In this document: positions 1 through 64,000 of the stretch, in pieces
Layout of the letters: every line of letters starts with the position of its first letter
Numbering within the stretch: the stretch's first letter is position 1
Source: Xestospongia bergquistia
Taxonomy: Eukaryota; Porifera; Demospongiae; Haplosclerida; Petrosiidae
DNA: 64,000 bases
NCBI GenBank assembly: GCA_963965975.1
Contig: OZ014415.1
Coordinates: 7,135,001-7,199,000, forward strand
Direction: 5' to 3'
Notes under the pieces: model-generated
Seen by the model: only the letters and a program-made list of their open reading frames with translations
What the model was told of the DNA's origin: nothing
Database searches by the model: none
Position numbers and translations under genes: made by a program

Positions 1-455
1 ATACTACAGCTAATAATCCAATTATAGCTAACAATATTAGTACAATAGACTATAATTTAGAAGGTTTAAGATATGACTCTTCAATATTACTAATGTTATG
101 AGGGTCATTACCCCACATGTACTGAGAACATATTTCACAATCAGTTGAATAGGTAATATTAGTGTAGTTTTGTCCAAGACAAGGATCACAGGTGCCACAA
201 CGTTTTAGTTAATAAAGCCGGAGTTACAGCTCTGACATTGTGATTTGAGTTGATACATAATATTATCTGATTCATTGGGACTAAATTGCTTTGTAGTATT
301 GGGATTAAATTTAAGACAATTTAGTGGCAAATTTCCTTCCTAATAACCAACTTTTACAATCTCAAATGATTTGTTACAATTTAGACAAGAAGATGCCACC
401 TGGTAATTGTAGATAAGGTATTTAGCTTTGACATCACTAGGACTTTTCATAATCC
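1..455 (-). pseudogene. Class C GPCR fragment, cut by window edge
   Basis: Reading the minus strand, this piece runs from the end of the Venus-flytrap domain through the cysteine-rich domain into TM1, and then leaves the window. Landmarks are the complements of the PQYMWG stretch near 115 and of the DPCLGQNYT stretch near 175. The frame is broken several times: the disulfide-rich part near 200 has lost bases and the GYWDGN region reads through stops. The upstream part of the receptor is missing; at about 440-500 the sequence changes abruptly into a plus-strand alpha-kinase relic. The same junction occurs near 4775 and 34575, so this is one of three copies of a chimeric locus. It is clearly a relic; the exact break at the right edge is uncertain by about 30 bp. 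Confidence 0.85.
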
Positions 456-499
456 CTTCCCTAAAAGGTCTTTAAATATAACTTTATAGATAAATATCC

Positions 500-735
500 C
501 CTGGAATTCAGAACCATCTGTTCAAGACCAAATACAATATGCTTATAAAGGAAAGGGAACTATTCCATCATCTAATGTAGGTCAACCTTGTGTCATCAAA
601 AAATTTAAAGACTCATAAACCTGGGAGAGCTAGAACAGGCTGGATGGGACATTACAATGAGAATTATTTAAAAGCACAAAAATATGCAAATAATTTCGGT
701 GGAGGAAGAGTTGAGGTTATCAATTAACAGTTACT
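500..735 (+). pseudogene. Alpha-kinase N-terminal relic
   Basis: The sequence aligns by eye with the first 75 codons of the alpha-kinase ORF at 19528. It shares the AYKG glycine-rich stretch, the CVIKKFK lysine motif (near 590-605) and the AQEYANNF...GGRVEV segment (near 680-720). It has an in-frame stop just after the lysine motif and an altered TWEG region, and it has no catalytic half. It lies head-to-head with the receptor fragment on its left. It is non-coding now. Confidence 0.8.
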
Positions 736-852
736 ACATAGTAACAACATGTAGTAACTGTTAATTGACTTCACATATTGATTTACAATAGTTTTGGGTT
801 GATAGTAAGTCAGTGTTGGATGTATATCCCATTGATGAAACAACAATAAACT

Positions 853-1168
853 TATAGTGGATTACAGTGAGTTACAGATGGTTACAGTGCATTACAGTGG
901 GTTACAGTGGGTTACATATGCAGTAAGTTACAATGAATTACAGTTGGTCAAAGTAGGTTACATTAGGTCACAGTAGATTACAGTAGATTATAGTGTGTTA
1001 CAGTGGTTACTGTGGGTTACACACGCAGTAAGTTAAAATGCATATTACAGCAATTCAGTGGCTAATATTGGGTTAAAGTTATAGTAGGTTAACATTACTG
1101 TGAACTACATTCAATTACTACAGTAGGTGACTATATTCAATAGGTTATAATGATGGGTTACAATGGGT
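853..1168. repeat. Degenerate 10-bp GGTTACAGTR tandem tract
   Basis: About 30 imperfect copies of GGTTACAGTG/A follow one another, with spacing close to 10 bp and scattered point changes. It lies on the 3' side of the receptor relic at 1555-1990. The same kind of tract lies on the 3' side of most receptor copies in the window, so it belongs to the amplified receptor unit rather than being an independent satellite. Confidence 0.85.
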
Positions 1169-1554
1169 TATTGTAATCTATTGCAACCTATAGTACTTTA
1201 CTCCACTGTAAGTCATTGTAATCTAGTACTGTAACCTTGTATTGTGTATGATATCCCAGTATAAAATTATACTTTCTGCTGGGATACTTCAACATCAATG
1301 ATATGTTTAACTTTATACATGTATACCTGAGAGAACAATAACTTGGTGCAATCACAATTAGTATACATGTATATATATACGTATTATAGGCTGCAACAGA
1401 TTACAGCACCTATATTGTAACCTGTATAGCCCAATTATGATCAAATTGAGAATATATGTATACGTAGAAGTAGTCTGCAAGCTAAGACAACCAATTATTA
1501 TGACAAATATAGCAGCAAACATTTATGAGAAGTCACATAACCCTCATTACTACC
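1169..1554. other. 3' flank of receptor unit, no gene seen
   Basis: AT-rich flank containing the short block (TTCAACAA...GATATGTTTA, ATACATGTATA) that also precedes other receptor 3' ends at 12770-12860 and 41950-42050. I see no open frame or RNA gene. Confidence 0.5.
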
Positions 1555-1990
1555 ATTAAGAGGGCTATTACCCCACATGTATTGAGGACATACTTGACAT
1601 TCTCTTGTTAAAGAGGTATACTATAGTTAATGTAATTTTGTTCAAGACAGGGGTCACAGGTAACGCAACAAAATGACACCACATGACGTTTGATTAATCA
1701 GGATTACAAACTTGACATTGAGAGATGACTTTATAAATAATATTACCTAATTCATTAAGACCAAATTGTTCGGTGACATCTTCATAAAAATGAAGACGTT
1801 TTCCTGATGAACTTCTATCCCAGTAACCAATATTTACTATGGCGAAACGTTTACTACAATTTTCGCATGATGTTATCTGGTAGTTATGAGAACAGATTCA
1901 GGAGAAATGCCATAATGATACTGAACTAAACATTCAGTAATCAAAAGAAACTGGGAGAACACAATAAGAAAAAGAAGAGTCCACTTCATT
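1555..1990 (-). pseudogene. Class C GPCR relic, internally deleted
   Basis: On the minus strand, the signal-peptide start (MKWTL..., ATG near 1988) is joined within about 90 bp to the end of the Venus-flytrap domain and then to the cysteine-rich domain (PQYMWG near 1575). Almost the whole ligand-binding domain and all seven membrane helices are gone. The deletion junction is near 1895-1905, where YHYG-like coding meets the NYQ-T-SC stretch. It most resembles the receptor at 13051-15714 (ELN-type 'LINPGL...VCQ' cysteine region). Several frame breaks are present as well. Confidence 0.8.
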
Positions 1991-2950
1991 TTAAACACTT
2001 GATGACATAAAAGTGGTTTGATGTTTTATGTATAGATATCTTGTTATGATTTTTTTTAAAAACTACTTTAAATGCTGACTCTGTTCACAGTAAAGATATT
2101 GATTCATTTAACTAATATATTGTTATACAGGTTGTATGATGCAAACTGAAAGCAAGCATAATTCTGTTTTAATTATTATTGGAATGATTGTTTGTCAATA
2201 TTTAACAGACAATTAATGTGTAGGTGTCATGTTGGTTCTTCTCATATGCATTTTTCACACTTGAATCAAAAGTAGCAAAAATAAATGAGATAGTGTAATG
2301 TTTTATATTAGTGACCTGATTTATAATTAAGGGACCATTTTTATCAAAGTATTTATAAACACTTACATGTAAATAATTATGTTTAAAGGATGTTTACTAA
2401 ATTCATATCATTTATTGTTTTACAACTGAGATACAATTTACTGAGCATCTATTGAAAAATGTATAGTTGAATGTGTACACAGTATCTGAATGTTTTTGAG
2501 ATGTATTGAGAAAAATGGTCCCTTTTGGCAAACCAGGTCACATTTATATATTTTGCTATGATTTACTTGAGAAAACTATTTTACATGTTGACTCCAAAAT
2601 GACACCTTTATTTTTGATATAAAATGTTTGTTTACCAATGTGTAAATAGGCATTTAATGCATGTTGTTGTTTCATTATATGTATTTATCATACTTAGCAG
2701 ACACACAGTAGCAGTAGCTATGTCGGGATGAGGGATGGCTCAGATTGTCCATTGAAATGTAGTGGTAGGAAACACAGAGTATATATCTGGTAGAAATCTC
2801 AATCTTCTACTTTGAGCAATGTCTAGATCTGATGAGCCAGTCTGCATCTGGTTGCTAGACAAATAGTTAACCACTTTGTAATCAAAGAAAACTGATGCTT
2901 CTCTTACTCTTATTTTATTATATATTATATCTGTGTTTGATTAATCTCTA
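1991..2950. other. 5' flank and duplicated spacer
   Basis: This contains the receptor 5' flank (AACCACTTTTATG..., TATA-like ATAAAACA near 2015-2022) and, at about 2218-2250, the shared upstream box GTAGGTGTCATGTTGGT followed by TTCTCAT. From about 2145 onward it is nearly identical to 31955-32760; this marks the left edge of the large duplicated block. No protein-coding frame is supported. Confidence 0.6.
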
Positions 2951-3102
2951 ACAGTAGGTTATAGTAGGTTACAGTGAATTACTGTGGGTTACAGTGGGTT
3001 ACAGCTGCAGTGTGATACAGTAGGTTACAATGGTTACAGTAGGATACAGTGGGTTACAATGGGTTATAGCAGGTTACATTAGGAAACAGTATAGATTACT
3101 TT
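2951..3102. repeat. GGTTACAGTR tandem tract
   Basis: About 14 degenerate 10-bp copies on the 3' side of the receptor relic at 3514-4790. A close copy of this tract is at 32759-32915. Confidence 0.8.
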
Positions 3103-3513
3103 GGGTTATTGTAATTTATTGCAACCTATACATTACTTCACAGTAAATCATTATAACTCAGTATTGAGACCCTGTTTGTGCTGTTTCTGAAGACCTGGTA
3201 GAAAAAATACTCTGTTGGGATTCCATAGGTACCTCAACCTTACCTTTACCTTTATACATGTATACCCAAAATAACAATACATTGTTACTATTATGATCAC
3301 AGTGAGACAGGAAACTAAGATGATTACTATAGCAGATATAGCAGCAAACGTTTACTAAAAGCTACACAACCTTAATTAAATTGCAAGGCGTATGTATCAG
3401 TTACAAAAACAAAATTTGATTAGGAAATAAGAATGCAATAAAACAAACTACATTAAGGTTATATCAGCAAAGAAACAAAAATGTAGACATTTACTGAATA
3501 GTGGTAAAAAACA

Positions 3514-4790
3514 TTATTCAGGCTGTGTTGGCAGTTCAGTAGTTGCCATTGTTGTCGTTCCAAGTGACAAAGATGTATTTTTAGCTGCTGCACTTGCACT
3601 TTTTACATTTTGACTTGGCCATACTATCATTATGAAGATTCGTGGACCAAAGAGACATACTAGAACAGCTAAAGCACTTAGTTGAATAGATAATGATATC
3701 ACAGCTGATTGAAACTGGGCATCAGTAGCAAAATAAGTCATGATGAATGCTATCCATATAAGACCCAATGAAAATGTAGAAAATGCCACATACTTAGATT
3801 CATTAAAGTTCTGATGGAATCGAATTGTCAAGACAGCTAGTGCATTACTTGCAATCATTAAAGCAGATAAATACAGCATTTGTATAGACAATAATGCAAT
3901 ATGAGTTGTGGTACATTGGACAGAAAGTACTGGAAAATTGTTAGTGTTCTGTGTATTATTCACTTGATTTTTTGATCACACCAGGATGGACAACAATAGA
4001 GATAGTACTTCCACAACCATTTAAATCCCAACTACTACTAATAGAAATGTAAACAAAATCTGATATATTGGGGAGATAAACTTGGATCTAGAAGTAATGT
4101 TATTTTGTAAATATATACAAGCAATTTGAACCGGTTTAATAAATATAGCACAGACAATTAATGAGAAACAAAACCATGCTCCTATCCTTTCAAGTGTACA
4201 GACAGCTACAGACGGTTTTGTGATAAATATGACTGCTATTAGAAAACAAAGAATTATTCCACTTAGTAGTGGTACCATTTGTTCTCGTCCTGATGACTTT
4301 ATAATTGGTGTGTTCCAAAAATAGATGAAGACTCCACTCACAAATACTACAGTTAATAATCCAATTATTGCTAATAATATTAGTACAATAGACCATAAAT
4401 CAGAAAGTTAAAGATATGACTTTTCACCATTACTACCATTTAGAGCCCCACATGTATTGAGGGCATATTTGACATTTAGTTGAATAGGTAGTATTAGTGT
4501 AGTTTTGTCCAAAACAAGGATCACAAATGCCATGTTTCGGTTAATAAAGCCAGGGTTACAGCTCCGACATTGTGATTTGAATTGATACATAATACTACCT
4601 GATTTATTGAAACTGAATTGTTTTGTAGTATTGGGATTTAAATTTAAGACAATTTAGAGGCAAATGTCCTTCCTAATAACCAACATTTATGATCTCAAAT
4701 GTTTTGCTTCAATTTAGGCATGAAGATGCTATATACCTGGTAATTGTAGATTATGTATTTAGCTTTGACATCACTAGGACTTTTCATAAT
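3514..4790 (-). pseudogene. Class C GPCR relic: 7TM region and CRD
   Basis: The minus strand reads the tail (TELPTQPE stop at 3514), TM7 to TM5 in one frame (3514-3963), a break near 3965-4015, TM4 to TM1 in a second frame (4021-4341), then a damaged cysteine-rich domain (about 4400-4600) and the last part of the flytrap domain. Conserved class C landmarks remain: GPRIFIMIVWPSQNV after TM7, and FCFSLIVCAIFIK in TM3. The receptor stops at about 4775-4790, where the sequence switches to the 5' flank of a plus-strand kinase relic. It is a near twin of 33327-34610, with independent small changes. It cannot make a receptor. Confidence 0.9.
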
Positions 4791-4831
4791 CCCTACTTGA
4801 AAGATCTTTAAATATAACTTATTAGATAATA

Positions 4832-5240
4832 TGCCCTTATATGGTATTAAATAGATATGCATCAACAGCCCCATGTTAAAACAATATACATTCTATGTTT
4901 ACTCATGTAATACTACAGTTGGGGAAGTATATCATAATATGTAGAAATTTTGCAGTGTCAAGCAGAGAATAAGTCATTATATCTGAACCAATTGCAACAC
5001 CAATTCAGAATCATTTGCATTCAAGGCCAATTACAATATACTTATAAAGGAAAGTGGAGCGTTCCATCATCTAGTGGAGGTCAGCTTTGTGTCATCAAAA
5101 CATTTAAAGACTAGTACTGGGAGAGAACAAGCAGGGACACTACAATGAAAATTATTTAAAAGCACAAGAATATGCAAATAACTTATGTGGAGAAGGAGTT
5201 GAGGTTACCAATTTCATTGTTCATATAGTAACAACATGTA
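4832..5240 (+). pseudogene. Alpha-kinase relic with its 5' flank
   Basis: 4832-4978 matches the 150 bp upstream of the kinase ORF at 19528 (GCCCTTATATGGTAT, GTTTACTCA, CAAGCA-AGAATAAGTCATT). The initiator is ATA (4979-4981) instead of ATG. The coding match then continues, with small deletions and an early stop, to the GGRVEV-like segment near 5210. The catalytic half is absent. It is duplicated at 34630-35030 with the same ATA. Confidence 0.8.
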
Positions 5241-5850
5241 GTAACTGCTAATTAGCTTCACATATTCAGTTACAATAGTATTTATCATACTTAGCAGGTA
5301 CATAGTAGCAGTAACTATGTAGGGATGGCCCAGATTGTCCACTGAGAATAATTTGATGTAAAGCTGTGAACAATTATATATACACCATATACATGACTCA
5401 GTAAATGAATAAACTGATACAATATATATCTTAATTACTAAAACAACATACTAGCTGTAACGTCACTAAATTAACTAAAAATAGGGTATGTCCCTAAATT
5501 AATTATCATTACTAAAAATCAGCATAAAAGCAATATTATATGACAATGAACAGTACATGCACACAAAATCTGCTGAATCATTGTATGGATAACAGATGAC
5601 ATCTATCAAAGAAAAAATTCACAAATTACATGGCACAACCCTATGTGAGTTTGTCGAATATATCACTGTAAATTAATGAAGGCAGGCTACATAGGTTACA
5701 GTGAGTTACAATGTGTTATAATAGATTACAGTGAGTTACTACTTTATTCCACTATAAATCAATGTAACCAAAATACTATAGCCCTGTGCTCAGTCTGAAG
5801 ATCCTGTAGAAAACATATACTTACTCCTGGGATTCCTTAAGCAATAATAA
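5241..5850. other. 3' flank of receptor 6154-8839
   Basis: Non-coding flank shared with 35030-35647, 53690-54001 and 60226-60500. It includes a short GGTTACAGTG tract at 5689-5740. No gene seen. Confidence 0.6.
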
Positions 5851-5896
5851 TCTCAGGATTATATGCATTTTGTTACCAATGCATATAATCCTGAGA
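5851..5896. repeat. 19-bp perfect inverted repeat (hairpin)
   Basis: Arms 5851-5869 (TCTCAGGATTATATGCATT) and 5878-5896 are exact reverse complements around an 8-bp loop. It is repeated exactly at 35648-35693, and half-preserved near 60500-60525 and 20248-20258. It lies about 260 bp past the receptor stop, beyond the expected poly(A) site. Confidence 0.85.
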
Positions 5897-6153
5897 TAAC
5901 AAGGCCGTGATGCTGTTATAAGCACAATGAGTATACATGTACAGGTACATGTAGCCAGCTAGCTAAGATGATTCTTATGACAGATATAGCAGCAAATGCT
6001 TATTAAAAATCACGCAACTCTTAAATTATAAGTCATATGTATCAGCTTAAAAAACATGATTTAATTAAGGGTGGAACAAACAAACTTGATTAAGATTAGA
6101 TTATGTCAGCAAAGTAACAAAACATACATTTATTGAATAGCAGTAAAGAAACA

Positions 6154-8839
6154 TTATTCTGGCTTTGTTGGCAGATCAGTAGTTGTCATTGTTGTCTTTG
6201 CAAGTGACAAAGAACCACTTTTAGCTGCTCTACTTGCACTTTTTACATTTTGACTTGGCCACACTATCATTATGAAGACTCGTGGACAAAACAGACACAC
6301 AAGGACAGCTAAAGCACTTAGTTGAATAGCTAATGATATCACAGCTGATTGAAACTGGGCATCAGTAGCAAAATATGTTATGATGAATGCTATCCATACA
6401 AGACCCATTGCAAATGTGGAAAATGCCACGTACTTAGATTCATTGAAGTTCTGTGGAAATCGTATTGTCAAGATGGCTAGTGCATTACTTGCAATCATTA
6501 GAACAGATAAGTACAGCATTTGTATAGCCAATAATGCAATATGAGGTGTGGTACATTGGAGAGCAAGTATTGGAAAGTCATTTGTATTCTGTGTGTCATT
6601 CGCTTGATATTTGAGTACATCAGGATGACGGACAACTAAAGATATTAGTTCTAGGGCCATTAGAACTCCTATCAATATAAATGTAAACACAATCTGATGC
6701 ATTGGTGAGATAAACTTGGGTCTAGTACTAATTTTTTTCTGTAAAAAGATTCGAGCAATCCGTACTAATTTAATGAATACAGCACAGACAATTAATGAAA
6801 AACAAAACCATGCTCCTATCCTTTGAAGAGTACATACAACCACAGAGGGTTTTGGAATAAATACAACTGTTATTAGAAAACAAAGAGTTATTCCACTTAG
6901 TAGCAGTATCATTTGTTCTCGTCCTGATGACTTTACAATTGGTGTGTTCCAGAAATATATGAAGACTCCACTCACAAATACTACAGCTAATAATCCAATT
7001 ATAGTTAACAATATTAGTACAATAGACCATCCATCAGAAGGTTTAAGATATGACTCTTTGATATCTACACACCCATTACTACCATTAAGAGGGTCATTAC
7101 CCCACATATATTGAGGACACATTTGACATTCTGTTGAAGAAGAAAAGTTAGTATAACGTTGTCCAAGACAAGGGTCACAAATATCACAACAAGTCACAAC
7201 TTTTCGCTTAAAAAGACCAGGCTTACAACCACGACACTGTGATTTGAATTGATACACAATATTACCTGATTCATCAAGACCAAATTGTTTTGTAGTATTG
7301 GGATTAAATTTAAGATGATCATGAGGTAAATTTCCATCCCAATACCCAACATTTACAATCTCATATGATTTGCTACAATTTGGACAAGAAGATACTACTT
7401 GATAATTGTAGATAACGTATTTAGCTTTGACATTGCCATGCTCATCAAAACTTACTTCATTGCCAGTTGGGCTGGTAAAGTTGAGTTTTTTAATATACTC
7501 CAAAAGATTTGAGCCATTTAATGTTCGATTTTGTCCAAGACATGTTTGATTACCAGGGTACCACACTAATGGTTGATTACAGTTATCATTTAAGAAGTTA
7601 TTGACTGCATGAGCTACACTATAAACAGCATCAATAGCAGGAACATCATAAGAATCTTGTTGATAATTATAACTAGAATCATTTACAAAGCTTATATTGC
7701 TACAGTTAACGCTAACATTGCAGCCATAATAGTTTTCATAAAACTCAGTAAACCATGGATTACGTAAGTTAGTTGCTGGAGTTAATTGCGAGTAGTAGTA
7801 ATCAAACTCAGGGAATGTTTTGGAGTATGGCCTCGGGCCTCGTGCCCCATTTTCCTATCGTAATATCCTTGTAATTTACATCAAGCTCTTGAGCCCAAGT
7901 ATCACTAGCAATCCACAGGAACCGCTTATTTGAACGACCAGAAGAGTACAATATTTGCACTTCTGTCAACAGCTTATCAACATGATTAGGCCAAGCAAAC
8001 AACACGACAACGTTAGCAGAGGAATTCGTTAGGTTATTAGTCAGAAGGACATAGTCAGTCTTATCATCAATACCTTTAATAAGATCAATGCACACACCTT
8101 TAGTATCTGCTAAATCATGAAATTCTTTAATACCAGGTTGGCCATACAAACCGTTTGAATAAATAGTTGAGACATGATCCCAACCAAAATATAGTATTAA
8201 GTCAATCATTGCTTGAGCTTGCTCACTGTCTGGAGGTACAGTACGATAAAAGTAAGTATAAAGATCACGATCACTCAAAAGAGGTGATGTTGATGCAAAA
8301 CTAACTTGAGGCATGTTGAATAAACGAAAGAAACTAGCTAGTGGAATAGACACAGAACTATATATCGCACCAATAACAGCCACAATAGGATGCCTAGTTG
8401 AAAAATTATTTGACTGGAATTCTTGGCAACTTTCAAGTTCTAAACGACCACTTGAAAGCACAAGGTCAACACTTTCATCTAGAGCTATATTCTCACTTAT
8501 ACAAGTGTCTCTGATATCATAACCAAGTGTTATATTAGGTAGTATGTTAGGGTCATTGTTGACGAGATCTATTGCAAACAAAACGGCCTCCAAATGTTCC
8601 AAAGACTTGTCTCTAAAAATCTCACCACATCTTCCACTACCATCACTTTTATGTACTCTTAGTAACCCACCTAAAATGATGTCTTTATCTTTAACATCTT
8701 TTATACCACTTATTCTAGTACCTCCATCAGCTGCTGTAAGAACATTTTCAGACTTAGTGTCATAATGATACTGAGCTACACATTTGTTAAGCAAAAGAAA
8801 CTGGAAGAATACAACAAGAAAGACAAGAGTCCACTTCAT
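6154..8839 (-). pseudogene. Full-length class C GPCR with one 7-bp frameshift
   Basis: A complete receptor of about 892 codons, read from ATG at 8839 (MKWTLVFL signal peptide; the preceding in-frame codons begin with GTG only). VFT domain about residues 45-515, CRD about 525-590, seven helices about 597-855, and a tail ending DLPTKPE. The only lesion I find is at 7829-7842, where CGAGGCC is tandemly duplicated (minus strand), shifting the frame after KWGTRP in the middle of the VFT domain. Apart from this it closely matches the intact receptor 35951-38629, of which it is the block-duplication partner. The 7-bp event could be a recent null allele or an assembly error. If translated as is, it would give a truncated soluble VFT fragment of about 340 residues. 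Confidence 0.9.
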
Positions 8840-8877
8840 TTTAAACACTTTGTTCACTTGTTGTCGTAAAAGTAATT

Positions 8878-9140
8878 AGAAGATGGTGTGATGTTTGCTT
8901 TAAATACTAAATTAAATGATATATCGAAATGATAGCATATATTTAGTGTAGGTGTCATGTTGGTATTTCTCATGTGTAGTTTATCATATCTGTACATTCG
9001 TTGTTGTAAAATTTACAAATGAACAGATATGATAAGCACTTATATATGAAAAATACCAACATGACTTTTACTAATTATATGCTATCATTTTGTTATCAAA
9101 ATTTAATTTAGTATTTAAACAAACATCACACCATCTTCTA
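8878..9140. repeat. Long imperfect inverted repeat upstream of receptor
   Basis: The left arm (about 8878-8997) and right arm (about 9017-9140) are reverse complements with a few mismatches. The outer ends carry AGAAGATGGTGTGATGTTT and its complement; the inner part carries GTCATGTTGGTATTTCTCAT. A further direct copy of the outer motif follows at 9157-9175. The left arm is the receptor's own 5' flank, so the structure looks like an inverted duplication of the promoter-proximal region. The same structure lies at 38667-38931. Confidence 0.8.
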
Positions 9141-9287
9141 ATTACTTTAAAAGTAGTTAGAAGATGGTGTGATGTTTCGTGCTAATATATCGTATGATAT
9201 ATTAGCATGAAATATATGTAATATATGTAATATGTCTTATATATTTTAGTATAATGTGGATACATCTATTGATGTTGTTATTATTAC

Positions 9288-9953
9288 CGTATAGCGGGTA
9301 TTATTGGCGGCTGAAATATTTGACGGTTTGCCATCAAATTAAGCAAAATTAAAATTTGGCGAAATTTAATTTTGGCGATTTATTAAAATATTTGTTGTAA
9401 TTAAAGGTGGGTGGTATTAATTAACGGTTGGTGGTACTGCGTGTACTATATAACGCCACATGAACTCTCGTGAAAGTAGGATACTTACGAGATTGCTAGT
9501 TGTGTGCGAGGTCACCATATATATATACATAAAAGAGTTTGGAGACCTGTACTTGGCGAAGAGTTGAAATGTCGAATTGAACAAGGTAATGTAGAAGATC
9601 GATATGCAGTTATATTTTCCAATCTGTGCTCGTTGTTCTGATGTATATTCGTTGTACTGACCTCTGCGACTGTTTGCTACTCCATTTGCACTTGCATTGT
9701 CTTTATAAGTTTCCTTTAAGCATATAACATCTCTCTTGTTGGCTTCTTTTAGTTCTTTTCGTGATAAGGATGTGCACTGTTCTTCATTAGGCAGGACAGT
9801 TCTCTTCGTGAAATACCTAAGTAACGCCATTTACGTAGCGGCTAGCAGATGAGGATCACGTGCAGTGAGCGTGAAAAATTATTGGATTTGACGATTTGTT
9901 GCAGACCGTCAATACGCCAAATTAAATTCGCCGCCAATAATACTCGCTATACG
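9288..9953. mobile_element. 666-bp TIR insertion, non-autonomous DNA transposon
   Basis: The ends CGTATAGCGGGTATTATTGG and the complement of CCAATAATACTCGCTATACG form inverted repeats of about 24 bp with one mismatch. The duplicated locus near 39090 lacks this segment entirely, so it is an insertion made after the block duplication. TATA at each terminus would fit a TA target, but the target site is not clean. A minus-strand frame inside (9417-9830, 137 codons) contains MALLRYFTKR near its start and later RRGQYNEYTSEQRAQIGKY, a basic helix-turn-helix-like piece as found at the N-terminus of some DDE transposases. I read it as a transposase remnant, not a gene. Confidence 0.8.
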
Positions 9954-11115
9954 ATATTCTGCTATTACTACAATTAAGTGCATATATGCCTTCTATCTTA
10001 ATATTCTTGTAATAGCTATGATTATTAGTGCTGATAACTGTCCATATTATGTTTGTAAGCAACAGAGATTTTTGTCATTATATTTCATGAGTAGTCAATG
10101 TCATATTGAAGCAGTTTTCTTTTGAAGCATAATTCTGTTAGTTTTCTTTAATGTCGATAATGTCACTCATCATTTAATGTCACTCACCAAAAACTTTATA
10201 TTAATACTAATTAAGTGACATATACATATCCATTAAAATATCTCAAAAAGATCTAACATGTACAAGAAACCACACATAGAAAATCAGGTCCTATCATTAT
10301 GGATTATATTTCAATATTCTATATATTTTAAGCAACCTTAATTTTTTATCTTCAGTATTATATCAGACTTCAGTAACAACTCAAAAATTATTCAGCAACC
10401 AGAAGCTAAGTAGAATTGGAACCACTCAGTCTAGTAATACAGTGCTGACTCATGCACTGAGGAAGACAAGTTGGCATAGTATATAGTAATTTGATTAACT
10501 CTTTGTTTATATAATGTATGACAAGTCATTGTAACAGGTTATTTTTCATCTGCAGTCATCTGTACATGTCAGCAGTGTAGTAGTATAGTGACTATATAAT
10601 ATGTATGTGTATATGTAATGAAAAGAATGAAGAAAAACTTTATGTAACATTAATACAACTGTCTAGGACTAAACACTTCTAACAATTGTAAGGCAGTGAG
10701 GACATTAGTACTATGACCATTCATTACCTGCAGAGTATGGGGCACCATTTGTATCAAAAGTGGAAAATTATCATACCATGCCCAATAACAGAGCATATTA
10801 TAATGGATCTTGTTTCTTTATTTTAACCTAAGTACACTTTTATTCTCCTACATTAAATAAGACTTTAATAACAAAGAACATGGAAGTTTCACAGTTCCTT
10901 TCAAGATATGACTAAAAAACATTTTTTAGCATCTGGAAGCTACATGGGATTGTAACCACCCAGTCTAGTAAGATCAGTACTAAGCTATACACTGGGGAAG
11001 ACCAATTGGTATAGTAGTAGTAATTTCTTTGATTACACTATAATAGTGATACATCATTGTAATAGGTGTTTTCTGATCTATAGTCATGGCAGCACTAGTA
11101 GTATCATCATGATCA
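9954..11115. other. Spacer with diverged internal tandem duplication
   Basis: Two diverged copies of a ~530-bp segment follow each other: about 10290-10580 and about 10790-11110. Shared landmarks are CAGTCTAGTAA, the ACTGAGGAAGAC / ACTGGGGAAGAC block and the TTTTCATCTGCAGTCAT / TTTTCTGATCTATAGTCAT block. The whole stretch recurs at 16500-17580 and 39100-40250. There is no coding frame in any copy, so it is probably an old repeat unit. Confidence 0.5.
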
Positions 11116-11347
11116 CTGTAAAAATTGATTAGTTGATTTAACCATTATTCAGTTATACAGGTTGAAATTGCAAACTTATTTTTGTTGGAAAAGTAATCAT
11201 AATACTGTTTTCATTACTAACGTACTACTGCTTATGTAGCTACATAGCCATTAATGTCATAACACATTAGTAATCAAAATAGTATTAAGTTTACTTTTTG
11301 CATATGCAACCTATATAACCATGTATTGGTTAAACCAATTTTTACAG
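11116..11347. mobile_element. MITE-like element, imperfect TIRs
   Basis: It starts CTGTAAAAATTGATTAGTTG and ends with the near complement (CCAATTTTTACAG). Inner parts pair too (ATACAGGTTG against CAACCTATATAACC). It is 232 bp and non-coding. An almost identical copy is at 40254-40485, and a related element is at 11729-11951. It has the form of a miniature inverted-repeat transposon; the family cannot be assigned. Confidence 0.6.
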
Positions 11348-11472
11348 TGATTTAGACTGTACATGTGATGAGATAGCTGTATTATAGTCAAAATTAATTG
11401 ACTACTTTTCAGTAATCTAGAATACTGAATATCAAATGTGTCCAATTTTAGGCACTATTATTGTCTTATGAC

Positions 11473-11705
11473 TAGGTCAAGAAATGGTGGGTGACTTACA
11501 AGGGGTTAAACAAAGTGGCAGCATGTATTGTATAAGTTAATAAATCCTGCTATAATGTCCATTAACAGAGGATATTGAGTTACAGATACCGGAATTGAGG
11601 ATATGGCCATGTTCTTTATAGTTCATGGATGTTCTGATATCTGTAGAGGTCTTCCTAAACCAACATTGGCAAAATTTGTTGCTAAGATACCTGATGCTAA
11701 AGAGA
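11473..11705 (+). pseudogene. Alpha-kinase C-terminal relic
   Basis: It matches the catalytic half of the kinase ORF at 19528, from GQEMVGDLQGV (11473) through the TDP-AI-equivalent, GVTDTGIE and VHGCSDICRG to KIPDA. A 4-base insertion after GSMY puts a stop in the frame near 11540, and TTGAGT replaces the EYGV region. It retains Cys at the second zinc-ligand position (HGCSDIC), unlike the ORF at 19528, which has Tyr. There is no N-terminal half nearby. Near-identical twin at 40612-40845. Confidence 0.85.
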
Positions 11706-11728
11706 GTGCATATGTATGTCACTATATA

Positions 11729-11951
11729 ATTGATTGGTTGATTTTACCACTTTTATGATTATGCAGGTTGCATGTTAAGTCAACATCATACTGTTCTAAT
11801 TCCTAATATACTATCAGATTGACTATGATACCACACTAGGAATAAAAACAGTATGGTGTTGACTTTGTACATAAAATGATATGCTATGTACATGCATGTG
11901 GTACATCCTGTATAACCATATATTGGTTAAAAAACAACTAATTAATTTTTA
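11729..11951. mobile_element. MITE-like element, second copy type
   Basis: The ends pair as inverted repeats (AATTGATTGGTTGATTTTAC at left, GGTTAAAAAAC...AATTTTTACAG at right), and the inner arms GTCAACATCATACTGTT / AACAGTATGGTGTTGAC also pair. It is non-coding, related to 11116-11347 and duplicated at about 40868-41090. A further partial end lies at about 11990-12050. Confidence 0.5.
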
Positions 11952-12344
11952 CAGTATATATATATATATATAGCTGTTATTATACTATAAAATTAAAATT
12001 GATTGGTTGATTTAACCAATATATGGTGGTTATACAGGTTGTATGTAGCAACGTTATTATATACAAAGAGTAATTGAGGATAATCAGTGTATTTATAAAC
12101 TATTTGCATGATTATGTACAGTTTGCAGAGTATGCGAACATAATTAACCATGTGATGCTGTACTTAGAGCTTGTTTATATGTGAATGCATGACTACATGT
12201 TAGTTCAACTGAATTTTATTGACCCATCAATTACAAAGATTACTTTTTGGCTTCTAATTCGCACACATACTGAGTTACACTAGTTTTGACTTTGTGGTAA
12301 GTCAGTATTGGGATGTACATCATATTATTGAAACAATAACAACC

Positions 12345-12630
12345 TTAGAGTGGATTATGTATACATGCAGTACATTACAGTGGGTTACCATAGGTTTGTA
12401 ACTTTATAGTGGGTTATAGAGTGGGTTATGTGTACAGTGAGTCACAGTAGGTTACATTAGGTTAGTGTGAGCTACAGTATGGGTATGGTAGGTTACAGTA
12501 GGTTAAAGTAGATTACAGTGAGTTTAAGTAGGTTAGGATATATGCAATGGGTTAAAGTGAGTTACAGTATGTTACAGTGTGTTACAATCAGTTACATATG
12601 TAGTAAGCTATATAGTTGGTTACAATGAGT
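12345..12630. repeat. GGTTACAGTR tandem tract
   Basis: About 25 degenerate 10-bp copies on the 3' side of the receptor at 13051. The paired tract in the duplicated block is 41565-41840, which has lost or gained a few units. Confidence 0.85.
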
Positions 12631-12909
12631 ATTGCAATCTACTACCACCAATATATAGTTAGTTTACTCCACTGTAAATCATCAGTGTAATACAGTACTG
12701 TAACCTACTTTAACCCTGTCGTGTGTATAATGTCCTGTTGTAAAATTATATTTTCTGCAGGGATTCCATAGGTAACTTCAACAATAATGACATGTTTATC
12801 TTTATACCCAAGATTCCAGTGCCTTGTTGCATTCACAGTGAGTATACATGTACAGGTACATGTAGCCAGCAAGCTAAGATGATTGTTATGACAGATATAA
12901 CAGCAACTG

Positions 12910-12915
12910 TTTATT
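12910..12915 (-). terminator. Poly(A) signal AATAAA
   Basis: TTTATT on the plus strand is AATAAA on the coding strand, 136 bp past the stop of the receptor at 13051. The other receptors have it at a very similar distance, which supports it as the real signal. Confidence 0.5.
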
Positions 12916-13050
12916 AAAAGCCATACAATTCTAAATTACAACTAATATGTTAAAAAACAAAATTTAGTTTTAAGAGTGCCACAAAAAAACTACAATAAGG
13001 TTATGTCAGCAAAGAAAGAAAAACATTTACTGAATAGTGATAAAGAAACA

Positions 13051-15714
13051 TTATTTAGGCTGTGTTGGCAATTCAGAAGTTGTTGTTTTTGCAAGCGACA
13101 AAGATGTACTTCTAGCTGCTGTACTTGCACTTTTTACATTTTGACTTGGCCACACTATCATTATAAAGACTCGTGGACCAAACAGACACACAAGAACAGC
13201 TGAAGCACTTAATTGAATGGCTAATGAGATCACAGCTGGTTGAAACTGAGCATCAGTAGCAAAATACGTTATGATAAATGCTATCCATATAAGACCCAGT
13301 GAAAATGTAGAAAATGCTACATATTTTGATTCATTAAAGTTCTGAGGAAATTGAATTGTAAAGATGGCTAGTCCATTACTTGCAATCATTAGAGCAGATA
13401 AGTACAGCATTTGTATAGCCAGTACTTCAATATGAGGTGTGGTACATTGAAGAGCAAGTGTTGGAAAGTCATCTGTATCCTGTGTATTATTAACTTGACT
13501 TTTCACCACACCAGGATGAATAACTATTAGAGATATTAGTTCCACAGCCATTTGAACTCCTACTAATATAAATGTAAGCAAAATCTGATGCATTGGTGAG
13601 ATAAACTTGGGTCTAGAAGTGATATTTTTCTGTAAAAATATACGAGCAATTCGAACAAGTTTAATAAACACAGCACAGACAATTAATGAAAAACAAAACC
13701 ATGCTCCTAATCTTTGAAGAGTACAAACAGCCAGAGAGGGTTTTGGGATAAATACAACTGTTATTAGAAAACAAAGAGTTATTCCACTTAGAAGAAGTAC
13801 CATTTGTTCTCGTCCTGATGACTTTACAATTGGTGTGTTCCAGAAATATATGAAGACTCCACTCACAAATACTATAACTAACAATATTAGTAATAATATA
13901 GCTAACAATATTAGTACAATAGACCATCCATCAGAAGGTTTAAGATATGACTCTCCAATATCTACACAACTTGTACTGCCATTAAGAGGGTTGTTGCCCC
14001 ACATGTATTGAGGACAGGTTTGACATTCTGTTGAAGTAGAGCTAACGTAATTTTGTCCAAGACAAGGATCACAGGTAACACAACAAGATGATGCCACATC
14101 ACGTTTGATTAATCCAGGATTACAAACTTGACATTGAGAGATGACTTTATAAATAATATTACCTGATTTATCAAGACCAAACTGTTGAGTGACACTTTTA
14201 TAAAAATGAAGACGTTTTCCTGATGCACTTCCATCCCAGTAACCAACATTTATTATGTCAAAATTATTACTACAATTTACACATGATGTTACCTGGTAGT
14301 TATGAATTCCATATTTGGCTTTAACATTGCCCTCTTTATCAAAATAAATTCGATTTCCAGTAGGACTTGAAAAATTAAGATTTTTGATGTATTGTAATAG
14401 ATTTTCACCATTTAACTCTAATGTTTGTCCAAGACATGTTTGGTTCTGGGGATACCATACTAACGGTTGTTGGCAGTTATCATTTAAAAAGTTATTGATT
14501 GCATGTGCTACACTATATACAGCATCAATAACAAGTGGATCAAAAAAATCTTGTTGATAATTGGGATCATCTGCAATACTTCTATTAGTACAATTAATGT
14601 TAATATTACACTTATAATAGCGCTCATAAAATTCAGTAAACCAAGGATTGCAAAAGTTAGTTGCTGGAGTAAGTTGTGAGTACTAGTCATCAAAAGAATG
14701 TACTTTCTCAGCATATGGTGCTATCCCCCATTTTCCTACAGTAATATCTGAAAAATCTGTAATCTCTGACCAAGCATTACTTGCAATCCACAAGAATCGC
14801 CTTTTTGAAATACCAGAGGTGTACAACCTTTGAACTTCTTCTAAGACACTTTTAACATGGTTAATAGAGGCAAACAAAACAACAACATTAGCAGAAGAGT
14901 TCATTAGTTTATTGGCCAATGCTGTGTAGTTAGATAATGAATAACTATCCTCAATCCCTTCGTTAATATCAATGCATAAACCATTACTTTGAGCTAGACG
15001 ATGAAACTCATCAATACCAGGTCGACCATACAAGTTATTTGAATATATAGTTGAGACATGATCCCAACCAAAATATATTATTAAGTCAATCATTCCTTGA
15101 GCTTGTTGATCATCAGGAGGAATTGTACGATAAAAGTATGTGTAGCGATCACGATTGCTTAAAATTGGAGATGTTGATAAGAAACTGATTTGAGGCATGT
15201 TGAATACACGAAAGAAGCTAGCAACTGGAATAGACACATAACTAACTATGGCACCAATAACAGCCACTACTGGAAGTTTAGTTGAACTCAAATCTGAGTC
15301 AAGACAACTTTCAAGTTCTAAACGACCACTTGAAAGCACAAGGTCAACACTTTCATCAAGAGCAATATTCTCACTTATACAAGTGTCTCTGATATCATAA
15401 CCAAGTGTTATATTAGGTAAAATCTGAGGGTCATTGTTGACAAGATCTATTGCAAAAAACATGGCTTCCATATTTTCTACACTCTTGTGTAGTAAAATCT
15501 TACCACATTTTCCACCACTTGAATTAGCTTCATGTGAATGTACTCGTAGTAACCCACCTAAAATGATGTCTTTATCTTTGTGATCTTGTATACCACTTAC
15601 TCTAGTACCTCCATCAGCTTTGAGAACATATTCAGGAAGAATGCCATAATGATACTGACCTGAACACTCAGTAAGCAAAAGAAAGTGGCAGAACAAAGCA
15701 AGAGTCCACTTCAT
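13051..15714 (-). pseudogene. Full-length class C GPCR with one in-frame TAG
   Basis: A receptor frame of 887 codons from ATG at 15714 (MKWTLALF signal peptide; more upstream codons are reached only from GTG) to the stop at 13051, with the whole family architecture. Translating every segment between 14098 and 14682, I find it open and in one frame. The single defect is TAG at 14683-14685, at the position of a Tyr in paralogues (HSFDDY in the receptor at 47744). It falls in the VFT domain near residue 344. TM1 has a small expansion: LLAILLLILLVIVFVSG instead of LLAIIGLLAVVFVSG. The tail ends SELPTQPK. Either a very young pseudogene or a null allele; readthrough is possible but nothing supports it. 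Confidence 0.9.
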
Positions 15715-15762
15715 GGTAATTACTTTGTTCACTTCCTGTCAAGTGAGATTGCATACTCTTTG

Positions 15763-15770
15763 CTTTTATA
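15763..15770 (-). promoter_or_regulatory. TATA-like box of receptor 13051-15714
   Basis: TATAAAAG on the coding strand, 49-56 bp before the ATG. Equivalent boxes lie at matching distances in front of the other receptors. Confidence 0.5.
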
Positions 15771-15869
15771 TGTTGTGATGATTTACTTTAAAGCTTTATT
15801 CAATTTTAACTCTGAAAAGATAGCATTTACTAATGGAATAAAAAGTTTGTTTACTAATGTATAAACAGG

Positions 15870-16026
15870 TATTTAGTGTAGGTGTCATGTTGGTATTTCT
15901 CATATGCATCTATTATAAGTCACTTTTGCCTAGGCAATGACACTGAATATACAGATTATAAATTTACAATTGAACATATATGATAAACACACATGAGAAA
16001 TACCAACATGACACCTACACTAAATA
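15870..16026. repeat. 34-bp perfect inverted repeat, receptor 5' flank
   Basis: Arms 15870-15903 and 15993-16026 are exact reverse complements; the arm includes GTAGGTGTCATGTTGGTATT. The spacer is 89 bp. It is the best preserved version of the inverted repeats also seen at 8878-9140 and 38667-38931. The box itself recurs singly at about 2218, 16250, 32045 and (weakly) 63630, each on the 5' side of a receptor or relic. Confidence 0.9.
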
Positions 16027-16139
16027 TAATTATGCTATCATATCGATATTAACATTTAATTTAGTATTTAAAGCAAAGATCACACCATCTTCTAATTTAC
16101 ATTAAAAGTAATTAGAAGATGGTGTGATGTTTGTATTAT

Positions 16140-17694
16140 ATATCGTATGATATTTGCTTTAAAAACTAAATTAAATGCTGACTACAAAATGATAGAATAC
16201 ATTTATTGTGATATAAAACACTTGCTTATCAACGTATGAACAAGAGCTTATCATAGGTGTCAAGTTGGTATTTCTTATGTGTATTTACCATATACTTAGT
16301 AAAACATTCACCAATTACTTCTAGTATTGATAACAGTGGCAATTAACTCTGACTTATCAAGTTGTTAAATATGTTAGTACATACATAATATATGTAATGT
16401 CTTATATATTTTAGTATGTAATGTCAAAATATCAGAACTATCTATTACTGTTGTTATACTGCTGGTATTACTACAATTAAATGCACATATTACTTTAAAG
16501 CTTTATTCAATGTTAACTCTGAAAAGATAGCATATACTATCATTAAGTGCACATATGACTTCTATCTTAATATTCTTGTAATAGTTATGATTAGTAGTGC
16601 TGATAGCTCTCCATATTATGTTTATAAGTAACAGAGATCTTTGTTATTATAATTCATGAGCAGTCAATGTCATGTTGAAGCAGTCTTCTTTTAAAGTATA
16701 ATCCTGTTAGTTTTCTTTAATGTCTATAATGTTACTCATCAAAAACTTTATATTAATACTAATTAAGTGACATATATCCATTAAAAATATCTCAAAAAGA
16801 GCTTACATGTACAAGAAACCACACATAGAAAATCAGACCCTATCATAATGGATCTTGTTTCAACATTCTTTATTTTTAAGCAACCTTAATTTATTACTCT
16901 TCAGTATTATATCAGACTACAATAACAGCTTAAAAAACTATTCAGCAATTGGAAGCTAAGTAGAATTGGAACCACTCAGTCTAGCAATACAGTGCTGACT
17001 CATGCATTGGGGAAGATCAGTTGGCATAGTATATAGCAATTTATTAACTCTTTGTTTATACAATTCCTTACAAGTCATTGTAACAGGTTATTTTTATATG
17101 CAGTCATCTGTCAGCATTGTAGTAGTATAGTGACTATATAATATGTATGTATGTGTATATGTAATGAAAAGGACAAATAAAAAACTTGATCATTCATTAC
17201 CTGCAGAGTATGGGGCGACGTTTGTATCAAAAGTGGAAAATTACCATGCTGTGCCTAATAACAGAGCATATTATAATAAATCTTGTTTCTTTATTTTAAT
17301 ATAAGTACACTATTATTCTTCTACATTAAATAAGATTTTAATAACAAAGAACATGGAAGTTTCACAGTTCCTTTCAAGATATGACTAAAAACATTTTTAG
17401 CATCTGGAAGCTAAATGGGATTATAACTACCCAGTCTAGTAAGATCAGTGCTAAGCTATACACTGGGGAAGACCAATTGGTATAGTAGTAGTACTGTCTT
17501 TGATTACACTATAATAGTGACACATCATTGTAATAGGTGTTTTCTGATCTATAGTCATAGTAGCAATAGTAGTATCATCCGGACTGTATATGTGATGAGA
17601 TATATGAAGCCAATTCTCACTAAACAAAACAAAAAAACAATGTTAGCATGCTCACACTATAGTCTCACAATAACATTAAGATAATTACAAAATG
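16140..17694. other. Spacer, third copy of repeated upstream block
   Basis: It is closely related to 9180-11110 and 38970-40250, without the 666-bp TIR insertion. A short repeat of the receptor 5' flank (TTTAAAGCTTTATTCAATGTTAACTC) appears near 16493. No coding frame is supported. Confidence 0.5.
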
Positions 17695-17880
17695 AGTTAT
17701 ATGATAGTAGCAGTTAATGTATGTAAGGTATGTGATTATTTATCATACAGTAATTTTGGGATTAAATGTCACAACAATTGTGTTTGTTGAAGGGTGATTC
17801 TCACTTGGTATATTGAATGACTTATTTGTAGGATAACTAGGAGTTGCAGTAGTGGTTATCAACACATTTTGGTATATGTG
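17695..17880 (-). pseudogene. Relic of a receptor C-terminal tail
   Basis: It matches 47700-47885, the unusual tail of the divergent receptor at 47744-50470 (minus-strand coding for the NKSFNIPSENHPPTN region), with deletions and stops. It breaks off just before TM7. Relics of the same tail recur near 24830-25040 and 25185-25265, so receptors of the divergent type once lay here too. Confidence 0.7.
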
Positions 17881-19377
17881 TGTATTCAATTCAGCCACAA
17901 AAATAAATATTGTTTACAGATAACTATATAATTGAGTTAATTTAAATTTAGTTTCTACATCATTGTCCTGAAAGAAGGTAATGTATAATTTCAATATCTT
18001 TAAAAAAATTTATACATAGCAGTAATATTATGATGATATTGAACTTATAACATTATGGCTAATTTTTGACTTATCTCTATTAAATGTTTATATCCACAAC
18101 TATAAATATAAAAACAATATATAGTATATATATACAAATAAAATATTTACTAATTCATTATTGCTGATGTATAAGAAGTAAATAAACAAACAGACTTATG
18201 GTAGAATATAAGTCATTTTAAATAACTTAACAATTGAGTAATTTTCTTAAAGTAATCATACATGCCTAATGATCAAACTATGGAGTTAGGCAATTTTATC
18301 AAAGAAAAAAAACTTCCATTTTAATATATGGCTGTATGATCAACCAGGATATTACAAATTATGATGTAATGTATGAATAAGTAATAAATATTACAACTAT
18401 ATGTAACCAATTATGAGAAGTTAAGTTACAACAGTCAGTAAAGTGACATCTACTTTAGCTCCTATACACAGATTGAGCAAGATCAATACAACATATCACT
18501 CCAATATAGTGAGAATATAGATGTAGATATGTATATTGCCATTATAGTAGCTTGTTCTGTTAAGTCAGACTCTTCATTAAGGAAACTCAATTATTCCACT
18601 ATAGAGATTTATCACTGTAGCTAGTATATAAGTGGGTGTGGTTTACATTTAACATAGAGCAAGATAACCAGTACAGTCAGTATTTGGATTGTTTTTTTAT
18701 GTAATCTCTTCCTTAGCATCACAAGCTAAAATAGTAAAATAATATACATGTTACTATTTTAGGGATAATTTATGATGTAATCCTGTGAACAGTGACATAC
18801 ATGATTTAGTAAATGAATATAGAAACACCAAAATATACTGATACAATAAATGCCATAAAATGGATGCATAGAAGATAATGGACAAATAATACCCATCCAC
18901 TCACCTTAATTATTAGAAGCAATGTACTTCTTGCCTTATAACAACTTAAATAGGGAATATCCCTAAATTATCTTTTCTAACAAATACAATTATCATGGAA
19001 TGATGATGAACAGTAAATACAAACAAAAATCATTGTGAGAGTAATAGTTAACTTCTATATCTGTCTGAGCTGAACATTAAAGGGCCAACTAAAGGATTTT
19101 AATAAGTTTTATAATAATCAAATAATATTAACTGTACTTTATGTGAAAATAATGGCATTGAACCCTTCATATGATGGAAAGAAAACTATTGTCAATACTT
19201 TTATACATTAATCAAACAATAGTTCCTTTAGGATATGAATGAATGAAGTCATTCCAATTATTATCAATCATACCAGTAATAACCCTCATAGCACCCCTGT
19301 CATTATGAAAATGTTATTCTATGATGGTTCCTGGCTAAGATTTTTCATATTCCTTGCCTATAATATAATGTATTGGA
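17881..19377. other. Spacer, no gene seen
   Basis: AT-rich DNA. Part (about 17980-18470) resembles 51985-52420, and 18770-18870 resembles the receptor-unit flank found near 5350 and 53700. No long frame and no RNA gene recognised. Confidence 0.4.
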
Positions 19378-19396
19378 TAAACATGCCCTTATATGG

Positions 19397-19404
19397 TATA
19401 AAAC
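19397..19404 (+). promoter_or_regulatory. TATA-like box of the alpha-kinase gene
   Basis: TATAAAAC lies about 125 bp before the ATG at 19528. The 150 bp from here to the ATG is conserved in the kinase relics at 4832 and 34630 and, weakly, near 30885. No transcript evidence. Confidence 0.35.
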
Positions 19405-19527
19405 TTATACATCATCAGCACCACATCATAATAATGTGCATGCATGCTATGTTTACTCAGAGTTATTACAGCTGGGGGAGTATATATATGTTAGAAATTT
19501 GCTGTGTCAAGCAAAGAATAAGTCATT

Positions 19528-20274
19528 ATGTCTGAGAATACAACATTTGATTCAGATTCATTTGCTCAAGGCCGATTTCGATATGCTTATAAAGGAAATT
19601 GGACTAACCCACCTTCTAAAGCAGGTCAGCTTTGTGTCATCAAGAAGTTTAAAAATTCTTACACCTGGGAGGGAACAGGAGGGGACACTACAATGAAAAT
19701 ATATTCAAAAGCTCAAGAATATGCAAATAATTTTCATGGAGGAAGAGTTGAGGTTACCAATTGCAATGTTCATGCAGTAACAAAAAGTGCAAATGCTCCT
19801 AGAAGAATAAGACTAGGGGAATATGTTGTTGCTAAAGAGTATCTTGAAGGGGATTTCAAGAAGTGGTGTAATAATTATGGTTACATATCAAAGGAAGCAA
19901 GAGGGGAAGACTACATTTTGCCATCCTTTATGCATTGGAGTTGGATTCATAATAAAGGTCAAGAAATGGTGGGTGATTTACAAGGGGTTAAACAAGGTGG
20001 CAGCATGTATAAGTTAACAGATCCTGCTATAATGTCCATTAACAGAGAATATGGAGTTACAGATACTGGAATTGAGGGTATGGCCATGGTCTTTTTAGTT
20101 CATGGATATTCTGATATCTGTAGAGGCTTTCCTAAACCAACATTAGCACAATTTGTTGGTAAGATACCTGATGATATGATGCACCAAGCATTGGCATTTC
20201 AACAGCTGTCAGCAAGAGGAAAAACATATAGTCATGAGATGAAATTTTCAGATCCTGAGATAACAATGCCATGA
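19528..20274 (+). CDS. Alpha-kinase domain protein, C-terminus replaced
   Basis: A 248-residue single-exon ORF consisting almost only of an atypical alpha-kinase (MHCK/eEF2K/TRPM7 type) domain, a Ser/Thr kinase fold. N-lobe: FAQGRFRYAYKG (12-23), lysine motif CVIKKF (36-41), AKEYLEG with Glu104. C-lobe: HWSW with His136, GDLQGV with Asp150, KLTDP (162-166) with the presumed catalytic Asp165, then GVTDTGIEG. Zinc site: His136, His192 and Cys198 are present, but the expected Cys two residues after His192 is Tyr194 (HGYSDIC); relics at 11473 and 40612 have Cys there. The last residues (SDPEITMP) do not match the C-terminus at 26082; from about 20247 the DNA is receptor 3' flank, so the end was replaced by recombination. 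It converges on receptor 20513-23179. Activity is uncertain. Confidence 0.75.
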   Translation: MSENTTFDSDSFAQGRFRYAYKGNWTNPPSKAGQLCVIKKFKNSYTWEGTGGDTTMKIYSKAQEYANNFHGGRVEVTNCNVHAVTKSANAPRRIRLGEYVVAKEYLEGDFKKWCNNYGYISKEARGEDYILPSFMHWSWIHNKGQEMVGDLQGVKQGGSMYKLTDPAIMSINREYGVTDTGIEGMAMVFLVHGYSDICRGFPKPTLAQFVGKIPDDMMHQALAFQQLSARGKTYSHEMKFSDPEITMP

Positions 20275-20357
20275 TGCAATTATCATCACAGTGAGTAATA
20301 CATGTATATGTAGCCTGTAAGCTAAGATAATTATTATAACAGATATAGCAACAACTT

Positions 20358-20363
20358 TTTATT
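20358..20363 (-). terminator. Poly(A) signal AATAAA
   Basis: 150 bp past the stop of receptor 20513-23179, within a flank conserved among the receptor units. Confidence 0.55.
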
Positions 20364-20512
20364 AAAAGTCACACAACTCTAAATTACAAGTCATATGTAT
20401 CACCTTTAAAAGGTAAAATAAAAATTAAGGGAGTAACAAAATAAGCTACATTGAGATTATGCCAGTAAAGTAACAAAGACATAAACATTTACTGAATTGT
20501 GGTAAAGTAATA

Positions 20513-23179
20513 TTAATCAGGCTGTGTTGGCAGTTCAGTAGTTGTCTTTACAAGTGACAAGGATGTATGTTTAGCTAATATACTTGCACTTTTTATATTT
20601 TGACTTGGCCATACTATCATTATAAAGACTCGTGGACCAAACAGACATACTAGAACAGCCAAAGCACTTAGTTGAATAGCTAATAATATAACAGCTGGTT
20701 TAAACTGAGTATCAGTAGCAAAATATGTTATGATAAATGCTATCCATATAAGACCCAATGAAAATGTAGAAAATGCTACATGTCTAGATTCATTAAAGTT
20801 TTGAGGAAATCGAATTGTAAAGATGGCTAGTGCATTACTTGCAATCATTAGAGCAGATATGTATAGCATTTGTATAGCCAATAATGCAATATGAGGTGTG
20901 GTACATTGGAGAGCAAGTGTTGGAAAGTCATTTGTATTCTGTGAATTATTTACTTGACTTTTCAGCACATCAGGATAGATAACCATTAGAGATATTAGTT
21001 CTAGAGCCATTTGAATTCCCACCAATAAAATTGTAAATAAAATTTGATGCATTGGTGAGATACACTTAGGTCTGGAAGCAATGTTCTGCTGTAGAAATAT
21101 TCGAGCAATTCGTACTAGTTTAATGAAAACAGCACAAACAATTAATGAAAAACAAAACCATCCTCCTATCCTTTTAAGAATACAGACAGCTACAGAGGCT
21201 TTTGGAATAAATACAACTGTTATTAGAAAACAAAGAGTTATTCCACTTAGTAGTAGTATCATTTGTTCTCTTCCTGATGACTTTACAATTGGTGTGTTCC
21301 AGAAATATATGAAGACTCCACTCACGAATACTACAGCTAATAATCCAATTATGGCTAACAATATTAGTACAATAGACCATGCATCAGAAGGTTTAAGATA
21401 TGACTCTTCAATATCTACACACCCATTACTACCATTAAGAGGATTATTGCCCCACATGTATTGAGGACATATTTGACATACTTTTGAAGAGGTAGAGTTA
21501 GTGTAGTTTTGTCCAAGACAAGGGTCACAAATATCACAACAAGTCACAACTTTTCGTTTAATAAGACCAGGCTTACAACCTTGACACTGTGATTTAAATT
21601 GATACATAATATTACCTGATTCATCAAGACCAAATTGCTTTGTAATATTGTTTTTAAATTTAAGATGATTGTGTGGCAAATTTCCATCCCAATATCCAAC
21701 ATTTACAATGTCATATGATTTGCTACAATTTGGACATGAAGATACTACTTGATAATTGTAGATGTTGTATTTTGGTTTTATGCTGCCATGTTCATCAAAA
21801 CTAATTTCATTACCAGTTGGGCTGGTGAAGTTAAGATTTTTTATATACTCCAAAAGGTTTGAGCCGTTTAATGTTCTATTTTGTCCAAGACATGTTTGAT
21901 TTTCAGGGTACCACACTAATGGTTGATTACAGTTATCATTTAAAAAGTTATTTATTACATGAGCTACACTATAAACAGCATCAATAGCAGGAGCATCATA
22001 AGAATCTTGGTGAAAATTATAACTAGAATCATTTACAAAGCTAATGTTGCTACAGTTAACACCAATTTTGCAGCCATGATAGCGCTCGTAAAACTCACTA
22101 AACCATGGATTACGTAAGTTAGTTGCCGGAGTTAATTGCGAGTAGTAGTTGCTAAAAGCAGGGAATGTCTTGGAGTATGGTTTCGTACCCCATTTTCCAA
22201 TCGTAACATCCTTGTAATTTACATCAAGCTCTTGAGACCAAGCATTACTGGCAATCCACAAGAACCGCTTATTTGATCGACCAGAAGAGTGTAACGTTTG
22301 CACTTCTATCAACAGCTTATCAACATGATTAGGCCAAGCAAACAACACGACAACATTAGCAGAGGAATTCGTTAGGTTATTAGCCAGGAGAACATAGTCA
22401 GTGCTATCATCAATACCTCTATTAAGATCAATGCACACACCTTTAGTATCTGCTAAATCATGAAATTCTTTAATACCAGGTTGACCATACAAACCATTTG
22501 AATATATAGTTGAAACGTAGTCCCAACCAAAATATAGTATTAAGTCAATCATTGCTTGAGCTTGCTTACTATCTGGAGGTACAGTACGATAAAAGTAAGT
22601 GTAAAGATCACGATTACTCAAAAGAGGAGATGATGATGTAAAACTAACTTGAGGCATGTTGAATAAACGAAAGAAACTAGCTAGTGGAATAGACACAGAG
22701 CTATATGCTGCACCAATAACAGCCACAACTGAAGCTTTAGTTGAAAAATTGTGATTCAACTCGGATTGAAAGCAACTTTCAAGCTCTAAACGACCACTTG
22801 AAAACACAAGGTCAACACTCTCATCAAGAGCTATATTTTCACTTATACAAGTATCTCTGATATCATAACCAAGGGTTATGTTAGGTAAAACGTGAGGGTC
22901 ATTGTTGACAAGATCTATAGCAAACAAAACGGCCTCCAAGTGTTCCAAAGACTTGTCTAAAAAAATCTCACCACATTTTCCAATACCATCACTTTTATGT
23001 ACTCTTAGTAACACACCTAAAATGATGTCCTTATCTTGACGATCTTGTATGCCACTTATTCTAGTACCTCCATCAGCTCTAAGAAAAGATCCAGGAGTGC
23101 CATAATGATACTGAGCTGCACACTTATTAAGCAAAAGAAACTGAGAGAACACAACAAGAAAGATCAGAGTCCATGTCAT
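20513..23179 (-). CDS. Class C GPCR, intact, intronless
   Basis: 888 residues starting MTWTLIFL with a hydrophobic signal peptide ending near CAAQ. VFT ligand-binding domain about 45-515 (CGEIF, NITLGYDIRDTCISENIAL, YFYRTVPPDSKQAQAMIDL, GLYGQPG), CRD of the NCD3G type about 525-590 (CQGCKPG, CCDICDPCLG, CPQYMWG), seven helices about 597-855, then GPRVFIMIVWPSQN and a short Ser/Thr-rich tail. Compared with metabotropic glutamate receptors, the pocket Ser pair (YSSVSI), the Asp of PPDS and the Tyr of LYG are kept. The Asp that holds the ligand amine is Asn312, and the position matching mGluR1 Arg78 is His80. Such receptors work as plasma-membrane dimers coupling to G proteins. Ligand unknown. 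No intron or frame break seen. Confidence 0.95.
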   Translation of the reverse strand: MTWTLIFLVVFSQFLLLNKCAAQYHYGTPGSFLRADGGTRISGIQDRQDKDIILGVLLRVHKSDGIGKCGEIFLDKSLEHLEAVLFAIDLVNNDPHVLPNITLGYDIRDTCISENIALDESVDLVFSSGRLELESCFQSELNHNFSTKASVVAVIGAAYSSVSIPLASFFRLFNMPQVSFTSSSPLLSNRDLYTYFYRTVPPDSKQAQAMIDLILYFGWDYVSTIYSNGLYGQPGIKEFHDLADTKGVCIDLNRGIDDSTDYVLLANNLTNSSANVVVLFAWPNHVDKLLIEVQTLHSSGRSNKRFLWIASNAWSQELDVNYKDVTIGKWGTKPYSKTFPAFSNYYSQLTPATNLRNPWFSEFYERYHGCKIGVNCSNISFVNDSSYNFHQDSYDAPAIDAVYSVAHVINNFLNDNCNQPLVWYPENQTCLGQNRTLNGSNLLEYIKNLNFTSPTGNEISFDEHGSIKPKYNIYNYQVVSSCPNCSKSYDIVNVGYWDGNLPHNHLKFKNNITKQFGLDESGNIMYQFKSQCQGCKPGLIKRKVVTCCDICDPCLGQNYTNSTSSKVCQICPQYMWGNNPLNGSNGCVDIEESYLKPSDAWSIVLILLAIIGLLAVVFVSGVFIYFWNTPIVKSSGREQMILLLSGITLCFLITVVFIPKASVAVCILKRIGGWFCFSLIVCAVFIKLVRIARIFLQQNIASRPKCISPMHQILFTILLVGIQMALELISLMVIYPDVLKSQVNNSQNTNDFPTLALQCTTPHIALLAIQMLYISALMIASNALAIFTIRFPQNFNESRHVAFSTFSLGLIWIAFIITYFATDTQFKPAVILLAIQLSALAVLVCLFGPRVFIMIVWPSQNIKSASILAKHTSLSLVKTTTELPTQPD

Positions 23180-23218
23180 GTTAAATCTTTTCTCTTTATG
23201 ACATAAAAGTGGTTTAGT

Positions 23219-23226
23219 CTTTTATG
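23219..23226 (-). promoter_or_regulatory. TATA-like box of receptor 20513-23179
   Basis: CATAAAAG on the coding strand, 40-47 bp before the ATG, followed by ACTAAACCAC as in sibling promoters. Confidence 0.45.
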
Positions 23227-24324
23227 TTTAGTTATCTTGCTATGATTTTTTTTTAAAAAATACTTTAAATGCAGACTCTGCTCATTGTAAACATATTGAT
23301 TCATTTAACTAATATAATATAACACAGGTTGCATGATGCAAACTGAAAGTAAAATAATTCTATTTTGATGACTATTGTCCTATCAAATCAAATTAATTTA
23401 TCAATATTTTCTTTAAAATATCATTGCTAAGTTTCAACATTTTGTAAACAATTTACATCATGTCGTCTATAAATCCAAACATTTATTTTAATCAAGAGTA
23501 ATCAGTTTTTCAGTGGAAATGATAGTATATATATTTTGATATAGAAAATTTGCTGTTTATCAATATGAATAGTGTCAGTTTTTCTCACATGCATTTGGCA
23601 TACTTAAAGTAAATAGCCAACTTTTGACCATATATGGCAGCAATATATAATAGAAGTTGATCTCACTGATATTGCCTTTAAATATTGAGTTATTTTACAG
23701 TCATGGGAGTTAGAACATCTGCATATCTGAGGAGTTACATAACATATATGTGACATGTCGTATACATCTTTTGGAACTTGTATTATGAATGACATTCTTG
23801 TAGAAAATCATTGTACAATAGTAAAAATAATCTAACAATTAAATATGTTTTGGTACTAATAATCCTGAACATTATCCACACATTTATAGTTTTTTCTCAT
23901 GTGGATATTAAAAAAAGCTGGCGATCAACAAATAATGAAAACATAACAGATTTTTGCCAATGTTCTTTTATAATAAATCACGGTACTGTCAGAATTGCAT
24001 GTAATGCTGACAGTAGTGTTTTTCAGTCTAATTTCTAAACTGTTTATTTAACTAATTAATTAAATAGACCAGATCCCTTGTGCATGAAAGTAGTTATATG
24101 TGATGCAAATATCCATCTCCATAAACAAAGCAGCTAATATGACTCTTAAGTATACTTAATAAAGTATTAAGAAGCACAATTATTCATTTATGTAGTCAGT
24201 TAATGGATTATTCTCTGATATGTGGATCACAGGTATATACAGATCCCACCATTCTACACAAATATCCTCTCATTATACAGTAAAAACATTTATATATTAC
24301 AGTATATAAGTGGTTAAAGTATTT
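23227..24324. other. Receptor 5' flank and spacer
   Basis: The flank contains a weakened upstream box near 23570 (GTCAGTTTTTCTCACATGC). A 75-codon plus-strand frame at 23811-24038 has a hydrophobic start but no relative in the window; I do not call it a gene. Nothing else is recognisable. Confidence 0.4.
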
Positions 24325-24408
24325 TGAGGTTTGGCTCTTCAATATCTATTACTACCAGTATAAACATATTTAGTATTCTTTTGAAGAGATACTGTTAGAA
24401 ACAGCATT
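24325..24408 (-). pseudogene. Small CRD relic of a receptor
   Basis: GGCTCTTCAATATCTATTAC, TACCAGTA and TTTGAAGAGATACTGTTAG match the TM1-proximal and cysteine-rich part of the receptors, with deletions. It is short and decayed. Confidence 0.45.
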
Positions 24409-24829
24409 AATTGGTCATAAACTACATACAACATAGATTCTAACATTTCTATCACAGGACATTGTTTTCTGGCTTTTTAAACTTTCATTATTGAGTTTTG
24501 TATTATTCAACATTCCTCCTAAATTATTTTGGCAATTAATGCATTTCCTATATTAGAGGACTACACTATGATAATGGTAAAGACATGATTTGGGCACACT
24601 TCAATTTTATGATTGACTTAGAACTCCTGGTGGACAAGTCATGTTGAAGAATGAAAATGAATATATTAATTGTATATTTCACAATAGCAGTATAAACATG
24701 CTTTTCAAAAAATGTAATGTTGTAACAAAGTAATTATTGCATTTAAAAGTAAATTCTCATTAAATAAAACAAAAGCAATATTATATCATGTTATTGTTAT
24801 AAAAAAATTAAGATATTGGTAATTAAAGA

Positions 24830-25265
24830 ATATGAGCTACATGATAGTAGCAGTTGATGTATGTAAGGTATAGCATTATCATCAAGATTATATGTCACCA
24901 CAGTTGCATTTGTTGAAGAGGGATTCTCATTTGTATGTTGAGTGACTTATTTGTAGGACCACTAGGAGTTACAATAGGGGTTGTCAGAACATTTTAATCA
25001 GGACAGAATATCATTATAAAGATGCGCATGTGTAAGCAAGCTTTATATTATATTTAATGTATGTTAACAAAGTATTTATAGCATATGAAGGTCAATTATC
25101 CCTAAGAAAAAAGAAGAAAAACAATGCTAGTAGAGTAGTGTTAAAACAAAAGTAAGATAGCAGCAATTACAACAAAATGTGTTATATGATAGCAGCAATT
25201 GGTGTATGATTATTTATCATCAAATTCAGTAACTGGTAGATTAAGTGTCACAGCAGTCATGTTTA
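24830..25265 (-). pseudogene. Relics of the divergent receptor tail, two copies
   Basis: About 24830-25040 matches 47690-47910 (tail plus the first bases of the TM7-proximal MIFWPDQN region; here TCAGGACAGAATATCATTAT). About 25185-25265 repeats the outer half of the same tail. Stops and deletions exclude function. Together with 17695-17880 they show that the 47744-type tail was copied at least four times. Confidence 0.65.
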
Positions 25266-25621
25266 TTGGACAGAGACAATTATCAACTAATTTAGTAAGC
25301 AGAACTTAACAGTTATTGAAAAAAGCAATGTTCATATCCTTTTAAGAGCTTTTAGCCTGCAAAAATAAAGATATGACAATAACATGTTATACACACTATA
25401 CACTGACCCATTATTGCTAAAGTATGAATAATAAACAAATAAAAAGACACATGGTATAATATAACAAGATGATTACTTACAGTTGAAATAGTTCAAACAG
25501 TTAAATTTTTTTATTAGGTTTATATGTCTTAATCTGATGAACCAGTCTGTGGTTACTATATAACCACTATGTAATCAAAAAAACTAATACTTCTCTCACT
25601 CTCATCTATTATATATTATAT

Positions 25622-25722
25622 CTATCTACATTAAGGTTATGTCAGCAAAGTATCAAAACAAAAGTATTTACTGAATTGTGGTAAAACACATTATTCAGGG
25701 TGGTTGGGTGTTCAGTAGCAAA
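25622..25722 (-). pseudogene. Receptor 3' end fused to a kinase
   Basis: ACATTAAGGTTATGTCAGCA through TTTACTGAATTGTGG to the complement of the final codons (TTATTCAGG...TTCAGTAG) is the standard receptor 3' end. It stops within about 20 codons of the receptor terminus and is joined at about 25723 to plus-strand kinase sequence. Only the end of the tail remains. Confidence 0.75.
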
Positions 25723-26082
25723 GGTCCAGAAATGGTGGGTGACTTACAAGGGGTTAAAGAAAGTGGCAGCATGTATAAGTTAACAGATCCTGCTATAATG
25801 TCCATTAACAGAGAATATGGAGTTACAGATACTGGAATTGAGGGTATGGCCATGTTCTTTTTAGTTCATGGATATTCTGATATCTGTAGAGCCCTTCCTA
25901 AACCAACATTAGCAAAATTTGTTAGTAAGGTACCTGATGATGTGATGCAACAAGCACTGGCATTTCAACAGTTGTCGGCAAGAGGAACAACATATAGTTA
26001 TGAGATGAAATTTTCAGATGAAATAAAGCAGGCTCTTGTTCTGGTTTTTAATTCAATTGCTCAAGGCATGAAGAAGCTTTAA
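25723..26082 (+). pseudogene. Alpha-kinase C-terminal half with intact end
   Basis: An open frame from GPEMVGDLQGV through KLTDPAI, GVTDTGIEG and VHGYSDICR to the C-terminus (NSIAQGMKKL, stop at 26080-26082). It supplies the genuine C-terminal 20 residues missing from the ORF at 19528. There is no N-lobe and no ATP-binding lysine: an ATG-less chimera with receptor sequence replaces it (the frame stays open upstream to about 25678 through antisense receptor tail). Like 19528 it has Tyr in place of the zinc-site Cys. Likely non-functional as a kinase. Confidence 0.75.
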
Positions 26083-27479
26083 ATTTTTAATGTTCAGTTA
26101 TTTATCCTGAATTATTTAAGATAGCTGATATTCATACTCATAGTGAGGACAAACTACAATTAACAACAGGCAGCAGCTCTCTAATGTTGAAACACAGGGA
26201 AAATATATATAATTACATAGTAAGAAACGTATGTGAATATGTTGGAATATCATTATAAAAGCTATATAAATGTTTAGAAATCTCACATTTCATACATTAC
26301 TGATTAGTTTTTGTTAATGTAAATGTTTTCTAGAGTCACAATAGCTGCTATGAGTGAAATTGTGATTGTCAATTTGTGCACTGTCTCATGTTTGCATATG
26401 TATATACTTGCGTATAGTGATGTAAGAAAATAGCCTTGCTTACACATAAAGTTTGTAGATTATTAAATTATATGCATAAAATATACACTACATTATTAAA
26501 TGTAAACATTATATACTCTAATCTATAAAGGAGTATATACTAATCATAGTGTTCGTAGTATTGACTTGTTTCTTATCATAATTAAAACTCATAGTATCTA
26601 CAACAATAATGGTATCTATGTATACTTTACAGACACTTTTAATTGATTAATATATGCATGCATGCAATGGGAAATTGTTTATTGATATTAAAATAATTAA
26701 GTATCCATGTAACTTGTAAACTTGTATGCATTTTCCATAAATGTTACCTAAAAACTGCTGACTTGTTTATAATGGTGTTGTAGTTTTGTATAGGAAACTC
26801 AGTACAGACTTAAAGCTTTGAGCAAATGTTATTGACTCTTAAAAACTAATATTGTACTATTGATAATATAAATGTAGATATGTAGATTACACTATAGTAA
26901 CTTGAAATATTAAGTAAGTCCCTACAATAAGGACACTCAATTATGTCCACTATGGAGAGTTTTGGCTGTAACTAGTACACATGTGCACAGAGGATACAGC
27001 TTATAGTTAACAGATGTTATATGTCTATACATATAATCTGTTACTTAACAATACAAGCTAATTAACATACATGTTATTATTTTAGGGTTTAGGAAAGTTT
27101 TGCACTGAGTCTAGGTTATAGGGAATGATTTATAATAAATCTTGTGAACAGCTACATACATGATTCAGTAGGTCAATAACTGACTAAAATATATCACATG
27201 TTGATGGCAGTTGTGTCTACCCACTCACATTAATTACTAAAAACAAACGTTATTTCTTTTAACATTATTACAATAACTAAAATTAGGGAATGTCCCTAAG
27301 TTATGATTGCTCAAAAAGTCACTATAATAACAATATTATAATATGACAATGAACAGTACATGCACTCAAAATTTGCTGAATCATTGCAAGCATTGTGTGA
27401 CATCTATAACAGGATGAATTTCATGTTACATAGCAAGACCCTATGTGAATTTTTTGACTGTAAATTAGTAAATGCATAG
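26083..27479. other. Spacer, 3' flank side of receptor 28049
   Basis: AT-rich. The latter part (27100-27480) is the shared receptor 3' outer flank (GAATGTCCCTAA, TGACAATGAACAGTACATGC). No gene recognised in 26083-27100. Confidence 0.45.
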
Positions 27480-27545
27480 GTAGGCTACATAGTTTACAGT
27501 GAGTTACAGTGTGTTACAGTAGATTACTGTGAGTTACAGCAACCT
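27480..27545. repeat. Short GGTTACAGTR tract and nearby hairpin
   Basis: About six degenerate 10-bp copies in the 3' flank of receptor 28049. Further along, at about 27670-27700, TTATCTATTGTA/TACAATAGATAA forms a small inverted repeat in the place of the 5851-type hairpin. At about 27774-27800 GATGAAAGTTTCAGAACCTG is a shred of the kinase 3' end (EMKFSDPE in 20274). Confidence 0.6.
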
Positions 27546-27894
27546 ACTTTACTCAACCATAAAACACTGTAACAAAAATACTATAACCTTGTAGTGAGTC
27601 TTAAGACCCTGTAGAAAACATATACTTAATGCTGGAATTCCATAGGCTACAATATTTATTATCTATTGTAATATACAATACAATAGATAACAAGGCCATG
27701 ATGCTATTATAAACAAAATGAATTCATATGTACAGGTATATGTAGCCACTTAGCTAAGATGATTCTTGTTATAAGATGAAAGTTTCAGAACCTGATATAA
27801 CAAGGCCATGATGCAATTATCATCACAGTGCGTAATACACGTACATGTAGCCAGCAATCTAAGCTAGTTATTAGAACAGATATAGCAGTAACGT

Positions 27895-27900
27895 TTTATT
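27895..27900 (-). terminator. Poly(A) signal AATAAA
   Basis: 149 bp past the stop of receptor 28049. Confidence 0.55.
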
Positions 27901-28048
27901 AAAAGTCACAAAAATTAAAAGTATAAGTCATATGTATCAGCTTTAAAAAGCAAAACTAAATTAAGGGAGTAACAAAATAAACTATATTGAGGTTATGTCA
28001 CCAAATTAACAAAAACATAAACATTTACTGAATTGTGGTAAAGAAACA

Positions 28049-30712
28049 TTATTCAGGCTTTGTTGGTAGTTCAGTAGTTGTCATTGCTGTCTTTCCGAGT
28101 GACAAAGATGTACTTTTAGCTGCTATACCTGCACTTTTGACATTTTGACTTGGCCAAACTATCATTATAAAGACTCGTGGACCAAACAGACATACTAGAA
28201 CAGACAAAGCACTTAGTTGAATAGCTAATGATATCACAGCTGGTTGAAACTGAGCATCAGTAGCAAAATATGTTATGATAAATGCTATCCATATAAGACC
28301 CAATGAAAATGTAGAAAATGCTACATATCTAGATACGTTAAAGTTCTGAGGAAAACGAATTGTCAAAATGGCTAGCGCATTACTTGCAATCATTAGAGCA
28401 GATAAGTACAGCATTTGTATAGACAATAATGCTGTATGAGGTGTGGTACATTGGAGAGCAAGTGTTGGAAAGTCATTTGTATTCTGTGTATCATTCACTT
28501 GATTTTTGAGTACATCAGGATGACGAACAACTAAAGATATTAGTTCTAGGGCCATTTGAACTCCTACTAACAGAAATGTAAACAAAATTTGATGCATTGG
28601 CGAGACAAACTTGGGTCTAGAAGTAATGTTTTGCTGTAAAAAGATTCGAGCAATTCGAACAAGTTTGATGAATACAGCACAGACAATTAATGTAAAGCAA
28701 AACCATGCTCCTATCCTTTGAAGAGTACAGACACTCACAGAGGGTTTTGGAATAAATACAACTGTTATTAGAAAACAAAGAGTTATTCCACTTAGTAGTA
28801 ATACCATTTGTTCACGTCCTGATGACTTTACAATTGGTGTGTTCCAGAAATATATGAAGACTCCACTCACAAATATTACAGCTATTAATCCAATTATAGC
28901 TAACAATATTAGTACAATAGACCATGCATCAGAAGGTTTAAGATATGACTCTTTGATATTTACACAACTAGTACTACCAATAAGAGGGTTATTACCCCAC
29001 ATATATTGAGGACATATTTGACATTCTTTTGAAGAGGTGGAGTTAGTGTAGTTTTGTCCAAGACAAGGATCACAGATATCACAACAAGTAACAACTTTTC
29101 GTTTAATATGACCAGGCTTACAACCTTGACACTGTGATTTAAATTGATACATAATATTACCTGATTCATCAAGACCAAATTGCTTTGTAGTATTGGGATT
29201 AAATTTAAGACGATCATGAGGTAAATTTCCATCCCAATACCCAACATTTACAATCTCATCTGATTTGCTACAATTTGGACATGAAGATACTACTTGGTAA
29301 TTGTAGATAAGATATTTAGCTTTGACATCACCATCATCATCAAAACTTACTTCATTGCCGGTTGGGCTGGTAAAGTTGAGTTTTTTAATATACTCTAGAA
29401 GATTTGAGCCATTTAATGTTCTATTTTGTCCAAGACATGTTTGATTGACAGGATACCACACTAATGGTTGATTACAGTTATCATTTAAGAAGTTATTGAT
29501 TGCATGAGCTACACTATAAACAGCATCAATAGCAGTAGCATCAAATGAATCCTGTTTATAAGTAGAATCATTTACAATGCTCATTTTGCTACAGTTAACA
29601 CCAACAATGCAGTCATAATATTTTTCATAAAACTCACTAAACCATGGATTACGTACATTAGTTGCAGGAGTTAGTTGTGAATAGTAGTAATCAAACTTAG
29701 AGAATGTTTTGGTGTATGGCCTTGTGCCCCATTTTCCAATCGTAACATCTTTATATTTGTTAACAAGGTGAGACCAACTATCACCAGCAATCCACAGGAA
29801 CCGCTTATTTGATCGACCAGAAGAGTACAACGTTTGCATTTCTGTCAAGAGTTTAACAACATGATTAGGCCAAACAAACAACACCACAACATTAGCAGAG
29901 GAATTCATTAGGTTATTAGCCAGGAGAACATAATCAGTCTTATCATCAATACCTTTAATAAGATCAATGCACACACCTTTAGTATCTGCTAAATCATGAA
30001 ATGCTTTATAACCAGGTTGACCATACAAACCATTTGAATATATAGTTGAGACATAGTCCCAACCAAAATATACTATTAAGTCAATCATTGCTTGAGCATG
30101 CCCACTATCTGAAGGTATAGTACGATAAAAGTATGTGTATAAATCACGATCACTCAAAAGAGGAGATGCTGATGCAAAACTGACTTGAGGAATGTTGAAT
30201 AAACGAAAGAAACTAGCAACTGGGATAGACACAGAACTATACACTGCTCCAATAACAGCGACAACAGGAGGCTTAGTTGAAACATTATTTGACTGAGATT
30301 CTTGGCAACTTTCAAGTTCTAAACGATCACCAGAAAGCACAAGATCGACACTTTCATCAAGAGCTATATTCTCACTTATACAAGTGTCTCTGATATCATA
30401 ACCAAGTGTTATATTAGGTAAAACATGGGGATCATTGTTGACAAGATCTATAGCAAACAAAACAGCCTCCAAATGTTCCAAAGCCTTGTCTACAAAAATC
30501 TCACCACATTTTCCGTTACCATCACTTTTATGTACTCTTAGTAACCCACCTAAAATGATGTCTTTTTCTTTGAGATCTTGTATACCACTTATTCTAGTAC
30601 CTCCATCAGCTCTAAGAACAGATCCAGGAGTGTCATAATGATACTGAGCTGCACATTTGGTAAGCAAAAGAAACTGGAAGAACACACCAAGAAAGACAAG
30701 AGTCCACTTCAA
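28049..30712 (-). CDS. Class C GPCR, open frame but initiator ATG lost
   Basis: The frame is open for 887 codons with the full family layout: signal peptide KWTLVFLGVFFQFLLL, VFT domain, CRD, seven helices, and a tail ending TELPTKPE. Where paralogues have ATGAAGTGG, this copy has TTGAAGTGG (TTG at 30710-30712). Upstream the frame offers only a GTG (30719-30721) and no ATG, and the first internal Met is beyond residue 200. So it either starts at a non-AUG codon, uses an upstream exon, or has just lost translation. The pocket Ser pair, Asp of PSDS and Tyr of LYG are kept; the amine-binding Asp is present (AGDSW). The TATA box and poly(A) signal are intact. Selection seems to have acted until recently, since no stop has accumulated. 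Confidence 0.85.
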   Translation of the reverse strand: MKWTLVFLGVFFQFLLLTKCAAQYHYDTPGSVLRADGGTRISGIQDLKEKDIILGGLLRVHKSDGNGKCGEIFVDKALEHLEAVLFAIDLVNNDPHVLPNITLGYDIRDTCISENIALDESVDLVLSGDRLELESCQESQSNNVSTKPPVVAVIGAVYSSVSIPVASFFRLFNIPQVSFASASPLLSDRDLYTYFYRTIPSDSGHAQAMIDLIVYFGWDYVSTIYSNGLYGQPGYKAFHDLADTKGVCIDLIKGIDDKTDYVLLANNLMNSSANVVVLFVWPNHVVKLLTEMQTLYSSGRSNKRFLWIAGDSWSHLVNKYKDVTIGKWGTRPYTKTFSKFDYYYSQLTPATNVRNPWFSEFYEKYYDCIVGVNCSKMSIVNDSTYKQDSFDATAIDAVYSVAHAINNFLNDNCNQPLVWYPVNQTCLGQNRTLNGSNLLEYIKKLNFTSPTGNEVSFDDDGDVKAKYLIYNYQVVSSCPNCSKSDEIVNVGYWDGNLPHDRLKFNPNTTKQFGLDESGNIMYQFKSQCQGCKPGHIKRKVVTCCDICDPCLGQNYTNSTSSKECQICPQYMWGNNPLIGSTSCVNIKESYLKPSDAWSIVLILLAIIGLIAVIFVSGVFIYFWNTPIVKSSGREQMVLLLSGITLCFLITVVFIPKPSVSVCTLQRIGAWFCFTLIVCAVFIKLVRIARIFLQQNITSRPKFVSPMHQILFTFLLVGVQMALELISLVVRHPDVLKNQVNDTQNTNDFPTLALQCTTPHTALLSIQMLYLSALMIASNALAILTIRFPQNFNVSRYVAFSTFSLGLIWIAFIITYFATDAQFQPAVISLAIQLSALSVLVCLFGPRVFIMIVWPSQNVKSAGIAAKSTSLSLGKTAMTTTELPTKPE

Positions 30713-30754
30713 ATTAAACACTCGATATGTGACTTGAAGATGTAAAAGTAAAGG

Positions 30755-30780
30755 TATATATAGTTTGATCTTTTATATTC
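30755..30780 (-). promoter_or_regulatory. TATA-like boxes of receptor 28049-30712
   Basis: On the coding strand, ATATAAAAG (30770-30780 region) and then TATATATA (30755-30762), 40-70 bp before the expected start codon position. Confidence 0.45.
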
Positions 30781-30884
30781 AGATAATCTGTTACGATTTA
30801 CTTTTAAAAAAACTACTTTGTATGCTGCCTCTACAAACTCTAAACATATATATAGTTGATTTAACTAATATATGGTTATATAAA

Positions 30885-31020
30885 CAGCACCATGGTATGG
30901 CTATACAAACATGGACACATAAACACCACCACGTCATAAGAATGTTCACGTTATGTTTACTAATACTACAGTTTCCATTGCCTAATGGAGTAGAATTTTG
31001 TTGTGTCATTATGTCAGCAT
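30885..31020 (+). pseudogene. Relic of the kinase 5' flank
   Basis: GTTTACTAATACTACAGTTTCC, GTAGAATTTTG and TGTGTCATTATGTCAG follow the order of the 150 bp before the kinase ATG at 19528, with divergence. Only the first codons could be represented. It is weak but in keeping with the other relics. Confidence 0.35.
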
Positions 31021-31423
31021 AATACATATTATATATATGGGCTAGTTGAACAAGAATGAGAAAGTACGCCAGGAATTAAACTTGACTTAATTTTCAAACA
31101 TTGAGCTGTATATAAAGGACTGTCAATTGATATCAGGATAATAAAGTATAATGTACCAAAGTAATTTCATGCATTTTTTTGTAATTGTTTGCTTAAAAAC
31201 TGCTGACTTGCTTATAATGGTTTTGTAGTTTTCTATAGGAAACTAAATACAGATTTAAAGCCTTGAGAAAATATCGTATCACTTCAAAACTTGATGTTTG
31301 TATGTGCAAGAAAATGAGATAAGTACACGATCATTTGAATGATCCTTTACATCTAGCTGTTTAAAAAGACTAATTATATTATCAATTAACTGTTGTCTCA
31401 ACAGACTTCCTGTAACTGCTACA

Positions 31424-31951
31424 TGATCATGACTAATATTTGTTCCACATATAGTAGTAGTAATGATCATGGTTAGTACTTGTTCCATATAGTAATAGTA
31501 ATGATCATGGTTAGTACTTGTTCCATATAGTAACTGTAATAGTAATGATCATGGTTAGTATTTGTTCTATATAGTAATAGTAATGATCATGGTTTCCATA
31601 TAGAAATAGTAATGATCATGGTTAGTAATTGTTCCATATAGTAATAGTAATGATCATGGTTAGTATTGATCCATATAGTAATAGTAATGATCATTGTTAG
31701 TATTGATCCATATAGTAATAGTAATGATTTCATACTTATGATGCAAACTGAAAGCAAACATAATTCTGTTTTGATTATTATTGGAATGATTGTTTGTCAA
31801 TGGTTAGTATTTGTTCCATATATATATTAATAGTAATGATCATGGTTAGTATTGATTCATATAGTAATAGTAATGATCATGGTTAGTATTGATCCATTTA
31901 GTAATAGTAATGATCATGGTTAGTATTGATCCATATAGTAATAGTAATTGT
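31424..31951. repeat. Minisatellite, ~38-bp unit with TGATCA
   Basis: About 13 imperfect copies of a 34-38-bp unit (TAATGATCATGGTTAGTA, then TTGTTCCATATAGTAATAG). It is interrupted at about 31727-31803 by a 75-bp piece (TTATGATGCAAACTGAAAGC...) that occurs again at 31954-32030 as the start of the duplicated block. The repeat therefore sits exactly at the block boundary. Confidence 0.9.
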
Positions 31952-32758
31952 TCCATACTTATGATGCAAACTGAAAGCAAACATAATTCTGTTTTGATTA
32001 TTATTGGAATGATTGTTTGTCAATATTTAACAGACAATTAATATGTAGGTGTCATGTTGGTTTTTCTCATATGCATTTTTCATACTTGAATCAAAAGTTG
32101 CAAAAATAAATGAGATAGTGTAATGTTTTATATTAGTGACCTGATTTATAATTAAGGGACCATTTTTATCAACACATTTATAAACACTTACATGTAAATA
32201 ATTATGTTTAAAGGATGTTCACTAAATTCATATCATTTATTGTTTTACAACTGAGATACAATTTAGTGAGCATCTATTGAAAAATGTATAGTTGAATGTG
32301 TACATAGTATCTGAATGTTTTTGAGATGTATTGAGAAAAATGGTCCCTTTTGGCAAACCAGGTCACATTTATATATTTTGCTATGATTTACTTGAGAAAA
32401 CTATTTTACATGTTGACTCCAAAATGAAACCTTTATTTTTGATATGAAATGTTTGTTTACCAGTGTGTAAATAGGCATTTAATGCATGTTGTTGTTTCAT
32501 TATATGTCTTTAGCAGGCACACAGCAGTGACTATGTCGGGATGAGGGATGGCTCAGATTGTCTATTGAAATGTAGTAGTAGGAAACACAGAGTATATATC
32601 TGGTAGAAATCTCAATCTTCTACTTTGATCAATGTCTAGATCTGATGAGCCAGTCTGTGGTTGCTAGACAAATAGTTAACCACTTTGTAATCAAAGAAAA
32701 CTGATGCTTCTCTTACTCTTATTTTATTATATATTATATCTGTGTTTGATCAATCTCT
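31952..32758. other. Duplicated spacer, copy of 2145-2950
   Basis: Nearly identical to 2145-2950, including the upstream box at 32045. No gene. Confidence 0.7.
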
Positions 32759-32915
32759 AACAGTAGGTTATAGTAGGTCACAGTGAATTACTGTAAGGTA
32801 CAGTGAGTTACAGCTGCAGTGTGATACAGTAGGTTACAATGGTTACAGTAGGATACAGTGGGTTACAATGGGTTATAGCAGGTTACATTAGGAATTTACT
32901 TTGGGTTATTGTAAT
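32759..32915. repeat. GGTTACAGTR tandem tract
   Basis: The duplicate of 2951-3102, with a few units changed. Confidence 0.8.
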
Positions 32916-33326
32916 TTATTGCAACGTATACATTACTTCACAGTAAATCATTATAACCCAGTATTGAAACCCTGCTTGTGCTGTTTCTGAAGACCTGGTA
33001 GAAAATATACTCTCTGTTGTGATTCCATAGGTACCTCAACATTACCTTTACCTTTATACATGTATACCCAAAATAATAATACATTCTTGCTATTATGATC
33101 ACAGTGAGACAGGAAACTAAGATGATTACTATGACGGATATAGCAGCAAACTTTTACTAAAAGCCACACACCCTTAATTAAATTGCAAGGCATATGTATC
33201 AGTTACAAAAACAAAATTTGATTAGGAAATAAGAATGCAATAAAACAAACTACATTAAGGTTATATCAGCAAAGAAACAAAATGTAGACATTTACTGAAT
33301 AGTGTGTTAAAGAAACATTATTCAGG

Positions 33327-34610
33327 CTATGTTGGCAGTTCAGTAGTTGCCGTTGTTGTCTTTCCAAGTGACAAAGATGTATTTTTAGCTGCTGTACTTG
33401 CACTTTTTATATTTTGACTTGGCCACACTATCATTATAAAGATTCGTGGACCAAAGAGACATACTAGAACAGCTAAAGCACTTAGTTGAATAGATAATGA
33501 TATCACAGCTGATTGAAACTGGGCATCAGTAGCAAAATAAGTCATGATGAATGCTATCCATATAAGACCCAATGAAAATGTAGAAAATGCCACATACTTA
33601 GATTCATTAAAGTTCTGAGGGAATCGAATTGTCAAGACTGCTAGTGCATTACTTGCAATCATTAGAGCAGATAAGTACAGCATTTGTATAGACAATAATG
33701 CAATATGAGTTGTGGTACATTGGACAGAAAGTACTGGAAAATTGTTAGTGTTCATTATTCACTTGATTTTTTGGTCAGACCAGGATCGACAAGAATAAAG
33801 ATAGTACTTCCACAACCATTTAAACCCCATGCAACTACTACTAATAGAAATGTAAACAAAATCTGGTGTATTGGGGAGATAAACTTGGATCTAGAAGTAA
33901 TGTTATTTTGTAAAAATGTACAAGCAATTCAAACAAGTTTAATGAAAACAGCACAGACAATTAATGAGAAACAAAACCAATCTCCTATCCTTTCAAGTGT
34001 ACAGACAGCTACAGAGGGCTTTGTGATAAATATGACTGTTATTAGAAAACAAAGAGTTATTCCACTTAGTAGTAGTACCATTTGTTCTTGTCCTGATGAC
34101 TTTATAATTGGTGTGTTCCAAAAATAGATGAAGACTCCACTCACAAGTATTACAGCTATTAATCCAATTATAGCTAACAATATTAGTACAATAGACCATG
34201 CATCAGAAGGTTTAAGATATGACTTTTCACCATTACTACCATTTAGAGCCCCACATGTATTGAGGGCATATTGACATTCAGTTGAATAGGTAGTATTAGT
34301 GTAGTTTTGTCCAAAACAAATGATCACAGATGCCACGTTTCAGTTAATAAAGCCAGAGTTACAGCTCCAACATTGTGATTTCAGTTGATACATAATACCA
34401 CCTGATTTATTGAGACTGAATTGCTTTGTAGTATTGAGATTTAAATTTAAGATAATTTAGTGGCAAATTTCCTTCCTAATACCCAACATTTACGATCTCA
34501 AATGTTTTGCTTCAATTTAGGCATGAAGATGCCACCTGGTAATTGAAGATTATGTATTTAGCTTTGACATCACTAGGACATTTCATAATCCCTACTTGAA
34601 AGATCTTTAA
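33327..34610 (-). pseudogene. Class C GPCR relic, twin of 3514-4790
   Basis: Tail and TM7-TM5 in one frame (33327-33755), a damaged TM4-5 loop with a deletion near 33760-33900, TM4-TM1 in a second frame (33929-34336 region), then a cysteine-rich domain with lost bases (34230-34380) and the end of the flytrap domain. It has the same chimeric junction with kinase 5' flank (about 34575) as its twin. Differences from the twin are scattered and do not repair any frame, so the inactivation came before the block duplication. Confidence 0.9.
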
Positions 34611-34629
34611 ATATAACTTATTAGATAAT

Positions 34630-35030
34630 ATGCCCTTATATGGTATTAAAGAGATATACATCAACAGCCCCATGTTAAAACAATATACATTCTATGTTTA
34701 CTCATGTAATACTACAGTTGGGGAAGTATATCATAATATGTAGAAATTTTGCAGTGTCAAGCAGAGAATAAGTCATTATATCTGAACCAATTGCAACACC
34801 AATTCAGAATCATCTGCATTCATACAATATACTTATAAAGGAAAGTGGAGCATTCCATCATCTAGTGCAGGTCAGCCTTGTGTCATCAAAACATTTAAAG
34901 ACTAGTACTGGGAGAGAACAAGCAGGGACACTACAATGAAAATTATTTAAAAGCACAAGAATATGCAAATAGCTTATGTGGAGAAAGAGTTGAGGTTACC
35001 AATTTCATTGTTCATATAGTAACAACATGT
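34630..35030 (+). pseudogene. Alpha-kinase relic, twin of 4832-5240
   Basis: 5' flank plus N-terminal coding relic with ATA (34778-34780) for ATG, a short extra deletion near 34820, and an early stop. Duplicated with its block. Confidence 0.8.
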
Positions 35031-35489
35031 AGTAACTGCTAATTAGCTTCACATATTCAGTTACAATAGTATTTATCATACTTAGCAGGTACATAGTAGC
35101 AGTAACTATGTAGGGATGGCCCAGATTGTCCACTGAGAATAATTTGATGTAAAGCTGTAAACAGTTACATATACACCGTATACATGACTCAGTAAATGAA
35201 TAAACTGATACAATATATATATTAATTACTAAAACAACATACTAGCTGTAACGTCACTAAATTAAATAAAAATAGGGTATGTCCCTTAATTAATTATCAT
35301 TACTAAAAATCAGCATAAAAGCAATATTATATGACAATGAACAGTACATGACACAAAATCTGCTGAATCATTTTGTGGATAACAGATGACATCTATCAAG
35401 TGAAAAATTCACAAATTACATAGCACAACCCTATGTAAGTTTGTTGAATATAATCGCTGTAAATTAATGAAGGCATAGTTAGTCTACGT

Positions 35490-35693
35490 GGGTTACAGTG
35501 AGTTACAATGTGTTATAGTAGATTACAGTGAGTTACTACATTATTCCGCTATAAATCATTGTAGGCAAAATACTATAACCCTGTGCTCAGTCTGAAGACC
35601 CTGTAGAAAACATATAATTACTGCTGGGATTCCTTAAGCAATAATAATCTCAGGATTATATGCATTTTGTTACCAATGCATATAATCCTGAGA
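35490..35693. repeat. GGTTACAGTG tract and 19-bp hairpin
   Basis: A short 10-bp tract (35490-35545), then the perfect inverted repeat 35648-35666 / 35675-35693, identical to 5851-5896. This is the 3' flank of receptor 35951. Confidence 0.8.
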
Positions 35694-35795
35694 TAACAAG
35701 ACCATCATGCTATTGTAAACACAATGCGTATACATATACAGGTACATGTAGCCAGCTAGCTAAGATGATTCTTATGACAGATATAGCAGCAAATG

Positions 35796-35801
35796 TTTAT
35801 T
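35796..35801 (-). terminator. Poly(A) signal AATAAA
   Basis: 150 bp past the stop of receptor 35951. The duplicate copy near 6000 reads CTTATT, i.e. AATAAG, so its signal is weakened. Confidence 0.55.
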
Positions 35802-35950
35802 AAAAATCACACAACTCTAAATTATAAGTCATATGTATCAGCTTAAAAAAACATGATGAAATTAAGGGTGTAACAAAGAAACTAGATTAAGATTAGATTA
35901 TGTCAGCAAAGTAACAAAACATACATTTATTGAATAGCAGTAAAGAAGCA

Positions 35951-38629
35951 TTATTCAGGCTTTGTTGGCAGATCAGTAGTTGTCATTGTTGTCTTTGCAA
36001 GTGACAAAGAACCACTTTTAGCTGCTCTACTTGCACTTTTTACATTTTGACTTGGCCACACTATCATTATGAAGACTCGTGGACAAAACAGACACACAAG
36101 GACAGCTAAAGCACTTAGTTGAATAGCTAATGATATCACAGCTGATTGAAACTGGGCATCAGTAGCAAAATATGTTATGATGAATGCTATCCATATAAGA
36201 CCCAATGAAAATGTGGAAAATGCCACGTACTTAGATTCATTGAAGTTCTGTGGAAATCGTATTGTCAAGATGGCTAGTGCATTACTAGCAATCATTAGAG
36301 CAGATAAGTACAGCATTTGTATAGCCAATAATGCAATATGAGGTGTGGTACATTGGAGAGCAAGTATTGGAAAGTCATTTGTATTCTGTGTATCATTCAC
36401 TTGATTTTTAGTCACACCAGGATGGACAACAATTAGAGATATTACTTCCAGAACCATTATAGCTCCTACCAATAAAAATGTAAACAAAATCTGATGTATT
36501 GGTGCAATAAACATGGGTCTAGATGTAATGTCTTTCTGTAAAAATATTCGAGCAATCCGTACTAATTTAATGAACACGGCACAGACAATTAGTGAAAAGC
36601 AAAACCATGCTCCTATCCTTTGAAGAGTACAGACAGTCACAGACGGTTTTGGAATAAATACAACTGTTATTAGAAAACAAAGAGCTATTCCAGTTAGTAG
36701 TAGTATCATTTGTTCTCGTCCTGATGACTTTACAATTGGTGTGTTCCAGAAATATATGAAGACTCCACTCACAAATACTACAGCTAATAATCCAATTATA
36801 GCTAACAATATTAGTACAACAGACCATCCATCAGAAGGTTTAAGATATGACTCTTTGATATCTACACACCCATTACTACCATTAAGAGGGTCATTACCCC
36901 ACATATATTGAGGACACATTTGACATTCTGTTGAAGAGGAAAAGTTAGTATAACTTTGTCCAAGACAAGGGTCACAGATATCACAACAAGTCACAACTTT
37001 TCGCTTAAAAAGACCAGGCTTACAACCCCGACACTGTGATTTGAATTGATACATAATATTACCTGATTCATCAAGACCAAATTGTTTTGTAATATTGGGA
37101 TTAAATTTAAGACGATCATGAGGTAAATTTTCATCCCAATACCCAACATTTACAATCTCATATGATTTGCTACAATTTGGACATGAAGATACTACTTGGT
37201 AATTGTAGATAATGTATTTAGCTTTTACATCGCCATGCTCATCAAAACTTACTTCATTACCAGTTGGGCTGGTAAAGTTGAGTTTTTTAATATACTCCAA
37301 AAGATTTGAGCCATTTAATGTTCGATTTTGTCCAAGACATGTTTGATTATCAGGGTACCACACTAACGGTTGCATACAGTTATCATTTAAGAAGTTATTG
37401 ATTGCATGAGCTACACTATAAACAGCATCAATAGCAGGAGCATCATAAGAATCTTGTTGATAATTATAATTAGAATCATGTACAAAGCTTATGTTGCTAC
37501 AGTTAACACTAATATTGCAGCCATAATAGTTTTCATAAAACTCAGTAAACCATGGATTACGTAAGTTAGTTGTAGGAGTTAATTGCGAGTAGTAGTAATC
37601 AAACTCAGGGAATGTTTTGGAGTATGGCCTCGTGCCCCATTTTCCTATTGTAACATCCTTGTAATTTGAATCAAGCTCTTGAGCCCAAGTATCACTAGCA
37701 ATCCACAGGAACCGCTTATTTGAACGACCAGAAGAGTACAATATTTGCACTTCTGTCAACAGTTTATCAACATGATTAGGCCAAGCAAACAACACGACAA
37801 CATTAGCAGAGGAATTCGTTAGGTTATTAGTCAGAAGGACATAGTCAGTCTTGTCATCAATACCCTTAATAAGATCAATACACACACCTTTAGTATCTGC
37901 TAAATCATGAAATTCTTTAATACCAGGTTGACCATACAAACCGTTTGAATAAATAGTTGAGACATGATCCCAACCAAAATATAGTATTAAGTCAATCATT
38001 GCTTGAGCTTGCTCACTATCTGGAGGTACGGTACGATAAAAGTAAGTATAGAGATCACGATTACTCAAAAGAGGAGATGTTGATGCAAAACTAACTTGAG
38101 GCATGTTGAATAAACGAAAGAAACTAGCTAGTGGAATAGACACAGAACTATATATCGCACCAATAACAGCCACAACAGGATGCCTAGTTGAAACATTATT
38201 TGACTGGGATTCTTGGCAACTTTCAAGTTCTAAACGACCACTTGAAAGCACAAGGTCAACACTTTCATCAAGAGCTACATTCTCACTTATACAAGTGTCT
38301 CTGATATCATAACCAAGTGTTATATTAGGTAACACGTGAGGATCATTGTTGACGAGATCTATTGCAAACAAAACAGCCTCCAAATGTTCCAAAGACTTGT
38401 CTAGAAAAATCTCACCACATTTTCCATTACCATCACTTTGATGTACTCTTAGTAACCCACCTAAAATGATATCTTTATTTTCAACATCTTGTATACCACT
38501 TATTCTAGTACCTCCATCAGCTGCTGTAAGAACTTTTTCAGAATTAGTGCCATAATGATACTGAGCTGCACATTTGTTAAGCAAAAGAAACTGGAAGAAC
38601 ACAACAAGAAAGACAAGAGTCCACTTCAT
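35951..38629 (-). CDS. Class C GPCR, intact, intronless
   Basis: 892 residues from ATG at 38629 (MKWTLVFLVVFFQFLLLNKC signal peptide; the nine codons before it begin with GTG). VFT domain about 45-515, CRD about 525-590, seven helices about 597-855, tail ending TTDLPTKPE. Pocket residues: Ser pair in YSSVSI, Asp of PPDS, Tyr of LYG and Asp313 (ASDTW) all kept, so alpha-amino-acid binding looks feasible. It is the functional partner of the frameshifted copy 6154-8839. The TM4-TM5 stretch (coding 36405-36570) differs from that partner but equals the receptor at 60782, which indicates gene conversion. CLFCPRVF after TM7 has Cys where most copies have Gly, as in 6154 and 60782. Confidence 0.95.
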   Translation of the reverse strand: MKWTLVFLVVFFQFLLLNKCAAQYHYGTNSEKVLTAADGGTRISGIQDVENKDIILGGLLRVHQSDGNGKCGEIFLDKSLEHLEAVLFAIDLVNNDPHVLPNITLGYDIRDTCISENVALDESVDLVLSSGRLELESCQESQSNNVSTRHPVVAVIGAIYSSVSIPLASFFRLFNMPQVSFASTSPLLSNRDLYTYFYRTVPPDSEQAQAMIDLILYFGWDHVSTIYSNGLYGQPGIKEFHDLADTKGVCIDLIKGIDDKTDYVLLTNNLTNSSANVVVLFAWPNHVDKLLTEVQILYSSGRSNKRFLWIASDTWAQELDSNYKDVTIGKWGTRPYSKTFPEFDYYYSQLTPTTNLRNPWFTEFYENYYGCNISVNCSNISFVHDSNYNYQQDSYDAPAIDAVYSVAHAINNFLNDNCMQPLVWYPDNQTCLGQNRTLNGSNLLEYIKKLNFTSPTGNEVSFDEHGDVKAKYIIYNYQVVSSCPNCSKSYEIVNVGYWDENLPHDRLKFNPNITKQFGLDESGNIMYQFKSQCRGCKPGLFKRKVVTCCDICDPCLGQSYTNFSSSTECQMCPQYMWGNDPLNGSNGCVDIKESYLKPSDGWSVVLILLAIIGLLAVVFVSGVFIYFWNTPIVKSSGREQMILLLTGIALCFLITVVFIPKPSVTVCTLQRIGAWFCFSLIVCAVFIKLVRIARIFLQKDITSRPMFIAPIHQILFTFLLVGAIMVLEVISLIVVHPGVTKNQVNDTQNTNDFPILALQCTTPHIALLAIQMLYLSALMIASNALAILTIRFPQNFNESKYVAFSTFSLGLIWIAFIITYFATDAQFQSAVISLAIQLSALAVLVCLFCPRVFIMIVWPSQNVKSASRAAKSGSLSLAKTTMTTTDLPTKPE

Positions 38630-38666
38630 TTTAAACACTTTGTTCACTTGTTGTCGTAAAGTAATT

Positions 38667-38931
38667 AGAAGATGTTGTGATGTTTGCTTTAAATACTAAA
38701 TTAAATGTTATATCGAAATGATAGCATATATTTAGTGTAGGTGTCATGTTGGTATTTCTCATGTGTGTTTATCATATCTGTTCATTCGTTGTTTTAAATT
38801 TACAAATGAGCAGATATGATAAGCACTTATATATGAGAAATACTAACATGACCTTATACTAATTATATACTATCATTTTGTTATCAAAATTTAATTTAGT
38901 ATTTAAACAAACACCACATGCACCATCTTCT
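38667..38931. repeat. Long imperfect inverted repeat upstream of receptor
   Basis: Copy of 8878-9140: outer arms AGAAGATG.TGTGATGTTTG and complement, inner arms with the GTCATGTTGGTATTTCTCAT box. It starts 38 bp before the ATG, so the receptor promoter lies inside one arm. Confidence 0.75.
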
Positions 38932-40253
38932 AATTACTTTAAAAGTAGTTAGAAGATGGTGTGATGTTTCATGCTAATATATTGTATGATATATTAGCAT
39001 GAAATATATGTAATATGTGTAATATATGTAATATGTCTTATATATTTTAGTATAATGTGGATACATCTATTGTTGTTGTTATTATTACCGGTATTTTGCT
39101 ATGACTACAATTAAGTGCATATATGCCTTCTATCTTAATATTCTTGTAATAGTTATAATTATTAGTGCTGATAACTGTCCATATTATGTTTGTAAGTAAC
39201 AGAGATCTTTGTTATTATATTTCATGAGTAGTCAATGTCATGTTGAAGCAGTTTTCTTTTGAAGTATAATTCTGTTAGTTTTCTTTAATGTCGATATTGT
39301 CACTCATCATTTAATGTCACTCACCAAAAACTTTATATTAATACTAATTAAGTGACATACATATGCATTAAAATATCTCAAAAAGATCTAACATGTACAA
39401 GAAACCACACATAGAAAATCAGGTCCTATCATAATGGATTATATTTCAATATTCTATATATTTTAAGCAACCTTAATTTTTTATCTTCAGTATTATATCA
39501 GACTACAGTAAAAACTGAAAAAATATTCAGCAACCAGAAGCTAAGTAGAATTGGAACCACTCAGTCTAGTAATACAGTGCTGACTCATGCACTGAGGAAG
39601 ACCAGTTGGCAAGTATATAGTAATTTGATTAACTCTTTGTTTATATAATGTATGACAAGTCATTGTAACAGGTTATTTTTCATCTGCAGTCATCTGTACA
39701 TGTCAGCAGTGTAGTAGTATAGTGACTATATAATATTTATGTGTATATGTAATGAAAAGAATGAAGAAAAACTTTATGTAACATTAATACAACTGTCTAG
39801 GACTAAACACTTCTAACAATTGTAAGGCAGTGAGGGCATTAGTACCATGACCATTCATTGCCTGTAGAGTATGGGGCACCATTTGTATCAAAAGTGGAAA
39901 ATTATCATACCGTGCCCAATAACAGAGCATATTATAATGGATCTTGTTTCTTTATTTTAACATAAGTACACTTTTATTCTCCTACATTAAATAAGACTTT
40001 AATAACAATGAATTAACATGGAAGTTTCACAGTTCCTTTCAAGATATGACTAAAAAACATTTTTTAGCATCTGGAAGCTACATGGGATTGTAACTACCCA
40101 GTCTAGTAAGATCAGTGCTAAGCTATACACTGGGGAAGACCAATTGGTATAGTAGTAGTACTGTCTTTGATTACACTATAATAGTGATACATCATTGTAA
40201 TAGGTGTTTTCTGATCTATAGTCATGGCAGCACTAGTAGTATCATCATGATCA
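38932..40253. other. Duplicated spacer lacking the TIR insertion
   Basis: Matches 9141-11115 without the 666-bp element (uninterrupted site near 39085-39095). No gene. Confidence 0.6.
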
Positions 40254-40485
40254 CTGTAAAAATTGATTAGTTGATTTAACCATTATTCAGTTATACAGGT
40301 TGAAATTACAAACTTATTTTTGTTGGAAAAGTAATCATAATACTGTTTTCATTACTAATGTACTACTGCTTATGTAGCTACATAGCCACTAATTTCATAA
40401 CACATTAATAATCAAAATAGTTTTAAGTTTACTTTTTGCATATGCAACCTATATAACCATGTATTGGTTAAACCAATTTTTACAG
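40254..40485. mobile_element. MITE-like element, twin of 11116-11347
   Basis: Same terminal inverted repeats and interior with a few substitutions; duplicated along with the block rather than transposed. Confidence 0.6.
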
Positions 40486-40611
40486 TGATTTAGACTGTAC
40501 ATGTGATGAGATAGCTGTATTATAGTCAAAATTAATTGACTACTTTTCAGTAATCTAGAATACTGAATATCAAATGTGTCCAATTTTAGGCACTATTATT
40601 GTCTTATGACT

Positions 40612-40845
40612 AGGTCAAGAAATGGTGGGTGACTTACAAGGGGTTAAACAAAGTGGCAGCATGTATTGTATAAGTTAATAAATCCTGCTATAATGTCCAT
40701 TAACAGAGGATATTGAGTTACAGATACCGGAATTGAGGGTATGGCCATGTTCTTTATAGTTCATGGATGTTCTGATATCTGTAGAGGTCTTCCTAAACCA
40801 ACATTGGCAAAATTTGTTGCTAAGATACCTGATGCTAAAGAGAGT
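40612..40845 (+). pseudogene. Alpha-kinase C-terminal relic, twin of 11473-11705
   Basis: GQEMVGDLQGV, the insertion-caused stop after GSMY, VHGCSDICRG and the KIPDA end are all the same as in the twin, so the damage predates duplication. It retains the zinc-site Cys. Confidence 0.85.
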
Positions 40846-41564
40846 GCATATGTATGTCACTATATAATTGATTGGTTGATTTTACCACTTTTATGATTAT
40901 GCAGGTTGCATGTTAAGTCAACATCATACTGTTCTAATTCCTAATATACTATCAGATTGACTATGATACCACACTAGGAATAAAAACAGTATGGTGTTGA
41001 CTTTGTACATAAAATGATATGCTATGTACATGCATGTGGTACATCCTGTATAACCATATATTGGTTAAAAAACAACTAATTAATTTTTACAGTATATATA
41101 TATATATATATAGCTGTTATTACACTATAAAATTAAAATTCATTGGTTGATTTAACCAATGTATGGTGGTTATACAGGTTGTATGTAGCAACATTATTAT
41201 ATACAAAGAGTAATTGAGGATAATACTGTTTGATGTACTACAGAATTGACTGTTCATGGAGTTATACGTGTACATATATCACTGGAAAAATTAGTGTATT
41301 TATAAACTATTTTCATGACTATGTACAGTTTGCAGAGTATGCCAACATAATTAACCATGTGATGCTGTACTAGAGCTTGTTTATATGTGAATACATGACT
41401 ACATGTTAGTTCAACTGAATTTTATTGACCAATCAATTACAAACATTACTTTTTGGTTTCTAATTCGCATACATACTGAGTTACACTAGTTTTGACTTTG
41501 TGGTAAGTCAGTATTGGGATGTATATCATATTATTGAAACAATAACAACCTTAGAGTGGATTAT

Positions 41565-41840
41565 GTATACATCCAGTACATTACAGTGGGTTATCATAGG
41601 TTTGTAACTTTATAGTGGGTTATACAGTGGGTTATGTGTACAGTAGGTTACATTAGGTTAGTGTGAGCTACAGTAGGTTATGGGTATGGTAGGTTACAGT
41701 AGGTTAAAGTAGATTACAGTGAGTTAAAGTAGGTTAGGATGTATGCAATGGGTTAAAGTGAGTTACAATGTGTTACAGTGTGTTACAATCAGTTACATAT
41801 GTAGTAAGCTATATAGTTGGTTACAATGAGTATTGCAATC
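41565..41840. repeat. GGTTACAGTR tandem tract
   Basis: About 24 degenerate copies, duplicate of 12345-12630. Between 40846 and 41565 there is only a MITE-like copy (about 40868-41090), an AT dinucleotide run (41093-41112) and non-coding spacer. Confidence 0.8.
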
Positions 41841-42248
41841 TACTACCACCTATATATAGTTAGTGTACTCCACATTGTAATACAGTACTGTAACCTACTT
41901 TAGCCCTGTCGTGTGTATTATATGATGTCCTGTAGTAAAATTATACTTTCTGCAGGGACTCCAAAGGTACTTCAACAACAATGATATGTTTATCTTTGTA
42001 TCCAAGATCACAGTGCCTCATTGCAATCACAGTGAGTATACATGTACAGGTACATGTAGCCAGCAAACTAAGGCAATTTTTATGACAGATATAGCAACAA
42101 ACATTTATTAAAACAAGTCTAAATTACAAGTCATATGCATCAGCTTAAAAACAAAATTCAATATAAAGTGCAACAAAAAAACTACATTAAGGTTATGTCA
42201 GCAAAGAAACAAAAACATAAACATTTATTGAATATTTTGTAAAGAAAC

Positions 42249-43537
42249 ATTATTCAGACTGTGTTGGCATTTCAGAAGCTGTTGTCTTTGCAAGAGACAA
42301 AGATGTACTTTTAGCTGCTGCATTTGCACTTTTTACATTCTGACGTGAAGTTCTAAAGAAACCAAATTGTCAAGACTGCATGCTAGTCCATTACTTACAA
42401 TCGTTAGAGCAGATAAATACAGCCTTTTAATAACAAGTAATGCTGTATAATGTGTGGTACATTGCACAGAAAGTACTGGAAAAGTGTTAGTATTATTCAC
42501 TTGATTTTTTGATCACACCAGGATGGACAACAAGAAGAGATAGTATTTCCACAACTATTTAAATCCCAACTACTACTAATAGAAATGTAAACAAAATCTG
42601 ATATACTGGGGAGATAAACTTGGATCTAGAAGTAATGTTATTTTGTAAATATATACAAGCAATCCAAACCAGTTTAATGAATACAGCACAGACTATTAAT
42701 GTAAAACAAAACCATGCTCCTATCCTTTGAAGAGTACAGACAGCAACAGAGGGTTTTAGGATAAATACAACTGTTATTAGAAAACAAAGAGTTATTCCAC
42801 TTAGTAGTAGTACCATTTGTTCTCGTCCTGATGACTTTACAATTGGTGTGTTCCAGAAATATATGAAGACTCCACTCACAAATACTACAGCCAATAATCC
42901 AATTATAGCTAACAATATTAATGCAATAGACCATCCATCAGAAGGTTTGAGATATGACTCTTCAATATCTACACACCCATTACTACCAGTAAGAGGGTCA
43001 TTACCCCACATGTATTGAGGACACATTTGACATTCTGTGTAAAAGGTAGTGTTAGTGTAGCTTTTTCCAAGACAAGGGTCACAGGTACCACAGTAAGATG
43101 ACACAATTTTTTGGTTAATAAAACCAGGGCTACAGCTCCAACACTCTGATTTCAATTGATACATAATATCATCTGACTTATCAAGACCAAATTGCATTGT
43201 AATATTAGGATTGAATTTAAATTGTGACACAGTCCCATCCCAATACCCAACATTTACGACCTCAAATGATTTGCTACAATTTTGACATGAAGATGCAACC
43301 TGATAATTGTAGATATTGTATTTAGGTTTAACACCACCATATTTGTTAAAACTTATTTCTTTGCCAGTTGGGCTGGTAAAGTTGAGTTTATTAATATACT
43401 GCAAAAGATTCGAGCCATTTAATTTTTGATTTGTCCAAGGCATGTTTCATTTTCAGGGTACCATACTAATGGTTGATTACAGTTATCATTTAAAAAGTTA
43501 TTGATTGCATGAGCTACATCATAAACAGTAGGTTGCT
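42249..43537 (-). pseudogene. Class C GPCR relic, VFT and TM6-7 deleted
   Basis: The minus strand keeps the last fifth of the VFT domain (from about 43537, DAVYDVAHA), the full CRD (CWSCSPG, CGTCDPCLG, CPQYMWG) and TM1-TM4 in one frame (42559-43443). After TM4 the frame breaks (about 42555), TM5 is damaged, and about 250 bp covering TM6 and TM7 is deleted: the FNES-like loop is joined directly to the tail near 42345. At the left end the tail and stop survive. The right end joins GGTTACAG-type flank of the next receptor. A poly(A) signal remains at 42104-42109. Confidence 0.9.
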
Positions 43538-43959
43538 ACAGTAGATTTTTGCTAGTTTACTCCATTGTATTATATAAAAACTGTAACCCTGTACTGTGTG
43601 TGTTGTGTCTGATATCCCATTGTAAATTCTACTTTCTGCTAGGATTCCATGGGCACTTCAACGTTTACCTATATGTATGCATGAGACAATACTGCCTTGT
43701 TGATATAATTACAATGAATGTACATACATGTACATGTACATATAGCCAGTAAGCTAAGATAATTATTATGACAGATATAGTAGCAAAGCTTTAAAAACAA
43801 AATTCTAATGGGAAAATCACACAACTATATTACAAGTCATATGTATCAGCTTATAAAACATAATTCAATTAAGGGAGTAACAAAACAAACTACATTAAGG
43901 TTATGTCAGCAAAGAAAATGAAAACATAAACATTTACTGAATTGTGGTCAAAAAAAACA
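43538..43959. other. 3' flank of receptor 43960-46641
   Basis: Short shared 3' flank with one or two GGTTACAG-like units at its right-hand edge (43530-43545) and the ATGTACATGTACATATAGCC block. No AATAAA at the usual distance. No gene. Confidence 0.5.
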
Positions 43960-46641
43960 TTATTCAGGCTGTGTTGGCAGTTCAGTAGTCATTATTGTTG
44001 TCTTTGCAAGTGACGTAGGCATACTTTTAGCTGCTGTACTTGCAATTTTTACATTTTGACTTGGCCATACTATCATTATAAAGACTCGTGGACCAAACAG
44101 ACATACTAGAACAGCTAATGCACTTAGTTGGATAGCTAATGATATCACAGCTGATTGAAACTGGGCATCAGTAGCAAAATATGTTATGATGAATGCTATC
44201 CATATAAGACCCAGTGAAAATGTAGAAAATGCTACATATCTTGATTCGTTAAAGTTCTGAGGGAATCGTATTGTCAAGATGGCTAGTCCATTACTTGCAA
44301 TCATTAGAGCAGATAAGTACAGCATTTGTATAGACAATAATGCAATATAAGGTGTGGTACATTGGAGAGCAAGTACTGGAAAGTCATTTGTATTCTGTGT
44401 ATCATTCACTTGATTTTTAGTCACACCAGGATAAACAACAGTTAGAGATATCACTTCCAGAACCATTTCAACTCCTACCAATAGAAATGTAAACAAAATC
44501 TGATGCATTGGAGAAATGAATTTGGATTTAGAAGTAACGTTTTTCTGTAAAAATATTCGAACAATTCGAACAAGTTTAATGAACACAGCACAGACAATTA
44601 ATGTAAAACAAAACCATGCTCCTATCCTTTGAAGAGTGCAGACAGCCACAGACGGTTTTGGAATAAATACAACTGTTTTTAAAAAACAAAGAGTTATTCC
44701 AGTTAGTAGTAGTATCATTTGTTCTCGTCCTGATGACTTTACAATTGGTGTGTTCCAGAAACATATGAACATTCCACTCACAAATACTACAGCTAACAAT
44801 CCAATTATAGCTAACAATATTAGTACAATAGACCATGCATCAGAAGGTTTAAGATATGATTCTTTGATATCTACACAGCTATTACTGCCAGTAAGAGGGT
44901 TATTACCCCACATGTATTGAGGACATATTTGACATTCTGTTGAAGAGGTAGTGTTAGTGTAGTTTTGTCCAAGACAAGGATCACATGTACCACAACAAGA
45001 AGATATCACTTCACGTTTAATATAACCAGGGTTACAGCTCCGACACTGTGATTTGAGTTCATACATAACGATACCTGATTCATTAAGACCAAATTGCTTT
45101 GTAATATTAGGATTTAATTTAAGATGATGTTGTGACACATTCCCATCCCAATACCCAACATTTACAATCTTATATGATTTGCTACAATTTGGACATGAAG
45201 ATATTACCTGATAATTGTAGATTATATATTTTGGTTTTACACTGCCATATTCATTGAAATATACTTCATTTCCAGTTGGACTAGTAAACTTGACATTTTT
45301 TATATACTTCAAAAGATTTGAGCCATTTAATTTTTGGATTTGTCCAAGGCATGTTTGATTTTCAGGGTACCATACTAATGGTTGATCACAGTTATCATTT
45401 AAAAAGTTATTTATTGAATGAGCTACACTATAAACAGCATCAATAGCAGTACCATCATAAGAATCTTGGTAAAAAGTATATCTAGAATCATTTACAATGC
45501 TTGTATTGCTACAGTTAACACCAATACTGCAGTCGTAATAGTGCTCATAAAATTCACAAAACCATGGATTACGCATGTTAGTTGCTGGAGTTAATTGTGA
45601 GTAGTAGTTCTCAAAAAGAGGGACTTTCTCAGAATAAGATCCTATGCCCCATTTTCCTATTGTAATATCCTTGTATTTAGTATCAAGCCCTTGTGACCAA
45701 CTATTACTTGCAATCCACAGGAATCTCCTTTTAGAAATACCAGAAGAGTACAAAGTATGCACTTCTGTCAATAGCAGTTCAACATGATGAACTGAAGCAA
45801 ATAATACAACAACATTTGCAGTGGAATTTATTAGGTTATTAGCCAAGAGGACATAGTCAGTACTATCATCAATACCTTTATTATAATCAATACACACACT
45901 TTTAGATTTTGCTAGTTTGTGAAACTCATCAATACCAGGTCTACCATACAAATTATTTGAATAAATAGTTGAGACATATTCCCAACCAAAGTATATTATT
46001 AAGTCAATCATTGCTTGAGCCTGAAGATATCCTGGAGGTACGGTACGATAGAAGTAAGTGTAAAGATCACGATTACTCAAAAGAGGGGATGATGATGTAA
46101 AACTGATTTGAGGCATGTTGAATACGCGAAAGAAACTAGCAAGTGGAATAGATACAGAGCTAAATATTGCTCCAATAACTGCTACAACTGGAGGTTTAGT
46201 TGAAACGTTTTTGTTCGAATCAGAATCAAAGCAACTTTCAACTTCTAAGTGACAACTTGGAGACACAAAATCAACCGCTTCATCAAGAGCTATGTTCTCA
46301 CTTATACAAGTATCTCTGATATCATAACCAAGTGTTATATTAGGTAGTATGTTAGGGTCACTGTTGACAAGATCAATTGCAAACAAAACGGCCTCCAAAC
46401 GTTCTAAAGACTTGTCTAAAAAAATCTCACCACATTTTCCGTTACCATCACTTTTATGTACTCTTAGTAAACCACCTAAAATGATGTCCTAATCTTCAAG
46501 ATCTTGTATACCACTTATTCTAGTACCTCCATCTTTTGTGAGAACAGATCCAGTAGGAGTGCCATAACAATACTGAATTGTACACTCGGTCAATAAAAGC
46601 AACTGGAAGAATACAAAAAAAAAGACAAGAGTCCACTTCAT
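43960..46641 (-). pseudogene. Full-length class C GPCR with one in-frame TAG
   Basis: A receptor frame of 893 codons from ATG at 46641 (MKWTLVFFFVFFQLLLLTEC signal peptide). It is interrupted only by TAG at 46489-46491, codon 51, where paralogues have AAA/AAG (QDLEDKDIIL in sibling form). All later domains are open: VFT, CRD with CRSCNPG and CGTCDPCLG, seven helices, and a tail ending TELPTQPE. Restarting downstream would lose the signal peptide. It keeps Arg at the mGluR1 Arg78-like position (SLERLEAV), which is unique among the copies here, and has Asn in the amine-binding position (ASNSW). The lesion is a single base change and may be a segregating null. Confidence 0.9.
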
Positions 46642-46697
46642 GTTAAACAATCTTTTTACTTGTTGATGTAAACGTAGGTTAGATGGTGTGATGTTTA

Positions 46698-46705
46698 TGT
46701 TTATA
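46698..46705 (-). promoter_or_regulatory. TATA-like box of receptor 43960-46641
   Basis: TATAAACA on the coding strand, about 57-64 bp before the ATG, followed by CATCACACCATCT as in sibling promoters. Confidence 0.4.
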
Positions 46706-46977
46706 GATCTTGTTATGGTTTACTTAAAAAAACTGCTTTAAATGATGAATCAGAAATAATAGCACTTATTATTGACACAACCTATATCTACTTTACTCCA
46801 TAAACTACTTTACTATAACCTACTATAACATAACCCTATATTGTGTCAGATGTCCAAGTATAAAAATAAAGGTCCTGCAAGGATCTCATAGGTAATTTAA
46901 AAACAATGATCTGTTTATCTTTATACATTTATATCTTAGACAACAACACCTAGTTACAATCACAATCAGTATACATG

Positions 46978-47351
46978 CAGGGGAGTAGGAATAGGGGGGG
47001 CAGGGGGGGCAAATTGCCCCCCCAATATTTTGTCAGGGGGGCATAGCCCCCTCAATAGTATTGCAACAGCAGATGCAGATGTACATGACTCATGAAGCAT
47101 GAAGTGTGATAGCACAAATAGTGCTAATGAACTAGGTGATAGCACATGCTTCAAAATGGATTCTACATGATTCTACATGTTCACCGTGAAGAAACAGATA
47201 AACTTAATCTAATAGAAGTTGCGAAAGAATTTGTAGAGAAAAATGATAGGAGGAAACAGTTTTTTGGACAATTTTGTTGACTATTGATAACTACATGTAG
47301 CTCATTTAATATAGTTGCCCCCCCAATATATAAATGATTCCTACTCCACTG
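46978..47351. mobile_element. 374-bp non-autonomous hAT-like element
   Basis: The termini CAGGGGAGTAGGAAT and the complement of ATTCCTACTCCACTG pair over 15 bp with one mismatch; ACATG flanks both sides (46973-46977, 47352-47356). Near the left end, runs of G and C form a strong hairpin (GGGGGGGCAAATTGCCCCCCC). Inside, the plus strand reads HREETDKLNLIEVAKEFVEK...FFGQF and a stop (about 47182-47281), resembling the very C-terminus of some hAT transposases. The CAG-type ends fit hAT, but the target duplication is only 5 bp by eye, not 8. Confidence 0.7.
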
Positions 47352-47743
47352 ACATGTATTATGTACATCTATGCATTTACAATTATTATAACTAACATCC
47401 TCTTTGACAAAGAATATTTAACCTTGACAGTAGTATAAACATCCTTCATATTCTAAAATAGCTCATATAGTGTCAATTAACAACAGAGTTAATTGCACTA
47501 TAATATGCAGGTGTACAATTTGGAAGTTTGCGTTATGACAATACGTGTGTACATATATAAATAAGCTTTTCATTAGGTGTAATGTATATTAACAAACTAG
47601 TTTTTGCATCTGAAAGTCATGATCAATTTGCACTAAACAAAGTAAAAAATATTAGTAGCTAGTGTTATAACAAATTAAGATAGTAGTAATTACAACAAAA
47701 TGAGTTACATGATAGTAGCAGTTGATGTATGTAAGGTATGTGA

Positions 47744-50470
47744 TTATTTATCATTAAATTCAGTAATTGATGGATTAAATGTCACAGCAATCATGTTTGT
47801 TGGAGGGTGGTTCTCACTTGGTATGTTGAATGACTTATTTATAGGACCACTAGGAGTTGCAGCAGTGGTTGTCAACACATTTTGATCTGGCCAGAATATC
47901 ATTATAAAGACTCGTGGACCAAACAGACATACTAGAACAGCTAAAGCACTTAATTGAATAGCTAATGATATCACAGCTGATTGAAACTGGGCATCAGTAG
48001 CAAAATATGTTATAATAAATGCTATCCATATAAGACCCAATGAAAATGTAGAAAATGCCACATACTTGGATTCATTGAAGTTCTGTGGAAATCGTATTGT
48101 CAAGATGGCTAGTGCATTACTTGCAATCATTAGAGCAGATAAGTACAACATTTGTATAGCCAATAATGCAATATGAGGTGTGGTACATTGGAGAGCAAGT
48201 ATTGGAAAGTCATTTGTATTCTGCGTATCATTCACTTGATTTTTTTCCATACCAGGAGGAGCAACGATTAAAGATATTAGTTCAAAAACCATTTGAATTC
48301 CTACCAATAGAAATGTAAACAAAATCTGATGCATTGGGGAGATAAACTTGGGTCTAGAAGTAACAGTTTTCTGCAAAAATATTCGAGCAATTCGAACAAG
48401 TTTAATGAACACAGCACAGACAATTAATGTAAAACAAAACCATGCTCCTATCCTCTGAAGAGTACAGACAGCCGCAGAAGGTTTTGGAATAAATACAACT
48501 GTTATTAGAAAACAAAGAATTATTCCACTCAGAAGTAGTACCATTTGTTCTCGTCCTGATGACTTTACAATTGGTGTATTCCAAAAATATATGAAGACTC
48601 CACTCACAAATACTACAGCTAATAATCCAATTATAGCTAACAATATTAGTACAATAGACCATGCATCAGAAGGTTTAAGATATGACTCTTCAACTTCTAC
48701 ACACACATTACTACCAGTAAGAGGGTTATTACCCCACATGTACTGAGGACATATTTGACACTCTTTGGAAGAAGTAGTATTAGTGTAGTTTTGTCCTAGA
48801 CAAGGGTCACAGGTACCACAACAAGATGACACCACTTCACGTTTGATAAATCCAAGGCTACAAGCCTGACATTGAGAGTTGAGTTGATCTCTAACATTGC
48901 CTGACTCATTGAGACCAAACTGCAAGGTGACATTAGGATTAAGCTTGAGACGATTTGTTGATGCAGCAGTTGCATCCCAATATCCAATGTTAACTAAATT
49001 GTATGTGCTGCTACATGTTCGACAAGCTCTCTCTACCTGATAGTTCCAAATCCTATACTTTGCTTCTACATTACCTTTTTCATCAAATTTTATCTTGTTG
49101 CCAGTTGGACTGGTAAAAGAAACATTTTTTATATACTCTAGCAAAATTTGACCATTGAGCTCTTTAGTTTGTCCTTGACAAGTCTGATTGTCTGAAAACC
49201 ATATAAGTGGCTTATTACAGGTATCATTGAAGAAGTTGCTAAGTGCATGAGCGACACTATAAACAGCATCAATAACAAGTGGGACAACTGAAAATTGTTT
49301 ATATTCACTGTGATCTGTCAAGCTAGCATTGTTGCAATTGATGGAACATTTGTAAACTTGTTTGTACAAGTCTTTAAACCAAGGATTACGCAAGTTAGTA
49401 TTTGGAAGTAGTTTTGAGAAATAGTCATCAAAAGAATGGATGGTTTCTGATAAAGGAATAAATCCAAATCTACCAGCTGTAATTTCACTATATTCTGGGT
49501 CTTTAATTTCAGCCCAAGCATCACTTGCAAGCCATAAAAAATGTCTTGTCTTGTTTAATTCTAATTGAAGATTTCGAAGCGCAGATAGTATGTTTTCTGC
49601 GTGATGTGCTGATGCAAAAAGTACTACAATATCAGCGGTTGAGTTCATTAATTTTCTCGCTAATCTCCGGTAATCGGACGATTCGAACTCGTCTGTAATA
49701 GCTTCGTTGAGATCAATACAGATGTTTTTATCTTTAGCAAGTTTATGAAATTGTTCAATACCAGGTTGACCATAGAGATTATTTGAATTAATTGTGGAAA
49801 CATGATCCCATTTAAAGTGCAAAATTAAATCAACCATAGCACCTGCTTGGTTATCATCAGGAGGAAAAGTACGATAAAAATAGGTGTATTTTTCTCGATT
49901 ATTTAACACTGTAGAGGACGAACCGTAGCTGATTTGGGGCATCTTAAAAAGACGTAGAAAACCAGCCACAGGAATAGATATGAAACTTTCAAACCCTCCT
50001 ATAACAGCTGATACTGGCGCTGAAGTGGAACTGTTACCAACTATTAAACTGTGACAGCTCTCCAGTTCTAGCTGGCCATTTGAAAACACGAAATCAATAG
50101 TTTCATCCAGAGCTACATTTTCACGTTTACAAGTATCTCTTATATCAAAACCAAGTGTTATATTAGGGAGTAAGTCTGGGTCACTGTTAATGACATCTAT
50201 TGCATACAACATAGCTTCTAACATTTGCATGCCATGATCCCATATAACTTGACCACAGACGCCATCATCTGATGCATTGACTCCATCATAATGTACTGTG
50301 AATAACCCTCCTAAAATAATATCTTTACCTTCACGATCTTGCATTCCACTTATTCGGCCATCCTTGATAACACGGGTAGCAGCATCACCATAGTGATATT
50401 GAACATCCTGAGCAAAGGTAACTGATACCAATTGAAAGAGGACAACAAGATAGATAAAGATAAAAGCCAT
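47744..50470 (-). CDS. Divergent class C GPCR, intact, mosaic
   Basis: 908 residues from ATG at 50470 (MAFIFIYLVVLFQLVSVTFAQ signal peptide; the upstream in-frame start is only TTG). The VFT domain is clearly diverged from all other copies (RISGMQDREGKDIILGGLF, FWLASDAWAEIKD-like segment with Asp317, KCSINCNNASL), whereas from the CRD through TM7 it is nearly identical to them. The tail is longer and unrelated (NKSFNIPSENHPPTN...SITEFNDK). Pocket: Asp of PPDD, Tyr of LYG and Asp317 kept; Met at the Arg78-like position (QMLEAM). FIMIFWPDQN replaces FIMIVWPSQN after TM7. It is likely the oldest lineage here, or the most independent ligand type. No lesion seen. Confidence 0.95.
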   Translation of the reverse strand: MAFIFIYLVVLFQLVSVTFAQDVQYHYGDAATRVIKDGRISGMQDREGKDIILGGLFTVHYDGVNASDDGVCGQVIWDHGMQMLEAMLYAIDVINSDPDLLPNITLGFDIRDTCKRENVALDETIDFVFSNGQLELESCHSLIVGNSSTSAPVSAVIGGFESFISIPVAGFLRLFKMPQISYGSSSTVLNNREKYTYFYRTFPPDDNQAGAMVDLILHFKWDHVSTINSNNLYGQPGIEQFHKLAKDKNICIDLNEAITDEFESSDYRRLARKLMNSTADIVVLFASAHHAENILSALRNLQLELNKTRHFLWLASDAWAEIKDPEYSEITAGRFGFIPLSETIHSFDDYFSKLLPNTNLRNPWFKDLYKQVYKCSINCNNASLTDHSEYKQFSVVPLVIDAVYSVAHALSNFFNDTCNKPLIWFSDNQTCQGQTKELNGQILLEYIKNVSFTSPTGNKIKFDEKGNVEAKYRIWNYQVERACRTCSSTYNLVNIGYWDATAASTNRLKLNPNVTLQFGLNESGNVRDQLNSQCQACSLGFIKREVVSSCCGTCDPCLGQNYTNTTSSKECQICPQYMWGNNPLTGSNVCVEVEESYLKPSDAWSIVLILLAIIGLLAVVFVSGVFIYFWNTPIVKSSGREQMVLLLSGIILCFLITVVFIPKPSAAVCTLQRIGAWFCFTLIVCAVFIKLVRIARIFLQKTVTSRPKFISPMHQILFTFLLVGIQMVFELISLIVAPPGMEKNQVNDTQNTNDFPILALQCTTPHIALLAIQMLYLSALMIASNALAILTIRFPQNFNESKYVAFSTFSLGLIWIAFIITYFATDAQFQSAVISLAIQLSALAVLVCLFGPRVFIMIFWPDQNVLTTTAATPSGPINKSFNIPSENHPPTNMIAVTFNPSITEFNDK

Positions 50471-50502
50471 GACTGTTCGTTTTCTCAAGTGACGACTGAA
50501 TG

Positions 50503-50510
50503 TTTATATA
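50503..50510 (-). promoter_or_regulatory. TATA box of receptor 47744-50470
   Basis: TATATAAA on the coding strand, 33-40 bp before the ATG; a second TATATAAG lies about 17 bp further upstream. The rest of this promoter does not match the other receptors. Confidence 0.5.
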
Positions 50511-50959
50511 ACGGAAGACTTATATAAGTTAAACAATTGAAGCTATCAAAACACATTCATACTTTGAATATTTTCCATTAGTGACTGATTATCAAATTAC
50601 ATGCATGAAAGACCAAAACAGCAAACAATATAACTACATAAATAATTATAATTATAGTAGTTTGCTTTCCAATTCAAGCAATTTCAATCATTTGTTATTA
50701 AAAGCTGTAGGTTCATTAGCACTAACCTAATGTGACATTTTGATATCAGTAATACATACTTCATTTCCAGTTTCATTTCTTTAACAGTATATTTTTTATG
50801 TTTAGACAATATATGATTATACTAGTACAGTTGTCCTCTACCTGTATATCAAGGCTTCATTGATGAATAGCTGGTAGACTAGTACAGAGTCAATGAATTA
50901 AACATTTTATGTATTACATCACACATATTATATAGTAAATATTTCACATATTACACGCT

Positions 50960-50997
50960 CAGTGTATACTATAGTGATAACACTATAGTATACACTG
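50960..50997. repeat. 17-bp perfect inverted repeat
   Basis: Arms 50960-50976 (CAGTGTATACTATAGTG) and 50981-50997 are exact reverse complements around ATAA. Single occurrence in the window; could be a MITE remnant or a cruciform. Confidence 0.8.
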
Positions 50998-51406
50998 ACT
51001 ATGTAATATATAGCTGTAACTATTAGCATACATAGAGACAAATATAGCTTGTCTACAACATTTCATGCACTGCCAATTTTTATGTTAATAGGAATGAGGA
51101 AAACAGGGAAGTGAATATAAGAATATTCAAACAATGAGCAGTTATCATGGCTATTACTTTTTGCCAGTTGCATAGAGTAATATACCATAATAATTACATA
51201 CCAAGGTGGTTTGTCTAAAAAGAGTTGAGTTAACTCTTATTCACTGTAGTGTTGTTTTGGTATTGAAATTATTTTAGCTGTTTATAGTTTGACATTGGTG
51301 TGAAGGTCCAGGCTATTTTATTTTGTGTTAATGATATTTACTGTGGTTAGATTTTGTTAATTAGTGTAATTGTAACCTCAATGTGTTAATTTGTGCTAAT
51401 AGCAGT

Positions 51407-51706
51407 TCAATGAGTTAGTTTTCTTTTGCATAAATGGTTTTTTGTTACTTTTGTCCCTACTATTGCTACATGTCTTGACATAGTCTTTTGTAGTTTCTTA
51501 CTATTTAAGACTGTCTTGTAATGGGTATGAGAGATAGTTGATTGTGTTCCTTTTCGTAAAGAAAGTCTTTGACTAACCTTACTCAATCCGTTACAATTGG
51601 GACTAATAGTATTGATACTGTTACTAAGGAGGATGTTGCTCCAGTATTTGTTTTGGTTAAGATTAGTTGTAGTTTTAGTATCTAGACACAACAATATACA
51701 TACCAA
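51407..51706 (-). other. Unrecognised 99-codon open frame
   Basis: A basic, Asn/Ser/Lys/Thr-rich frame (SQRLSLRKGTQSTISHTHYK) without hydrophobic segment or recognisable domain. Nothing like it occurs elsewhere in the window, and local composition (T-rich on the plus strand, 51230-51680) differs from the flanks. It could be an eroded mobile-element piece or chance. I do not claim a gene. Confidence 0.2.
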
Positions 51707-51747
51707 CTCTTTTGGTAATATAACAAGCTTTGACAGGAAATATCAAT

Positions 51748-51920
51748 ATACTTGTAGTATTAAGTCAACCATTGCTCATCCTGTTGATTATCTGGAGGTA
51801 CAGTACAATAAAAGTAAGTGTAGCAATCATGATTACTTAAAAGAGGAGATGTCGATGAGTAACTGATTTTAAGCACCTTGAACATGCAAAATAAGCTAGC
51901 AACTGGAATAGATATAGACC
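51748..51920 (-). pseudogene. VFT-domain relic of a receptor
   Basis: The minus strand matches the SF-SSTSPLLS...YFYRTVPPD...QAMIDLI segment and the preceding S-I-S-I-PVA-F stretch, with several changes (TTTAAGCACC, GCAAAATAAG). It is about 170 bp with no continuation on either side. Confidence 0.75.
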
Positions 51921-52773
51921 TGATGATTATACGTAACTATGATTATATATAACGTGCATCTTTTTGCTGAAATAAGGTGATATAATTTCAATTATCTTTA
52001 TCAATATATGTACATAGCAGTAATATTATGATGATACTGAACAAATAACAATATTGCTTTTTGAGTTACCGCTGATAAAGTATCATATCCATGACTATAC
52101 ATAAAAACTATATAATATATCTACTGATTCATCATTGCTAACATATAAAAGTAAATAAACAAATAAAATATTGCAAATCATTTATTAGAGTTTAAATAAC
52201 TCAAATAGTTAGGACAAAGAATGTAGTTGCTAGGCAACAGCTTTTAATTTGTCAAAGGAAATACTTCTCTGACTATCACTCTATTACATGACTGTTCTTG
52301 ATTAACCAGGATATTACAAATTATGATGTAATGAATATATGTGTTATAAACAATACAATTATAACTAATTATGAGAAGTCAAGTTATAACAGTCACTGTA
52401 ATGATATCCACTTTAGTTCAATCCAGACCTATACACAGATTTGAGCTAGATCAATTAAGGTTATCATCTCAGGTTCACATTTTTATGAGGTAACTATAAT
52501 AATATATTGTGTGAGTGAATGCATACATTTGGTACATCATAGCATATACTATTCAGTCCTCACTGCAAATAGTGGTGTGTCATTTAACATATCAATTTGT
52601 TATTTCAGACTCAAATCACTCATTAGTTATGTAGTAGTGAATAAGATACCTATAAACAGATACAGATCTACAATATGCATACATATAATTGTTTCCTCAT
52701 ACTTGTTCCATAAGCTATCTAGACTAATGACCCTAATTGTATACAACACAGTACAATTAAGTATCCATAATAT
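51921..52773. other. Spacer, no gene seen
   Basis: About 51985-52420 resembles 17980-18470. A 89-codon plus frame at 52511 is rich in Ile/Ser/Tyr and looks like chance. Confidence 0.4.
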
Positions 52774-52916
52774 TATTTAATATATAGCCATATGCATATA
52801 TGGAATTGAATTGAATTTGAATCCATATTAATATGGATCCAAATTCAATTCAATTCCATATATATGGATTCAAATTCAATTCAATTCCATATATGCATAT
52901 GGTTATATATTAAATA
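52774..52916. repeat. 55-bp inverted repeat with internal third copy
   Basis: Arms 52774-52828 and 52862-52916 are reverse complements with one mismatch in 55. The 33-bp centre is itself made of the same GGATCCAAATTCAATTCAAT motif, so the GAATTGAATTGAATTTG block occurs three times in alternating orientation. Long enough to extrude as a cruciform or form a hairpin RNA. Confidence 0.9.
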
Positions 52917-53380
52917 GTTAATGTATGCTAGTACATCAAGTGTATAGCCATTATATCTGATGGTTTCTTAGTAATTACTTCCATATAGCTAGTTTTAGTG
53001 TGTCACAATTCCATAAATACACATCTCCAAAACTCAGTAAATATACTCAACAACCTGCTAATATACAGCATGTTATATAGAGTCATACTCATATATGAAA
53101 CCCATATAACAACTTCATATGTTAAAATGACATATCACATTTAGCAGTGCTGCTTTTAATTTAGATCTAGTTTTAATGTCTGATGATATTATTTCCCTTA
53201 TGAAAGTTTAGTAACAATTCTCTCCATGAAATTGCAAGCAGAGTAATATTGCTAGCAACACAATAAATTTTACATGTGCAATGTACATATACTAAAGTGG
53301 GTGGGCAATTTAACATTGACTAGTATAAACGAACTATACCATGGACTATCATTTTAATAACAGAATATATGTATGTAATG

Positions 53381-53412
53381 TGTATGTGTGTGTGTGTGTG
53401 TGTATACATATT

Positions 53413-53460
<48 letters not shown>
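53381..53460. repeat. (TG)n / (TA)n microsatellite
   Basis: A TG run (about 53381-53402) followed by TATA repeats to 53460. Confidence 0.9.
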
Positions 53461-53463
<3 letters not shown>

Positions 53464-54001
53464 GTATTGTCATTGTTATTATAACTTGCAATATTGAGCC
53501 AGACCTAAAATTGAAACACTTAATTTTGTTCACTATGGAGAGTTTTGGCTATAGCTAGTACACATGTGTACAATGGGTGTGGCTTACATTTAAGTTAAGC
53601 TGACTTTACTTTTTCATGTAATCTGGTACATAGCAAAATGAGCTAAAACAATATACCTGTTACTATTTTTAGGGTTTATGTAGGGTTTGGGTCTAAGTCT
53701 AGGTTATAGAGAATAATTTTGATATAAAGCTGTGAACAATTACATATACACTGTATACAAGACTCAGTAAATGAATAAACTGATACAATATATGGCATAA
53801 AATTGATGCAAAACAAACTAATGGACAGATAGTATTCACTCATTCATCTTAATTACTAAAACAACATACTAGCTGTAACATCACTAAAATAACTAAAAAT
53901 TGAGAATGTCCCTAAATTAATTATCATTACTAAAAGTCAGCATAAAAGCGACAATGAACAGTACATGCACACAAAATCTGCTGAATCATTGTGTGGATAA
54001 C
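53461..54001. other. Receptor-unit 3' outer flank, left of transposon
   Basis: About 53690-54001 matches 5350-5590 and 35150-35390. The sequence continues without loss at 60226 on the other side of the P-like element, which gives the undisturbed target site by comparison with 5575-5595. Confidence 0.7.
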
Positions 54002-56934
54002 CATAGATAGTATAGACTACGTAACCAGGATTGGAAACGGATCACGTGATCCCATAGAACTGAATGAACATTTGAAAACGCACTCCGTGTCCAAAAAAAT
54101 CAATTAATTTTTATTACCTTACATTGTGACCTAGACACACTCTTACCTCTATTGTATTAATCTATAAAGACATTAAGGTGATTTTTATTTATCGACACAT
54201 TGTCTATATATTTTTCTTTATATTCTATTATTAAAAATAGTCAATAATACAGAGATTCATTTTTAAATTACTTATTTTACGATGAAAATGGCACTAAAAA
54301 TACTTTTGTCGCTCTTTCTTCTTATAGCAATGTTACTAATAAAAGATTTAGGACTAATTATTTAGAACAAATAAGAACACATTGGTTTAGACTGTTTTTA
54401 TGTTAGTAAAGTCGCGCTATTCTAATGGAAAACACTAAAACAACATATGATATAGGTCCACTTTTTGGACTATAGCCATTTTTTAAAGCTATGTAGACAT
54501 AAATTACAACTTTTCATCTAAAGACAAAAGATTTTTGTGTTGGTTTAGCTTGTTATTATTTACTTTGGCAATCTCCTATCATAGTTATACAAGATACAAA
54601 ATATGCGTACATATTCAGTGCAATAATTAAGTATAGTGCACTTAAATAGTTATTAATAATTAATTTCCTTTCAGATGGGTATGAGAAAAGTCAGACTGTA
54701 CTATAGAAAGCACAGGTCAATACCCAGGTCTTTAATTGTATCTCTTCCAAAGTCAATTTATATTCATGCTCCTTTTCCTTCATTGCCTGTGCTAAGAGAG
54801 AGATTCCATTCCTTGGGATTATTACCTAAAGGTTCATTGAATATAGCCATGTTATCACACCATTTTATTCACCTAATGTTATACTATAGCATGGCTAGAC
54901 ATTGATGATGACATATCAAACACTATCAATTTCCGGAAACTTTTCAATGCTGAACGCAACATCTTTATATCACTCACAATCTATAATGGCAGTACATGGA
55001 AGCTCACTTTACATAACACCCCTGTCAAATGTTCATATCTGAATCATATCCCTGCCCAAATAAAGTCTTTATCTGATGTTTTATCAATCATCGATGCAGT
55101 AGATACCAATCATATTTGTTTTGGCAATTCAGAAGTTACATTTTGTGATGTGCAAACATTATCAGGTTAGTACTGCCTGTAAAATAATTCTACGTAAATG
55201 ATTGTTTTTAGATGCCTATGTACTTGATTCCACTACATTAGAAATAAGCACAGTACGTCACCAAAATTGTGAATTACTAATTGATCGTTCTGTAAACCGA
55301 TGCAACTACTGTACCAAATATCGTGACGTTTTACGAAAAACCATTTATCAACATAGTAATCCTATTAGTAATCATGTAACATCTCCAAGAAGTCATGCAA
55401 ATTATAGATACTTATTACCAAATCAATTAAAGCAAAGATTGCACAATATGCACAATACTGTCCATACCATCAAAGCTAAATTGACTCGTTTACTGATGAT
55501 TAAGCAGTCTCTTGTTTATAATGGAGTCGAACTTGATGTAGTTAATCACAATGATTTAGTTAATGTAATGTCAAGTTATAACAAACAAATACATGATACT
55601 CATGCAAAGGACTCCTTTCAAAGAATATTTTGGGAACAACAACAAAAAGCAGCATCCTATTCAGACCCAAAGTCAATGAAGTGGCACCCACTAATCATTA
55701 AATGGTGTCTTTACTTACACCATATGTCAAGCGGAGCATATGAAACTTTTAGGACATCTGGAATATTAAGGCTCCTTTCGCAACGCACATTAAGAGATTA
55801 TACTCATTACATCAAAGCATCCTGTAGGTTTTCAAATGAAGTTGACAATGATTTACTTCGAGCTGCAGATTACTATAACCTTGAGGAGTGGGAAAAATGT
55901 GTGGGTATATTAATAGATGAAATGCATATCAAAGAAGACTTAGTGTATGATAAACATACTGGAGCTTTAATTGGTTTTATATCTCTTGGTGATGTTAATG
56001 ATCAATTATTGAAGGTAATTAGAATAGCTGTGTCTTATTTGTAATATTTATAACATTAACTATAAGTATAATATTATGTATGATTATGTAGTTTGAAAGG
56101 TCATTAGATGAGTCTAATGTCAGCCAGTCTCCACCTTTGGCAAAACTCCATGTATGTATTTATGGTGAGAGGCCTTTTCACATCTCTCCAGTACCCTTAT
56201 GTTCAACATGCCTGTAAGGATTTAACTGGTAAGTCAGTTATACAAAAATTTAAACAATAATTAACCGATGAAATTCTAATGTTTGCAAGGTGAGCTACTC
56301 TTTCAACCATTTTGGGAAGCTGTATTCAGATTAGAAAGATGTGATTTTAAAGTCCTGTCAGCCACTTTTGATGGAGCATCTATAAATCGTAAACTAATTA
56401 AATTACACGAATTAGGCTCTAAAGACATTTTGTACAAAGTTCAGAATCCTTATTCTGCAGACAGTAGGTATCTCTATTTCATTTCTGATCCACCACATTT
56501 ACTAAAGACGACTAGAAACTGTTTGTTTAATAGTTCTAGCCATTTATGGGTAAGGATAATTTGGTATGAAATTTGAATACTTACGAAAAAAACTTAGTGT
56601 AAAGGAAAGAGTATCTTGTTGAGACATGTAGAGTCACTTTATCTACAAAACAGTGGTGCACAACATGATTTACCAGGACTGTCGCTTGTCCCTAAACTAA
56701 AATATGAACACATATACCTAAACAATTTCTCTAAGATGAGAGTGGATTTAGCTGCTCAGGTATAACATGTTTAAAAAGCATGCATCCATGTACATGTTAT
56801 GCATAGGTACTAAGTGAGTCTGTTAGCAAAGCAATCTATTTAACTGGAGGACCACAGGCAACTGAAACAGCCTTGTTTTGTGATATGTTTGATAAATTTT
56901 TTGACTGCTTGAATGTTCGCAATTATGATAGTGG

Positions 56935-58132
56935 AAAGTTTCAGAGAAAGTGTTTCAGAGATCCTTATTGCTCTGCTACTGACTTCAGACTTGAAGTATA
57001 TTTAACATTTTACATTAAAGAAAGTTTATATTTAACAGTGGTTAGAAGAAGTTTTCATAAAATATCTTGAAGAATGGGAAAAATCAGTGAAAGAAAGATC
57101 TGGTTTTACTAATGAAGAAAAGAAGAGGATGCTACTAAGTTCTGAGACAAGAACTGGACTAATGATAACAGGTATGTCATTACTGTATGTATCATATTTT
57201 CATGAAATTGAAAATATTCAATGCACCTGCAGTAAAAGAAAGTTTCAGAGAAAGTGTTTCAGAGATCCTTATCGCTCTGCTACTGACTTCAGACTTGAAG
57301 CATATTTAACATTTTACATTAAAGAAAGTTTATATTTAACAGTGGTTAGAAGAAGTTTTCATAAAATATCTTGAAGAATGGGAAAAATCAGTGAAAGAAA
57401 GATCTGGTTTTACTAATGAAGAAAAGAAGAGGATGCTACTAAGTTCTGAGACAAGAACTGGACTAATGATAACAGGTATGTCATTACTGTATGTATCATA
57501 TTTTCATGAAATTGAAAATATTCAATGCACCTGCAGTAAAAGAAAGTTTCAGAGAAAGTGTTTCAGAGATCCTTATCGCTCTGCTACTGACTTCAGACTT
57601 GAAGTATATTTAACATTTTGTAACAAGTGTAAACCATTGTGCTATATATTACTGTAACGATTGTATTACAACAAACCTTGCTGTTGAAACCCATTGTGTT
57701 ATACAATACTATATTAATGTGTGAAATATTGTGTAATCTCTAGAACTATCTAGAATGTTCTGTATGATTTTGTATTTAAGTGGATATCACTTGTCGTTGA
57801 ATTATTATATATATCTTTTATAAGTTTGTTTTTCATAAGTATTACTGTTTTGAGTTATAACAAAAGATAGTCTGCAAAACTCAGCTCTCAAGCGGGTTAC
57901 AATTTTACATTAAAGAAAGTTTATATTTAACAGTGGTTAGAAGAAGTTTTCATAAAATATCTTGAAGAATGGGAAAAATCAGTGAAAGAAAGATCTGGTT
58001 TTACTAATGAAGAAAAGAAGAGGATGCTACTAAGTTCTGAGACAAGAACTGGACTAATGATAACAGGTATGTCATTACTGTATGTATCATATTTTCATGA
58101 AATTGAAAATATTCAATGCACCTGCAGTAAAA
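56935..58132. repeat. 304-bp tandem triplication inside the transposase
   Basis: Unit copies at 56935-57238 and 57239-57542, and a third at 57543-57618 plus 57906-58132, split by the solo LTR. Each unit holds the end of one exon (KFQRKCFRDPY...FRLE), an intron, the next exon (WLEEVFIKYLEEWEKSVKE...) and the last intron. Copies differ at only a few bases (for example Cys/Arg codon TGC/CGC near 56971 and 57275), so the event is recent. GAAAGTTTCAG at the seam suggests slippage or unequal exchange. Confidence 0.95.
57619..57901. mobile_element. 283-bp solo LTR
   Basis: Starts TGTAAC and ends GTTACA, flanked by a 4-bp duplication ATTT (57615-57618 and 57902-57905). The two other copies of the host repeat show the empty site (TTTAACATTTTACATTAAAG). 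Internal features fit an LTR: TATATAT near 57805 and a CT/GT-rich end. Orientation and family are not known, and no internal retroelement coding remains. Confidence 0.8.
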
Positions 58133-58478
58133 TCGTTTGTGGATTTAGCACGATATATGTTTACAATACCAGGCGTTAAAACCTTTCTAAGTGAGAACCT
58201 TTCACAAGATCCTATTGAAAAGTTTTTCGGATGCCAAAGGCAGAGATGTAGAACGAGTGAAAATCCAAATGTACAAGAGTTCTGCAATGGTACTCAAGCT
58301 CTTAGGGTAATTAATACTTTTTGCAGAGACCCAATTAAAGGAAACTGTCGAGGAAATTCATTAAAAAGGTCCTTAGATTTTGAGAAGGAAAGTTTACCTC
58401 TTCCCAAAAGAAGAAGAAAACAACATCTTGGCATTGTACCATGACAAATAATTACTTATATTTATTACAGTAAACAAC

Positions 58479-58480
<2 letters not shown>

Positions 58481-58516
<36 letters not shown>
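58481..58516. repeat. (TA)n microsatellite between convergent genes
   Basis: An uninterrupted TA run just past the transposase stop and before the second gene's stop. Confidence 0.9.
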
Positions 58517-58518
<2 letters not shown>

Positions 58519-58545
58519 TTTCATATTATATATATAATATTGTAA

Positions 58546-60116
58546 TCATTTATTTACACCTTTTCTTAATGGCTTAGCTCGTTGAAGGGACTTTTTAGTA
58601 TGTTGTTTGTACAGCTCCATAAAAGAACTAGCATAGGAGAAGCCTCTAATCTTTATCCATAGGTCACTCATTTGTTCTAAAAGTGACGGCTCAGAAATAT
58701 CCTCATCAACTCCTAACAATCTCCAACAGTCCAAAACATCATCATTGTTCGGGATACATGATTTTAACATCAATATGTCTAACTTCTGATGATCAGTTTT
58801 AAGTTTACATCTTACAGCCATTTCTATTGCTTCAAAGAGCTTGTAGGTGGATTCTTTAATGTGAACAAGACCTCCCCTATCAATCATTGTCATCCATTCG
58901 CTTGACTCACCAACATCTGATTCATCTGTAATAAGATATTTGATAGTTGATTGAAATTTTTTTGAAGTTTTTACAAACATGTTTTTCTCTTCATATGTTA
59001 GATCTAATTGCAGACATGGGGCAAGCACTTGAGTGCTTGTGCTTGAAAGCACTTTAAGCACATTTTTTGGAATGCTTGGAGGTGCTTTCAAGCATTTATT
59101 ATATATAAGCATTTATGCTTGTGCTTGTGCTTAAGCACTTTATAGCATTAGTGCTTTAAAGCACTTTATAAGCACTTTTAAGCACAAAGGCTGCAAGTTC
59201 TTTGTGCACTTAGCACATCTATTAATACTCTTTTGCTATCAGTCTGTTTATCCATCATTAGCAACTATAACTACAACTGTTTTGGGAGTTCCTGTATCTT
59301 TTTATGTAGTAGAGCAGCTGTTTAGTGTGGCAAGCAAGATCTTTAGGCCAGAGAGATGCCGACTGGTAGATACTATATTCTATAACTAATGTTTATACGA
59401 TCTAACAAGAAGTATTTTAAAAGTTGACTTAGATAAAAGAATTGTTTATTTGAAGGACATTTTTTGTCAAAAATGCTTGTGCTTGTGCTTCAAGCATTTT
59501 TTAAGTGCTTGAATTTGTGCTTCAAGCACTTATTTTTTAGAAGCATAAATGCTTGTGCTTGTGCTTAAGCTCTTTTATGAATGCTTTAAGTTGTGCTTCA
59601 AGCACTTCAGTAAATGCTTGCCCCATGTCTGTCTAATTGATGGTCATAATGACAACTTTTGATGGAACTAGCACTGGTGACCTGGATAATTATCCCACGA
59701 AATATTTGATCAGTAATGTATTGATACAAAATGGGATTGCTTGAGCAACCAATCGATGCTTGAATGAAACTACACCATGTAGACTTAAAGTGCTCTGACG
59801 TCCTGATGTCATGATATCTTCCCCACATTCTCTCCCTTTTTGTTGTCATATTCTTACAATTATCTTGTTCAAGAGCAGATGACAGATCATTTATTAAGCT
59901 AGTTGCAAAAGCTCCTTGTAGTACTTGCAAAAAGACTTCTGTATTACTGTGGCTGTTACCTAACATTATCAGTAAATTATAATGTAAATAATATTTATTA
60001 TTATAAATACTTAATATTTATTTAAAATATTCAATATAAAGTAACACTTCATTAAAGTAAAAATTCCAAAAATTCTACATACTCATTTCAGAAGAAACAG
60101 GAGCACAGTAAGCCAT
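58546..60116 (-). pseudogene. Second gene of P-like element, split by hAT
   Basis: Inferred exon 1 is 60083-60116 (ATG at 60116, MAYCAPVSSEM, donor GTATGT), with an acceptor at 59960-59961. Exon 2 is 59959 down to 59632, and resumes from 59010 to the stop at 58546. Removing the hAT element and one target copy leaves one continuous frame of about 272 residues, so the gene was intact when hit. I do not recognise the protein: it has no signal, no membrane segment and no zinc-finger pattern. Visible blocks are TKRERMWGRYHDIRTSEHFK, WCSFIQASIGC, YQYITDQIFRGI, then a basic end (KPLRKGVNK). It lies fully between the terminal repeats, starting about 65 bp inside the right one, so it is transposon cargo, perhaps a regulatory or accessory protein. 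Confidence 0.75.
59011..59631. mobile_element. 621-bp non-autonomous hAT element
   Basis: Perfect 17-bp terminal inverted repeats (CAGACATGGGGCAAGCA) and an exact 8-bp target duplication TCTAATTG (59003-59010, 59632-59639). Subterminal regions are filled with many copies of GCTTGTGCTT/AAGCACTT in both directions, typical of transposase-binding arrays. The centre (about 59225-59385, plus strand) still encodes a hAT C-terminal dimerisation piece: EQLFSVASKIFRPERCRL. So it is an internal-deletion derivative of an autonomous hAT element. Confidence 0.95.
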
Positions 60117-60225
60117 AGTTTACGCGCATTTTTTGCTTGTAAGGTGGAGCCGGACAAGGAGTGTACCGGAAGTGCGTGGGCGTTTCCAATCCCGGTTACG
60201 TAGTCTATACTATCTATGGGATAAC

Positions 60226-60781
60226 AGATGACATCTATCAAAGGAAAAATTCACAAATTACATGGCACAACCCTATGCGAGTTTGTTGAATATATCACTG
60301 TAAATTAATGAAGGCATAGTTAGGCTACATAGGTTACAGTGAGTTACAATGTGTTATAGTAGATTACAGTGAGTTATTACTTTATTCCACTATAAATCAA
60401 TGTAACCAAAATACTATAGCTCTGTGCTCAGTCTGAAGACCCTGTAGAAAGTATATACTTACTGCTGGGATTCCTTAAGCAATAATAACGATATGTTTAC
60501 CATAATGCATATAATTCTGAGATAACAAGGCCATGATGCTATTATAAACACATGAATATACATGTACAAGTACATGTAGCCAGATAGCTAAGATGATTCT
60601 TATAACATATATAGCAGCAATTTTTTATCAAAAATCACACAACTATATAAATTACAAGTCATATCTATATATCAGCTTATAAAACATAATTCAATTAAGG
60701 GAGTAACAAAACAAACTACAATGAGGTTATGTCAGCAAAGAAACAAAACATAAACATTTATTGAGTAGTGGTAAAGAAACA
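60226..60781. other. 3' flank of receptor 60782-63481
   Basis: The receptor flank continues here after the transposon, with a GGTTACAGTG tract at about 60320-60380 and the right half of the 5851-type hairpin near 60505-60525. No AATAAA at the usual place (TTTATCAAAAATC near 60623). Confidence 0.65.
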
Positions 60782-63481
60782 TTATTCAGGCTGTGCTGGC
60801 AGTTCGGAAGCTGTTGTCTTTGCAAGTGACAAAGATGTACTTTTAGCTGCTGTACTTGCACTTTTGACATTTTGACTTGGCCACACTATCATTATAAAGA
60901 CTCGTGGACAAAACAGACATACTAGAACAGCTAAAGCACTTAGTTGAATAGCTAATGATATCACAGCTGCTTGAAACTGGGCATCAGTAGCAAAATATGT
61001 TATGATGAATGCTATCCATACAAGACCCATTGCAAATGTGGAAAACGCCACGTACTTAGATTCATTGAAGTTCTGAGGAAATCGAATTGTTAAGATGGCT
61101 AGTGCATTACTTGCAATCATTAGAGCAGATAAATACAGCATTTGTATAGCCAATAATGCAATATGAGGTGTGGTACATTGGAGAACAAGTATTGGAAAGT
61201 CATTAGTGTTCTGAGTATCATTCACTTGATTTTTAGTCACACCAGGATGGACAACAATTAGAGATATTACTTCCAAAACCATTATAGCTCCTACCAATAA
61301 AAATGTAAACAAAATCTGATGTATTGGTGCAATAAACATGGGTCTAGATGTAATGTCTTTCTGTAAAAATATTCGAGCAATCCGTACTAATTTAATGAAT
61401 ACAGCACAGACAATTAGTGAAAAACAAAACCATGCTCCTATCCTTTGAAGAGTACAGACAGTCACAGATGGTTTTGGAATAAATACAACTGTTATAAGAA
61501 AACAAAGAGTTATTCCACTTAGTAGTAGTATCATTTGTTCTCGTCCTGATGACTTTACAATTGGTGTGTTCCAGAAATATATGAACACTCCACTCACAAA
61601 TACTACAGCTAACAATCCAATTATAGTTAACAATATTAGCACAATAGACCATCCATCAGAAGGTTTGAGATATGATTCTTTGATATCTACACATCCATGA
61701 CTACCATTAAGAGGGTCATTACCCCACATGTATTGAGGACACATTTGACATTCTGTTGAAGAGGTAGTGTTAGTGTAGCTTTGTCCTAGACAAGGATCAC
61801 AAGTACCACAACAAGAAGATATCACTTCACGTTTAATATAACCAGTGTTACAGCTCTGACACTGTGATTTCAGTTGATAAATAATATTACCTGATTCATC
61901 AAGACCAAATTGCTTTGTAGTATTGAGATTAAATTTAAGACGATTTAGTGAGAAACTTCCATCCCAATATCCAACATTTACAATCTTAAATGATTTGCTA
62001 CAATTTTGACATGAAGATACTACTTGATAATTGTAGATATTGTATTTAGGTTTTACACCGCCATACTCATCAAAATATATTTGATTTTTAGTTGGGCTGG
62101 TAAAGTTGACATTCTTTATATACTCCAAAAGATTTGAGCCATTTAATGTTCTATTTTGTCCAAGACATGTTTGATTTTCAGGGTACCACACTAATGGTTG
62201 CTTGCAGTTATCATTTAAAAAATTATTTACTGCATGAGCTACACTATAAACAGCATCGATTGCAGCAGCATCATAAGAATCCTGGTGAAAAGTATATCTA
62301 GAATCATTTACAATACTTGTATTGCTACAGTTAACACCAATTTTGCAGTTGTAATAGTGCTCATAAAATTCACAAAACCATGGATTACGTGCATAAGTTG
62401 CTGGAATTAGTTGTGAATAGTAGTTAACAAAAGAGGACATTGTATCAGAATAAGGTGCTGTGCCCCATTTTCCTATTGTAATGTCCTTGTATTTGGTATC
62501 AAGCTCTTGAGACCAACTGTCACTGGCAATCCACAGGAACTGCCTTTTAGAAGTACCAGAAGAGTACAATGTTTGAAGTTCTGTCAATAGCAGTTCAACA
62601 TGATGAGCTGAGGCAAACAATACAACAACATTAGCAGTGGAATTTAGTAGATTCTTGGCCAGGAGGACATAGTCAGTACTATCATCAATACCTTTAGTAT
62701 AATCAATGCACACACTTTTAGCTTTTGCTAGATCATGAAACTCATCAATACCAGGTCGGCCATACAAATTAGTTGAATAAATAGTTGAGACATGATCCCA
62801 ACTAAAGTATACTATTAAGTCAATCATTGCTTGAGCTTGTTCACTATCTGGAGGTACAGTACGATAGAAGTAAGTGTAAAGATCACGATCACGCAAAAGA
62901 GGAGATGTTGATCCAAAACTGACTTGAGGTATGTTGAATACGCGAAAGAAACTAGCGAGTGGAATAGATATCGAACTATATACTGCTCCAATAACAGCCA
63001 CTACTGGAAGTCTAGCTGAATCGTTATTTTTCAACTCGGAATCATAGCAACTTTCAAGTTCTAAACGACCACTTGAAAACACAAGGTCAACACTTTCATC
63101 TAGAGCTATATTCTCACTTATACAAGTATCTCTGATATCGTACCCAAGTGTTATATTAGGTAAAACGTGAGGATCACTGTTAACAAGATCGATAGCAAAC
63201 AAAACAGCCTCTAAATTTTCCAAAGTCTTGTCTGAAAAAATCTCGCCACATTTTCCTTTACCATCACTTTTATGTACTCTTAGTAACCCACCTAAAATGA
63301 TGTCTTTATCTTCACGATCTTGTATTCCACTTATTCTAGTACCTCCATCATGCACAGCTTTGAGAACAAGTTCAGAAGAAGTGTCATTACAATACTGAAC
63401 TGTACACTTGGTCAGTAAAAGCAATTGGAAGGACACAGCATAGGAGACAAGAGTCCACATCATGTTACACAATCTGTTCAT
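60782..63481 (-). CDS. Class C GPCR, intact, intronless
   Basis: 899 residues from the first ATG at 63481 (MNRLCNMMWTLVSYAVSFQL); ATG at 63463 or 63460 would give a signal peptide more like the siblings (MMWTLV...). The VFT domain, CRD (CQSCNTG, CGTCDPCLG, CPQYMWG), seven helices and a tail ending SELPAQPE are all open. Pocket: Ser pair (YSSISI), Asp of PPDS, Tyr of LYG and Asp321 (ASDSW) kept; Asn at the Arg78-like position (ENLEAV). Its TM4-TM5 segment equals that of 35951-38629, and TM6 (FAMGLVWIAF) equals 6154-8839, so it has exchanged sequence with both. Its 3' flank carries the P-like transposon. Confidence 0.95.
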   Translation of the reverse strand: MNRLCNMMWTLVSYAVSFQLLLLTKCTVQYCNDTSSELVLKAVHDGGTRISGIQDREDKDIILGGLLRVHKSDGKGKCGEIFSDKTLENLEAVLFAIDLVNSDPHVLPNITLGYDIRDTCISENIALDESVDLVFSSGRLELESCYDSELKNNDSARLPVVAVIGAVYSSISIPLASFFRVFNIPQVSFGSTSPLLRDRDLYTYFYRTVPPDSEQAQAMIDLIVYFSWDHVSTIYSTNLYGRPGIDEFHDLAKAKSVCIDYTKGIDDSTDYVLLAKNLLNSTANVVVLFASAHHVELLLTELQTLYSSGTSKRQFLWIASDSWSQELDTKYKDITIGKWGTAPYSDTMSSFVNYYSQLIPATYARNPWFCEFYEHYYNCKIGVNCSNTSIVNDSRYTFHQDSYDAAAIDAVYSVAHAVNNFLNDNCKQPLVWYPENQTCLGQNRTLNGSNLLEYIKNVNFTSPTKNQIYFDEYGGVKPKYNIYNYQVVSSCQNCSKSFKIVNVGYWDGSFSLNRLKFNLNTTKQFGLDESGNIIYQLKSQCQSCNTGYIKREVISSCCGTCDPCLGQSYTNTTSSTECQMCPQYMWGNDPLNGSHGCVDIKESYLKPSDGWSIVLILLTIIGLLAVVFVSGVFIYFWNTPIVKSSGREQMILLLSGITLCFLITVVFIPKPSVTVCTLQRIGAWFCFSLIVCAVFIKLVRIARIFLQKDITSRPMFIAPIHQILFTFLLVGAIMVLEVISLIVVHPGVTKNQVNDTQNTNDFPILVLQCTTPHIALLAIQMLYLSALMIASNALAILTIRFPQNFNESKYVAFSTFAMGLVWIAFIITYFATDAQFQAAVISLAIQLSALAVLVCLFCPRVFIMIVWPSQNVKSASTAAKSTSLSLAKTTASELPAQPE

Positions 63482-63522
63482 TTGATGACATAAAAGCAAG
63501 TGAGATGGTTTGATGTTTCATA

Positions 63523-63530
63523 CTTATATA
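63523..63530 (-). promoter_or_regulatory. TATA box of receptor 60782-63481
   Basis: TATATAAG on the coding strand, 42-49 bp before the ATG at 63481. A weak version of the shared upstream box is near 63630-63665. Confidence 0.5.
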
Positions 63531-63718
63531 CCTTGTTATGATTTACTTACACCCTGACTCTAAAAGAATAGCATATTGTGTTGATATGAAACATTTAATA
63601 TGTTTACAAATGTGTAACATGGGTGCACTTAGTGTAAGTGATGTTAGTGTTTCTCATGTGCATTTATCACTCTTAAACTCACACTTATCTTTACAATTCT
63701 TCAAAATACACACAATCA

Positions 63719-63850
63719 TTACTACCAGTAAGAGAATCATTACCCCACATGTATTGAGGACACATTTCTCACCCATTTGAAGAGGTAACGTTAGTGTAGT
63801 TTTGTCCAAGATATGAGTCACAGGTACCACGGCAAAAACATACTTCATAA
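63719..63850 (-). pseudogene. CRD relic of another receptor
   Basis: The minus strand reads the TYSC-like end, DPCLGQNYT-like (GTCCAAGATATGAGTC) and PQYMWGN (complement near 63737-63755), then stops. It has a frameshift (CTCACCCATTTGAAG) and no neighbours. It marks a further receptor copy lost to the right. Confidence 0.8.
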
Positions 63851-64000
63851 GTAACCTTTATTTTCTAATTAACTTTTATTAGATCTGGATTGATATACAA
63901 CAATTACTAGGACATACTACCAAATCTTATCCTCTTATTAGCATAGTTGTATTTCTTACAATATTAAAGTTAATTGACACTATAATATGCAGGTGTACAA
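63851..64000. other. No feature seen
   Basis: AT-rich. The last bases (ACACTATAATATGCAGGTGTAC) resemble 47497-47517, a flank of the divergent receptor type. Confidence 0.4.

Follow-up and report, generated by a model that had tools for sequence, protein, structure and literature searches.

The window, a stretch of 64,000 nucleotides (C5:7135001-7199000) from a genome of 146.46 Mb in 21 contigs, holds eight class C receptors of full length, each in a single exon, along with nine receptor fragments; every one of the eight is encoded on the minus strand. We built this inventory from a stop-to-stop ORF list, Pfam scans and tblastn searches with 30 long ORFs. Four of the full-length copies are clean. 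The gene at 20513-23179 (−; 888 aa) is the 97% twin of C5:7104505, produced by a block duplication, and the gene at 47744-50470 (−; 908 aa, within P0001) has mGlu2 as its top solved match (E 2e-138). The other two, at 35951-38629 (−; 892 aa) and 60782-63481 (−; 899 aa), are mosaics: the VFT of the first is nearest to 7121281 and that of the second to 7035689, while in TM3-7 each is nearest to the other. A fifth copy, at 28049-30712 (−), has TTG in place of the ATG of its 98% relative. The remaining three are pseudogenes with one lesion each, namely a frameshift caused by a 7-bp tandem duplication in the VFT (6154-8839, −), an in-frame TAG in the VFT (13051-15714, −), and a TAG at codon 51, at or just ahead of the VFT start (43960-46641, −). 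Counting the TTG, none of the four lesions is due to homopolymer slippage. Six of the eight copies consist of a single open frame of 842-919 aa, and the other two of two frames that join at the lesion. Pfam detected the VFT and 7tm_3 in the frames of the window, so they did not arise by chance.

Five of the nine fragments exceed 400 bp. The fragment at 1-435 (−) is part of a 3′ piece (VFT end, CRD and part of the 7TM) that extends beyond the window, and that at 1444-2019 (−) is a decayed fusion of an N-terminus to the CRD region. Those at 3517-4772 and 33321-34667 (both −) comprise CRD and 7TM with several lesions, and that at 42381-43526 (−) retains the VFT end, the CRD and most of the 7TM. 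The other four, of 93-153 bp, are two short C-terminal pieces (17749-17871 and 24934-25026, −), a piece of VFT (51775-51927, −) and a piece of CRD (63697-63843, −). The initial annotation had counted eight full-length and at least five truncated minus-strand one-exon class C receptors in the 64 kb, and had described the eight as four clean copies, one lacking its ATG and three with a single lesion; ORFs, Pfam and tblastn bore out the first count, and the second held copy by copy. Between receptors, an ORF at 55202-56041 (+) gave a weak transposase match (TNP-like RNase H, Pfam 1.9e-6). A near-perfect 304-bp tandem repeat (2.3 copies, 99% matches) occupies 56934-57619, and a 37-bp/223-bp tandem array lies at 31423-32024. 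An Rfam search returned no matches.

On domain content and similarity, the array proteins are of the mGluR type, with a VFT, a nine-cysteine CRD and a 7TM, the relatives compared being PDB chains. Their top solved relatives in the PDB are mGlu2 (E 2e-138) and mGlu7 (E 7e-132). In the six single-frame window copies, the VFT (PF01094) scored 232-257 bits against a cut-off of 25.4, and the class C 7TM (PF00003) 167-188 bits against a cut-off of 33.5. The Pfam NCD3G model was reported in three of the ten frames scanned, at 21-24 bits and below its cut-off of 38.9; nine cysteine columns of the CRD are kept in 29-30 of 30 ORFs. The cysteine equivalent to mGlu2 C121, which we take to form the inter-protomer bond, is present in 30/30 ORFs. 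Signal peptides were assessed by eye. Structure prediction for six window proteins gave a mean pLDDT of 35 and a pTM of 0.26.

The host is likely to be a sponge, as the initial annotation had supposed. The mitochondrial genome, contig C21 (18,997 bp), encodes a COX1 that uses TGA for Trp and carries atp9, and its tRNAs S, D and C follow cox1. We take the ORF after these tRNAs to be nad1, and we regard both the presence of atp9 in an animal mtDNA and the gene order cox1-S-D-C-(nad1) as demosponge-like. Nuclear copies of mitochondrial cox1 and atp9 were also observed at C6:3154917-3200446.

We examined 264 kb around the window and found by tblastn that receptor matches span 242 kb of contig C5 (6,971,613-7,213,715). 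This array contains 34 full-length copies and 29 further fragment matches, counted separately, of which adjacent ones may be pieces of a single old copy. Twenty-six of the full-length copies are intact, one is open but without much of its CRD, and seven carry lesions (6988695, 7041243, 7131151 and four in the window). One copy counted as intact, C5:7205184-7208396, has about 200 extra N-terminal residues that by eye resemble an in-frame scrambled receptor fragment; the open ORF at C5:7076190-7078826 has lost much of its CRD through an in-frame deletion. By strand, 28 full-length copies are minus and six plus, the latter all at 7.041-7.087 Mb. The single orientation described in the initial annotation therefore applies within the window and fails across the array, where six full-length copies, all beyond the window, are on the opposite strand. 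Its ratio of intact to broken copies is likewise correct for the window (4/8 clean), whereas 26/34 are intact in the array as a whole.

The array contains several duplicated blocks. An 11.4-kb block at 19404-30751, with two receptors and an alpha-kinase ORF, is a 97% duplicate of C5:7103393-7114718, 51 kb away; a 7.2-kb block at 2135-9289 is a 94.6% duplicate of 31960-39090; and a 3.6-kb block is duplicated at 98.4%. The alpha-kinase ORF (PF02816; the window copy was scanned) occurs in both 11.4-kb blocks, at 19522-20271 (+) in the window and at C5:7103571-7104260 (+). Many copies share flanks over hundreds of bases to kilobases, and we rejected retroposition of each copy as the main route. 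Two genes on contig C4 are also one-exon, so the one-exon state need not have arisen copy by copy. The first, L022 (C4:7.34 Mb), is a dispersed gene that belongs to the array clade. The second, L021 (C4:0.22 Mb), lies nearer to the vertebrate mGluRs, with 42% VFT identity to mGlu2 and mGlu3 as its best match (E 3e-165), and is the sole other such mGluR-like match besides L022 among the matches listed.

Eight receptors or fragments are followed, about 410-515 bp past the 3′ end, by a minisatellite with a decamer unit (TTACAGTGGG and its variants). In the window it occurs at 852-1021, 2951-3091, 12433-12596, 27494-27539, 32760-32892, 35488-35536, 41623-41802 and 60333-60376, and it turns up again in the array at 7.035 and 7.09-7.20 Mb. 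A genome search that may skip repeats gave three matches to a perfect doubled decamer, of which two fall in the array. Possibly, the minisatellite is a recombination-prone 3′ marker of the unit.

We followed the ligand pocket across the 26 intact copies. Residues are numbered by mGlu2, in which we take S145, T168, D188, Y216, D295, K377 and R57 to be the equivalents of mGlu1 Ser165, Thr188, Asp208, Tyr236, Asp318, Lys409 and Arg78. As excerpted, PMC2680970 assigns the first five of these mGlu1 residues to binding of the alpha-amino-acid groups and Lys409 to the side chain, and the cited part of PMC6307864 adds Arg78 as a glutamate side-chain residue. The anchors of the alpha-amino acid, S145, S167, D188 and Y216, are present in 26/26 intact copies; position 168 is S or T in 25/26, and D295 is kept in 22 copies and lost in four. 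At the glutamate side-chain site, R57 is found in two copies and K377 in four, and the two residues occur together in none of the 26. Outside the array, L021 has R61 and K377 and, although it is likewise without R57, is a better candidate for a general mGluR.

We defined eight side-chain positions, mGlu2 57, 61, 143, 144, 146, 271, 272 and 377; only 57 and 377 are taken from papers, and the other six are our own assignment from mGluR structures. These positions occur in 18 distinct combinations among the 26 intact copies. Their posterior mean omega was 0.64, compared with 0.28 in the rest of the VFT (27 genes; Mann-Whitney p = 2e-4). The excess persisted on resampling, with p = 0.00045 for random sites and 0 of 20,000 neighbor-matched draws as high, and it was repeated when 24 intact genes were analyzed with each VFT half on its own tree (p = 1e-4). 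Taken as a group, the backbone contacts were indistinguishable from the remaining VFT positions (p = 0.74), and two positions counted among them, A166 and T168, are variable (omega percentiles 97 and 86). The conserved side of the pocket rests on S145, S167, D188, Y216 and, to a lesser degree, D295; S145 is invariant and lies next to the variable positions 143, 144 and 146. Fast sites outside the listed pocket include mGlu2 55, 122, 125, 300 and 326. The amino-acid-sensing repertoire proposed in the initial annotation is in part supported, in that kept anchors and a varied distal pocket are the pattern that such a repertoire would be expected to show.

Overall, purifying selection acts on the array, the selectivity pocket changes faster, and support for omega above 1 is weak. 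Under M0, omega was 0.22 for the VFT and 0.23 for both remaining partitions, namely the CRD together with the beginning of the TM, and the TM remainder, with the branch scale barely moving in one run. These values lie far from the dN/dS near 1 that the initial annotation had named as refuting its proposal. It had also proposed a comparison of VFT with 7TM, which revealed hardly any difference in omega; the contrast between the two is one of synonymous depth. We therefore rejected a selective difference as the cause of the higher identity of the 7TM, since omega is alike and dS differs. For the VFT, M8 was favored over M7 (p = 0.008) and weakly so over M8a (p = 0.04), the class at omega 1.4 holding 3.6% of sites; when the VFT halves were analyzed separately, M8 against M8a gave p = 0.02 and 0.19. 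The trees of the two halves reject each other by the AU test, and recombination within the VFT can thus inflate the test for omega above 1.

Three other accounts of the pocket pattern were weighed against these results. In the first, the array is a matter of dosage, with numerous copies of a single glutamate receptor maintained for the sake of expression level or division between tissues, all with the same ligand. Purifying selection would suit such an array, as would the homogenized junction described below and the mGluR glutamate signaling proposed in Ephydatia in the excerpted text of PMC11883242. We consider it unlikely, however, given that no intact copy combines R57 with K377, that the positions forming 18 distal pockets are among the fast sites of the VFT, and that L021, which is closer to mGlu2, is a better general mGluR candidate even without R57. 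Slightly less probable is relaxed selection, by which the array would be a decaying side branch whose pocket varies since nothing is bound any more. Seven broken copies among 34, the 29 fragment matches and the weakness of the signal for positive selection could be read in this way, whereas an omega of 0.22, 26 of 34 copies open, the invariance of S145 (amid variable neighbors), D188 and Y216, and the cysteine equivalent to C121 in every ORF all argue against it. We gave about the same low weight to the idea that the receptors bind peptides, partner proteins, self/non-self cues or other molecules that are not amino acids, the VFT anchors being structural. The fast sites beyond the listed pocket and the four intact copies without D295 speak for this idea; against it, the anchors are the very residues reported to bind the alpha-amino-acid groups (PMC2680970, as excerpted), and the variable positions are the neighboring side-chain ones.

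To describe how copies are related along their length, we compared trees and synonymous divergence between domains. For 27 main-clade ORFs, the VFT data rejected the TM tree by 3170 lnL units, and the TM data rejected the VFT tree by 674 lnL units. Median dS was 1.12 in the VFT, 0.52 in the CRD and 0.39 in the TM (378 pairs, 28 sequences including L022). In windows, pS was 0.36-0.64 in the VFT, fell to 0.14-0.19 at mGlu2 548-634 and was 0.30-0.52 beyond. Distances at this junction were uncorrelated with those of the VFT (rho 0.07) or of TM3-7 (rho 0.02). At a threshold of 0.03, which was our choice, 8/27 genes (7021385, 7030450, 7041387, 7083931, 7094434, 7121281, 7170954 and 7195785) were clear mosaics, in that their nearest relative switches between the VFT and TM3-7. 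Sliding identity switches sharply, for example from 95-99% to 80-90% between 7030450 and 7094434. Exchange also reaches the promoter region. The copy at 28049-30712 resembles 7112022 in its CDS and 3′ flank (98%) and 7121281 in its 5′ flank (92%), and the blocks that lie 51 kb apart part at the start codon of this same copy, which has lost its ATG. It is possible that the mosaics are assembly chimeras.

Several controls bear on the junction. Across eight young pairs, pooled pS was 0.086 in the VFT, 0.076 at the junction and 0.082 in the TM; the junction value comprises 38 changes, and single pairs scatter from 0.016 to 0.189. Against the divergent clade, pS was mildly lower at CRD-TM1 (0.45-0.57) than in the VFT (0.63-0.91), and was 0.85 at TM2. 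Against L021, where divergence is near saturation, pS did not dip at the junction; against the dispersed L022, the low-pS junction persisted (0.35, 0.20, 0.14). That the low synonymous divergence from CRD to TM2 mainly reflects a constrained nucleic-acid element or a slow spot is the least probable of the alternatives, for which the weaker dip against L022 and the mildly lower CRD-TM1 values against the divergent clade would count, and against which stand the missing dips at TM2 in that clade and in L021, the evenness of the young pairs, the conflicting topologies on either side and the sharp identity switches. Intrinsic synonymous constraint was mostly rejected by the divergent-clade, L021 and young-pair controls. 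Recombination is the best reading of the homogenized CRD-TM2 junction, to which constraint may have contributed a small share. The birth and death of copies described in the initial annotation is borne out by the block duplications, the seven lesioned full-length copies and the fragment matches, and on its own it misses the strong recombination between copies; as read from its members, blocks are duplicated, copies decay and modules are shuffled as the array evolves.

With a probability of about 0.62, we interpret the array as a one-exon mGluR-type family, arranged in tandem, whose host is probably a demosponge and whose ligands are most likely amino acids or closely related compounds, glutamate excepted, with VFTs and 7TMs shuffled among its members. 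In this scheme, the receptors would sit at the cell surface as dimers, consistent with the conserved C121-equivalent cysteine, and each VFT would close on the alpha-amino and carboxyl groups of an amino acid. The distal pocket would set which side chain fits, the 26 intact copies with their 18 distal pockets would make up the repertoire, and signaling would proceed through G proteins. Recombination, as read from the sequences, joins differing VFTs to differing 7TMs across the homogenized CRD-TM1-TM2 junction. A further reading, tentative and with the odds somewhat against it, is that of a germline combinatorial receptor system in a neuron-free animal, in which a library of amino-acid-sensing VFTs is recombined onto fewer 7TM/tail modules and other promoters through a CRD-TM1-TM2 exchange site homogenized by conversion. 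If this were true, the array would be a "molecular nose" built of glutamate-receptor parts. Sponges are expected to lack neurons, yet they respond to amino acids and coordinate behavior. Should the receptors discriminate amino acids, chemosensory repertoires like those of V2R/OlfC, which keep the anchor, diversify the selectivity pocket and turn over by birth and death within clusters, would have evolved from mGluR-type genes on a separate occasion and outside any nervous system. A natural experiment is also at hand in the array, in which VFT and 7TM modules are already exchanged among genes and which would let ligand and coupling be assigned to modules.

V2R genes have several exons and are expressed in neurons, and a sponge host would be an animal without neurons. 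The array is alike in pattern to OlfC/V2R and is not a member. Theirs is a vertebrate lineage, and each array gene is a single uninterrupted reading frame that extends from the start codon into the C-tail. The excerpted text of PMC6588630 describes, for fish OlfC, some gene conversion and proximal binding sites as opposed to variable distal selectivity sites, and the array is similarly a clustered, expanded class C family with a conserved proximal and a variable distal pocket. Among mGluRs, the available portion of PMC6307864 reports class IV members without the glutamate side-chain residues (mGlu1 Arg78 and Lys409), predicts that no more than a minority of non-bilaterian mGluRs bind glutamate, and gives eleven as the largest non-bilaterian count per species among those seen. 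The array receptors resemble these in having a VFT, a nine-cysteine CRD and a 7TM, in keeping the backbone residues and in losing the Arg78 and Lys409 equivalents; they differ from the mGluRs of that portion in forming 34 full-length one-exon copies in one array, with a varied distal pocket and VFT/7TM mosaics. In Amphimedon, PMC4302439, as excerpted, lists 33 class C GPCRs, a minority of which (7) are mGluR homologs, in contrast to the 26 intact mGluR-type genes of this single array. The nearest precedents are the sponge mGABA arrays and fish OlfC/V2R; among the open-licence PMC literature listed, we found no account of mGluR-type genes arrayed in such numbers and showing VFT/7TM mosaics.

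In GABA-B-type receptors, the VFT is joined to the 7TM without a CRD. Ephydatia muelleri has over 120 mGABA receptors in all, over 50 of them in one cluster (PMC7385117, as excerpted), a large tandem expansion of sponge class C GPCRs like the one described here. Unlike those GABA-B-type receptors, the array receptors are of the mGluR type, with a CRD, and are encoded by one-exon genes. We also observed more clusters of class C 7TM matches elsewhere in the genome, at C3:1165180-1219072, C3:66478-80434, C2:6.42-6.82 Mb, C8:5.90-6.02 Mb and C9:1.17-1.20 Mb, which may be counterparts of the Ephydatia mGABA receptors. The C3 clusters have long open frames of about 750-830 aa, and two of their genes (L025 and L026) align poorly with mGlu2; the clusters on C2, C8 and C9 consist of short-piece matches and have a multi-exon look.
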